64,000 bases of DNA, taken from contig CM018606.1 in NCBI GenBank assembly GCA_009192285.1, positions 1,974,081-2,038,080 on the forward strand, read 5' to 3'. Each line of letters begins with the position of its first letter. The first letter of the stretch is position 1. The position numbers and the translations under genes are program-made. Positions 1 through 64,000 of the stretch are shown in pieces. The notes under the pieces were generated by a model that ran no database searches, was not told where the DNA came from, and saw only the letters and a list, made by a program, of their open reading frames with translations. The DNA is from Morchella semilibera. Taxonomy: Eukaryota; Ascomycota; Pezizomycetes; Pezizales; Morchellaceae.

Positions 1-3000
1 TTGGCACTTTAGGCGATAGCGCAATTGGAGAAAAATATGAACGGTTGATTGATCTGCTGGTCAACGATCTACAGTTTGCACTCGCACTCTGCGACTCGTG
101 CCCCAGCAGCGAGGTGGACGAAATCAGTGTTGCACTGCTCAATATATTTGATTCACGGGGACTGGGATTGACACTATTGAAGGAGTTGATCGAGCAAGAA
201 GTTGCTAATACTGAGAGTGAGAGCGAGCTGCTCCGTAGGAATTGTGTTGCAACAAAAATGCTTAGTGTATTCGCTAAATGGAAGGGAAGTGATTACCTCC
301 GGAAGGTTTTGCAAAAGGTTTTGCAGAGGATGATCATTGCGAGTGATGATCTGGAACTTGAACTGGACCCGGGACGAACGAGCAATACGGAAGAGATACA
401 GAAGAATGAGATGCAACTGAAGTACCTTACCAAAGTTTTTCTTGTTGAGATCTGTAAGAGTACCAAAGACATTCCGAACAGTTTCCGTTGGATATGTCAT
501 ACAATCTCCTCCTGTGTTTTTGATCGGTTTCCGGAAGCAAAGTTTACCGCTGTTGGCGCCTTTATATTCCTTCGGTTCTTTTGCCCAGCTATCGTAGCAC
601 CAGATAGCGAGGGCCTCATAAACAAATCTCCGAATAAGGAGATGAGGAGAGGGTTACTGCTTATCGCCAAGATTGTACAGAACCTTGCGAACAATGTGCT
701 TTTCGGGGCAAAGGAACCATACATGATCCCATTGAACGAGTTCTTGACCCAACACATCTGTATCGTTACAAACTTTCTCAGAGAGATCTCAAGTCCTCCA
801 AAAACGGTTGAAGCCGTTGTTGCGCAGGAGAGTTTTGATTTTGGGAGTAGTGTTGCACTGCACAGGTTTTTGTATGATCACTGGGAGGTTGTGAGGCAAA
901 AACTGATTTTTCAGGAGAAACATAAAGCAAGAATAAAGGCAGATAAGAGTTCTGACGGGCCGACAGGATTGCAGCTGAGTATAACGAAATTCTCTAGCTT
1001 GATCAGTACACTTGGCGCACCACCACTGGACGTGAGTTGGGGGCGGCCAGCAGTTTCTGGGAGTATCCAACCAGCTTATTCAAGATATCAACACTTCATG
1101 CTGAGGAATAGTGGAAGAAGCGTGGAGAGCATTTTAAGCGCTAGGATTGTGTTTGATGGTGGAGAGACTAAAGACAATGTTCCTGTCATCTGCTTCGTGC
1201 TCAGGAACATCAATGCCGGCACCATGGATCCAGATCTTCTTATATACTGCTTCCTCAAGATCGCCTCGAGGATCTGGCACAAGGATTTTGCAGTGCTGAT
1301 CGATGCAACCTGCTACTCTCTCAGCAACGAACTCCCAGATCAGGTCTATAAGAAAATTAATTCGCTGATGCCCCCGGACATGATCAAACACTATAGCCGA
1401 GCTTACATCTACAATATGAACAGCGCTTATCGGAAGTTCTTCCGAAGGCAGCTTCGATATGCAGTCCGAGACGATACTCATTCTTGGCACCCAAGTAATA
1501 TCGACTTTATCATGCTAGGATCTGTCTCAGAATTGCAACAACATTTTAACCTGGGGAGTTTGCACTTACCGAAAGAGACTATGAGCTTTTGAGCGATTCC
1601 AGATACGTTTTCCATCACATCACAAAGCTCAGCAAGACCAGGGGAAAGATAGACGTTGTCTTCAAGGTCGGTAGTCAATATATCCAAATTACCCCAACAG
1701 CGAAACAGGAAATTGTTGCCGCACTACGGATGTTTGCAACTGTAAACGACATCTTCAGACTCACCGATGTTGAAGAAGCAAACCCTAGCTTCTACACAGA
1801 CGACGAGAACGCTTTTGGGATCAAGACGGATAACGGGAAGGTTCCGATGTATTTCACAAGCCCGAGGAAGAACGACATCCTTCAGACACTCAAGACCAGC
1901 AAGGCTACGTATAGCAAAGACAATAAACCCAGCAAAACTAGCGAACGCACTATTCGCCCAGAGGATGTGCCGGGAACGCTGCTGAATATCAGCTTGATGA
2001 ATATTGCAAGCTCAGATCAGTCGCTGAGGTTGGCGGCGTACAATTTACTATGTGCATTATGCCAGACGTTTGGGTTTAACCTGGACAGACCATTTGTGAG
2101 CGCTAAAGGTAGGTCTATAATCTTTTAGTTGGTACTATAATCACTGACCGTGCTAGGCCTGAGTATTCCAACGGACCCGGTAGCCCTGATCGTTGGAGTG
2201 AGTGAAAAGCTGGCTGCGAGCGAACCACAGTTGACATACGATTTCATGTCGGAGTTCTTTGTTGGCTGGGAAAAGACACCGCCACAACAACGACCCCTCA
2301 ATATTTTATATATGGTTCCATGGTTGTCAAACCTATATTCCCAGGTTCTCATGAGTGGTGATGACAGCGAGCGCGGGAGGGAGAGACTTGCTACTATCGC
2401 TAGGAAAATGATTGATATCACTGTTCGGGAGCCAAGACTATATACGACGTTTCAGCAGAACGCTTGGTCGGTGATTAGCAAAGATGAAGGGTTGCTAGAC
2501 GTTTTCCTAGATGAAATGGTTAAAACCGCCTTAAACTTTGGCTTTGGTACTGACGGGGCTGAGACAATCGGGTCTATTGCGTCGAGCTTTGGCACGCTCA
2601 CCATTAGGGGAAAGATAATCATGAGGATTCGAAAAGCGATTACTAAGTCTTCGCTAAGACCGACTCGCCATTTGGTTGACAATGTCGTATGGGGCGAGAT
2701 TTGTGTTCTTTTGCGTGTATGTCTTGCGATATCATTCGACAGCCGGGTTCAGGCTCAGATGTACCTGCCTGAATTGTTCCATATCATCACAATGGTGGTC
2801 AACTGCGGGTCAATTCTAGTCCGCTCGACGGTTCATAGCTTACTTGTTAACACTATACATTCTATCTGCGTTTCCTTTCCCTTGGAGGAGGGAAAGCTGG
2901 CGGAGCTGAAGACCATCCTCACGAATCTATCGGGACCAAAGTTGTGTTTACTGTTTAGTTTAAATCGACCAACATCGAGGGACCAGGTGACGATTCAGGA

Positions 3001-4376
3001 CCAAAGGATCGCAGAGCCGACGACAGCTACAAGTATGGAGCAGATTACGAACTTGTTGTTAGAGATCGTGTCGATTGCGGCACCCTCAATTGGTGTGTTG
3101 ACCCTGGTACATGATAGAGGAATTATTCTAACAGATGGTAGATATGGCAAATATCTGGCGAGCACGATGGATGAGTCTCGTCGCAAGTACTGCCTTCCAG
3201 ACAAACCCGGCCATTCAATCAAGAGCATTCTCAGTGATGGGCTGCCTAGCAAGGGAGGATGTTGATGATGATCTTCTCTACCAGGTTCTGGTTGCACTCA
3301 AAAATTCACTGGCAAGATTTCTCCAGGAAAGTAGTGATCATGAGATGTTGACCAGTATCGTAACGAGTCTTACAAAAATGATGGAGAATCTTTCTCCATC
3401 ATCCCGTTACCTCCTGCAACTTTTCTGGTTGGCAATATCATTGGTTCGTGTGGGGTCTGGGCTTATCTTTAATTGTTCCGCTGCGCTCTTAGAGGCAACT
3501 CTGCGCACAATTGCCGCATCGGGCGAATTCAAAAATAATCGGATGGTTCCCGTTCTCCTCCAGGGTAAGTCCACTGTCGAGGAAGCTACCAACGCAATCG
3601 ACGAGCTATACGGTCTCCAATTCAACCAAGAATCTTTTCACATTGCCGTTGCCGCAACACTCTCCAAAGGGCTTCAAGATCCATCCACAAAACCAGCTGC
3701 TCTCCGTACTCTGTCAACATTTATGGAGGTGGTTGCGGCCAACACCCCAGAAAATGTTAGGTGGGGCCTCGACATACCTGTCCCGCCGTATTTGGGTATG
3801 GTTTGCACCCGTGCCACCACCCTTGTGGAGTTGAAGGAGGTTCTTTGGGTTTTTGGCATTGCTCTTGATGGAGAAGAAACATTTGAGACAGAATGCTATA
3901 ACAAGATGGGGCCGCTTCTCGACGGAATGAGCGAGCAGAACCTGTTACTCACGGGGGTCTTGGGCGTCATCGATTTTAGATCATGTGAGGAGACTATTCA
4001 GAGGCAAACTTTATCCATCTTTACTATGCTAGCTAGGCGCAGGCCCGAGGTTCTTGTACTTCTATACGATCACTTATTAGATCACCTCGATGACGTACTC
4101 AGCACTTCACACAACCCAATGCTCCTCAAAGAGGCGAATACACTCATGTGCGTGACTTCTGCCGATCCAAGGTTTGCAAGCAGAAAGGATTCAAAGGAAG
4201 CACTTGCCACGTATCTAGACAGATGGGGGCTTGGTGGAATATGGTTCTCAACGAGCTTCAAAACGACGAAAGACCTCGAGAAGAGGTGTGCAGGGCTTAC
4301 TATCAAATTAATTGAGGTGTGTATCATTCTTCCCGAATTTTTAAGCTGGGACTGGGAGTTGACCAAATGGATCTAG
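1..4376 (+). CDS. IRA2: IRA/neurofibromin-type Ras GTPase-activating protein, 5' truncated
   Basis: This protein stimulates GTP hydrolysis on Ras and so restrains Ras-cAMP signalling at membranes. The reading frame is already open at position 3, so the gene starts left of the window. In order there is a RasGAP domain with the signature FLRFFCPAIVAPDSEG (nt ~560-610), a Sec14-like segment (nt ~1170-1340), a PH-like segment reading VFKVGSQYIQITPT (nt ~1650-1700), then a helical C-terminal region containing NIWRARWMSLVASTAFQ and MGCLAREDVDDDLLYQ. Two introns restore the conserved frame: 2109-2156 and 3093-3141 (junction reads PSI-D-MANIWRARW). A one-base frameshift lies at ~1587-1590. The 3' end is uncertain: the frame stops at 4376, but a donor near 4317-4321 and acceptor TAG at 4374-4376 could add a short last exon ending at ~4391 or ~4490. 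Family assignment is secure; IRA1 versus IRA2 is not distinguished. Confidence 0.92.
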
Positions 4377-5839
4377 TCGATCATTCTTTGATCAGCTGAG
4401 AGCCGGTCGGTGGCTTAACAACTTAATGATACTAAAAGAAACGAATTGGGGAAGAGGAAGTGGGCAGGGAGGGTAACTTCAGTGGAGGAATTGCAAAGTT
4501 GATCTTTATGTCTAGGCTTTCTTGGAGTTTATTTTTTTTTTCATCATTTTTGTTGTTTTGATCTTGATTTGTATTTGTACTTATATTCTTTTACCCAGCG
4601 ATTTTCATCGTACGTTTTCTTTTTCTCTCTTCCGCCCTTCTGCTTTTTTTTTTCTTTTTCATAGCATGGGGCGTTCTTTGCGAAAGCGAATTGGGAATGG
4701 AGTGGGGATCGATTGGAAGGAGGCGATGACAGGGGCTAATGAGTTCAATGATATATATTACTAAGTTGGAAAGTAAGCTGGAGCTGTACATAAATTTGTG
4801 TAAGTAATTTTTGTCCTCTAGGAGTCATGAAAAATCTATCCGATGACCGAAAGGAAAACTCATCAAACACAAAGTCGGTATTTTCCGCAAGAGGTGTATG
4901 AAATACTCGGAACAGCCAGAATTCGGCCGTGCCTAAATGATGAGCCTGTTTTTCATATCATTTACTGTGAGAGGGCGCTTTAACTATTAGGGATGTGATC
5001 AAACAGTCCGACCCCCTCCCCCCGGGACGAAATACATACATCATGTACTTTTGGTCTTTTTCCAATTATCACCCAAACTAGGTGGAGCCAGGTCCCAAGT
5101 GTAGAACCACAACACAATTAATTATAATGAACAGAGGTAGATTTTTTTTTTACCCTTGGGAGAAGCCTTTTGCACATTTCTGAACTGGTAAAAAGGTAAT
5201 AAAATACTGTAGTGGAGAACTTTATTACTAGGTAGGTCTTGTATGGGGTTTCACTACTTGACTACATGTACTTTTAGGCTTTCACGAAAACTTTTGGGTA
5301 GGGGGTTTACTACATAAGACCCTTTCACTTTGAACCTTGTAAGCAAGACACCAGGGAAAGCGGACAGTGACGTAACCGACACCACTTAAGCAGCCATTGA
5401 ATCTCGCCTAGCGTATTAGCCCCCCCAATGAAGCAAATAACCAATGTAGTCTAGTACAGTATCAAAAAAGCATTTCAAACTTTTATACAGGCGAATATTT
5501 GGTTTATTCCTTCAGGACGTTATGCAGGGACCCCTTTCCTTACTATTGGCAAAGAATAAGATAGGAAAGGAAAAAAGTAAAATGGGAATAAAAACAACAA
5601 AGCAAGGTAAGAAGAAAAAAGAAAACAAGAACCACGTAATTTTAATAGAATGATACACCCATTTTTTTTTCCCTAACGCCTACACAGAAACTACCTCCTC
5701 ATCACCACTCCAGAATGTCTCGCATAAGATCGAATGCTTTACTGCAGTCGTAAAGCGGAGTAATGAAGTGCCCAACTCGTGGTGCAAAATACATTTATGC
5801 AGGTGTGTCTAGAAACAGATTATTAGATCCCGAGACTCT
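4377..5839. other. Convergent intergenic region
   Basis: This lies between the 3' ends of the RasGAP and RLI1 genes. It holds T-rich stretches (4530-4660), expected of 3' untranslated sequence, and one TACATGTA palindrome at 5263-5270. I see no convincing gene; the short open frames here have no protein character. Confidence 0.6.
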
Positions 5840-8046
5840 TTATAATAGTGGAGAGGCTTCACCATCCAAGAAGAAATAATTGCCACTGAGTTTCTGGATT
5901 TGATCTTGCTGGGAATCAAGTTTGTTGATTCGAGGCCTGAAGTTCTCCTTGTCACGTCTGAAGGTAACATTCAAGGACTTCAGGAACTGGTTGCATCCAG
6001 TCAACAGACTCTGAGGTTTCGTAGCAACCGCCTTAACGGACGGAGTGCCCTCAAACACAATAACACGGTCCGCAAGATAAGTAGCCATGATGAAATCGTG
6101 CTCGACGACAAATGCGGTCTTCTTTGAGTGCATTATGAAACGCTTGATGACTCGAGCGGCAATAATACGTTGCTCAGAATCAAGGTATGCGGAAGGCTCA
6201 TCAATAAGGTAGATATCTGCCGGGAGGCCAAGTGCAAGAACAATTGCTACGCGTTGCAATTCTCCTCCAGAGAGATGCTTGACTTCCTGGTCGATGAAAT
6301 CGTCGATGCGGAGAGGTTTGAATACATCTGTCTGAAACTGTTGGTTGAGGTAGGATGCACGGATACGTTTAAAGATAAGTTCTCGAACGGTTCCGGGGAA
6401 TTTAGGGTTAATCTTCTGAGGCTTCATGGAAATCGACATTTTTGGAATCTTTTTGCCATCATCTGGGGGTTCGACACCAGCGAGCATGCGACAGAAGGTA
6501 GTCTTTCCAGTACCGTTCTCCCCCATCATAACAATAATCTCCGAATCGGTGAACTCTCCCTTATCAATCTGCAGTTTAAACTCGCCAAAAGTCTTGGTCA
6601 TAGCTGGGTAATGAAAGGCACGTGATTTGTCGACCAAGAATTCATCACCAGCTTCAGCGATACGGAACTGAAGCGATTCCTCGCGGAAACGTAAGTTCTC
6701 AGTGGGAATGTTACCGTCGAGAAAGATATTGATACCCTCGCGGACTGACGCGGGGAGGGTGACGACACCATAGGCGGCGGGTTTACCGTAAAGGACACAA
6801 ATAAAGTCAGAAAGGTAGTCAAGAACAGACAAATCGTGCTCTACCACGATAACATAGTCATCCGGCCTCAAAAGGCCACGAATCGTCCCGGCAGCCTTCA
6901 AGCGTTGCTTGACGTCCAGGTAGGAAGATGGCTCGTCAAACATATAGCTAGAGTACCGTCAAAAAGAGGGAAGAAGTTAGAGAAAATCAGGAGACCTTAC
7001 ACATCTGCCATCTGAACACATGCCACAGCGATAGCAAAACGTTGAAGTTCTCCACCAGATAAGTTCTCGACGTCACGATCCAGAACCGGGCGAAGGTCTA
7101 TAAAGTTACTAACTTGACGATCTGCACTAGACAAAAATCCTTACCAAGAATATCAACCATCTCGTCAAAGTTATCTCTTTGACACTGACCCTCCAAAAGC
7201 GCTCTGACAGATCGTACTTCCCCACGAATAGCCTGTGGCAACTTATCGACATATTGTGGTTTTACGACAGCCTTAATATTATCCTCAACAACCTTGGTAA
7301 GATAGTTCTGAAGCTCTGATCCACGGAAATACGCCAAAGTCTCATTCCAGTCCGGTGGGTTGTCGTATCTTCCCAAATTGGGTTTCTGTTTACCCGAGAG
7401 AATCTTCAATGCCGTCGACTTACCAATACCGTTGGTTCCCACAAGACCAAGAACTTGACCGGGACGCGGAGTAGGAAGTCTGTGTAGCTTGAAAGAGTTT
7501 GCGGAGTAACGGTGCGTCACTTGAGTTTCGAGGTTTGTCGGCAAGTTGATGATGTGAATTGCTATTGCGTGAAAAGATCAGATTCTTGTACCGGGCATCA
7601 TGCTTTGACGGGATCCATACCACCAAAAGGACACTTCTTAGGACAGATACCACATCCAATACATAATCTTTCCGAAATAAAAGCAATCTTGGACTCCGGG
7701 GTCACTTCAATACAGAGCTTTCCTGTTCTTACAACAGGACAAGACTTTTTGCATTCTTGCCGACATTTCTATAAAATGCAGAAACTTCACTTTAGATTTT
7801 GTGCACAGCCGGAGTTCGCCGCTAGAATACTTCATACCTTCGGTTTACACTATGGAAGCTCAGTTAGCAAAACCAGCGGCCCAACTATATAAGGCAAAAA
7901 GCAAAAAGAAAGAATACAAAGAAGTTTACTTACCTTGTCCGTGCTCACGATGGCGATACTTTTTCACCAAATCAGCTGGGTTACCTTTCTCCCCTCAACC
8001 CCAAAAAACAAACTGGAAGGCCATACCGGGTGAGTTTATCAGACAT
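5840..8046 (-). CDS. RLI1: RLI1/ABCE1 iron-sulfur ABC ATPase, ribosome recycling factor
   Basis: RLI1 splits ribosomes after termination and links recycling to initiation in the cytosol. Seven exons read on the minus strand: 8027-8046, 7934-7958, 7838-7849, 7621-7768, 7145-7561, 7001-7097 and 5840-6947. They total 1,827 nt and encode 608 aa, the same length as yeast Rli1. The N-terminus carries the ferredoxin-like cysteines: [15 protein letters not shown] (Cys16, 21, 25, 29) and [13 protein letters not shown]. ATPase domain 1 has Walker [10 protein letters not shown], signature [10 protein letters not shown] and Walker [10 protein letters not shown]. Domain 2 has [20 protein letters not shown] and [12 protein letters not shown]. 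All catalytic motifs are intact and all introns are GT-AG (47-84 nt). The third exon is only 12 nt and encodes CKPK, including the first Fe-S cysteine. The start ATG gives MSDKLTR, matching the family. Confidence 0.96.
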
Positions 8047-8761
8047 TATGCTACCTAATACAGCGATAAATCGAGATGTGGTCGTTTATAGGTGCGCTGA
8101 AATCCCAAAATAAAATGAGGGGTTGCCGTTTGACAGGAAGGTCTTGTTAGGTGGGGTTCAAAAATTGGAAGTGTCTTGGTATGCAACTAGCGGCCGGTAA
8201 GTGTAGCGAATGCTTATTCAGCCCCTCTCAAGCAACAACGATTGGTGGATGAAAGCTTTAGGGCTCAGGGTTTTTTCAGCAATAGAATACCATCAGCAGC
8301 CTTTAGAGTTTAGACCCTGATGATGTCACCGAGCGAGTGATACTATGTGATTGCGATTTGTTTCCAAACATATCCATTCACCTCACCTCGGATAACCACA
8401 TTTTGCAAGAGTTCTATTAAGCCATGTTGCGTGATGGTAGCGATCATGATAGGACGCGGCTACGAAGATATTACATAGAGTAATGGCATTGACTCTGGCT
8501 TCTTACGGCACCACCACTCCGCTTGAGTAAATTTACTTCAGATAAGACAAACAGAAATTGATCTAGCTCCAGAATTCAAGAAAGTCTTGAAGCTATACCT
8601 AGGAACTAAAAGTCTAGTACGGTCTGGAAATTTGGCGGCTCCATATTTTATCTTTTCCACTCACCACTTAAAAAAGGTGTAACAAAAAGATAGAGAAAGA
8701 CACCACCACACACACCGATTTGATGGAGATGATGTATGTGGATAGGTAGGATATATAATTA
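8047..8761. other. Intergenic region upstream of RLI1
   Basis: This is the presumed RLI1 promoter. It contains one copy of the recurrent 16-bp motif (8334-8349, minus orientation). No other gene is seen. Confidence 0.5.
8334..8349 (-). other. 16-bp motif copy
   Basis: Reads CACATAGTATCACTCG on the minus strand. A divergent copy of the recurrent motif, in the RLI1 upstream region. Confidence 0.45.
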
Positions 8762-8842
8762 CGACATCGGCAGGATTTGAACCTACGCTCGCGAACGAAA
8801 CAGATTTCTAATCTGTCGCCTTAACCACTCGGCCACGATGTC
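8762..8842 (-). tRNA. tRNA-Ser, anticodon AGA
   Basis: The minus strand folds as a class II tRNA of 81 nt. The acceptor arms GACATCG and CGATGTC pair perfectly and are followed by discriminator G. The A box is TGGCCGAGTGG and the B box GGTTCAAATCC. The anticodon stem ACAGA/TCTGT encloses loop TTAGAAA, giving anticodon AGA, which reads TCT (and TCC after inosine modification). The long variable arm and G73 are serine identity features. There is no intron. No TTTT run lies within about 70 nt downstream. Confidence 0.96.
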
Positions 8843-9224
8843 CGTTTTATTGAAGCTTGAAATATTACTCATAATGGTGAATATCTATATTAACGTATCT
8901 CCATATTTTGAACACAAAGAGTAGCGCGTGTATGTTGAAAATTCAAGCACATTAATTTGTAGTTAACCGTTTCTATAGGCTCCCAAAGCCACTACACGTC
9001 AAAGAGTAAAGAAAGTTTACACAAGTAAATAACATAGCAATTCATCCGAAAAGAGAGATAAAGAAAAAACGAATAAAGAAAACCTTAATAGCCCAAGCTC
9101 CATAATACAAGCCCCCTGTGAAACCCATGGTATCAATGATAATAATAACAAAGAAAAAAAAAAGAATGAAAAATGGGGAGAAAGAAGGGAAAAAAAGGAC
9201 ACGGAAAACTAACAAATATCTCAA
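8843..9224. other. Short intergenic region, 3' side of the coiled-coil gene
   Basis: AT-rich sequence between the tRNA 5' end and the stop codon of the next minus-strand gene, probably its 3' untranslated region. I see no gene. Confidence 0.5.
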
Positions 9225-12200
9225 CTAAGGCCCTACACTATCACCACTAGGGGTCCTATGCCTGCTGAGATCTCTCATATCAATCCCCTCGCTCGAGAAG
9301 TCGAGGCCTAGAGCCGGATAGTTCTTCTTTCGCTTGAAGCTCTCGTTACCCTTCCTATCCTCCTCATCTGCAAACCTCCTAACACTCCCACTACTGCTCC
9401 TTCTCCCTTCATCATCAAATCTACTTTCTGACTCCTCCTCCTCCTCCTCCTCCACCAGTTCATCTCTTAGAATACCCTTATCACCACCCTCACCCCTATC
9501 AGTACCATCGGTTTCTTCCTCTTTCACTGCAGAATTTTCTTTTTCATTCCCGGATGTTGTCCTGCCGTTCTTTAGGTTCCAACTACTCTTTCGAGTGCCA
9601 CGAACACTCCTGGTAGATTGACTCCTTGATAAAAGCCCAAGGCTGGCAGAATACTCATGCTGCCCCAAACCCAAAATGGTACCACTGAGACCTCTCGAGG
9701 GTTTGGCAGGGTTGCTTGTGGTGCTTGGAATATCGCCGGAAATTTCGTTCAAGGAAAGGTGGCGCCTCCCAGGTGCAGCAGAAGGTCGAGGGATAGGACT
9801 ATGTTGGGCCTTCATCCTCATGGCATCAACGCCGGCTTTTGATAGGCGAGAGTTATTTGAACGAGGTTTGGAAAGCAGTGCTCGGGATTGTTCAATAACA
9901 CCCTCAATAACTCGTCGCTCTAAGCCTTCGGCCCTAGCTTCAAGTAGCAGTAGCTCATCTCTCCTCAAGTCAAGTGCAGTCTCAAGGCCAGCAACCTCCG
10001 CAGTAAGCTTGAGTCTCCGAGCGTTGAGTGACTCCGTTTCATCCTTCAAAATCTCAATGGAGTCCTGAAGGTTGGCATGCTCGTCACGGAGGGCGGCTGT
10101 GGCTGCTTCGATAATTTTCTTTTCTGAGTTGGCCTTTTCCAAGTCGTTTTCGGCTTGTCGAGCAGCGTCAATTTTGGCGGTGGCGTCCTCCAGGAGGACT
10201 TCCTTTTGCATATTTAGAAACTCTGCGATATCTGCTGAAGTGGTAAAGACCTGCTGCTGAATAGAGGCTAGAAGGTCTAACTGCGGGAGATGTTTTGCAG
10301 TCTTGGTCTCGGCTGCCAGTAGTATATTTAGTTTCTCTTGAGTTTGCGAGTCATCGTAGGCGGGCGGCGGGGGAATTGAATCTGGTTTTTTGGCGATTGA
10401 GTCCTGCGCATCCCGAAGAAGATGCTTCAACTCTAAGAGAGCATTGAACAAGTTTGGCTGTGACCCTTTCCATTCTGTCTGCAACACATCCACGAGGCCC
10501 ATGACTTCTTGGACCTGCTTCTGAGTCTTGTGATGTTCCTGCACTGTGCTTGTATGGGATTCCTCGACAGCATTCTTGACAGCGAATACGTCTTCCTTGA
10601 CTTCTATGCTGTACCCTTCGACAGCAGCATTTACGTTGTCGATATTCTCTTGTACTATGGCACGAGATTCTTCGATGGAAGCCTTAAGTTTAGCCTCTGA
10701 TGTTCCGATCTTCGCTTCAATCCCGACAACTGAATCCTTGGCCTCTTGCTGTGAGCCCTCAACTACCTTTTTGACCGCTTCAATCTCTTCCTTGACTACC
10801 GTTTTTGCGTTCTCCACAACATCTTTCACACCACTAATTCCTTCCCTAGCCTCAGTCTGGACCCCAGAAATAGCTTTGTTGATATCATTGATGCCTTCGG
10901 CCGTCCCCAGCTGAATTTGGGACGCAATATGCTTAACACTGGTGATGTCTTCCTTTAACTCGGATTTGAGATCCGTAAGAGTTGTGCCGATATGAGCGAT
11001 ATTTTCCCCGGTTTCAGTCTGAAACCCAGAAATACTGTCACTGATTCCAATAAGCCCTTCCTTGGTCTCACACTGGAATTCAGAAACCGCACTTGAAACA
11101 CCAAGAATGCCTTCGGTGGTGACCGTTTGAAAGATTTCGATACCATCCTTAACTTCGGCCACAGATTCCTTCATCTCAACATTGGATTCACTAACAGCCT
11201 TTGCGACAACCGAAATCCCGTCCTTGACTTCGCTGTTTTTTTCCTCGACTAAGGTTTTAACTACGGCTACCTCAACCCGACATTCACCCACAGCGGAATT
11301 GATATCAGAAATAGCATCCTTCTCTTCGGTCTGCCCTTTTGCAATCCCGCCCAGAGCCCTCTTTACTTCGAAGGTGGCTTGTTTAACCTCGAATGCTGCA
11401 TTCCTCATGTCTTCAAATGCCTGTTCGGATTCAGGGGCCGATACTGATGTGCTAACAATTCCGGAAAACTTCTCCATCATCTCCAAAAACTCTCTCCTAA
11501 GGACATCAACCGCGACTTTAAGCTTGTCAGCTTTATCGCCAGGTTTGTCGGTAACTCTGTATTCCACTTTATCAAAAACGGGGGGTTGGTCATTGCCAGC
11601 GTCGCTACCAAACTTGATCGGTTTTTCCATCAGTTCCCGCACAGCCTTTGTCAGTTCTCGAACTGCTTCGAAATCTTTGGATGCCCCAAAACCCTTTTCG
11701 ACAGACTGTAGCAGTTCCTTCCGGAGGGTGTCGATCATTTCTTTTATTGCTGACCCGCTTTCTGATTTAGGGATAACAAGAGCAGATATAGATCTGTCCA
11801 AGGATTGTTCAATATTCTGCTTCAGCGAGTCAATGGCTTCCTTGATTTCTTCATCCTTCGACTTCTCAGACAGCTCCTGAATTTGGGTTTTGAGGGTATC
11901 CACGGTGTCTTTTATTCCAAGCCCTTTGACCTCAGTTGCTAGAGCATCAATAGCTTCCCTTACTTCGACGTCGCTAGAGCCTTCAGGTACCTGAAGCTGT
12001 GTCGATTCCTTGGTCTTTAGCTCTTCGACTGCATCTTTTATGTCTTTTGCTGCCGAACTGAATCTTTCTGCTAGCCCCTCAACCTCCTTTCTTAACGCAT
12101 CTACCCCTTCATTCCCCGTCCCGCTAGCAACACTCCCAGAAAATCCTTCAACCTGAATCCTCAAGGCCTCTAATCCACTCTTTATTTCGTCGTTTTTGGA

Positions 12201-15200
12201 CCGTTCCATCATCCCAGTCACCTGAGTTTGCAGCTCTGCGATCGCTTCCATCAATTCACTAGACTCCAATATGGCAGAGTCCTTTGCTGCAGAACTAGCT
12301 CCGAGTTCATCCTTGAAGCTTGCCAAAGCCATCTTGACTAGGTCTATGGTGTCTTCTTTTGGTGGGCCAATGGGTACAATCGACATTTGAAGGATATCAC
12401 GTACATCCTTCTTAAGTTCCTCGATGACCTCTTTCACGCTCTCTTCTGAGTCAAAGGTAGAGTTCGCAATAGCAGCGGCCAGGCTTCGTTCTACCATTTC
12501 GCTGATATCTGTCTTAAGTTCGGAGATGGTATTTTCAATTCTTTCAACGGCGCTCGGATCGACAGTAGCTGCAGCATCGGCACTGCTATCTGGAGCTGGG
12601 ACCATCGAGATGGACTTCTCAAGCATATCAGAAACATCTTTACGGAGATCTTCCACAGCTTTCTTTACTGCATCGATACTAGAAGTGGGTGACGGCGTCT
12701 TTTTGAGCATGTCGGCAATATCTTTCCTGATGTCTGCAAGGAGTTTCTTGGTCCCCTCTTCCGATACTGACGGAGCGAGCGTAGATGCCGTTTTCTCCAT
12801 CATCTCAGAAACTTCTTTTCGCAGTCCTTCAACAATTTCTTTAACACTTTCAGATCCGGACCCTGCTGTGGCTAATGATTTGTCCATGACTTCCGAAATT
12901 TGCTCCTTGAGCCCCTCGAGGGTTTCATGCACCTTGTTGATGGGTCCAAAATCAGGCTCTGGAACAGCAGCGACGGCTAAGGCGATGCTGTTTTCTACTG
13001 CTTCATTAACCTCCTTCTTGAGCTCTTCGATAGCAGTAGCCATCTTATCATTCGTTAAAACATTAGAAGTGGTCGATTTTTCAATTTTCTCCAGAACTTC
13101 ATCCCTCATTAATTCGAAAGCGTTCTTCATAGATTCCTCAACACTGGAAGCAGAATTGATAGTCACGGCTGCTGCCATTGACTTACCAAGTTCGCCGATA
13201 TCAGTTCGCAGTTCTTCGACTGTTGTCATGATTGTGAGGTTAGACTCGGCTGAAGATTCACTGGCGAGTGTCACCGTTCGCTCCATGGCGTCACAGAGAT
13301 CTTTGCTCAGTGATGTAATGCGAGCTTTAATCTCCTCTGCTTCAGGGTATGTTGTTGGAGGCGCGAGGGCGATTGAGTACTTATCCATAAGATTTGTGAT
13401 CTCCAACTTGAGATTTTCGATTGACTCCCGAACTTTCTCCGAACTGTCTGGTTTATCCGCAATGGCGGCTGCCTTCAACATCATGTCGCTAACCTCAGTC
13501 TTCAATTCCGAGATCGCTGCACTGGTTTTGTAATCAGCATAGGAGGAAGTGAGTGACATTGCTGAATTGAGCGATTTTTCAAGCATTGCCTCAACCTCTA
13601 CTTTGAATGTCTGTATGGCAAGCTTCACCTCTGCAGACTCGCTCAAGTTTGACGCGGCCGTCTTTGTAACGAGCTCCTTTAACTCTTGCTTCATACTATT
13701 AAGAAGTTCTGTTACCTCTTCAGTGTCGACCTTTGAATCAATGGATGTTAAAGACTTCTCTAGTAAATCCTTAACCTCAGCTCTAAAATGTTCGAGGGGC
13801 TCAGAGCTGCCATGTTTGATGAGTTCCGCAGTCCTTTGAGCTGATTCAGCAATTTCAATCCTAAGCCTTTCGAGGGATTTGTTTGGATCAGCGTCCTTTA
13901 AAGCTTGAAGGCTTTTCTCAGTCATGGTTTTAAGTGCTGCTTTTAATTCTTCAATTAGGGGAACGGGGGTTGAGTTCTTGATGGCCTCGATTGCCTTCTC
14001 GGTTGACTCGTGAAGGGACCCTGTATTCCGCTCCATCATGTCTTCGACCTCGCTTCGAAGCTCTTCGACAGAAGCTTTGACTCCGATATCCTGCTTCCAG
14101 ATATACTCATCCTCGTCGTCGAGTAGTGTTCGTTGCATGTGTTTCTGTGTGTTCAGGAGCTCTTCGATCTTTTGCGAGAATGAACCGTCAAGTTTTGCGA
14201 TTTGATCGTTGGTGTTGCCTACCCCTGTCCGAATAACCTCAATAATTTTACGCATCTCCCCAGCTTGGGAGTTCGTACCAGCCATTGACTTTTGCAGGTC
14301 ATCCAAAAACCTTGAGACGGACAAAAGACTCTCAGCGCTGTGCGTATTTGCATGATTGACATCCTTCTGGAATACTTTGATGAGAGCATTGATGGAGGAA
14401 AGGGTGATATCTGTGCGCGTGGTCGTGGACGCAATATTTGCCAGGGCGGTGATGGCAGCTTCGTTATCGAGATCTGGGGGGAGTGGTGGATTGAAAGTGA
14501 GAGCAGTTGATGGGAGACCCGAAGAGTTATTTAACCTAGCAATAGCGTGACGTTGCTCGGTTACCAAAACCTCAATTTCCTTCATCAAATCATTCAGGAT
14601 CTGCTGGGCTTCCCTTTCTTGTCCGCCCTTCGTTCCTATCCAATCCTCTAACAAACCCTTGACCTCTGCCATTATATCTCCCCCATTAACAACCCCTGCC
14701 TTCACGCTATTCAAAGCCTCAAGAATATCATCTTTGCTAGTAGCTGAATCGGCGGACCTGAGCTCAGGCTCCGGAGAGGGTTGAGACTTCGGTTGACTTT
14801 GGATCGCACTGACGCACGTTGCTAAGTCGGTGGTCATTCTGTCGATTCTCGCCTTTATTTCCACTAAGAAAGAGAGGACTTTGGCATCATCCCCTTGTTC
14901 TTTGAGATCTTGAAGCAATGAGAGAACGGTTTCAATTCGTTCATCTCCCTCTCTCTCTTTCAAGTCTTCTAGCACAGAAAATATCCGCTCTTCATCTTCC
15001 ACGTCTTTTTGCTTGATCTCCTCGAGCATAAACAGAACCCTCCTATCCACTTCCTTTGGTTCCCGCTGATGAAGGTCCTCTCGGAGATCGTGAAGCATAG
15101 ACATGATCTTCTCTTCTGCTTGCTCGGGCAGTTTTCCGGGGATAGCTAACTCTTTACCCCTGGCATACTCCCGGTCCTTGAACTCCTCTAATAGGGATAA

Positions 15201-16558
15201 AACCTTTTTATCACTTTCAGCTTTACTGGCCTGGGACTTCAGGGCCTCTTGAACATCCCGTAGAACAGCCCTCAATCTTTCCTGTTCTTCTTTCGTGGGC
15301 ATGTCTTTCATAATTTTGTCCAATGCTTGTATTTCGGCGTTTGGCTTGTCAATACTAGAAGCCTTGGAGCCTGCGGTTGAAATTTTCGAAGAACCAGGAT
15401 CACTGGCAAAGCTGGAGGTACGACTACTGGATCCAGCGGTAATCATGGGAATAGATGAAGTATGAGCTTCGTTTAATCTATCGTTCTCCATATTGCGGAG
15501 GCTATGAACAAGGTCGCGAAGACTAGTTCGGATATCCTCGTCCCTGCTTTTGGTAGCTTCTTTCAGAGATATAAGATCGGTAGCATTATCCTTTGAACGA
15601 CGAGATAGGTTCGTCATTTCTCTTTGAAGGCTATTGGCGATCGATGTGAGCCCAGAAAGCTGAGATGTGAGGGTCTCGAGGTCATGAACCGTAAATTTTG
15701 GAACTTCATCTCGCTCCCAATCCCTGTGTCGGTTTTCCGTTTCCCGCTCTTGCTCTTTATTCCAATCCCGTTCCCTAGATTCCTTTGGAGAAGTTGAAAA
15801 GCTTGACGCTGCAAGAGCACTACTGGGACCCGGGGGTGAGCTTTCCTGAGATTTGAATCCGCGCATTGGTGGAAGCAGTGATGGGACTTTGTCTAGGTCT
15901 AGTGAGCGATAACCGGGTGTTTGCAACGACTCTCTCATTGTCGGGAAACTGCCAGACTCTCTTAGCGCAGGGAAGCTAGGTGGATGGTTGGTGGGGAAAG
16001 TAGGCTGACTCCCAGACTCTCTCAAGGTTGGAAAACTACTCTGAGTCCCAAACAATTCCTTTGGAGTGGGGGTACTATTCTTATTGCTTGTGTGTCCAGG
16101 CACCGGTGGGGGAGCACCACCATTCGCATTTATTGCTCCAAGTTCACGAATGCTAGGCGTAGTTGGGATGGAGTTTAGCCTCCTATGTGAAGAGATGACC
16201 CCTCCGCCATTCGGAGGTGAGCTTTCCCGAGGACGGCGTATCGGGGATATCTCTCGTGATTGTGCTTGGTTTGAGGATGCCAGGAATGGGCTCTCGATCC
16301 GTCCGACCGTACGAGGACTACCAGGAACAAACGGATTAGGATTTAATGGCAAAGGAGGGGGATGGCGAGTAGGATCCGCTGAGTCCCACCTATCACGGCT
16401 TGCCGTTAGACTGCTAGTAGTTCGAACAGCGGTATTTTGAAAGCTATGGTCATGAGAAACTGAAAACAGTGCGCAAAAGGCAAGAGCACAAACATTGGCG
16501 GGATGATATCCCGTGAAGCCTTCGGGGTAGTGGAAGGATTGCCCGGTGTAGGCGGCAT
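9225..16558 (-). CDS. Giant repetitive coiled-coil protein, 2,427 aa, function unknown
   Basis: I do not recognise this family. The first exon 16494-16558 starts MPPTPGNPSTTPKASRD. An intron at 16444-16493 (50 nt) joins it to exon 9225-16443. Without the intron the frame runs upstream to a TAA with no ATG, which favours splicing. The first ~250 residues are Ser/Pro-rich with repeated LRESG-type motifs. Residues ~290-560 are charged helix. A central array of about 28 repeats, roughly 35-45 aa apart, follows the pattern VEELRKEVSEMMEKS. A second block of shorter repeats (VKEGISGVKDVVE type, ~21 aa) follows. A long C-terminal coiled coil (near DEHANLQDSIEILKDE) and a basic, Ser-rich tail complete it. 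The periodic amphipathic helices suggest a structural or tethering protein; that is inference. The reading frame is very secure, the first exon moderately so. Confidence 0.85.
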
Positions 16559-17543
16559 TCTCAATCGATTATATCCACTGATAACGGATGAGTGAGATTT
16601 TGATGATTGGGAAGAAAGGATGATGAATGAAGTAAGGGATAAGTTGTAATCGATGAGAATGGGATGATAAGGAGGGGGTAGAGAGCACTTACAATATTTC
16701 TTTCTGGATTTTGTAGGGCTATGGGTGAAAACAAAAACAAAAACAGTGCAATGTGTTTATGTATCAGAAACAAAGATTGAATGAAGCAACAAGGCGATGA
16801 GGGAAAGTAGTCCGTGTGTATGCTTCTTGTATGCGATGCGGGTGATGCGCGCTCAGCTGGCCTGTCCACACATGCAGGTCTGGTATGTAAACATCAACAC
16901 TCCCCAGCTTGATTGAGTGGCTGCATCACAAAACGATGGTAAACGAGGGTCCGTTGCTGCAGCAACTATAGGTCTTGGCATATGAGGTGGCATCTGCTGT
17001 TTCTATTTAGGCTAGACTACACCCACACGAAGCTCATCGGTTGGCGCCGAGCTTCATAACCGAGACAAGAACGTTGATCCCCACAGACGCGCTTTCTAGT
17101 CAACACCAACCCTAAAAGATCATTTTGCTTACCTACGCACTTTTGGTAGACCCCATCCCTGCTTCTAGGATTACTACGGTACATTATGCGGCCTGCTTTG
17201 CGTAAACAGATACTGGATGTTTCGGCTGTAATAACTCAATAATATAAGTATTCCATCAGATGGACCAAGAATACCAGAGCGACTCCGAGTTGTAGGGTAG
17301 TACAAAGTAGATTACACTAAACTGGAACCTAGATCACAAGTTGGTGGCTGCCACACCTCAGGGCAAGGCCCCAATCTAATCTGATTATCGCCAAGCCACT
17401 AATCCACCGTGACTGCCCGCCCACACATTTCGCGCATTCCTGGGTGTTTGAATTTCCTCTACACGGCCAAATTCCACCAAATTACGACGACACCTAACGA
17501 CAATCCAAAAATCCACCCAACGACAACCCCTCCAGAAGGAAAG
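16559..17543. other. Divergent promoter region between the coiled-coil gene and RPL27
   Basis: The two flanking genes are transcribed away from each other, so both 5' regions lie here. I see no further gene. Short frames on either strand have no recognisable protein character. Confidence 0.55.
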
Positions 17544-18395
17544 ATGAAGTGTATGTGTTTCCTCCTTTTGTTTACCGGAAGATTCGGGAATTTGGACTTT
17601 GGCACGATGGAATCGGTTTTGTGGAGGGACGTGTTGGAACGGGTTTAGGAGGCCTCGGCGGAGAGGAGCAGGGAACCTCTGGTGGAATTGGGCTGTAGCA
17701 AAGAGGTGGATGGATATTAGGGGGCAAGGACAGAAATGGTTGAACAGAACTAACTCTTCTGCGGGTGTAGTTCTCAAGACCGGTAGAGTCGCAATTATCA
17801 CTCGGGGCCGGTTCGCCGGAAAGAAGGTGAGCTCTGATAACACCACAATAATTCTCAAATTTGGATACTAATAAAATCCTTCCAGGTCGTCATCGTCAAG
17901 GGTTAGTCGTCATCCCCCCCCTCCCGGGCTTCCATTCGTCGGACCAGACATCAGCTTTCCCGCTTTTAATTAGCGAAATTTCAGATTCTAACAAGCTCTC
18001 GAATAGTGATGGACGACGGTTCCAAGTCCCACCCCTTCGGTCACGCTTTGGTTGCCGGTATCGAACGCTACCCCTCCAGAGTCACTCGCTCCATGTCGAA
18101 AAAGAAGGCTGCTGGCCGCTCCAAGGTCAAGCCGTTCGTTAAGGTCATCAACTACAACCACCTCATGCCCACCCGTTACACTCTCGAGCTCGAGACTTTG
18201 AAGGGAGTTATTTCCCAGGAAACCTTCAAGGAGCCTTCACAGAGGGAGGAAGCTAAGAAGACCATCAAGAAGGCCTTTGAGGAGAGGTACCAGACTGGAA
18301 AGAACAAGTGGTTCTTCACTCGTAAGTGAAAATTTGGGATTGATTGGTTGTTAAAGTTTGCTAACGGATTTTTTGTCACAGCTCTGCGGTTCTAG
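17544..18395 (+). CDS. RPL27: 60S ribosomal protein eL27
   Basis: A structural protein of the large ribosomal subunit. Five coding exons: 17544-17550, 17771-17826, 17886-17901, 18007-18321 and 18382-18395, giving 135 aa against about 136 in the family. Recognisable segments are the KOW-type start [20 protein letters not shown], then [46 protein letters not shown] and the C-terminus KWFFTPLRF. The first coding exon is only 7 nt (ATG AAG T) and is followed by a 220-nt intron. The last coding exon is 14 nt. Long first introns are common in ribosomal protein genes and may hold regulatory sequence. All splice sites are GT-AG and the frame is uninterrupted. Confidence 0.96.
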
Positions 18396-19840
18396 ATGCG
18401 CCTTTCTTTGTATTTCTCTTCGCGGTGGGGGGTTCTTGTGGGTAAACAAATAAAATACAAGCAACTGGGTGAACAAAAATCGGGCTCTTTTTATGTGTGG
18501 AGAAACAAAGTAAGCTCTCATGATACATAAACAAAAGCATTCCAGGAGGATGGGTTTCACATAAGGCGCATTTACTTTTTATACCACAGAGCGTTTCTAT
18601 AGTATCAAGGGGGATTCTCTGTATAATCTTTTTTTTGTGAACCGCTCTTTTGTCCCTTGTACAAGAACCTGAGTTACCACGGGTAAAGAAAGCAGATTGT
18701 GTGATATGTATGGCACATCATACTTGTTACAGGTCAATTTAAGTCGGATAGCGCTTGCCTAGAAAATCCCCCAACATCTGGACTTGATCCAAGCTCCACC
18801 CAGGGAATTTTTATACGCATACATAGGCCATTATTAGACTGCAAACAAATCACGGTCAGTAAACATTCATAGGAATAGGAACCAAAGGGATCTACAAAGC
18901 ATTTTAAAGAATCGTTTTGCGGTGACCAATTCATCTTATAATCCCCTCCCTTCATATCAAGATGTCCTCGTAAGCCGCTTTATCAAGGTCCGGTTCTCCT
19001 AAATACTATTTGAGTGTTTTATGTAGCAGGTTCATAGTTCACTTGCGTAGATTTTTATCTGCAGTGCTCTTCTGTATCTAGTGTTTCGTCTGGGTTAGGT
19101 TTGTCCCAGGCTAACGCCAGTTCAGGTACACACCCCCTGCTTGGGTCCATCTGGTAACGTTTGTGGTTTCTTAAGCGCCGGGGCTTTCCTTTCCAAACAG
19201 GGATCCTACCATAGCGCTAAATATCAAAAGTTGATCAAACCCAACCAGGTTATTTATTTTCCTTACTGCCAATACTGTATTCCTTTAAGCCAAAAGGTTC
19301 TTACCTACTCTAGGTAATTTTACTGTTCCGGGCGCGGCTTTTGGTTGAGTTAGCAGTTGTAGACCTGACCTACCGTGTCAAGTTGTTCCAGCCATAGCCA
19401 ACCCCCATCACACCACATCACACTCTACGTCCCAATCATTTCTCACGCTCTCGAATGCCTCCTTTCCCTTTCCCCTCATTTATTTCAACTCCTGCTACCT
19501 TATTTTCTCCTTACTTCACATTCTATTATCCATCGATTGACCCGGCGTCCATCTCATATCCTCAACTCATTAATCGTCATCTTGATCTTTCATTCTTGTA
19601 CTCGAAACGCATCACCGCTATAATACTAGTTCATACCTGGAAGATATCACGAGTCCACAGTTAATAAACCCGGCGCAAATACGATGTCTGGACCACCATC
19701 TATAAGCTCGTTCCAGAGCGACAAGCCTCTGTTGGAGCACCTCACAAGTACCTTAGCTCCTCCTCCTGATATATACCAGATGTCACTTTACTAATTTAGT
19801 TATAGTTGACCTTCTCATTACTATATTCAGCCACACTTTC
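18396..19840. other. Intergenic region between RPL27 and the dehydrogenase
   Basis: Contains the RPL27 3' end and the promoter of the dehydrogenase. Pyrimidine-rich sequence at ~19370-19640 lies upstream of the dehydrogenase start. I see no supported gene. Confidence 0.5.
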
Positions 19841-20868
19841 ATGAACCCCGGTTTCGCGATCCTTCTACCACTCGCCTACCGTGCTCAGACCTACCACTAT
19901 AATTCCCCCCCGTTCATCTATTCGAGTATCTACGCCGCTATCGTCATTGTCCTCTTCATATGGAAGTTTGTTAATAAAAGGCTTGCATTTGGTAAGAAGC
20001 GTGAGTTTGACTGGACCGAAGAGGTAGTTGTGATTACTGGCGGCAGCAGTGGTCTCGGGCTTCTCATTGCCGAAACCTACGGCATGCGCGGTGTATCTGT
20101 TGCTGTACTGGATGTTCGTGAGCCTGAAGGTGGCGAGGCTAGGAACGTATCATTCTATAAATGCGACGTTGGGGACCGGAAGCAGGTAGAGGCTGCAGCA
20201 AAAGAAATTGAGAGAGATTTAGGAACACCTACTGTCCTAATCAACAATGCCTCGATTGTACACGGAAAGAGCATCCTGGATCTGACCTATGATGAAATTG
20301 AGAAGTAGGCTTCCACCGTTACTGTAACCTGAAACCCTGTTAATAGCTCCCTTCTAGAACCTTCCAGTCAAATACCCTCTCCGCATTCTACACAACCAAA
20401 CAATTTCTTCCGGGAATGAAGCGCCTGAATAAGGGCTCACTTATCACTATTTCTTCAGTTCTTTCTTCAGTAGCGCCTGCGAATACATCTGCCTATTCGG
20501 CCTCCAAAGCTGCTCTCAAGGCGCTTCACTCCTCGGTGTCTGCGGAACTTGCGGTGACTAATCCGGGAATCAAAACTCTTCTTGTTTGCCCTGGTCAACT
20601 ACAAACCCCAATGTTCGAAGGTGTTGATACGCCGAGTAACTTCTTTGCACCCGTGTTGGAGCCCGTTGAGGTCGCGAAAGAAATCATTGCAGCCATAGAT
20701 GAGGGTGCTGGTGGTATTATTGCAATGCCGGCGTATGCGAGATGGATTGGGATTATGGATATTCTCCCTTTTAGCTTTCAGCGTGGGCTAAGGTGGTTGA
20801 GCGGGTGTGACACAGCTATGACCGGATTTGTAGGAAGAAGGGAGGTTAAAGAGGATGAAGATGAATAG
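19841..20868 (+). CDS. Membrane-anchored short-chain dehydrogenase/reductase
   Basis: An NAD(P)-dependent oxidoreductase of the classical SDR family, resembling the 17-beta-HSD11/retinol dehydrogenase group found on ER and lipid droplets. Exons 19841-20304 and 20358-20868 are joined by a 53-nt intron; the junction reads EIEK-TFQSNTLSAFYTTK. The product is 324 aa. A hydrophobic segment at residues ~28-42 (SSIYAAIVIVLFIW) would anchor it. Cofactor motif TGGSSGLG lies at residues ~67-74, then NNAS (variant of NNAG), a catalytic serine in ISSVLSS, and YSASK as the YxxxK catalytic pair. The substrate cannot be predicted; lipid or steroid is likely from family resemblance. Confidence 0.92.
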
Positions 20869-21151
20869 CTAAACCGAATCCATAGTTTAGGTTAAACGTG
20901 TTGCAGGATCGGCACGATAGTGTGATGGGAAATTTGTAGTCGTCATTTGTATGGTCTCTTGGCACATTTTTGTTCAATTTCGATTATTTGGGAAGTAGCT
21001 CAGATTATTATTTATCAGAATGCGCAGATAGCGAGATTGGTATGAAAAAGCGAAAGTTTGCTAGTAAATACAGTGAATTTCTTTTTTTACCCCCCGAAAT
21101 TGCCCATCAACAATCTATTCACTGTCTAGGCGTAATAAACATGCTCAAATC

Positions 21152-22536
21152 TTAATCTAGCATAGAAGCTTGGTTGGTATAAAGCACTTCGACCACATCA
21201 GACAACTTCTTGATTGTCTCCAACGCCGCGTCGTAACTCTTATCCCGACCGACCTCATCGAATACAATTAAACATCCACTCCCTTGGTCCAACACTCCAG
21301 AGAATACTTTATCAAGGATCATCTGACTTAGCTTTCCTTCGACCTGTTGAGTTCCCAGCCCCACCAATTTTGCGACATGCTCGATTTCGACACGAGAAAA
21401 CGGTTCGATAACACGAACGAGATTCTGTTCTAGTAGGGTATCATAAAGTGCTGTGAAATGAGAGCGGATGAATGGATCCGATCCCATTCGGCCTTGAAAT
21501 CTGCAAGAGCTTGTTCAAATTCGGCCAATGATCGATTCGAGTGCGCTCGGGCAACAGCTTTCATGGCCTCAATATCACGGCCGGGCGTATTTGATTGCGA
21601 GTTTTCCCGTCATGATCTGGTGAACGTCGTCGGTAAGGTTCAACATGATCTTGGATAGAAGCATATATTTAAGTGCGGCAATGGCCTTTTTTGAATCATC
21701 CTGGCTCGAGTATCCGTCTAAGGCCTCGATAAAGTATGAGAACGCAGTATTGTAGTCTTTATCTTCCGCATGGAGTATGCCGCTCTGCATATCAAGACCC
21801 GCCTGCATAAGCGGAGGGCAATAGACAGCATTGGCCGATGTACGGGCTGATGTAAGTGATGCGCGGGATTTGGGAATGTTTCGGAGGGCGTGGTAGGCGC
21901 GGGATTCCAGAAGCTGAACCTCTACAAGAACCATCTTATCATCGAGTCTTTTCAGCTCTTTGAGAAGTGAATTGATGAGAGTTATGGCTTCGGTGTATGA
22001 GTGTTTCTGGAGGTAGAGCCCGATAAGACGGGTCTCAAGATTCTGGCGGAGAAATGAACGTCTTTCGGAAACAGCCCATTCAATACATGATTTAGTGACT
22101 GAGATTTGAATATCCAAGGTATCGGGGATCGTGGTGAAGAGATCGATCAGTTGGCGGACTAGTGGGCGGTCAGCATCTCTATTCTCCTGCACCAAAACAC
22201 AGATGACGATCCACATACCAATTTTGGCGGTCTTAGCCTTTGCAAATGCAGATAGCACGGACCGACTTGACTTGATCAACTCTGCAAGCTCAGATGTTCG
22301 TCTAGCCGTTCCACAGAGTTATTCCTGATCCCAATACCCGGATCTTAAATACATTCTCAGATTACAACAAACCTTTTATCCCTATACAATCCACCAAGCT
22401 CCATTAGAGCTAGCTCGTAGTCCCTCAGCGCAGCATCATTCATCCCAGGAGGCGTTGAGATTATGCTTTTGTAGATGGCCTCAGCCTTTGGCAGATCTGT
22501 CTTTGCGAGCTCTTGTGCATCCTCTAACCGACCCAT
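21152..22536 (-). CDS. RPN6: 26S proteasome lid subunit Rpn6 (PSMD11), with two apparent frameshifts
   Basis: Rpn6 clamps the proteasome lid to the base and core. Exons on the minus strand are 22373-22536, 22219-22301 and 21152-22158, with introns of 71 and 60 nt. The start reads [19 protein letters not shown]. Conserved blocks are [55 protein letters not shown] and the PCI domain [14 protein letters not shown]...[18 protein letters not shown]. The literal frame breaks twice: one extra C at 21583-21585 (after AIKYA) and one missing A at ~21487 (before [10 protein letters not shown]). The two changes compensate and give 417 aa, a normal length. Rpn6 is essential in yeast, so base-call errors are the likely cause. 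Confidence 0.93.
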
Positions 22537-23133
22537 CTTGATTGTTTACTGGCAGAAAAATATGCCAGTGTTGACGGCTTTGATGGAGATGATGAGTGGA
22601 TGAAATGGAAGGGTTAGTGCTGTTGTTGACGCTGATGGATGGCGGATCGATGTCGAAGTGGGATTCTCTCATGGTGCCCGCGTTGAAGCTCATGGTCCCG
22701 CCATGACGCCAAGGCCAATTAGTCATCTAATGAAAACCCATGTTAAGACCCCTTTGCTCTGTTAAGCTGATTTTATATTGAAAACCCAGGAATCCCCAGG
22801 CAATTAACCCTTTATAACAGGTACCCTTATACAGTTTCTTAGTCCATGCTTACAGCAATAATTCCTCTAAGGGCTAGGACTAAGTATCGGGACGTCAAGA
22901 CCCACATTTTCAATGTTATGAGTGGATTTGAAAGGAAGGCACCTTCAAAACGGACTCTCTGCATGTGGTGTTATACCTAAGATACAGACCAAATAAATAA
23001 ATGATTACATGGTACATACATCCCACGCCCAGCAACAGAAAATATTGACATTTGGACAAAGGAAATTCAAGCTATTGCGCTAATGAATGTGATGTCACTC
23101 AAAGAAATGGTTTGGCTCGAGCAATATCTAGCC
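22537..23133. other. Intergenic region upstream of RPN6
   Basis: This is the presumed RPN6 promoter plus the 3' side of the next minus-strand gene. I see no gene. Confidence 0.5.
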
Positions 23134-24027
23134 TCAACCCCCAGCGTTTTCGCCTATCTCTTCTAGGATATCTCGCACCTTGTTCCTCTTCTCCTTTTCT
23201 GCTCTGGTCACACAGAAAGCAGTCTGTACTATCAGCGCCTCCTCTAAGCCGGTTTCAGGCCTGTCACCATATAAATTCAATTCCCCAAACCTACCATTCT
23301 TCCCCAGGTAACATTTTTTAAACGAAGCGATGAGTTTGTGATCATCCATCCGTACCAACTAAGTAAGTATCAGTACCTGGTTCGCAGAGACGGAAACAGA
23401 AATACATGTAGGTAAGGTAGGACATACTTTGACATGAAAAGCGAACCCTTTCAAGCCCAACTTATTAATGAAGCTCCCGGCGTGCATCTTCGTTCCTGAC
23501 CATCTGTATGTCCTTCCATCCACTACAAACTCGTATCTCCTATGCCCCGTATGCTCCAGCTCTAACATCTGTGTAGCCCCCACAGTAACACCCTTTTCCT
23601 CGTCCGAGATCGCAGCCTCTGCTTCCTCGGACCACTCGAGTTCTTTAGGGCCCATGCAGAACCATTTTCTGAGTCTATTTGCGCATTTAAGCTTCTTCTC
23701 CTTAATAGCCTTCTCGTCCTTCTTGACATCCTTCTGCACAGATCCACCGTACTCGATGTAGTATCTGGTCCAAAACATTGACCTCTTACACCTTCCAACT
23801 ATCGGTGACTCGGCCAGTGAGTGGTACTTTGGATTATCACCGGCGTGGACAATAGCAGACCAATTATTGGAATGGCGACCTCCGCACTGGTATTTTGGAG
23901 GCGCTAAAACATAATATCGGACGTCGGTGCCGTTAGATGGTGTAAAGACGTACTTTGTGTCCCAAACTCGTCCGGTTATTACAAGGCTTTGGGTCGGCTG
24001 TGGTGTTTCTTTGGGGTAGGCAGACAT
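23134..24027 (-). CDS. Unrecognised protein, 274 aa, two exons
   Basis: I do not recognise this protein with confidence. Exons 23428-24027 and 23134-23358 are joined over a 69-nt intron with donor GTATGT and acceptor TTAG; the join reads FAFHVK-LVRMDDHK. I chose the ATG at 24027 (MSAYPKETPQPTQS); the frame continues upstream to another possible start at 24114. Visible features are many aromatic and beta-prone segments (VWDTKYVFTPSNG, WTRYYIEYGGSV), a lysine-rich stretch at residues ~110-130, and YEFVVDGRTYRWSGTKMHAG. The alternation of short strands around a central helix is vaguely like the tubby C-terminal/LURP-one fold; that is a guess from general pattern. No signal peptide or membrane segment is seen. 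Confidence 0.7.
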
Positions 24028-26113
24028 CTTGAAAGAACGTAGAGTATCTACTATTCGAGAAGCTAGACAATGCCCGGCGCAGTCAGGAATCCCCGACGCT
24101 ATATATGCGCCCACAAGAACGAATGTGGGTTGATCTCTGTGGTCAGCCTTGCAGGAGCTGTATCAACATGTGTCCAATAAAAATTACACCATCTTGATCA
24201 AGCCACTTGGGTCTTAGACACTGTAACCCCAGAATTCTTAAGGGTTGGCATATCAATCCTTGAATTTGCCTAACCGGCAGTATCTCTAATACGAGGTGCG
24301 GGACATGCCCCGTTGCACGTTTGTGCGAGGGACTGCGGCTGCTTTATTGCACTTTGTGTCACCTGTGCAGGGAAGAGGCCAATCCCATGCAGCAAAATAC
24401 TCGAGTGAGTGGTTGTGTTTGTATCATATTAATGCAGAGCCAATCAATTGGACACGGTGGGTTATATATTAAATTTATCCCTTGTCTGTCAGTAAAATGC
24501 TGACCCCCAGAAGAAGCAAACTTTGGCTTTACTAACAGACCCCGTTATCTCCCTTATCAAATAATAGATGATCTTCCATACAAATTTAGTTCCTTTATTA
24601 TAGGGGGTAGCATACTGGGCGCGATGCGGTTCCCCAACTCGCCGTTGAAGAGTTTATAGGTACATGTTCAACTGTGAATAGTGTGATTGATGAACTGTCC
24701 AACCGACAATCTTAAAGATAGATCATTTCCCACTTTACATGCAATAATACCATCATACCAGTATACATATATTCCACAAGATTCAGCCAGATTTCAATAG
24801 AGAACAGGTTTTTAGATGGCATATATATATATGCATACACATATACCCCCAAAGCTGACTACATGTACCTACATCTGATCGACCTGTGGCTTCATAACTA
24901 CCCCGAGGCCACCAACCCAGGCAACCACCCATGAGATAATGACTGGACATAGCCGGTATGCAGCACGTACATTTAGGTAAATATAGTAAGTAAGGCACTC
25001 ATAGAGGCTAAGATCTCAGAGTTGTAATACGCTCCCACAGATAGATTATATAATTATACAACGGGGGACTAGACGTGACATGGCATGGTGAAGCAGGACG
25101 CAACGTCTAAAAACGAACATTTAGCGGTGTCCAATTGATCTCTTGCCTGCCCAGAAACCCACTCTCCCAAAACTGGACTCAACGATTCACTTCAAAACTT
25201 CTCGGCAAACTGATATATATATCGATGTTTAGACTGTATTTAACTATCGAAACCTCTGGGATTCGTGGCAATCCCTTGATTAGCCACATCGTTGCCGCCA
25301 TAGGATCTCCTAAGCATCACGATAACAAGCGCCACTTAACTCGATTTACAGAGAATGCCCATAAAATAATCACAAGTATACCTTACAACTCTGAGAACAA
25401 GAACTCCAATCGTTCCAAGATAGAGAGGGCTGGTGTCATCCTATGCAGGACGTCAAGTACATCTTGATCACCCCCTCCGGCCCCTTTAAAGTTCTGCTTT
25501 TGACGTATGTGTACGGATAGTTCTAGATGTTTACTGTTGTTTAGCACAACCATTATCACCCCCGAGGCGACACAGAAGTGACTATCCCAATTAGACCTAC
25601 GGAACCTCTTGGGCATGGTCAATGAGGTTTGGGAGGCTTTCTATCATTCGCGCCCCAGCAGTGAGAGTCGAGCAACCGTTCTCCGGTACGACGTCATCCA
25701 AGCGACGTACCAGCGATTCTAGTGACTATAAAACCCCCTCTCATACCAGAAAAATATCTCGAGTATTGTCCTAGGTGCCATACATACATCGACCAAGAAC
25801 CGTTCATCCAGATTCCATCAACATTATTGCAAATTGAAATCGGCTCGCCAAATTCATCAATTCGCGATCGGGTAACAGTAGGCATACATCCACCAGACCA
25901 CAAAGTCTCGGCATAGTGTTTCTGTAAGATCCATTGATATACAAAGACTTTAATGTCATGGTCATAGTCAGATCTAACATGACAGGCGGAGCAATACAAT
26001 GTGGCAGTCATGAAGTTTAGACAATACCGCAAATTTAATGCTCAACTCCATAAATCTGTTGGATTATTATCCCTTTCCAAGAATTAGGTATATATAAATA
26101 TTCTACTGAGGAT
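24028..26113. other. Gene-poor region, 2.1 kb
   Basis: I see no supported gene. There is a TACATGTA palindrome at 24860-24867 and AT-rich sequence with short TA repeats near 24820-24845. Short open frames on both strands lack recognisable motifs. Confidence 0.45.
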
Positions 26114-26908
26114 ATGGGATCATATATAGTAACCTTTGGTAGCTCTGTGAGGTCTAAAAGCATCCATACTTGCCATGGCGCCGCCCCCGACAAAGTTCTA
26201 GGAGATACAGAACGCACCCTCTTGGGTCTCAGGTCCCTCGAGATAGCCATCGAGGCCCAGTATACCTGCCTCAAGAAACTTGTCAAAAAAGCAAACACTG
26301 CACGCAAAAAGGAACAACTATCCAGGCATTGTTATCATTGTGGCGATGTAATATATTTGTGCAAGAAGAAGGAGGCTTGCCAAGAGGACTCGGACAATTT
26401 CATTCAGCGAGTTATAGTCGAGGGAGGCCCACTTTGTGCACTAAAAACGAAGCAAGCCTGGAAACAGTTAAACTCCTCCCTGTCTGCCGGGGGGTCATCC
26501 GTAGTTCCCAACCCCGAATGCAACTCGACCCATGATCACGACTACCAACACATCACAAACCACCACCGCGAACTTCTCAAGTCCTTGGAGACAGACCTTG
26601 CGAACATCAGGGAGTGGTACCGAAGGGTCAGATATTATGTATTTTATCGCTGGGCGGAGCTGTTCAATTTGTATCGGGGCAGGAATAAGAAAAATATTGT
26701 GTCTTCCTTCGCCAACTTCGAGATAGTGAGCCACCAGTATGAGTGGGTCTGGAGATCAGATTGGACAGTTGAAAGTTTGCATGACATGAAAGCTATTTGC
26801 AAAATCATGTCTAAGCTTCAGGATACACGCATCGACCAATTCAACGAGATGATTCTCTTTCGGTCAGCCGTGATGGATAACGGAACGGGGTCACTTGCAG
26901 CAACCTAG
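26114..26908 (+). CDS. Unrecognised single-exon protein, 264 aa
   Basis: I do not recognise this protein. The 795-nt frame is uninterrupted from an ATG at 26114. The product is basic and charged. It contains a CYHCGDVIYLC segment (residues ~73-83) that could bind a metal, followed by CKKKEAC. Predicted helical stretches include LLKSLETDLANIREWYRRV and an aromatic-rich run YYVFYRWAELFNLY. No signal peptide or membrane segment is evident. It lies alone in a gene-poor region between two intergenic stretches. It could be a lineage-specific gene or part of a longer spliced gene. Confidence 0.5.
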   Translation: MGSYIVTFGSSVRSKSIHTCHGAAPDKVLGDTERTLLGLRSLEIAIEAQYTCLKKLVKKANTARKKEQLSRHCYHCGDVIYLCKKKEACQEDSDNFIQRVIVEGGPLCALKTKQAWKQLNSSLSAGGSSVVPNPECNSTHDHDYQHITNHHRELLKSLETDLANIREWYRRVRYYVFYRWAELFNLYRGRNKKNIVSSFANFEIVSHQYEWVWRSDWTVESLHDMKAICKIMSKLQDTRIDQFNEMILFRSAVMDNGTGSLAAT

Positions 26909-28131
26909 AGCTTTTTACTACATCGAGGTTAGTAGTGACCATGGGGGAACGCCACACTTTAATTCTACCGCTTCTTAGCTAACCTGGCCATGGTTTAGTG
27001 ACGGTACATGATCTTGTACAAAACGCGTACGGGGGTGCAACAGGTACCGTATCGTGAAAAAAAACTTTGGAATTTGAGCCACGATACCATCGCAATACCG
27101 CAGCAATACCGCAGTGTCATGGTATTCTGGCAGATAAGGCCATTAATTCTGGATACACCCGCTTTTTCTTTTTGGGCACTGTACGTGCCTACACACTTAC
27201 ACTGGAATATGCTCTTTCTTTTGGACCTCGAGGCTTTTGTTCAATCTCTCTCTCTCTTCTATATTTACCTACATAGTATTTTTCCTTTTCTTCTTCTCCC
27301 CACCCTTTCCTCTTTACCTGCGAGCTTATTACATACATATAGTCTTCGAACATATGGCAGATATAATATTGGGGCATGCATGCATACACTGTACATACGC
27401 GATAGACGCAACGCAATCGTAGAATTAAACTACACCAATTAATTTATTAGTTAGAAGAGCTGAGATGGGGCCTATCGCTATAAATAGAGGAGAGGGTTAA
27501 AATAAGGACTCCGAGTGCGTTGTCATGATTACAGGGGGCATACTTGTAGTTAATATGATCTGCATGTTTTGCATCTCACACATCCACAATTTCAGCGATA
27601 GGAACGGTCAGTTCACTTTCCAGTGTGCGCGTCATTCGTCCACTCATGTGATTATCACGCCGCTTTATTCCCTCATATGTACCAATGAAAGACACATCGC
27701 TAGCAAAAAGCACTCTACTCAAAGCGCGTCCCACCACGCAGAATCTTACCGCCAAGCCTTATACCCAAAAAAAAACCCGCTCCACAGATCGTATACAAGG
27801 AGATTCATGAGATTTCATTGAATTACCATAACATATGAAAACTAAACAATCGTCTGAGATACATAGAAACAACCCTCCTGCCAACCAGGTAACAGTTTAA
27901 TGCTCCGTCCCATAATTATATAGAGAAATTGATACAAAAGGAACAAGTCATCATTGACCAAGATTAATAAAAGCCTCCTCCCCCCCCCCTCTCCTCCTCC
28001 TCCCAAACCAACCCCCCAACTACCACAACACCCACACCATAGCTAAAGAAACAAAGGAAGCCCCACATAGGGAATGAAAGATCAAGATTGTTTGCCCCCA
28101 AGCCTAGACTTTAAGTAGCCAGAAGCTTGCT
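26909..28131. other. Intergenic region, 1.2 kb
   Basis: Holds pyrimidine-rich tracts (27240-27320; C run at 27980-27989) close to the 3' end of the band-7 gene. I see no supported gene. Confidence 0.45.
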
Positions 28132-29275
28132 TTACATCTCCGAGACGATATGGGTGTTGATGGCCCTGTGCATATTAGGGTCGAAGTCGTCGCCAAAGTT
28201 CTCAAGGGTCGGGCTGGAGGCGGAGCTCTCGCCGAGCCTTGTGCGGAGCTGGTGTTGAAGTCCAGGATTGGAAGTCGGCATGAAGATGACCTTGGAGTTT
28301 GCAGTCTTCGCCATAGCCTGCATTGCCTCGAGCTGTCTGATCTGCATAGCCGGGGCGCTGGAAAGGATATCAGCGGCTTGACGCATCAACTTTGCAGACT
28401 CGACTTCAGCGCGGGCTGCAATAATCTTTGATTCTCCGATGCGCTTGCTCTGGGCAGCCATGGAAAGCGAGTCCTGGAGCTCGCGGGAGAAGATGATATC
28501 CTTAATAAGCATGCTCTCAACCTGCACACCCCATCCCGTCGCAACATCCTCGATAATCTCTGCAATGCTCTGCGCAATCTCCTCACGGCGCTCAATTACA
28601 TCCTGAAGCACACGGGCACCAACAACATGGCGGAGAGTGGTCTGGGTACGTTCAATCAGGGCTTGACGAACATTTGCGATTCCGAAGGTGGCCTTGTGTG
28701 GTGAGTTGATGTGGTAGTAGATCACAGATGTAAGGTGAACTGTAACATTGTCCTTAGTCATGCAGACTTGCTGGGGAACCTCGCAGATCTGAATCTTGAC
28801 ATCCACAGCCACAAGAGTCTCAGACAGAGGATTGATCTTGACAAGACCAGGGTCAACTGCGCGGTGAAAACGACCATATCGTGTAACCAAACCGACGTGA
28901 CCCTGTTGGACGGGCTTGTACGGATTTGGACAAATAACACAACAAGGAATTGCACCAAAGAATCCAATGGCAGAGCCAAGAGTGTTGACTAATTTTGTGC
29001 GTTAAAAATGAGAGGACTGCGGATTGATTGCGGGTAGGGAACATACTCATAGAACCATACCATCCTGTAGTCGAAGCATCGTTGTCATCAGGAAGCACCT
29101 GGGCATATGATGGTTGCAGATCGCTGCGTTTTGCTGGTTGCACGTTGATAAGCGGCTCACCAGTGTCGGTTGACCTCTTTAGTGGGCCAGTGACTGAAGA
29201 GGTAGTAGCACCATATCCACCGCTACCTGAACCTGAAGCGATCTCTGTAGACTTGATGGGTTCACTGGTACTCAT
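28132..29275 (-). CDS. Stomatin-like SPFH/band-7 membrane protein, 361 aa
   Basis: Stomatin-type proteins form oligomeric scaffolds on the cytosolic side of membranes. Exons 29047-29275 and 28132-28988 are joined by a 58-nt intron (GTATGT...TTAG); the junction reads GSM-INTLGSAIGFF. The first ~80 residues are hydrophilic and Ser/Thr-rich. A short hydrophobic hairpin, LGSAIGFFGAIPCCVICPNP, follows and has cysteines suited to palmitoylation, as in stomatin. The band-7 domain runs from GLVTRYGRFHRAVDPGL through KDNVTVHLTSVIYYHI, RHVVGARVLQDVIERREEIA and VESMLIKDIIFSRELQDSL. A helical region rich in AARAEVESAKLMRQAADIL precedes an acidic tail. It resembles the filamentous-fungal stomatin group rather than the mitochondrial SLP2 type, but I did not test this. 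Confidence 0.93.
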
Positions 29276-29344
29276 GTTGGGATTTTAATAAGTTGAGATA
29301 AAAAAGGTTTTGAGTTGAAGTAATGTTTGGAGTGGGATCTGTTG

Positions 29345-29382
29345 AAGCTAGTTGTGATGTGATGTGATGTGATGTGATGTGA
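29345..29382. repeat. (TGTGA)n microsatellite in the 5' region of the band-7 gene
   Basis: About six tandem copies of TGTGA lie ~75 bp upstream of the start codon, so they are likely in the promoter or 5' untranslated region. Confidence 0.9.
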
Positions 29383-31141
29383 AGAAAGGGAATAGAAAAA
29401 GGGCAGCAATGGTTGTTATATGTCTACACTCTAATATTAATCAGGCCAGAATGGAAGGCTACCTATGGGCAGTGCTTTGCTTCAATGAAAGCCCAGGCGA
29501 GGCCAACCGTAACCACACTTTTTTTACTCACCTGTTCGCAGGCCGACAACGTTTATCACATAACAACCCCGCAGTAATGTCTCTCGTATTACCTACCACC
29601 TCTTGAGTGAGGCACAGTATCGCACTCTAAACCCAACCCTTCGATGCACACCGATTAGAGGGTAGGGATTGAACAGACTTACATGTAGTTAATTACATGT
29701 ATCTCTACTGATCATTCCAATAGAAAGTCCTACCCGAGATCTCGCAGGCTTCATGAGCCAAGCTTCTTTTGCAAGGCAGAATTTAGGGCACTACCATATC
29801 CAACAGTTGAACTCACCTACTGTACGACCCTCGGCGCGCCGCCCTATCCGTACGTTCTTCAAAGGAAAAGAACCCCCCCAGGAAATTATTCTCCGCGATC
29901 GGTAGCTACCACCACCACCACCACCACCGCCACCACCAGAGGCTCAAAGCTGTGAATCGGAATTGTTGCCGCCAAGTCACGGAACGAGTCTCTACTTTAG
30001 TTTAAAGGGTCACCAGATCACTGCCCGTCTGGGGAAGGTAAATTACAAACTCGACGAGGAAGTCAGTAGTGTGCATGGTGAGGTCATAAATCTCCGGTAG
30101 GAAGCACTACAGAACTATCGCTAATGGGGATTGTCACGCAAGGTTCTGAAGAACAGTGGCTTAGCTTTGGAGTGTGACTCCTACTATTTAATTAGCCACC
30201 CAATCCAACCACAATTAACCCCTATTGAACCCTGAATCTTACAATATCTGAGACCAAGTCTTCAGTATGCTATACATGTACTTGTATCGAGAATACCCCG
30301 GCACTGTTAACATTGCAAGGCTTAGACTTCTGGCGGATGGACCTCCGTTCACAACTGCGTTCCAATTGTGGGGTATGTAGCACCAGCCGCTTGCGGTGTC
30401 AAGGGTCAGAGAGCTTCTTTTTAACTTTTTGACGTCGAGATCTACGGCGACATGGACAAAGGAATACTTTCTTTATTGTAGTAGATCAATCTACATACCG
30501 TACCAATGCGCTTGGTTGAGCGTTTAGGGATATCGACCCTCTATCACGCGTTTATTAATTAATTAAGGGTCCCCCACCAACCCGTTCTAGCATACCACCC
30601 TGCAGTGGCTATATCCTGATCCTACCTAGGCTGGTATAAGCGTCGCGAAGATTAAAGTGGCTGGTTACGTATAGTACTCTGCTCCCAATATAGCCAAAGC
30701 TTTCATGGGATCGAAACTTGGCGCCCTTGGAGTAAGCCTTCGCCATATCACTCATCAGTCGTCTCAACGGTTGATCCTGAATACCGGTTACTAGAGTACA
30801 CTGTTACTGTCATGTCGCAAAGAAAAATCGCCTATGTCTGAGTATGTATGGTGCATAAGTACTCAACTTGCAAACAAACCGCCTTGCAAAAGAACTTGAT
30901 TCTCAGACAAGCCCAGAGAGCCGAGAATGATATGTGTGTATGACATTGCAATATGTAGCACCAACTGCAAGTCTGCTTAACGAACCAACCATTTTATGAT
31001 CTAACCGTTCGGGAGCACGGCAAAAAAAAAAAAAAACTTTGTGCCACATCACCACACCTGCATAGGCCAAGGCGGGTGTTTTGTAATTTATTGTGCTACG
31101 GCAAACAGCACATTGAGGTAAAATCAGGCAGCATGTGCGGT

Positions 31142-31157
31142 CGAGTGAGCGCCCATG
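31142..31157 (-). other. 16-bp motif copy
   Basis: Reads CATGGGCGCTCACTCG on the minus strand. Confidence 0.6.
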
Positions 31158-32197
31158 ACCGGCTTGGCATGGCCAGGCGGACATTGTGGCTATGCTGGTG
31201 AGAGAAGAGGGGTTGGGGAGGGTAAGGCCTAGCTAGGCTAGAGATCGATTCGATTGTGATCATGTGTGATCACCAGAGTAGTTATGGTCGAAATGCGGGC
31301 ACGCCCAAAAGCAAAGCATGATACATATAATTATAAGGCTCCAGATGTCGACGGGCCCGAGCCCGCTCATGTTGATATTATAGTGGCAAGGCGCATTCTG
31401 GTTTTTTTCCTTTCCTTTCCTTTCCTTTCTTTTCCTACTCACGTACCTGCAGCTACCTATACTTACTCTACGCATGGCACTTATCTAATTGGCGTCCAGA
31501 ATTCGAAGGGCCAATATATACAATTTATGCATGCAGCTTACAAACGGGCCCGCCGGATACATGTACCTATGTACTTGCTTGGCTACTAGGTATATAGCTG
31601 GGCTAATATATCGATGTCGAGCCCGCATAATTTGTAGGACGGTCCTACTACTTTATAAGACGGAGCCCGTCATACCTCACCCCCCCCCCTTTTCCCATGT
31701 GGCCTGATGTAGGGGGGTTGCGATACGTGCTGTATACTTCTAGTGTATGTAGGTGGATGATTGCTGGAGTATCACCACGGGCACACGTGGCTCTACTCGC
31801 TCGTGGCATGGCGGGTTAAGGAAGAACGCCTTGCGGGGGGGGGGGGGGTAGATACTTGAGTGGTAGCACCAGATCTGGAGGCCGCGGGTCGATTTCTTTG
31901 GGGTGTTACCACGGCCCGAGTGAGGTGAGTGTCGTTTTATGCATGTGTGTGGGCAATACGAGGTAGGACGTGACCCGAAGACTGAATACGGCCGGGCTGC
32001 CAGGAGGAGGAATACCTGCAGTCGGGACCGAAGATGGAGGTCGAGGGGACATGGCAGACTATGGCACGGGTGGTTGTTGGCCGCCGCTGTTGACTCTTGG
32101 GTGTTTTGTGGTGAAATGTGCGCTGTTTGGCTTCGTTATGGTGATGGTGGCAGTGGTGGACGCCTCCAGTTCTCCTGGAGGGCGGCGGCGTAGAGAT

Positions 32198-32213
32198 CAT
32201 GGGGCGTCACTCG
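32198..32213 (+). other. 16-bp motif copy
   Basis: Reads CATGGGGCGTCACTCG, preceded by AGAT as in two other copies. Confidence 0.65.
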
Positions 32214-32969
32214 TGGGTTTGGTGATCGCAATGGGTGAGTCAGTGTGTACGATTGATTAGTGACGAGGTGAGATGGAGAGAGAGTTGTGTATATCGGCTG
32301 TTTTAATGGGGGGGGGGGTGTGGAGGGTCGTATTATGGTGCGGTATCTCCTCCGAGGGTGGGATGGGGTGTAGAACGCTGTAGAACCTTGATGTGTTGAT
32401 AAACATCTGCATCTTCTATGGCGCAAGAAGGTGTGTCAACTTCAGAGGAACTTTTTTTTGTGTGGAAATTAGAGAAAGCTCCACCGTTAGACTACATAGG
32501 CACTGGTACCATTATGGGAGTAGCCCTCCTAAATTCTATAGACTGATTGGCATAGCTTCTCGAGCCATACATGTCGTATGTCGTATGTTGTATGCTTTGC
32601 TCTACTTTGCTCGGGTATTGTTTGTGTGCTCGACGACGTACCGTAAATGTCCCCTAGCTACATAAAGGTTTGTTTGTCTGTCTGTAATGTTCGCAGAGTA
32701 TCTGATATCCAGCTCCTTTTAACTCCCCTGACATCATCCAGAGGCACGCAAATCACTTAGAGCGTGTGTATGTATTCTATATTTTATATTTATGGTCTGA
32801 AAGAGGATCATCAAACGAGTGATAATCCGTGACGGACAAACATGCCACCCCAAAGTGGACGCGAGTTACATAATCAAGAGACAACCCCAACCCCAATTCA
32901 GGCACAGCAGCAGCAAAAGACACCAACGCGACACCACACATCACTCACCACCCAATATCATCACTCTAC

Positions 32970-33022
32970 ATATCTTTCTCTCTTTCTCTCTCTCCCTCTC
33001 TCCCTCTCTCCCCCCCTCTCCC
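32970..33022 (+). promoter_or_regulatory. CT-rich tract just upstream of the SWP73 start codon
   Basis: A run of C and T only, with CTCTCT blocks, ends about 15 nt before the ATG at 33038. Pyrimidine tracts of this kind mark transcription starts in many filamentous fungi. The link to this gene is inference from position. Confidence 0.55.
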
Positions 33023-33037
33023 CCTTCTACCTATAGA

Positions 33038-34617
33038 ATGGATCGCCCCCACCATCCCGCCTCCATGCCACGCTCCGGCGGATACCCCCAGCCACCGCAC
33101 GGCGCCCCGCAACAGGCGCCGCCGACTGCGCGCCGTGGCCCCGGCCCCATGCTCGCCTCCTCCGGGGGTAACCCGCACCAGAACCTGACGCAGGCCCAGC
33201 TCAACCAGCAGCACCAGCAGGCCATGCAGGAGCGCGAGCTCGCAAAGCGCCGCGCGAGAAAAACCAACGGACAAGACCATCCCCGAGGGCGTCGAGGAGA
33301 TTGTGCCGGCGGTGGCGCTGTACAGGAGATTGAGGGATATGGAGAAGAGGTATGATGCGACGATATTGAGGAAGAGGCTGGATGTGCAGGATGCCGTGAA
33401 TAGGAATGTCAAGGTGAGTTGCTTTTTGTGGTGTTTTGGATGGAGTGGACTAACCTGCGGACAAGAACTACAAAACTCTCCGCCTCTACATCTCAAACAC
33501 GGCCAAAGACCAGCCCTGGCAGAACTCTGACCGTCCCCTCGACGAAAACGCGTTCGACTTTGACACCGGCCAGATCCCAACCTTCCGCGTGCGCATCGAG
33601 GGTCGTCTCCTGACGGACGACGAGTCTGACGCCTCCGACCTCGACCCGGACTCGGACCTCAACCTCGGCGACCCCGCGAACCCCCTCCCGCCCCCGATCC
33701 GCCGCAAGTTCTCAACCTTCTTCAAGAGCATCAGCGTCGAGCTCGACCGCAACAAGGACATCCACCCCGAGGGAAACGCCATCGAGTGGCGCAAGCCCGC
33801 ACCGAACGCCCCGCAGGGCCCCTCAAGCAACGGGCCCGCCGAGTTTGACGCGTTCGAGTTTGAGAGGAAGGGCGATGAGAATGTCAATTGCACGATCAAG
33901 CTGGTGCGCGATGAGGTGCCGGATCGGTTCCGCCTGTCGCCGCAGCTCGCCGAGTTGCTGGATACGAAGGAGGATACGCGCGCGGGGATTGTGATGGGGA
34001 TCTGGGAGTATGTGCGCATCAATGGCCTGCAGGACCCAGATGAGAGGCGCACTATCAATTGCGATGCTGCGCTGAGAAACGTACCCCCCCCCCCTTCCCT
34101 GACTTGACCAAAGGAAGCTAACATAGCCCAAACACAGATCTTCCAAGTCGACCGCCTCTACTTCCCCCAAATCCCCGAACTCACCCTCTCCCACATCCTC
34201 CCGCTGGAGCCCATCACAATCCCGTACACCATCCGCACGGACGTTGCCAGCTCCTTCTCCCCCACCGTCTACGACATCACCGTCTCCATCGACGACCCCA
34301 TCCGCGCAAAGATGGCGGCCCTGCTCGGCTCGCAGGGCTACACGGCCTCGCTCCGCGAGCTGGCCGGCATCGACGAGCAGATTGCCCTGCTGGTCCAGGC
34401 AATCAACTACAGCAAGGCCAAGCGCGACTTTTGGAACGCCATGGCAACGGACCCCGCGGGCTTCGTGAAGCGGTGGGTCGGCTCGCAGAAGAGGGATCTG
34501 GATACGCTGAGTGGCGAGACGGGCGGAGGCGTCGAGGAGGAGGAGACCAGGAGGCGTGGCTTCTATGATAGGGTGGGCGAGAATGTGTATTTGTTGCTGG
34601 CGAGGGGGAAGATGTAG
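33038..34617 (+). CDS. SWI/SNF-family chromatin remodelling subunit, SWP73/BAF60 type (SWIB domain)
   Basis: This is the fungal counterpart of yeast Swp73/Rsc6 and animal BAF60, an accessory subunit of SWI/SNF and RSC remodelers in the nucleus. Exons are 33038-33413, 33466-34080 and 34138-34617 with 52- and 57-nt introns. The frame is broken once by an extra A in the A-run at 33259-33263; with that base removed the join reads RRARK-PTDKTIPEGVEEI and the protein is 489 aa. The N-terminus is rich in Pro, Gln and Gly. Conserved blocks are ALYRRLRDMEKRYDATILRK, the SWIB domain at residues ~275-350 (FRLSPQLAELL...GIWEYVRINGLQDPDERR...IFQVDRLYFPQIPELL-like) and the C-terminal helices QIALLVQAINYSKAKRDFW. 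The second intron carries an 11-nt C run. Confidence 0.93.
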
Positions 34618-34730
34618 TGTAGATTGGGGGTTGCGGGGGGGTAATGATAGTCTGTGGTGTTTTTTTTTTCTCTTCTCTTTTCTGTGGTTCATTTTTTTTT
34701 ATTTTTTTTTTCTCTGTTCTTTCTTTGTGT

Positions 34731-34746
34731 CATGGGGTGTCACTCG
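34731..34746 (+). other. 16-bp motif copy
   Basis: Reads CATGGGGTGTCACTCG, 114 bp after the SWP73 stop codon. Confidence 0.7.
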
Positions 34747-35229
34747 GTGGTGGTGGCCCGGACTGGCTTGTTGGCCTGGGATGGGATAGGCTGGGATGGG
34801 CCGGGTGGAAAATTACATTTACTCAGATAGCACGCAAAGTAGCATATCCCTCCTCCTCCCCCGCCTCGGGGCGGACATAAAAAAAAAGTCAATTAATGCA
34901 TTCTGTAGTCTGTCTGCAAATTCAATTCCCTCCTTCTGTCCAATGTGATATCACCCCCCTATAGAGCAATGGTGCTCCTCCACCACAGTCTGTAAAACCA
35001 AGACGCCCCGCCCCTCGGGTTAGAGTAGAGTAGAGACGTGGTGGTCGGGGGCAGGATGCAGCCCCGGAAAAGCGATACTATACTATTGGGACGACGTAAT
35101 TAAAGGAGCTGTCAGTGGCGCAAAGGCTTTGACTGGAAAGATGCCCCGGACCCGTGGTGTGGGGTTGGTTCGGCCGGTCGGTCCCTTTCTAAATGCATAG
35201 ATTACATGTGCTTGTGTGTTTGGTTGGGT

Positions 35230-35245
35230 CATGCACCATCACTCG
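35230..35245 (+). other. 16-bp motif copy
   Basis: Reads CATGCACCATCACTCG. Keeps both ends of the motif but not the middle. Confidence 0.5.
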
Positions 35246-35690
35246 GATACCTGTTTCAACCCGAACCGAAGGTGTGGCAGGGCTTCACCTCCTGAGGGTA
35301 AGACCTCCCCCCCTGAATAGAAGTGCGAATCTAGTATAATGCTGATCCTCCTCAGTTTCCTGCCTTCGGTCTAGAATAATTGTGTCGTTTAGAGAGGACA
35401 CTTTGGAGAAACCTTAGGGCCCAAGGACACGCTTCCGGTGGCTTGTTTATGTGGTGGACAAGTATGTCAATGGACCTACGTACATGTATGTTTCTTCATA
35501 ACGCATGTCCAACCCCAACGCTTCTTACTGAACGCCGCCATCTACTTAGCTAGACTACCGCGTACTATAAGCTACATTAATCCAGGAAGAAAACTAGTCA
35601 AACCCCTTATTTCAAGTATCTCTTACCACTCTACAGTACGTCGTATAATGTATATACACTAACATTTCCCTGCAGATCCATCATCCCGCA

Positions 35691-38600
35691 ATGGAGGATC
35701 CCCAAGCATTACATCCCGAGGTAAACGCCAACGACGTCCCGCCCCCGGCGGTCCGCTCCCGCCGCGGTGTTCTGTTCCCGCCGGGGACGTTCCGCAGCCC
35801 CTACCACCTGGGCACGGTGGACCTCGCATGGCTCGAGCAGTACCTCCCGCCGGGCACCATCACCCGCGAGTGGCTGATGCGGCACCCGCACCAGGGCACG
35901 CGCCGCGAATGGCTGGAGGGGAAATCGGAGCAGTTTACGGCCCCGGGGCAGGAGCCGCTGCTGGAGTACTGGGACCGGGCGGATGCAGAGGTGGAGCTGA
36001 AGAGGCGGGTGGAGTGTGAGGAGGGGGGGGATGAGGAGGGGGATGAGGAGGATGAGGAGGTTTGGGATGTCGCGCAGCGGAGGTGGTGGAGGGGGAGGGA
36101 GCAGGGAATGAGGCCGGCGCTGACGCTGGAGTCGTTGCAGATGCTTGCGCGGGAATTGGAGCTTGATCAGAGTAGGCAGGAGTTTGTGCCGGGGATGCGG
36201 CCGAAGAAGAAAAAGAAGCGGAGAGATACAGCAGGTTCAAAGGTAGACGGGGATGGGCCTGGGAAAGAAATAGGGAGAGAGCCGGGGTTGGAAGGTTCGG
36301 AGGGGCCTGGGTTAATTGGTCCAGAGAGACTGGGACGGAGGAATAGGAGGCTAAGACCCAGAAAGGGCCCAAAGCCAGAGGACTCAGAAAGAGAGTCGGA
36401 GAAAAACCCGGGCCTAGAAAATCCAATGAAGCTGAGACAGAGGAGAAAAGGGTCAAGACGCAGAAAGAGCCAAAAGAAAGAGGAGGATCTGGAAAAAGAG
36501 CCAGAGAAAAGCCCGGGGTCAGAGGATTCAAAAAAGCCGAAACAGAGGCGGAGGAGGAAGAGGCTGAGGCCTAGAATTGGCTTAGAGAAAAGGCCGGATT
36601 CTAAAGGACCGGGGACAGATCCAAAGCCTGGGGGGCATTCAGAAAAAGAATCAGAGAACGAATTAGAGTTAGAGGAGGGAACGGGGAAAGAACCAATGGA
36701 GAAGCCGGGGCAAGAAGACTTGGAGAAGCTAGAGACAAATCTAAAGCCCCAAGAAGAACTAGAGAAAGGGCCAGAGAAAGGGCCAGAGCCAGAGAATTCG
36801 AAACCAGAGACAAGCCCAAATCCGGAATCAGGTTTGAAGCAGGTTCAACAGTCAATCTCGGAGTTGGAGAAAAAGAAAGTCCAAACGCAAGAGGACAGTA
36901 AAGTGCCTGATGAAGTAGAAGGGCCGGAGCCGGAGCCGGAGCCAGGGCCCGGGTTGGGCCCGTTCTCCACAGGGACTACTATGGATATTTTTAATAAAAC
37001 CGTCGTGCGTCCACTGGCAAGATTCGAGGCACTTCTAATTTCCTATCCGGTTCTAGAATCAATTTCTAAGAACCTTACAACCTGCGAGATGTTGAGAGTG
37101 TGCCTCACGTCGGTACATCTCTTCCATATAATAAAAGGATCTATCCATATCTTTTCAAACCATGAGCGGCCTTACACGGGGGTTATATTGAGGCGTGAGG
37201 AACTCACTGATCGACGCATAATGTGGGACTTTTTCTATAAGCAGGGCGACTTGGATCGTTTTCTTTTTGCGGAGGTTGTCGAATGGTCAACGATCACACA
37301 CTTGGTACTCGATAGAACACTTCTCAGGTTTTCTATACTGGTAGGTATTGTTGAGCGATCAAATTTGATAACGCTTAGTGTAAAACACTGTTTCAGGCTC
37401 AACTTGGAAGACATCCTAGCTCTTCTTGACCCAGAAAACTCTCCGCGTTATGATGCAATTTTCAATACACATCTTCAGAATTACAATTTCCCCTCGCGAT
37501 ATCTGGGGTCGCGCAGGGGGCACCTTCCTAACATAAAAAATTTATGTGTACGTAGCTTTCTCCCTCCAAAATGTTACCTGCTAATCTGATTTTTTTCTAT
37601 CAAGATATGGGGTCTCCCCAAAACGGGATGGCAATATATATGTGACGGGGACACCCACACTCTCGGAAGTAAAATCAACACCCGCGCCGCTAAAACCTAC
37701 AGACTTATCATAAATTACTGTGAAAGGAAAGGCATCAACCTTGACGTGGCCCGTTGTGGAAAAGCTCTTCCCCATTCCGAGTGTTTTGGTAGAGAGATGA
37801 CACTGACAGCATGGAGGGATGACCCTGGGGGTGGTCTGTTTAATCAGCAGCCATTCTCTGAGTCGTCAATCTATATGTGTGAGAGGTTGAAGGTGCAATG
37901 CTGCACTTGTGGGGAGGTTCAAGAGATTGCACAATGTTTAGATTGTAGTTCAAGTTACCAGGGAGGGTTGCGGAGTGGATTCTGCAGGAAATGTGATCGG
38001 TATGTCCTGCAGCCTTCCTTGATGTTATTGTTTGTTAATAAACCAGTTATTTCTGCACCAAGCCAAAATGCCATGGGGTGCAGACTATGTGTGTAGACTG
38101 TGGTTTGACTTGTTCCACGTGAGCGGCCACTGCCTTCCTTGTTGAATTGGGGTACTAAAAAAGATACTACAAGCAGATGTCGTGTGGGCGTGCGTCCATA
38201 CAATAGATGTGCGAAGTGCAAGGAGTGGAGGTGTCAAGATCACGCCTCTGAGGATTTCAGTAGCGAGGAATGCTATATCTGCGGGAGCCGCTACTGCGAT
38301 ACATGCAGTTCTAGTTCCTTTTTTAAGCCATTAACAATGTGCTGCCTCTGCTCCAATCTTGTTTGTGATGTAAGTCACCCCCGCACGCGTGGCTGGGGCC
38401 AATTTTATTGACCGCATTCACAGGATTGTTATGTCAGAGAAAAGTTCTGTTATGAGTGTATCCAAGTAGTATGTGTACCGTGCTGGGAGGAGCGAGCGAA
38501 GCGCGACAAGAGTTGGGGCGAACCAAACGGTTACGCTCTTTTTGAGAAGTTGGGCCTCGTGGACCTGCCCTTGGTCAGTCGTTGGAGAAAATGGTACTGC

Positions 38601-38723
38601 GATGACTGCCTAGGGGCCCTTGAGGGCAGGCTTGTGAGGTTCCAGCATCATGGAGAGGACATCGTTGCGCCGGGTAATGGGGGGGAGGGCGATGAGGGAA
38701 GAGATGAGCCACATTCTAGATGA
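35691..38723 (+). CDS. Unrecognised 939-aa protein: charged repeats, F-box-like segment, Cys-rich C-terminus
   Basis: I do not recognise this protein as a whole. Five exons: 35691-37547, 37605-37999, 38047-38118, 38174-38369 and 38424-38723, all with GT-AG introns of 47-57 nt. Residues ~1-110 contain PPGTFRSPYHLGTVDLAWLE. Residues ~115-430 are low-complexity, rich in Glu, Lys, Arg, Pro and Gly (repeats such as EKGPEKGPEPENSKPE). Residues ~445-490 (ISKNLTTCEMLRVCLTSVHL) resemble an F-box, followed by LRR-like strands. Residues ~700-920 hold about 38 cysteines, many in CxxC pairs: CCTCGE, CLDC, CRKCDRYFC, CVDCGLTC, CAKCKEWRC, CYICGSRYCDTC, CCLCSNLVCDDC and WYCDDC. These resemble treble-clef or B-box/RING-like zinc sites. 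A role as an SCF-type adaptor is a speculation from the F-box resemblance. Confidence 0.82.
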
Positions 38724-38889
38724 GGAGTTTGGGGGATGTGGGTATAAAGTGATTGAGGGTGATCAAATATTGTACCAGCCTGATCCGTGTATTATTTTCG
38801 ATCAATCGCATCCCGTTTTTTAAATGAGTTGCTGGGTGCGGCCGGAGGAAGCCACGGCTTTCCCCAGTGGAGCATTTGTATTTGTAGAT

Positions 38890-38905
38890 CATGGGGTATC
38901 ACTCG
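38890..38905 (+). other. 16-bp motif copy
   Basis: Reads CATGGGGTATCACTCG, 167 bp after the stop codon of the Cys-rich gene. Confidence 0.7.
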
Positions 38906-39324
38906 GTGCCAAGAAGTGTTCCTGCTTGCCATGACGCCAAGACCACTGTGGGCCCAAGATTGGGGGTGTCTGCTAATCCATAGCTCGTCTGGGTCTCTAC
39001 CCTCCACCAAAGTGTCACCTGTAAACCTCCCCCAGGGAGTACATGGTGGGCTTACCCGGAAGATACCATGAGCTGGTTGGTGTTTGGGATATTTAGACAT
39101 GTACAGCGACGACTACAGTTGCAACCACGGCTCTGTACCGTTATATATATAGCACCGGCCGGCTGTGTGTGTGCATTGTAGCTACATAGCAGGGAGAGCT
39201 ATGATAGCTCCCTCAGAGCCTAGGAAGGGAAATAAATATCGTCGTTGCAACTGGCCTCTTACTAACTGTTCCAGAGGGAAGCTGTCGGATGATACCGCCA
39301 GACTCTACGCTCAGTTGGACCTGC

Positions 39325-39340
39325 CGAGTGACATCCGGTG
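39325..39340 (-). other. 16-bp motif copy
   Basis: Reads CACCGGATGTCACTCG on the minus strand. It forms an inverted pair, about 450 bp apart, with the copy at 38890. Confidence 0.65.
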
Positions 39341-39986
39341 TGCCAAGCATATAATACTATACATGTATAAGTACTTGATATATACTGTACATCACAGCAT
39401 TCCGGATAACCTACGCCTACCAATATACTACCGTGACACCTTGGCTACGATCGGGGAGGATTGTATTGTATTTGTTATTATCACTATTATTATTATCACT
39501 ATTATTATTATTATTACCACTAATTATTGCGCGTAACATTCAGCCGGAGGATTAATTGTGGTTTTTCCCGCGGAAGGGCGGGTCTGACTTCTTAGCTCGG
39601 GGGTTTCCTGCTTTTGTTTTTTTTAATATAGCCACCGCCATTATTTTATTTATATTCTCCACACACACACACACCGCTGGGTTGGTCTGGTGAGGTTCCA
39701 ACCGCTCTCCGTATTGTACTATATCGATACTCACCTATAGTAAAGTATAGTTCATGCGTGCAGTGCCAAATGCGTCTCAAACAGTTGCGGCGGCTTATCG
39801 ATGTGCTGCTATTATTTAAGCCCCTCGGGGAGGGAGATCGGACTTACCTGGGGCTGTTATACGGCTTCTGTGCAGCAGTCAAAGTGTCGATTCCTGTGTG
39901 TCCGCGGGCTGAACAGTTGTCTGCACATTCATCGTTGAACTCCAACGGTAATGAAAACAATATGAAATATTCAATCACACACACGC

Positions 39987-40002
39987 CGAGTGACATCCCA
40001 TG
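39987..40002 (-). other. 16-bp motif copy
   Basis: Reads CATGGGATGTCACTCG on the minus strand, 110 bp upstream of the ARP10 start codon. Confidence 0.7.
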
Positions 40003-40111
40003 ATCCTCACCTCCAAGGTTCCGCGCACGGACCAACAAGTCCCTCTCACCTCAAACACCACGACCACGACCACCACCACCGCTCTCAACATACAGAACCC
40101 CACAACCAACC

Positions 40112-41618
40112 ATGGCCACCACAAACAGCTACCGCCTCCCGCCGCGCACCTCCTCGCTCAACCCCCCGCTCTCTCCGGGCCTCACCCCCGCGCGCCAAGC
40201 GCAGCTCAGCAGCAGCACGGCAAACCCGTACTCGCACCACGCCGAGGACCCGCTCGTCTTCGAGGTTGGCAGCCGGCTGCTGCGCGCGGGGTTCGCGGGG
40301 GAGCCCGCGCCGCGCTGCGTCCTCGAGTGGGGGAGCGAGGCCTTTTGGTGCCGCGAGGGCATCGTGTGGACCGGGGGGTGCGGCGCGCGACGGGGCGCGC
40401 GCGGAGCTGTGGACGCATGACCTGCGCGGGATGGAGATGGGCGTTGTCGAGGATGTGGTGGAGAGGGGGGTGCGCATGGCGTATAATAAGTGAGTCCCCT
40501 CCCTCCCGGGTTTTGGTTCGTGGGATTGCCTTTATTGGGTTCTGACTGCTTGTAGATACCTCCTCCTGGACTCCAAGCTGAAGCGGGTGCTCCTCGTCAC
40601 GCCGCCCCTCCTGCCCACGGCCGTCCTCACCGCCGTCCTCAAGTCGCTCTTCGTCCACTTCCAGATGCCAGGAATCATGCTCCTCCCCTCCCCGACCATG
40701 ACGACCCTCGCCGCCGGCACCCGCCACGCCCTAATCCTCGACCTCTCCTGGGAACACACCACGGCCCAAGCAATCTACGACCTGCGCCCCGTCGGCCAAG
40801 CGCTCACCACCCGCCGCGGCGCCCGCCTCCTGCACACCCTCTTCCGCGACACCCTGCTGCCCGCCGCAAAAACGCTCCACCCACGCACAACAGACGACAT
40901 CATCGCCCGCTCCGCCTGGTGCCGCCGCATAGACCACCCCGACACCGACAGCGACACCGACACCTTCACCATCCCCCTCCCCGCCGGCGCCAGCATCGCC
41001 GTCCCGTTCGGGAGCCTGGCCGAGCCCGCGGAGCGCGCCTTCTTTGCCGAGGAGGGGCTGGGCCCGCCGGACGACGACGAACTGCCGCTCCACAGACTGG
41101 TGTATGAGGCGCTGCGCCGCGCGCCCGTGGACGTGCGCGCGGCGTGTATGGCGCGCATTGTGGTCGTTGGCGGCGCCAGCGGCGTGGTGGGCCTCAAGAA
41201 GCGGGTCGTGGACGAGGTGCGGGCCATTGTGGAGCGCGAGGGGTGGTGCCGTGGTGGCGACCGCCGCCGGGGTAAGGTTTCGGCAGAACCAGTGCCGGTA
41301 CCGGCACCACCCCCGCCGGAGAAAGAAGAGAAGGTGGAGGTGGAGGCGGAGACGGAGACGGAGGCGCAGGAGGCGAGCTGGGAGTGGCGGCAGGATGTGG
41401 GCGGGGGGGCGCTCTCGCCGGGGAGTCCCAGGGGTGGCTTGGAGAGGAGGGAGGCCCCGCCGCTGACGCCCAGGGTCAGGGGCGTGGAGAGCCTTGGGGC
41501 CTGGGTGGGCGCTAGCCTGGTGGCCGGCATGAAGGGGAGGGGCACGGTGGAGGTGGAGAGGGAGAAGTTCCTGCAGGCGGTTGCGGGCGGCGGGACGGGG
41601 CTCCCGCTGGGGTATTAG
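40112..41618 (+). CDS. Actin-related protein of the dynactin pointed-end complex, Arp10/RO-7 type
   Basis: Arp10 (RO-7 in Neurospora, ACTR10 in animals) caps the pointed end of the dynactin Arp1 filament and supports dynein transport. Exons 40112-40489 and 40556-41618 are joined over a 66-nt intron; the join reads VRMAYNK-YLLLDSKLKRVLL. One extra G in the run at 40373-40378 breaks the frame; with five G the text reads VWTGGAARDGARAELWTHDL and the protein is 479 aa. Actin-fold landmarks are VFEVGSRLLRAGFAGEPAPR near residue 50, LILDLSWEHTTAQAIYD (divergent phosphate loop), IVVVGGASGV and the C-terminal ESLGAWVGASLVAGMK. An acidic, Pro-rich insert lies at residues ~385-420. Codon use is much richer in G and C than in most neighbours. 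Confidence 0.85.
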
Positions 41619-42910
41619 AGGGGGGGGGGGATTAGTTAGAGGGGGGGGGGCGGGGGTTTAATATATATATATATATATTATATATTTTTATAATACTCTC
41701 TTTCTTGCTTGCTTTTGCTTTTGCCTTTTTTTTTTTTTTTTTTCTTGCTTTGCTTGGGGTTCGTGGAGTGGGAGCTTTTTTTTTTTTTTTATTTTACTGC
41801 TTTTATATTCTTTCTACTGCATTTGTTTTATTGCTCTGATCTCATTTCGGTAGGTTCCCGGTGTTGGGGGTTGCAATTGGAGTTTGGGCATTGATTGACA
41901 TTGATATTGACATTGGCTGGGGAGAGGGCGGGCAATGATACCAATGCTACTTTTCTGCATCTTTACGGGCTGCTCTGCTTACGATCTGATCTGATCCGAT
42001 CGAGCGAGCGAGCGAGAGTGAAAAACGCAGTGTAGAAAGACAGACCCGCACTCACACTCACCCGCGAGACAGAGGGAGAGGGAATACTTCGATTGGTATT
42101 TACATACAGACATAGGCAGGCAAGTAGATCATGGATGCAAGGTCGTGAAAGAGGTCGTCATAACTTCGTGACAGTAACAGTAACAGTAAAAAGGAATCCC
42201 CAAGAAACGACAGTTTATAATAATATAAATAAAAACCAAACAAACCCCCCCCCCCCCCCCCCAACGAAAAAAAAAAAACCCAATTCCCAATGCCGAAAAA
42301 AAAAAAAAGAAGACAGAGAAAAGAAACACCGAAACTTTCCCAGAGACAGACAGAAAGGAAAGAAAAAAAAACGATAGACTCCACAACCCCAACCCCAACC
42401 CCAAAATCCCCAACCCCCCCCCTTTTTCCCGCTCTACTGAATTTCCGCTTTCCGCCCGTTTATCGTAAGAAATAATGGTGGAGGGAGAATGAAAGAAAGA
42501 ACTAACGCCGCCGCGCCCCCCCCCCTCTCCCCCGCTAGGATCGTCCTAGCTATACGCCGTGGTTTTGTTTTGTTTTCTTGTTTTTTTTTTTTGCTTTGTT
42601 TTTTGGGGGAGACCTTGCCTGCGCATGCTCGGCATGCATAGATGAATATGAGTGAAAGAGGTGAGGGAAGAAAAAAGAAAAAAAGGCTTATACACAAAGC
42701 AGAGCAAAGTAGAAACCCCCCAAGAAACAAAAAGCCCAGCCCGAACCCAAAAAAAAGGAAAAAAATCTATAAACACAACAAGAGAAAGAAAAAAAAAGAA
42801 AGAAAAAAAAGGCCCACGCCTAAGATAGTATGCACAGGGTGTTTTGTTTTTGTTTTTTCTTTCGGCAGGCCGGCTAAAGAAATATTATATATATAATTAT
42901 ATAATTTCTC
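41619..42910. repeat. Low-complexity region with long homopolymers
   Basis: About 1.3 kb dominated by simple sequence: G runs at 41620-41630 and 41641-41650, an AT repeat at ~41662-41690, T runs near 41727-41743 and 41777-41791, GAGC repeats at ~42000-42013, an 18-nt C run at 42245-42262, CCCCAA repeats at ~42387-42405 and A-rich stretches at ~42660-42810. I see no credible gene; translated frames here are poly-Phe or poly-Lys artefacts. Confidence 0.7.
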
Positions 42911-43568
42911 TCAATAGCCAGCGGGTCCGAGACCACCATAGAAATTGCCGAGGTAGACTTTATTGCTGTCGTTTAGGATGGAGTGTGAGAGGTGCTGCCC
43001 GTACGGCGACGCCGTCGACGAATGCGTCCTCAGGAGGTCCTCAATCAGGCGGGCGAACGAGGGCTCCTTTGTGGCGAAACTCTCTTCTGCAGGTGCAGGC
43101 GATGGCTTGCTGGGGGGTGCTAGAAAAATGGGGGTCGTTAGTTTATCGTGATTACGGGGGGGAAAAAAAGATAGCGTGGGGCGTGGTCATATGCACACAA
43201 CCAAAAGGGAGGGCAATATAAAATTGAGATAGAGAAAAGAGATAGAAAGGATGAATGGATTGATCCTTACCGGCTGAAACTGTTTGCCCCGCACCACCAC
43301 CAGTGCTACAACCACCAAGGCTCTTGGGCCTCTTTGCATTGGGCGTTGACGATGATTTGGCCAGCGAGGGTCGCTTGTTGTGTAGCACCCGACGGGGGCC
43401 TGGATATACGAGGCCACGGATGGCGTAGGCTTGTCGGCGGTAGACTTCGGTCTCGGCCTCTGCTTCTGCCTCTGCTTCCGCCACGGATTGAGGTGGGGGG
43501 TGGGAGATTATCGGTGAGATTGGGAGTGTGGCATCGCTCATAAGGAATATCGTTGTAGTGGTAGCCAT
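42911..43568 (-). CDS. Small unrecognised protein, 168 aa
   Basis: I do not recognise this protein. Exons 43271-43568 and 42911-43119 are joined by a 151-nt intron (GTAAGG...CTAG); the join reads GQTVSA-APPSKPSPAPAEE. The start reads MATTTTIFLMSDATLPISP. A tandem AEAEAEAEAE run lies at residues ~31-40. YRRQAYAIRGLVYPGPRRVL is the most ordered-looking N-terminal part. The C-terminal exon reads EPSFARLIEDLLRTHSS and ends GNFYGGLGPAGY. Open frames on both sides of a good intron with normal codon use argue for a real gene. It is probably a largely disordered fungal-specific protein. Confidence 0.65.
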
Positions 43569-46500
43569 TGCTGTGATGTGGGTTGTATTATTATTCTTTT
43601 AAGAATTGTAGTGTAGTGGGTAGTGGTGGTAGTAATGGTCGTGGTAGTTGTGATGGTGAGCAGTGGGTGGGAGGGGAGGGCTCGTGGTTTTGTAGTGTGA
43701 GGATGGGAGTTGAGTGGCTCGTAGTGGTGGTGGTGGTTGTGGTGGCGGCGGTGGAAATGAGTCTCAGGATAAAAGAGACAGTCGCCGGGTTCGTGAGGAG
43801 TAGATTATATGTAAGGTTATCGGACCCTTTACTCGGTAGAATTAAAATGGCTAGTGTAGCCGGGGACAGCAAGCACACTTGCAGGTTCAGATCAGGTAGA
43901 TCAAGGGTCTGCTTAGTCTGCGCGGGGAAAAGCTTGTCTGAATTGGATCCTTGCCTTGGGGGGGGGGGGGGTGTGAGATTGTAGCTGAAAGAGAGAGAGA
44001 GAGAGAGTAAGGTGCGTAAAGTAAGTAGTTTTTGGGGTTGGGGTGAGATGATGATTGTGGTGGTGGTGGTGGTGTATTGGCAGGTATAGTCAGGTGTAAG
44101 TAGCTATTTAGTAATTAGGAAGGGGAGGGGGGGGGGTACGGCTGGTTATGTATGTAGGTAGTCAGGTGTAGTTGATAGTACGGACCAAATGTGGCAGTAG
44201 TAGTACCAGTAGTGCAGTTTTATGGTAGACCAGACCAGGTCAATCACTCGGAAGGTGGAAAAAAAGAAAAAGGTGGGTAACAGATCGATTCATGTGTGTG
44301 AATCCAACCCCCCCCCGGAATGGTTTTATATCCATACCGTCTGGAGGGAAAGAAAAAAAGTAACCACAAAATAGTACCTAATAAACTATGCCACCCGGCT
44401 CGTACGGCCCTCTTCTCTCTCTCTCTTCCTACTCTAGCTACATGTAACTCACTCTCTTTTAGAATTCTCGGCTCCCCTCACCGCCTTTTGCCCCCCCCCC
44501 CCGGTGTGCATCATGGATTTTACGCAATAACCTACATAACATTTATGGTACATGTATATGTACATGTACCTACTGTATAATGCCTGCTCCTGCTCGCCTG
44601 GGTCGGGGCAGTCAGTCGTCGTCGTCCCACGTACATAGGTCGGCCACCAGCGGTATATTCCGGGTTCTGTCCGGTTTGATCTACGTTCCCCAGCAAGTGC
44701 AGCCTTTTCATGTGTTCTGTTGTTTATCAATTAAGAACCGGCCACGAATGGATAGCTGCAACCTCAATTGAACGTTTTAGCTGCTGCGTTGCTGCGTTGC
44801 TGCAGGACCACAATGTTAAAACCCCAACCCTCCATCCTCCAATCGAAATAGGCGGAGAGTGGAGAGGAAGGGAAAAAAGAAAGGAAAGAAAAAAAAAAAA
44901 AAAGAGACCTGAGCTCGGCGGCGCCCATGAACCCACTCTTGCAGACCACCGCAAAAGAAAAATAAATGCGGGGAAGAGGCGGCGAGCAAAGGAAACCTGA
45001 GAACTGATCGGATCGCTCCAATGTCAGTCAAAAAGAAGAGGCCCGAGACAGATCAATCCAGACCGAGTATCCGCGGAGAACAGAGAGGTGGGAGGATAAA
45101 GGCCGATTATGAAGTGTTGACTAAAAAAAAAATTTAAGGCGTCCAGGTTGAAATCAGCCCGCAGAAAAAAAAGGCGGAAAGAAACAATTGTGAAAGCAGC
45201 GACCACCACCACAATTGGAGCGAGTGTGTTTCGTCCGAGCTCTTGCCTGTTCATTCACAAAGAATCACTCGTCGTCACTGGCTCACGGTTGCAGGCCACT
45301 TTCGTAGCGCATCTCTTCCTAACATATGACGACACCTGCAACCCTCATCTTAACCATCATAGCTAGACCTTACGATAGCTCTCCGGTCCACCCTCCACCT
45401 TTCCCCGTCTACCCCCGAGTAACAACTCATCGTCCCGACCGCCTGTTTTCAATCTGGTCTCCGCCGTGTTCCTGCGTCAACCATCTTTGCTTACCTACCT
45501 TAGCGGGCCAGCAATGAATTGAGGGGCATGTTCTTTGCGCGGTAGTACAATACCTAGAGAAAAACATCACAGTATCGAGGATCAATCTTGATCATAGAAA
45601 ATCTATCTCAACTCTTAAAGTTGGTCAGGGTTGATGGCGACATCTTCCCATGAAAAACAAGGTCAGGGGTTTTTTTTTTCCTTTTTTCTTTTTACCGATC
45701 TTGAGTGTTTCTTCCCGATGTCTCTTTAAGAGGTGGAAGTCCTCAAAGTTACATAGAAAGGAATGATTGACCGTTGGCCCCACTCCCCACTCCGCGATCA
45801 GTATCCGTGTCACTCAGTCAAACGGAATTCTTGGTACTGCTACCCTTGAGCTATTCCGATTCGACATGTCTCAAAACTTAGCGCGGGGAAACAAATCCAT
45901 CTACCAGTCGATCATACCCTGTGAGGTGAGAAAATTACCCAGATTCCCCCCCGGTGGGAGGATTCAACTTTTCACAGTTCGATACGGAATCCTAACAATT
46001 GTACAGGGGTCTCGCTGTCTGCTGTTCCCTGACGCCAACAGCTCTTTTTTTTTCTTCTTTCTCTACTTCGAATCTGACGATGTACTTGCGTCTAGACACG
46101 ATAGGTACTTTGAGGTTTGATGTAGAGGTACCATGTACATAAACGGTTTTCAGCCTCCATTCCAAAATCTCCGAGCGTTTTGCCCGTGTGGAAACTACAT
46201 GTACTCCTTCGAGGAACACCGACGTCATATTATATATTGCCGCCGCTCAGAAACGATGGGGGGGGGGGGGGATTGTCGGGGCTTTAACTGTTTGCAACGT
46301 CACGGGAGTATCGGCGCCGGCACTTTACAGCTGCTGCGCATGTCTTCGATCCCTCTCGGTTGGACACCTCGGATTTGTGAGCGGTCAACAGAGGAGCTGA
46401 TGGGAAAAAACAAATAGACAGTCGGTTTATACTAATCACGGGGGGTGAGGGTGGGGTCAGTTAATCGCTGATCATAACCGCTCGTATCGGCTCTGTACGC

Positions 46501-47904
46501 TTCAAGGGGAACGGCGACGGGGGTAGGAGCTCTTCATCTTGGGTAAAATGGCTAGAGTAATAGAAACTAGCAAATGATAATCCTTCGTGGGGAGTTCTCT
46601 TGCGGAAATGAGTTACAAGCTGGGAGAGAACACACCCCCATCTTCGAATTGAACGGTCGCGGGTGTGTCAAGTAGACGCCTACACGTACCGGGGGTTTTT
46701 TCTGACCCGTTAAGATACACTCCGTGAGACTTGTTTCTGCGCGCCGCCTGGAAAGGAAATGTCGATACGTATTTGTGTGTGCGTGTGTGTGTACCCGCTA
46801 CCACCTAAGGTGTAATAGGTAGACTGACTGGATCGTCATTGTGCAGATATGTAATATCCCATCCACGGTAGGAATAGAGTTTTTGTCGTTAAGGCCTAGT
46901 AGACGCATATGTGGGGGGGCCCTTCCTCGAGGTCTTCTTTCTCCTCCTCCTCCTCCTCCTCCTCCTTGTTCCCTCCCAACTCTGCTTTACCCTTACCACA
47001 GACAACGTTGTTCCTGGCAGGTTTCAACCCTACTTTGGTCTTAGCCGCTTGCTGCTGCTGCACGGGAAGCCGGGAAATGTTGGTTCTAGAAGGAAAAGTT
47101 GGTTCCAGAAGGAAGGGAAGAAAACCGAGAAACATGCCGTCATACACGATGGTCGGGTAAGCTATCCGCTTTCAATACTAGCGTTGAAAGGGGAGCCTGG
47201 ACAGGGTTTTGGTATGTCTCACTTGTTGAGACTGGACGACATGATTGATCACTCGGTAACGACGAATCGTGGGAAAAATATATTGGCTTTTTATATGAAA
47301 GTTATTACCTCTCCATTGACATAATAATTCATCATTCATCATCATTTTATATTTCATTTTATTCCCTGTTTGCTTGTCGACTATCATATGCGTTCGCGTG
47401 CCTTTGGAGAGGAAGGAAAACAGGAGGAATAGATTTTTTTTTGTCTTGGTGGATCTAAGTCATTCTTGTTTAGGTTAGGCGTTGTGTCTTGCTATCCAAG
47501 ACATCATTTCAACAACCTCCATCCTCTTGGTCTCTTCTTCTTTCCTTCCGTTTCCCCACTCTCTCCTGTCCTCCACTAGAGTGCGTAAGTATTCCCTTTG
47601 ACCCACATCTCACCGAATCGAATACCGTTGAGTAAAACCTCCCCCCCGCCTGTTCGTTCCTCTTATCAGCATCACCTCTAACACTCTCTCTTAATCCTCT
47701 TACGGCACGTACCCTACCTATGTAGCTAGCTAGCTGCCCCAGAAAGCCACGATAAGGAAGAATAAAGGCCCGGCGAACCAACCTCAACAAAGATAGAGAG
47801 AAAGACCCAGTCCGGTTAAATAGATTAGCTGTCCTACTGACCCAGAAACACAGCTCTCTCCCTTCAGCCCAACCAAGCCCGTCCATCCGCCCCCCCTCCC
47901 CATC
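43569..47904. other. Gene-poor region, 4.3 kb
   Basis: I find no convincing gene. It holds GT/GGT-rich low-complexity sequence at ~43620-43760, G or C runs at 43958-43971, 44491-44502 and 46258-46271, a (GA)n tract at ~43989-44007, a (CCT)n tract at ~46940-46964, TACATGTA at 44439, 44549, 44561 and 46196, and one 16-bp motif at 47240-47255 (+). Confidence 0.5.
47240..47255 (+). other. 16-bp motif copy
   Basis: Reads CATGATTGATCACTCG. Keeps both ends of the motif but not the middle. Confidence 0.5.
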
Positions 47905-48162
47905 TCAAACGCAGAGAGTCACGACCACAGTTGGGACCGGCACAGTGCTGGCGGCGACCTCGCAGCTCTTGCACAGCATCTTTGGCGGGACACTGAAGCG
48001 CACGCGGCATAAGGGACACGTGTGGTTATCGCTGCTGATGGGTGAGACTCGGACGATGGGCATGGGGTCGACGGCTTGTGCTGAGGCGGCGGAAGAGGTG
48101 GGTAGGCAGAGACGGTGCAGTAGCGAGCGGGGGCTGGGTATGGTGGATATGTGTGCGCCCAT
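47905..48162 (-). CDS. Possible small protein with a CxxC...CxxC pair, 85 aa
   Basis: A short uninterrupted frame starts MGAHISTIPSPRSLLHRLC and contains HTCPLCRVRFSVPPKMLCKSC, a plausible zinc-binding knuckle with two CxxC pairs 12 residues apart. It lacks homology I can recall and is short enough to be chance. The pattern and surrounding hydrophilic sequence make it worth recording. Confidence 0.3.
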   Translation of the reverse strand: MGAHISTIPSPRSLLHRLCLPTSSAASAQAVDPMPIVRVSPISSDNHTCPLCRVRFSVPPKMLCKSCEVAASTVPVPTVVVTLCV

Positions 48163-48913
48163 GGTTTTTTTTTTGGGCGAGAGGTAGCGAGCGGTGGGTA
48201 CGGGTAGGTGAGTGAGTGGTAGGTCGTTTTGTTGTAAAGCTATGGGGTAAGTTACTCTTTCTCTTTCTCAAGATTGGAAGGTATCAGCGAGCGTGGTTGC
48301 AATTGGTGCAAAAGCGAGGGTGGTGGTGCACTCTCTCTTATGGCACGGGGTTTCCGTATTCAAGAATGCTACGATGGCTTTTTTTTTTTTTCCTCACTTG
48401 AAAAGAAGAAAAAAAGGGACAAGGCAAGAAGAGGGCCCAAGGTAAGGTCAGGCACTGTACCACTACGATTGAGACATAGCGAAACAGAAACACCTCCTGT
48501 GGCTGTGCACTCCCATTGTACCTGCTCTACTGGTTCATGCATACATATGTGGCTAGCCCTTCTCGAGCCAATTCCATCCCATCCCCAAAAGCTCATATAC
48601 TCCACAAAAGGGATATATATGTACGTGGGGTAGAGTAGTTGCTGCCTGCCTGTATGTATGTACGTACGAACCCGCTCGTACAGCATACCTGAGAAAGTGA
48701 GTAGGTAGGTAGCCAGATCAGTAGACGTGTGTGGTGCACGTGGCAGCTCGTAATCCGCTGGCTGCGTGAGTAATACCAATTGGTAGGTGGAGTACATATC
48801 GGACGCAGGAATTGGTTTTTTTCCCCTTCCTCTTGCAGTGTGAGGATTTGGAAAGGGAAGGGGGGGTTGTGTGCTTTGGGCTCATGTCTGGGGGGGGGGG
48901 TGGTTTGACGAGT

Positions 48914-48929
48914 CATGGGTTCTCACTCG
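48914..48929 (+). other. 16-bp motif copy
   Basis: Reads CATGGGTTCTCACTCG. Confidence 0.65.
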
Positions 48930-49255
48930 GGCTATGGGCTTGATCCCTGTATGGATATGATATTAACGTTGACTGCTGTCAATGATTGTACGGACATGTA
49001 TCCCTAGTGTCTAGACATCTATCAAAGAAAAAACCGAGGCCATGGGTTGGTGGGTCCCGAGTCTATGGCGGCTACGACGCGGGACCCCCCCCCCCGGTCC
49101 GTGGGCTTGTTGTTGTCTTAGCCGGTGAGATATCTAGTAACTGTTTCTGTACATAGTGTCTGTATATGGCCCGAGCACTCTTGAAATGGTCTATAATAGG
49201 GGGGGTATTCGAGACTTGTGGTCGGTGGTGGTGGTGTGTGCTGGGTTGGTTTAAT

Positions 49256-49271
49256 CACAGGATGTCACTCG
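49256..49271 (+). other. 16-bp motif copy
   Basis: Reads CACAGGATGTCACTCG, in the same orientation as the copy 342 bp upstream. Confidence 0.65.
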
Positions 49272-49628
49272 CCCATAGCCACGGTCGGGGAACACATGTT
49301 TGGCGTCAATGCTGTGCTAATTGTTATCCGTCCTGCTTGACCCTACTTTGTGGACGGGGGGGAGAAGTGTTTAGAGGCCATCGAGTTGGGGGAGTCGGAT
49401 AGTCGGTGGAGAGCATCGCGGGAGAATTCTTCGCCCAGCTATATATATACGAGTATCTGAAGATAGATTACGGGTTGTTGTGGATTGTGCTATTCTGTTT
49501 TATTTTTTTTACAAACATTTTACCCCAGCAGCTTGTCCCACGACCGAGCTATGTGATCATACCGCGGACAGGCGCATAATAAGGAAAGAGGAGAGAAAAA
49601 AAAGAAAAAGAACCATCCCCCTCCCCAA

Positions 49629-51271
49629 TCAAACATCAATGCCATACATCCTCGCCGCATTCCCCCTCGTCACATCCAAGAACTCTACCAGCCCCACCTC
49701 CTTCTCGTTCCTCGCTGCCCTCCCCGCATTAATCTCCTCCAAGGCCTTCTCCGCCGTGAACGGGATCATGCCCGCATGGCTGATCTGGAACCTCTTCCGC
49801 GAGTGCTGGAGCCTCTCATCCTTCATCCACTTGTATGCCCCCTTCGGCACCATATACGGGCCGTCCGTCTCGAGCAGCATCCTCTCGATGGGTATCTCCC
49901 CGCTCCTCAGCAGGGCCAGAACGTGGTCCATGTCCTTGTACGACACGACGCCCGTGAGGCCGATGTAGCTGTTTGTCCAGTCGGCCATCAGGGCGCGCGC
50001 GAGCTGGGGCCCTGCCGTGAAGCAGTGCACGTGCAGGCGGTGGTCCTTTGGCACGTGCTCGCGCAGCAGCGCGAGCGTGTCGTCGTCCGCGCTGCGCGTG
50101 TGGACGATTATTGGCTTGCCGGCGGCCACGGCGGCGGTGAGTTGGCGCGCAAAGACGTTGCGCTGGGTGGGGTGGGTGGAGACGTCGTTCTTGAAGTAGT
50201 CGAGGCCGCACTCGCCCCATGCGACGCAGGAGGGGTGGGACATTGCTGCGGCGATGGTGTTGTGTATTTCATCGTTGTAGGAGATGGCGCAGTGCGGATG
50301 AACGCCCATGGAGAAGTAGTATTTGAAGTGCGGGGGCCAGGGGAGGGAGGCGGCGTGCTCGTGAAGGTTGGTGAGGGGGACGTCGCAGTGGATGTCGACG
50401 ACGGCGGTGACTTGTGGAGGGAAGATGGCCTTGACGAGGCTGCTGATGTCCGTTTCGGAGATGGTGGTGTTGGTTGACTGTGTAAAGTCAGTATTATGTC
50501 CACTACACTACACCCGCCAATCGATCATTGGTTTTCGGAGGGGCATGGGCGGGCTGATTGATTATTGGTACTCACAGTCTTCAGCATCTTCAGTGTCGTA
50601 AAAAGGTGACAATGTGTATCCACCCATGTCGTCTCAATCTCCGGCCTATCTACTCTATGCTCTTCCACCGTCATATACCTCTGCGACTCCGGTAGCCGTG
50701 ACAACTCGGAGTGTCCTGGCGCCGTCATCCTCTTAATGATAATCCTACTAGAGACCTTCCCCTCAGTGTCAATCCTATCAGGGCTCTTTTTCTCAATAAC
50801 AATCCTATTCGGATTCCTCCCTCTCACTACTTCTGCCGCTGACGGCGCAAAGTAATTGAACTCCTTACGAACCGTTGGTCCAACGACACCGCCCCAACTC
50901 GCTCCCGTCTTGCGGATCAATGGGCCGTCGGTGGTCTTCTCGGGCACGGCGCGTCCCGTCTGAGCAAAAGTGAAGCTGGGTAAGGACTCGTAGCGTCTGA
51001 TGGGTGGCTTGGGATCCTCGCTAACGGTGACTTTACGGACTAAGGGCTGTTTGGTGGTTTCTGCAGTGCCCTCTAGGGTGTCGGTATCAGAGGGGTTTAT
51101 TGAGGGTATGGAGACTACTCTACGGATTACTGGTCCCCCGGCGGTTTCGGGGGTGGGGGCGCTGGTTTCGGGGGTGGTGGATGTGGAGAGCAATCTGAGT
51201 GGGGTGGTGAGAATGGCGCGGCGCTTTATACGTGGAAGGGAGCGCAGGAGATGGGATGCGGGGGTGGGCAT
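49629..51271 (-). CDS. TatD-family metal-dependent hydrolase with long N-terminal extension, 514 aa
   Basis: TatD enzymes are metal-dependent DNases/hydrolases with a TIM-barrel fold. Exons 50576-51271 and 49629-50477 are joined by a 98-nt intron. The catalytic motifs are present in order: VDTHCHLF (two metal-binding His) at residues ~216-223, GVHPHCAI, GECGLDYF, IIVHTRSADDDT, LHVHCFTAG and LLETDGPY. The domain resembles the yeast/fission yeast Scn1-type proteins. Unusually, about 210 residues precede the domain. The first ~30 (HLLRSLPRIKRRAILTTPLR) look like a mitochondrial targeting peptide. Next come five degenerate repeats of a proline plus hydrophobic-Arg-basic motif: GPVIRRVVS, QPLVRKVTV, PPIRRYESL, GPLIRKTGA and GPTVRKEFN. 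The gene is GC-rich. Confidence 0.9.
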
Positions 51272-52553
51272 TATGCTGCTGTTGTGCTCTCTGTACAGTA
51301 GGTATTCCGGATTTTGGGGTGAGGTGAATGCGGGGCTGGTGTGGATTGAGGGTGTGAGTTGAAGGTGTGGTGGGATTGTTTCCTAGGTTGAGGCTATTCG
51401 TTGTTGTTGATAAGGTGGGTCCATTCTTTCGACAAGGAAGGTCTGCATGTTAACGAGCAGAGTCAAGCTCGTATGATGTATGTATGTATATGCAGGATGT
51501 TGGTACATGAAAATAATAATTAGCTGTTAATATAGTTAGGTACCTAGATACTTGACTCTATATCTCGATGAGATGTCAACGATGGGAGTCATGGCCAGTG
51601 GTAGAGTAGATATTTCCCCCCGATCGAGTGCATACAGATTCGACTCATCCTTGGGGAATCATAAGGTATGCTGTATCAATATTAGTAAACATCATATTAT
51701 GTCTTTACAGTACTGAGATGCTTTATTTTAACCTCCTATCATAACCTGGTGCTGCGAATGCGAATGTAGTTTATAGACAACATTCTTGGGCGCGAGATTA
51801 TAGATCTATGCAGCAAGGAAGCAGTAATTCAAGGTTATGCCAGGAAATAAAAATACTTTCGAAAAGGGGAATGCACCTAAGAGCGCAGATGATCGATCGA
51901 AATATCTTGTTTGGGCCACGATTTGGGGGGCCCCGAAAAACACATCATCTGTGTCTACCCAGATCCCCGATGATCAACAAGTAAAGGCATTCCAACCAAT
52001 AACTGTGAATCATATCTAGCTACCAGTAAATGGGATTGGAGCACCAGGGCCATTCAGGGCGTTGCTCTTTTGGCCCCAGTACCATGGCCATCGATAGTGG
52101 GATAGTCAGGTGGCTTGTCTGGGGTAAGTTGTCGTTATTAGGACATGAGCCAACTCTTATCTCTTTTTCCGGTGAAGCTGCCAATATTTGAGGCCGCATA
52201 GTGCACCGTGCACCCGAAAAATTCCCTCAGAAATACGCCGCCTACATAGTACTACTGAGGACTAGTTCATGATGGTGGCGGAGGTGGCCCCCCAAGTGAA
52301 AGAGATAATTCCAGGACCTAGTTGCTTTGGGGGATTAGTTGACCTGGTGGTGGGAAAAGGCTTTTCCGGAACGAGATGTCACATTCGCTATACTTTACAG
52401 CCGAATATCAATTGATGCTTCTATATGTGAGACCGCCTCTGAATAGCTTGTCCAATGTAATGCGATGCGATTTGAACTCATTCAAAGCTACAAGCCGGCA
52501 TAATTCTTCGCTGTTTAATTTATCTTACAGAATCCTACCAAAACCGCCACACC

Positions 52554-52584
<31 letters not shown>

Positions 52585-52689
52585 GGAGAAAATAAAGACT
52601 TTTCGGGTTTAGAATTTTTGGCTGATGAAAATTATACAGGCTACAATTACTCCCCCATCAATCAAAGAAAGAATTGAAAGAAAAAAAAA
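51272..52689. other. Intergenic region, 1.4 kb
   Basis: Contains an A run of about 26 at 52555-52581 close to the 3' end of the RRM gene. I see no gene and no motif copies. Confidence 0.5.
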
Positions 52690-55095
52690 TTACGCCTTTG
52701 ACTTTTTGGCTACCTTCTTGGCCGCTGACTTCTTGCCATCCTTCGCGGCCCCGGCAGGGACAGCAACGGCTTCAGATGCAGCCTTCTCCTCAGCAGCTTT
52801 CTTGGAGGGGACGCGTTTCCTCTTCTCTGGAGTAGCAGCCTCCTCGGGAGCAGCAGCCTCTTCGACGGCAACAACCTCCTTGGGAGTGGCTTCCTCCTTG
52901 GAAGCCTTCTTCGGGGGAGCAGCCTTCTTCTTCTCAGGTGCAGCCTTTTTCTCGGAGGCGGCTGTCTTCTCGGGGGGGGCCTTCTCAGGCGCAGCCTTCT
53001 TCTCGGGGGCGGCCTTCTTCTCGGAGACAGCCTTCTTCTCGGAGACAGCCTTCTTCTCGGAGACAGCCTTCTTTTCGGGGGCAGCCTTCTTTTCGGGGGC
53101 AGCCTTCTTTTCGGGGGCAGCCTTCTTCTCGGGGGCAGCCTTCTTCTCGGCGGCCTTCTTAGCGGGGACGGCCTTCTTAGAGGCAGCAGCGGTCTCCTCG
53201 GGGGCAGCGGCTTGAGGAGCAGCCTTGGCCTTCTTTCCCTTCTTGACGGTAACCTCAACCTCCATCTCCTCAATTCCATCTCCATTCTCCGCCACAGCCT
53301 CAACGGCCTCAACGGCCTTCTCTACAGCTGCCTCAACAACCTCCGCAGTCTCCGCAGCGGCCGTCTCCTTCTTACCCCTCCTCCGTTCATTCTTCTTAGT
53401 AGCAGCACCCTCTTCAGTAGTAGCGCCCTCTTCAGCAGCACCTCCTTCAGTAGCAGCGGCCTCTTTGGGAACGTCCTTCTTGGGGGCGGTCTTCTTCTCG
53501 GCGGGCTTCCTCTTCTCGGCGGGCTTCTTTTTCTCGGTAGGCTTCTTCTCGGTAGTCTTCTTTCCGGTCGTCTTTTTCTCGGCAGTCTTCTTTTCGGAGG
53601 CGGCCTCTTCACTCGCATCGGTTGAGGAGGCAGCTTCAATGGCCTTTACGGGTTCCGCAGCCTCGATAGCCTTGGCGAATTCCGGGGTAATAATTGGAGC
53701 CTCAAACTCGTAGTCGATACCGAGTCTCTTGAAGTTTTTGGCGATGCTCTCTCTCTTTCTCATCTCCTTCTTTTCCCTCTCCTTCCATTCTTCGATAGTG
53801 TGTTTCCTTTCGTGTCTAGCTTTCTGCGCCTTGGCGCCTGAGTGGACATGATACTTTGTATTTGCGCCCTTGAATAGCTTCTCGATGAACTCCTTGTCGT
53901 CAGTGGAAACCTTCTTACATTTAAGGATGTGGCCGAAGAGGAGGTAGTTGTCCATTGTCTCCTGGGCAGCTTCGGCAGCTACAGAGTCAGCGAACTCTAT
54001 GAAGGCGTAGTGCTTGCTGTGGCCAGTCTTCTTGTTGCGGGAAAGACGGAGACGGGTGACCTTGCCAAACTGGGAGAAGTAGGAGCGCATCTCCGCCTCG
54101 TAGAAACCGTGGGGAATGCGGCCGAGGTAGACAACGCCTGGAACGGGCTAGAGTAGTTGATATGTTAGAATTGGCAGATGAAAGACTGATGTGAGCTTTG
54201 GGGAAGGTGAAGAGATTGGTGCAGGAAGATTCAAGATGCAATGGTAAAATATTTTTTTCAATCATAGGGTAAATAAAGGATCGTCGTATCATCTTATCAT
54301 ATCAATTGATGAGATGTAAAGTGTACTGTCCTGTGGGGCAGTTAAAAGAAGGAAACTCGGAAACTTACTTGGCCAGCCTTGGCCTGGAGAGCGGCAATCT
54401 TCTTTTGAACCTTCTTTCCATTCGGAATCTTTGCACTCGCGAACTTTGACTTGTCGCCCTTGCTCAATCCCTTTTGAGCGCCATCTTCGTCTTCCATCTC
54501 TTCATCAGAACTCTCAAACCCTTTCAAGAGTGTCGCAGTCTGGTCGTCGATTTCCTCCTCTGCGCTCTCATCCGCGCTGTCATATCCCTCTGCTGGCTGA
54601 GCATCTGAGTCGACGTCGAGGGAGATCATTTCCTCCTCATTTGACTCCTTCTCCCCTTTCTCCTCCTCCTTCTTCTTTTTGCCCTTCTTCGCCTTTGGCT
54701 CCTCCTCCTCCTTCACCTCCTCTACAGGAGGTGGGGCAGCGGCCTCACCCTTCTTCTTCTTTCCCTTCTCTTTTACAGCAGCAGGAGCAGCTTTAGTGCC
54801 CTTTTTCTCCTTCTTGCCCTTCTTCGACTTGAGCGTATCCCAACCACCATCTTCAGACTCTTCGCCATCGGACATAAAATCAGCAGCCTTCTTACGTGTG
54901 GAGATTCTTGTCGGCGGTTTTGAGGCCGCGGCGACAACGGGTGCAGAGGATGATGGTTTCGCCTTTTTGGCGGTGGGCGAGGGCGCGCTGGCCGCGGCTG
55001 CGTTTTAGAGTTAGCCTTTGCTTCAATTACTAAGTAGAAGTGGGTAGGTGGGTTTGTTTACCCTTGCGCTTCTTCTGCTTGGTCTCGAATGTCAT
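52690..55095 (-). CDS. Nucleolar RRM protein, NOP15/NIFK type, with histone H1-like repeat tail, 706 aa
   Basis: The RRM resembles yeast Nop15 and animal NIFK, which act in maturation of 60S pre-ribosomes. Exons are 55062-55095, 54369-54997 and 52690-54147, with introns of 64 and 221 nt. The start reads MTFETKQKKRK. Residues ~40-190 are Lys/Glu-rich. The RRM runs from VPGVVYLGRIPHGFYEAEMR (RNP2-like) to HYAFIEFADSVAAEAAQ (RNP1-like). It is followed by KCKKVSTDDKEFIEKLFKGA and a basic coil, typical of the family. The last ~330 residues are Ala/Lys/Pro/Glu-rich with tandem EKKAAP hexapeptides. Nop15 in yeast is about 220 aa, so this is a heavily extended form. Confidence 0.88.
52965..53155 (-). 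repeat. 18-bp minisatellite inside the NOP15-type gene
   Basis: About ten tandem 18-bp units encode EKKAAP or EKKAVS. Copies differ mostly at synonymous positions or between the P and S variants, so expansion was recent and the frame is preserved. Confidence 0.9.
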
Positions 55096-57147
55096 GGCTG
55101 GTGGATATATGTGGGTATTGGTAATTGAGAGGTTGCGTTGTGTCGTGAGAGTGGGAAAAAAATTCTTATCAGGTTGGGTGGGTGTTTGCAGGGTAGAGTC
55201 TTGGCGCCTGGTCCCCAGTTAGCCCTAACTTGTGCTGCCAAGAGACTTCTATCAAATTATTGAAAGCGGTTTCAAGTAATAGCAGACACAAAGTAACGGA
55301 AGACATAAGAGAAGACGCTGGAGAACCCAGTAATGTATTTTGAGTAGGAAATATTGGCAGAGTGAGTGTTTGGTGGTGTTTGCTGATGCGAGTGATTATT
55401 GGTGATTTAGCCTTATTGTTATTATTTACAGTCGAATATCGAATACATCAACCATCATATCATACCAATAAGGCAGATGAGATTGCTACAGTAGCTTGTG
55501 GAAGGGAATATGTAGAGTATGTAGACTGTTTTATTACGGCAAAGCTCGAAGGAGTCACTTCGGCGGAATGCGGGCTTCATCCGACATTCTCCCACGATGT
55601 CAGTGTAAATTGCATAACTTATAATTATTGAGGGAGGAATAGGTCAATAGGTCCTTGTACCAGTATGAGAGGCAATAATCGGTTTGACATCTTGAGTACT
55701 TAGCTCATCGTTCCAGGACCAGAGCGACCGCACATAGATAAATATGTCTCGGCCTGAAACGTTGACAGAATGAACGTGTTTCATGGTTGAATGGATTGAG
55801 CTGGACCGCCCCATTCCATCCCTATATGCAATGCCGTAATTATATAATCAAGGCTTCCTTAAAGCGAATATATGTATAGCAAAATATACGTATCCCTCGG
55901 ACGTACACCGGTGGGGTTCTGAAGTAGCGCTCTTTCTTATTTTCCCTGATATAAAACAATATGGCCGTTCGGAGTGGGACTTTACCGGCTTGATATCTAA
56001 GGACAAAAGAACACCTGATGTGTTGATTAAGCATCTTTGATCATCATGTCCCAGTAATTACGCGTAGCCATTGGGTTTGTAGAATGTCGCTCTCGAGCCC
56101 GGGCATTGCATTGCATCCATAGCGACAATATTTGGAACCTCCTAAACAATCGTTAAGTGCATGTTTCTCCAGAAGTATTTGGATTCACCCCATACAGTTT
56201 ACTTGAAGGAGCTTTCATACCGATGTGATGATCTGCCTGTTTTCCAAGATGGCTGGTCCTCGGGGGAGGAGATGACTCTAGACTCATTCTAAATTCCGGT
56301 TAGTAGGGTTTGTAAGGCCTAGGATGTGTATAGTTGGCGGTTTGGATATTAAATTGAAATTTCTTGTCAGAGTTTTTTTCTCTACACTAAACATAGTATA
56401 CATGTAGAGGAGAAGCTTTTGGAGTGAGGGGCTAGCTTTATCCTCATGGCCACCTGTACTTACACTTTTCTCCTAGTTAGCCTCAACCCGCTTCCAAACC
56501 TAAAAGTCTAAGCCCGCGGGAAACAACTCTTGTGACTAACTGAGAAATACATTGATTTATATACCCAACGAGCTTTAGACCTGTATTCTTTTTAAAATAC
56601 TGGCGTAAATGTTTACCACAGAGATTTAATCATAGATTCAGTAAACAAAGCAGTTCCTGTGGCGTTTAATCAAACTTCACGGCCAGGAGCCAACCCGCGT
56701 GATAATGGAAGTAAGGGGCTCAAAAGGCGGGGTACCCTCAATGCTATCATAGTGTCTTTGTTTGCCTTGATATTCTTCGGAGTTCAATCTCTAAACGAGA
56801 TAGTTCTAAGGGATCTTCCGGTCCAATTTTACGCGTCTTCATGTCATATCCATCATATGAGGTGTTTCATAGAGCACGAAGTGAGAATAACGGCCTGCTG
56901 TAGAGGAAACCACCACTCAATCATTGGCTTCCCCAATCAGTACTAGGCCCCAGCCTCCCCGCCAAGACATCGCGATGGACCCACTCAGTTTTTTCCCTTC
57001 CGTCGCTTGGACAACAACAACCCTTCCCAACATTCGCCAGAGCACCTCATAGATCCACAACCACTAACTTTCCTGTCCCTACATAAAACACTTAAAAGCA
57101 CAACCCAAGAAACAAACCTCTCATTTACACATACGATCATAGCCGCG
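55096..57147. other. Intergenic region, 2.1 kb
   Basis: Divergent promoter space between the RRM gene (-) and the 833-aa gene (+). One TACATGTA lies at 56399-56406. I see no supported gene. Confidence 0.5.
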
Positions 57148-59863
57148 ATGGCCCTCAACCGCCCGACGTCGTCATCGATGCTCAGCCGTAGTAGCCTTGG
57201 ACAAAGCAACGGGCGCCCGTCGTCGTCGCTACCTGTCAAAGCCAAATCCAATATCGGTGCCACCACCTCCACCATTCCCGCGCAAAGACGGGGGTTTGGC
57301 CTCTTCAGTGATGATGAGGATGAGGGCGAGGCGATGGGCGATGAAAGCAAGAAATTATCAGTGTCGTTCAGTGGGAACAAGAGTGGGTTTGAGAAGATCG
57401 AGAAGGTCAAGGGAAAAGGGAGGATGAGCTTGGATGGCACAGGTAGGCGATCTATTTCTCGCGTTGTTACACTATTTGCCTTATTATTCGCCTTTATATT
57501 CTTTGTTTTGTGGCGAGGCTACACCTGTTGCACATCCCTTCTGCCTCCTTGCTACTGTAGATACAACCAACACAACGATGCTAACAAAGCTTTCAGACTA
57601 CTCATCACAGTCTATGAGTTCCTCGTTCCCAGTCTATACCCCACAAAAGGCATCTGGCTCCCGGAACTCCCGGAACTCTTCCTTCATAACCCCTAAACGC
57701 TTTGGCCGCGGTCCTCGGGGCGCCCCCTATTCCACTACCACATCACGAGCCCTCCAGCGCGCCAAAGTAGCCGCTCAGAACAATGGAAGCGTCGATAATC
57801 ACGAAAATCAGCTTATCTCAGATACCAGCTACGAAGAACCATCAAACAAGCGATCACCATATACAATGCACGGCGCCAAGGATTACGAAGAGGAAGAAGA
57901 AGAAGAGGTGCCGACTGATGAGGATCCAGTAGATATAGTCCTGGAGAGGCCAACTAACGAGCACTTATTTAAAATCACCCCCAGTAGAAATATCTTCTCA
58001 AGGACAGCTACCCCAGCCAAGAAGTCCCCTACAAGATCGCCAAAGGGAGCACCGTCTACCCCAGCGACGGGAAAGAAGACGTGGGGCCAATGGCTCGGGG
58101 CGATCTTGCCAGAGAGTGTCAAGAAACCCGTAAAGGCGATTCTTGGCGCTCCCGATGACGACCCATATGACATGGAAGCGAAGGTTATCACACCCACTAA
58201 GGAACTTGTCATCGGCACCCCCAAGAAGGATAACGCTGATGATGAGAACGATGATGTTTACTCACTCCCTGGGTCCTTTGGTAAGCCGGAGCCCAAGAGA
58301 CCGTCACCATCATCTATGACAACGTCTCTCCAGCTAGACTACAGGAGTAACAGCAAAAGCAACGATTACTACGACAGTAGGGGAGTTTCCCAGAGCTTTA
58401 GTGGTACCCCCACTAGGGTCAATGACTCTGGCTTCTTCATTTATGATAAGCCCAAGGTTACGAGCATCGCACCCTCGAAACGTGAACGTAGGTCAACAAT
58501 GAGCACTCCTCTCAAGTCCAGCAAGCCTACCATTGAAGTCTCCAGTTTACGTAAACCAAATAACTTTATTGAGCGCATGCGTTCTGCCAAAAAGACGCCG
58601 CGTTACGACCCATACGCGAGGAAAACTACCGCACCTCCAAAGAAAGACAAGGTTGAGCTTACCCAGGAGGAAGAAAAGGAGCTCACACCAGAAGAAAAGT
58701 TGAAGCTCCTCAAGCAAAGGCAGAAGGAACGCAAGATCGCGGAGTTAGAGGATAAGTACGAGATGCGTGAGGCCCTCAAGGCGTTGGGCCAGCCCATCCC
58801 AGATGACGATGAAGTCATGCCCGATTCAGATTCAGAGGCTCCCAAAGGCAAAGGGAAAGGGAAAGGGAAAGAGAAAGAAGACAGGCGTACTTCTCTTAAC
58901 CCCACCGTCGAAGAAGTTGTCGATGATGCATCAACAACTCCCCTCTCCCCGGGCTCCCCTCCCAAAATATCCCCCATCAAGAGAACCCGGGAGTCTCCCA
59001 CTGCCGCCCCATCTCGAAATCTCTTCACCCCTTCAAAGCCCGCGCCTAGCTTCCTCCTCAACCCCGAGGTTCAGCCGGGTGATATCCCCTTCAAGATCAA
59101 TACGGCACCACCGCCCACCGACGCCCCCACCATTAATTTCAATAATGCACCTGCTTGGTCTTTTGCTTCAGACACCTCCGACAAGGAGAACATTTCCGAT
59201 GGCCCGCCCCCACCACCAACCATGTCCCATGCTACTCTTCCCGCACCGCTCACAGCTTCTGCTTCACCCCCTGTTCTCTCGGGGGGGCTCTTTGGGTCAC
59301 AACCAGCGGGTGGCTTCGGCCTTGGCACATCGCCATCCAAGGAGCCGCCCCTTACTCCGTTCCAACGCCAGAAGAACGCCGCGGAAAGGTTCAAGCCTAC
59401 CGCTCCGTCGTCGCTCCGTGAGAGCCGGTGCGCGGACGAGGATGAGAAGGAGAATGTACCCGATAAGGAGAATGCGGGCGAGGGCAGCAGCAGCAGCAAG
59501 GGCGAGAAGAAGGGGCTCTCGCAACAGCAAGGACAGAGCTCTGGGAGCGGCGTCTTTGCCAAGGCGGCGCTGAAGGAGAACGCAGGCGTGTTGAACATGG
59601 GCAAGAGTGAGGTGAAGATTGATGTCAGGGCTCGTGTGGAGGCAGTAAGTTTTAGCCCTCTGAGAGTGAATATCGGGTCATGTGCTAATTTTTTCCCGCT
59701 ACAGCTTCCGCTTAAACAGTTGTCATCAGTAATGGTCTGGCCTGTCGACTCATCATTTGGCTCACAGGCTATGAAGGAGGCGGTCGCAAACATGTGGACG
59801 GGAAAACTGTCCGATTATCCGGCTGGGTTTGGGGATTTATTTTCGCAATCAGTCAAGTCTTAG
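57148..59863 (+). CDS. Disordered 833-aa protein, possibly nucleoporin-like
   Basis: I cannot name this gene with certainty. Exons 57148-57442, 57597-59644 and 59705-59863 are joined by 154- and 60-nt introns; the first join reads LDGT-DYSSQSMSSSFPVYTPQK. The protein is mostly disordered, rich in Ser, Pro and Thr. It includes an amphipathic-looking WGQWLGAILPESVKKPVK (residues ~240-260), a charged helix EEKLKLLKQRQKERKIAELE (~430-460), and scattered FG-type motifs in the last third (GGLFGSQPAGGFGLG, WSFASDT). A Lys-Glu-Asn segment (DKENVPDKENAG) could be a KEN-type degradation signal. FG-like motifs plus the disordered, TP-rich character suggest a nuclear-pore or chromatin-linked protein of the Nup60/Nup1 kind; the evidence is weak. 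Confidence 0.82.
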
Positions 59864-61040
59864 AATGTGTTTTACGGCGGCGGGACGGTCATAAAATATC
59901 TATATTTTCTTGCTTACTTCTTCCTCTTCCTCCTTGTGTGGATTTCCTTAACCCGGTATTCGGTTGATTGATTGATAATTTTAACCTCTCTCTTGTTATA
60001 TTTCTTCTTTTATGGTGTGTATTCCTTTTCCTTGTATCCGGTTTCTGTTTTGCGTTTGAGGGGCGTTTATTTTTTTTCCTGTTCAATTTTTCCCAATTTT
60101 TTTTCTCTTTTGGTGCCATGGTGGTCAGGCCCGTAGTTATGTGTGTGTGGGGGGGGGGGGGGGGTCGTAAGAATCTTCCCCCTTTTTTTTTTTCTTTTAG
60201 TGGATGGTGACGGCGACATTTCAAAAGAGAGAAAAAGAAGAAAAAAGATGAAGAAAATACGTACAACGTTTTCAGTAACGAGACCTTAGCTTTTAGTTTT
60301 AGTTATATTGGGGGGGGGGGGAATTATGGAGTGGATGAATTACCGAATAGAGCATGAGTAAAGAAGACCCAGCTGGGTTACGCAATGAGTGAGGATGCAC
60401 GTGAGATATGGGAATATATGGGTGAGATGACAAATGAAGTAGCTGCTGTTGTTGAAATAGTTTGTTGCATGGTAGGAAATACATGTATCCTAGATCAACC
60501 AGGTAAATACATACATGTATATACAAGTACATACCCAATTAAGAGGCTCTGCCAATGTCCGGTCTCTCTAGTTACTTACATGTATACAACTATTCTTTTC
60601 TATTGTAGCCTTATACCTGGTGTGCGTGGTGCGGTGGACGCCCCAGCCTTAGCGAGTGAAGATGTTGACTGCAGCTACGAAACGACTCGTCAATAACAGA
60701 ACAGAGAGAAGACTTCGTTACCAATTAATTGACTTGACTGTATACCCTCACAGAGTCGGAGGCCACACACAATAAACGAAACATCAGGGGACGGAAGTCA
60801 CACATCTCGATCGAGTGATATCTGGTGCTTCACGGCAAACCTTTCGCAAACCTAGAGTACATGTACTCTAGTCTCCTCTCCCCCTCCGCTCCCCCAATCC
60901 CATACATTTCATTGCCCTGAAATTAATGATGTAAACAAAAAAAAAACCTTTCATTGCCTTTGATGCGTTGCCAAGGAGATTGATCTTTCCACAAAGGGGG
61001 GGGGGGGGGGGCTCATAAACTACAACGACACAAACTAAAG
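59864..61040. other. Intergenic region, 1.2 kb
   Basis: Contains G runs at 60149-60164, 60310-60321 and 60996-61011, TACATGTA at 60480, 60512, 60577 and 60859, and one 16-bp motif at 60812-60827 (-). No supported protein gene. Confidence 0.5.
60812..60827 (-). other. 16-bp motif copy
   Basis: Reads CACCAGATATCACTCG on the minus strand. Confidence 0.5.
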
Positions 61041-61199
61041 CATCGTGGCGTGGCCTAGTGGTAATACACTGGGCTTCGTCATATGACCACGACAGGTTCA
61101 AATCCTGGTGGGAGCAGTGATGAGAAAGCCCAATATGGTAGCGACGCTCTTGAGGGATGAGTACTTCTTCACGTAAGTCTTTTGTTGCCGGCTTTTTTT
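61041..61199 (+). ncRNA. Putative RNA polymerase III transcription unit, tRNA-like head
   Basis: A perfect A box (TGGCCTAGTGG, 61051-61061) and B box (GGTTCAAATCC, 61095-61105) start 44 bp apart, the spacing of a standard short tRNA. The acceptor ends do not pair, the D-arm region instead forms a 7-bp hairpin (CCTAGTG with CACTGGG), and the T-arm has a mismatch, so this is not a normal tRNA. T runs at 61180-61183 and 61193-61199 are candidate Pol III terminators, giving a transcript of about 140-160 nt. It could be a tRNA pseudogene, the head of a SINE, or a novel Pol III RNA. Confidence 0.5.
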
Positions 61200-61529
61200 A
61201 TGAGTTATGGAACAGCTACTAGCCACCATGCCCAAGAGTTGGGAAGTAATTTATATTTGTCGAGTTGCATCAAGCGGAGCTATATGATAATAGAAATGCA
61301 TGGAAATACAAATAGAAAAAATTGACTGGATCTAGCCTTGAATATGGTGGTCGCGACACCAGAACAAATATTGAGCTCGTTGCATCATCTTAAGGACCCC
61401 CGGGGTACATGTTGTCGTGCTTAATCAATACCCCCGTCACCCTCAACCAATAGGTTGCGGGGCAAAAGGATGTAATCTAGTACATACATGTAGTAGATAC
61501 ATGTAGTAGATAGTAGATCTTCTAAATCA

Positions 61530-61559
61530 CCCCCACCCCCACCCCCACCCCCACCCCCA
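61530..61559. repeat. (CCCCCA)n tract
   Basis: Five tandem CCCCCA-type units. The complementary G-rich strand could form a four-stranded structure. Confidence 0.85.
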
Positions 61560-63261
61560 TCACCACCATGGCATCTTTAACGAAGCCCCCTAAATTATAA
61601 AGTAATGACACAACGCAGGGGCGCGAATGTAGAGACACAAATGCAGGGCCACTTTCCTGGAGGGGGTTGTCCAAAACTCGAGGCCCAACCTAGGATAGGA
61701 GTGTTCCAGTATTTATTTATATTTATCCATGCCTTACAGTTCGCTACTCTCGAGACGGTGAGGTTTTTCAACTAGTATTACATGAAGTTGTCGCTCCCAT
61801 CCCTATAGCATTATTGGCTACGGCCAGCAGACTTGGGCTAGCCAAGGACTACACTACACTGGTTCCTCTGAATACTACGGATGCACTCATCTCTCGGTCA
61901 TGCATCACGCGTGGTGCTCGGGTTCGCACGGCAAAACACAGGAGACGGTAGCAGCGAGACTATCTCATTGCCTGTACCTACCACCACAATACCCACCCAT
62001 TATACTCGTCACTCGTAGCCAGTCGACATCTCAGTCACTAGTCCCTCTCTCAATCTCACTACCAACTGATCAATCCTTCACACCGCCACCAGCTGCAGCA
62101 TCGGTTTGTACATCACAGTATCCCTACCTACTGTACTACACATACCCCCTCCAACTTCGCACCTTGCTGACCCTCCTGCCCTGCCCTTCCTTCTCCTCTG
62201 GCTTCACCCTCACTCTTAGCACCAGCAACAGGTCGTTTCGCCGAGCCCCCAGTGCGGCGGAAACGAGATCTTAAATATGCAGTCCCAGAAGAAGGTGAGG
62301 CCGGCTCGTCCGAGAGAACGTAGCTGTATGTGAATGAAGCGGAAGGTGGGGTAGTGGTGGTGGTAGCGGTGGAAACTGTAGGGGTGCTTGAGCTTCTGGG
62401 GTCGGAAGTGCTAGTCGACATTGTACTGATGTTTGAAGATGAGATAGGGCTAGCACTTGGACAGGTGATTGGGTGGGTAGATGGGCGGAGAGAGGGATAT
62501 TAGTGAATGGTTCCCAAGCTTTAAGTAGCCGGGGTGGACACGTCTTAAGGGAAGTACATGTATATTAACTTGCTGTCCGTTATAAATTGACATTGTTGGC
62601 TTCATAGATGTTAGACAGGTACCATATCTACGGAGAATTATCCAGCGATCGGATAGATCTTTCAGTTGAGCGTTATGTGTCCAAAAGTGTCCCCGTTATC
62701 GAGCCTCGTCTAAACCAAATATTGGTTTCTTGGGAACAGGGTGCTGTTTGGCCCCTCGAGGACAGATATATCACCATCCGGTGATTACGCACGAGTATAC
62801 AACAGCCTTGTGGTGTTCTATTGGGACGATTTTTGCAAAAATCAGGATTTTAGACATCTGAAAACGCCCATGATCGGATGGATAAGCTTAAGGCCCATTC
62901 ACGAATCATGTTTCCAGATGGCGCATATGTCATCCTCGAAATGCTAGGATATATATACAGGCTTGTCTAAGCCACCATAATTTATCTAGCCCTTTATCCA
63001 TATTTATTTGGAGCGCGATGGAAACCGTGGGGAATATTCTCGATCTTCATCGATGTCGCTCAAACACCAGCATTCTACGACCCGGAGATCTCTACGATAG
63101 CCGAAACCTTGGCTCTCGATACGGAACCCTCCCATTTAAAAAGTTGCAAGGGTCTTGACATGCGATGACGCCCCCCCCAAGTGTCATAGACATGTCATTC
63201 AACCGTACCTGCGTGGATCGTGTCATGTCCTCTGTCCTCGCGTGACGTGTTGTACAGACAT

Positions 63262-63277
63262 CGAGTGATAGCCCGTG
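63262..63277 (-). other. 16-bp motif copy
   Basis: Reads CACGGGCTATCACTCG on the minus strand. Confidence 0.65.
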
Positions 63278-63324
63278 ATGGGGACATACATAACAGGGAT
63301 GACCCTTACTAACAGCGAAGAGCA

Positions 63325-63340
63325 CGAGTGACATCCCGTG
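63325..63340 (-). other. 16-bp motif copy
   Basis: Reads CACGGGATGTCACTCG on the minus strand. Starts 63 bp after the previous copy, in the same orientation. Confidence 0.7.
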
Positions 63341-64000
63341 CAAAGCACAGGCGCGAAAGGTTTTTGAAACGCCCAGAAGGACAGATCTTATCAACCCCCG
63401 GTCCACCTGCTGCCCTTGCCAAAAGGTATCGGCACAGGTTGTCCCCATCTGGAACTTGTCCAATCTTCCAGAACAATGAAATGTCTCAGAGCGGACGGTA
63501 GAAGGAGAGGGTTAGGGCTTTTCACGTGCTAGAAAAGATTTTTTTTTTTTTTTCCCTTGTCACATGTCGCGAACCACTCAAAACTCAACTCAACTTCGCC
63601 CCCCTCCCCACACACACAGCCCCTGACTAATAACCAATACCAGCAATAACTAAACCAAACAGGCAGCGTAAATGACGCACTGTACTGCTGTGTAAATCTC
63701 TGCTGGCGGGTCAGTAAGGTTCCGTTGCCGTGCTGGGCTGGGCTGGGGGGGTGGTTGGGGGCCGCCGGTGGTTAGGCCGAATAGAAATAAAGGGATCGAG
63801 GTTTTGTGCTGTGTATTTGGAGTTGGACTGGGCTGGGCCGGGCTGCGTCGCGTTGCGTCCTGGAAACGGGGATTTGGAGATCTGTTCTGTTCTGTTCTGC
63901 GTCTTCTCTACATAGAGTAGATATATAATTCTGATTTACCTACTCTACTTAGACTGTCGTTTGTTTGTTTGTTTGCGGTTGTGCATGTTGTTGCTTGTAT

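Follow-up and report, generated by a model that had tools for sequence, protein, structure and literature searches.

What is the short two-part word that recurs across this stretch of the Morchella semilibera genome, and what does it do there? The window analyzed here is the whole stretch of 64,000 nucleotides (GenBank assembly GCA_009192285.1, contig CM018606.1, positions 1,974,081 to 2,038,080). A first-pass annotation had reported about 23 copies of TCACTCG in it, 14 of them with CAY placed 9 bp upstream; the recurrence is confirmed as real, and it had been understated. The window holds 27 copies of TCACTCG against a mean of 6.09 and a maximum of 14 in 100 dinucleotide shuffles, and 18 copies of the complete pattern CAY-N6-TCACTCG against a mean of 0.24 and a maximum of 2 (100 shuffles), so that excess and spacing stand as claimed and both counts are raised. 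Both strands are used (8 sites on + and 10 on -, where 7 each had been given), and the concentration beyond 31 kb persists at 16 of 18 sites, previously counted as 13 of 14. As the annotation had stated, the sites lie outside coding exons, none of the 18 being inside an exon of our own gene models. Its 16-bp length and its consensus, CAYGGGNTRTCACTCG, had to be given up: T precedes CAY in 13 of the 18 window sites and in 61 of the 73 in the sample, which makes the motif 17 bp long, and the old consensus, which only 5 of the 18 match, is too strict. The refined 17-bp consensus TCAY-RRNNTV-TCACTCG describes the motif better.

Table 1. Motif copies in the window, numbered from its first base
Feature	Coordinates	Strand	Basis
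Motif copy TCACATAGTATCACTCG	8334..8350	-	CAY-N6-TCACTCG match
Motif copy ACACAACCACTCACTCG, first base not T	24402..24418	-	CAY-N6-TCACTCG match
Motif copy TCATGGGCGCTCACTCG	31142..31158	-	CAY-N6-TCACTCG match
Motif copy TCATGGGGCGTCACTCG	32197..32213	+	CAY-N6-TCACTCG match
Motif copy TCACGGATTATCACTCG, in a doubtful predicted 462-bp intron	32816..32832	-	CAY-N6-TCACTCG match
Motif copy TCATGGGGTGTCACTCG	34730..34746	+	CAY-N6-TCACTCG match
Motif copy TCATGCACCATCACTCG	35229..35245	+	CAY-N6-TCACTCG match
Motif copy TCATGGGGTATCACTCG	38889..38905	+	CAY-N6-TCACTCG match
Motif copy ACACCGGATGTCACTCG, first base not T	39325..39341	-	CAY-N6-TCACTCG match
Motif copy TCATGGGATGTCACTCG	39987..40003	-	CAY-N6-TCACTCG match
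Motif copy TCACAAAGAATCACTCG	45255..45271	+	CAY-N6-TCACTCG match
Motif copy ACATGATTGATCACTCG, first base not T	47239..47255	+	CAY-N6-TCACTCG match
Motif copy TCATGGGTTCTCACTCG	48913..48929	+	CAY-N6-TCACTCG match
Motif copy TCACAGGATGTCACTCG	49255..49271	+	CAY-N6-TCACTCG match
Motif copy TCACCAATAATCACTCG	55389..55405	-	CAY-N6-TCACTCG match
Motif copy GCACCAGATATCACTCG, first base not T	60812..60828	-	CAY-N6-TCACTCG match
Motif copy TCACGGGCTATCACTCG	63262..63278	-	CAY-N6-TCACTCG match
Motif copy GCACGGGATGTCACTCG, first base not T	63325..63341	-	63 bp from the TCACGGGCTATCACTCG copy, same strand

The same pattern is found throughout the genome. A scan of 23 contigs totaling 56,756,124 bases (7,341,407 in the longest one listed) yielded 10,028 copies of CAY-N6-TCACTCG against 183 of the reversed pattern, a 55-fold difference, with 4,992 copies on + and 5,036 on - (reversed, 99 and 84); this corresponds to about one copy per 5.7 kb, and the total is somewhat inflated because some scaffolds (C9/C10 and C12/C13) look like near duplicates. 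The annotation had named a genome-wide excess over expectation as the test of its motif, and that excess holds, with the reversed word as the control in place of shuffles. The genome of the yellow morel Morchella crassipes (monospore isolate) has 11,565 genes, a median intergenic length of 1,603 bp, and a median intron of 63 bp, according to the part of its description that was available (PMC7014384). Finer properties were determined in a sample made up of the window and 25 stretches of 10 kb (314 kb, 74 sites). One stretch, L026, duplicates L025; without it, the sample comprises 304 kb and 73 sites. The 304-kb set was used for motif columns, exon counts, GC content, intergenic gaps, skew, co-location, and known-motif counts, and the 314-kb set for the gap scan, single-base variants, gene models, and gene orientation and distances (74 sites), while the flank profile comes from an earlier 264-kb set with 56 sites. 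Counts per 10 kb have a mean of 2.43 and a variance of 4.94, a density biased upward because L009 to L011 and L029 to L033 were picked knowing that sites lay there or close by; this choice should leave motif shape, gap, and exon counts unaffected. The concentration beyond 31 kb in the window reflects this uneven spread. When 8-base noncoding words were ranked by their excess over a low-order model, leaving out L026 and the repeat-rich loci L015, L021, L023, and L027, the top two, once runs of 1- to 4-base units were set aside, were TACATGTA and the motif's own ATCACTCG; the two abundant motifs are not co-located beyond chance in the 304-kb sample.

The motif consists of two halves, TCAY and TCACTCG, whose TCAY and TCAC starts are 10 bp apart, or one helical turn. 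The search pattern itself dictates CA, Y, and TCACTCG; among the 73 sites, Y is T in 39 and C in 34, the two columns after it are G or A in 65 and 64, column 8 is T in 43, and column 9 is never T. The central bases vary widely around a constant core. The fixed spacing noted by the annotation is exact, since TCAY-N6-TCACTCG occurs 62 times in 314 kb, against 0 to 5 times for any other spacing between 0 and 19 bp. Genome-wide, TCAT-N{0,30}-TCACTCG has 6,689 matches against 567 reversed, and among 100 matches listed, gap 6 accounts for 77 and every other gap for 3 or fewer. Single-base variants are rare: compared with the 62 consensus copies, the 314 kb contain 12 copies with the first T changed (all changes summed), 11 with the last G changed, and 0 to 6 for each other fixed position, and a genome-wide search allowing up to one mismatch gives 13,697 matches (1,513 reversed). 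Outside the 17 bp, no conserved column appears from -19 to +36 in the profile of 56 sites, in agreement with the annotation's remark that the flanks are not otherwise conserved, and an additional TCAY half, another turn upstream, is found in 1 of 60 cases (0.47 expected). A sharp core, an exact gap, variable flanks, and rare variants are the marks of a site for a sequence-specific DNA-binding protein, and the motif bears each of them.

Its placement was examined with gene models from our own HMM, built without RNA evidence (84 models, including those of the duplicate L026). Only one of the 73 sampled sites falls in a predicted exon, where 24.6 would be expected (binomial, 3e-12). Eight lie in predicted introns, and the remainder are intergenic; five of the eight are in predicted introns longer than 200 bp and two in introns of 181 and 184 bp. 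These seven intronic placements are doubtful, as the predicted introns measure at least 181 bp against the published median of 63 bp in the available part of PMC7014384. No site is present in the 20 predicted intergenic gaps shorter than 1 kb (8.9 kb in all), for which about 3.4 would be expected from the rate over all intervals. Intergenic DNA with a GC content of at least 0.48 carries 26 sites in 36 kb, and that below 0.44 carries 5 in 30 kb. A post hoc excess was also seen downstream of genes, where 19 of 59 distances from the coding end fall between 600 and 1000 bp.

Copies tend to come in close company. In the 304-kb sample, nine neighboring pairs are less than 100 bp apart, against about 1.5 expected. 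Genome-wide searches for two motifs within 30 bp of each other yielded 65 divergent pairs together with 217 tandem and 126 convergent matches, many of the convergent ones being counted once from either partner; the reversed controls yielded none. In the tandem and convergent searches, one partner needed only TCACTCG. Gaps were binned for 94 tandem, 66 convergent, and 48 divergent pairs among the matches listed, after duplicates and reciprocals had been dropped. Divergent pairs peak at a gap of 9 (10 of the 48 listed; Poisson multiplied by 31 gaps, 2e-4), and the sequences between these partners are mostly unlike; tandem pairs peak at a gap of 1 (12 of the 94 listed; 0.002), with the qualification that membership in small arrays makes some of them dependent. 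Such arrays include one in L009, with three copies spaced 18 bp apart, and a series in 23-bp steps at C1:5477752-5477827. A period of 10 bp is apparent among the listed tandem (Rayleigh P of about 0.004) and divergent (about 0.013) pairs, and the 66 listed convergent pairs show neither a helical preference (about 0.26) nor a significant peak (0.2). Spacings of this kind suggest that neighboring proteins are in contact along a single helix face.

The motif is very probably a DNA-binding site of some kind. The exact gap, the exon avoidance, and the pair spacing, direct observations like the copy number and the sharp core, together with the rare variants, lend good support to the annotation's suggestion of a bipartite protein-binding site. 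The explanation that we favor as a whole, and consider reasonably probable, is a site of an abundant sequence-specific protein whose copies are under selection and which has a chromatin or distal role. Each copy would be a putative binding site of one such morel nuclear protein, which would recognize about 17 bp, roughly 1.5 helical turns, by way of a TCAY half and a TCACTCG half, with weaker preferences for R, R, T, and not-T between them. Because the TCA cores are one turn apart, the protein may present either a pair of similar domains lying next to each other on one helix face or a single multi-finger array. The copies would exist because binding is selected; we infer selection on the core, since a core this sharp within variable surroundings is not what neutral decay of copied DNA would leave behind. 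The role of the protein, chromatin organizing or distal regulatory, is a guess prompted by a number of sites close to the number of genes, their position in the longer intergenic stretches, their use in both orientations, and the missing promoter preference in the sample; taken on its own, the chromatin role can be put forward only tentatively.

The alternative that survives best is an ordinary activator or repressor site that would serve a very large set of genes from their promoters or enhancers and play no architectural part; we regard this as possible but rather unlikely. Like any selected binding site, it would have a sharp core and avoid exons, and the nine close pairs form homotypic clusters. 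However, the sites are not enriched ahead of predicted starts: of 52 upstream distances, measured from the CDS starts of our own models and not from transcript starts, 2 are below 200 bp (a share of 0.04, against 0.10 for random intergenic positions). In the 74-site set, gene starts are not preferred and the sites make similar use of upstream and downstream flanks, and almost one site per gene would be very many for a regulon. A promoter element was rejected for want of this enrichment, and so was a promoter-proximal general regulatory factor site, the same distances showing no excess over random positions. Yeast general regulatory factors, in the part of the literature available, keep nucleosome-depleted regulatory regions open, whereas the morel sites are missing from the sampled short intergenic gaps. 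An RNA signal was rejected because orientation to neighboring genes is balanced, with 30 sites in the same and 29 in the opposite orientation as the gene downstream of which they lie, and 29 and 23, respectively, in upstream flanks (74-site set). In number, distal placement, orientations, and clustering, a chromatin-organizing or distal factor would fit better than a promoter factor.

A role in replication, as an origin or fork-control element that a replication protein would bind, is improbable, although the noncoding placement, free of gene orientation, would suit it, as would a switch in GC skew at the sites. Within 10 to 110 bp, the motif strand is rich in G on the upstream side and in C on the downstream side, its skew passing from +0.086 to -0.102 (n = 71); the difference of 0.188 compares with a null of 0.028 (standard deviation, 0.039) and was reached in 0 of 4,000 resamples. 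Skew caused by replication should span kilobases, but the G/C difference is not above the null at 110 to 310, 310 to 610, or 610 to 1010 bp, and a spacing of one site per 5.7 kb exceeds the density that we would expect of fungal origins. Among the twelve skew tests, the further results were a T/A difference at 10 to 110 bp (P = 0.015) and at 610 to 1010 bp (P = 0.036), a G/C difference at 10 to 510 bp, which overlaps the innermost interval (P = 0.009), and a reversed G/C difference at 1 to 2 kb (P = 0.005).

Even less can be said for a mutational or gene-conversion drive, by which the motif would be favored, for example as a recombination or repair signal, and not through a function at each site. 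Noncoding scatter without gene-related placement and the local strand asymmetry would agree with such a drive, but one that also acted in exons would not leave one site of 73 there. GC content is also flat, at 0.48 to 0.51 across 600 bp on either side with no rise centered on the sites, so that the GC peak expected of a conversion hotspot is missing; moreover, a motif that is cut is normally worn away by conversion at the break. The annotation had offered as its other possibility the conserved end of a short mobile element. Spread by copying, whether of the end or core of a very short element or of a tandem repeat, would explain the high copy number and the few tandem arrays, yet we find it hardly credible: no column is conserved beyond the 17 bp, the central bases vary while the core is constant, and 1.2 kb around two window sites is single copy apart from one 56-bp match of 82%. 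Four repeat-rich loci (40 kb) contain no site against 9.6 expected, although they were singled out post hoc from 8 site-free loci among the 20 first sampled; L009, which shares repeats with other loci, carries three sites. Chance, composition, or an assembly artifact, to which the near-duplicate scaffolds contribute only some inflation of the total, is refuted by the shuffled and reversed controls and has practically no probability.

Of the eight known fungal motifs that were counted beside a reversed control, none comes close to these sites. In sampled noncoding DNA, where each word was compared with its reversed form, the morel motif scores 60 against 0, while no clear excess is seen for Reb1 (TTACCCG, 21 against 19), AP-1 (20 against 22), the E-box (54 against 60), CRE (0 against 4), STRE (550 against 620), the telomere box (16 against 13), or Abf1, either as CGTNNNNNRNGAB (80 against 107) or as CGTNNNNNRTGAY (18 against 21). 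The largest excess of a known motif is that of the GATA-like TGATAAG (34 against 21); CCAAT was counted without a reversed control (104). Reb1 can be set aside in addition by its core, TTACCCG, which differs from that of the morel motif. The DNA uptake sequences of Neisseria and Haemophilus are likewise short, exact, and very dense words with few one-mismatch copies; the morel, in contrast, is a eukaryote, its motif is mostly noncoding and bipartite, and no uptake system is implied. A closer comparison is offered by the site of the budding yeast general regulatory factor Abf1, given as CGTNNNNNRNGAB in the available part of PMC12305957. Both sites are bipartite and asymmetric with an exact gap, and the RTGA half of Abf1 resembles the morel TCAY on the opposite strand, but the other morel half is CGAGTGA instead of CGT and the halves are further apart, so that the motif was rejected as an Abf1 site. 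A search for a PF04684 (Abf1) protein gave no match in the genome, as in the 14 control genomes, which were likewise without a match.

The favored reading, an abundant protein recognizing selected sites, invites comparison with CTCF and REST, whose long zinc-finger sites in animals have a long, strict, asymmetric core and about 10^4 intergenic copies. The morel motif shares the long, strict, asymmetric core, a copy number of about 10^4, the intergenic position, the use of both orientations, and the lack of a promoter preference, and differs in its sequence. Among morels, M. sextelata has a published assembly made with Hi-C data (PMC13208314). We know of no CTCF in fungi and, to our knowledge, of no sequence-specified architectural code of such size there. 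It is unlikely that the putative binding protein is a morel counterpart of CTCF, that is, a long-footprint protein marking some ten thousand noncoding places and organizing contacts or domains.

Within the literature searched, whose coverage is incomplete, we found neither a published description of this motif nor any described morel binding motif; in the portions available, matching words in PMC2725324 and PMC8081344 are a PCR primer and cloning oligonucleotides, and the word "motif" is absent from the main text of the M. crassipes genome paper (PMC7014384). We class the motif as a probable protein-binding motif, unusual in its strictness and number. Because it is so strict, its sites can be listed from the DNA sequence directly. 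With roughly one 17-bp copy per gene, at 55 times the reversed control, the motif must engage a large share of the noncoding DNA. Identifying the protein that binds it would open up morel gene regulation and chromatin biology and would directly test for the use, in a fungus, of an abundant architectural or distal regulatory factor specified by sequence.

Base composition changes around the 17-bp main motif (TCAY-RRNNTV-TCACTCG, a putative bipartite protein-binding site): read on the motif strand, the GC skew flips sign at the site, the DNA before it being G-rich and that after it C-rich, as compared over 10-110 bp on either side of 71 of the 73 sampled sites. With respect to genes, 19 of the 59 downstream distances place the site 600-1000 bp past the predicted coding ends, about twice the random share; this excess is a post hoc observation, spotted after the fact and in the same data only.

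Two pairs of scaffolds in the assembly, which comes from a single-spore isolate, look like duplicate copies. The C9/C10 pair, represented by the sampled stretches L025 and L026, is 100% identical across the 9,952 bp compared, and the motif positions match between the two scaffolds of the C12/C13 pair. In the whole window, the tRNA-Ser (AGA) gene is the sole Rfam match at the gathering threshold.

Other features of the window, with example copies of the palindrome
Feature	Window position	Strand	Remarks
Internal repeat	52822-53208		77% over 203 bp; lies in an open reading frame that encodes an RRM protein
tRNA-Ser (AGA) gene	8762-8842	minus	Rfam match at the gathering threshold
TACATGTA copies (examples)	5263-5270, 29680-29701, 60480-60584, 61485-61505		

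The palindrome TACATGTA is a second abundant word, counted 22,206 times in the genome versus 3,723 times for its reversed control, and 21 times in the window versus 0.68 in shuffles. In the sampled DNA, 119 of 124 copies are intergenic, and nine pairs of neighbors are spaced 10-14 bp apart. The palindrome is similar to ACANNTGT, the site of Iroquois-type homeodomains.
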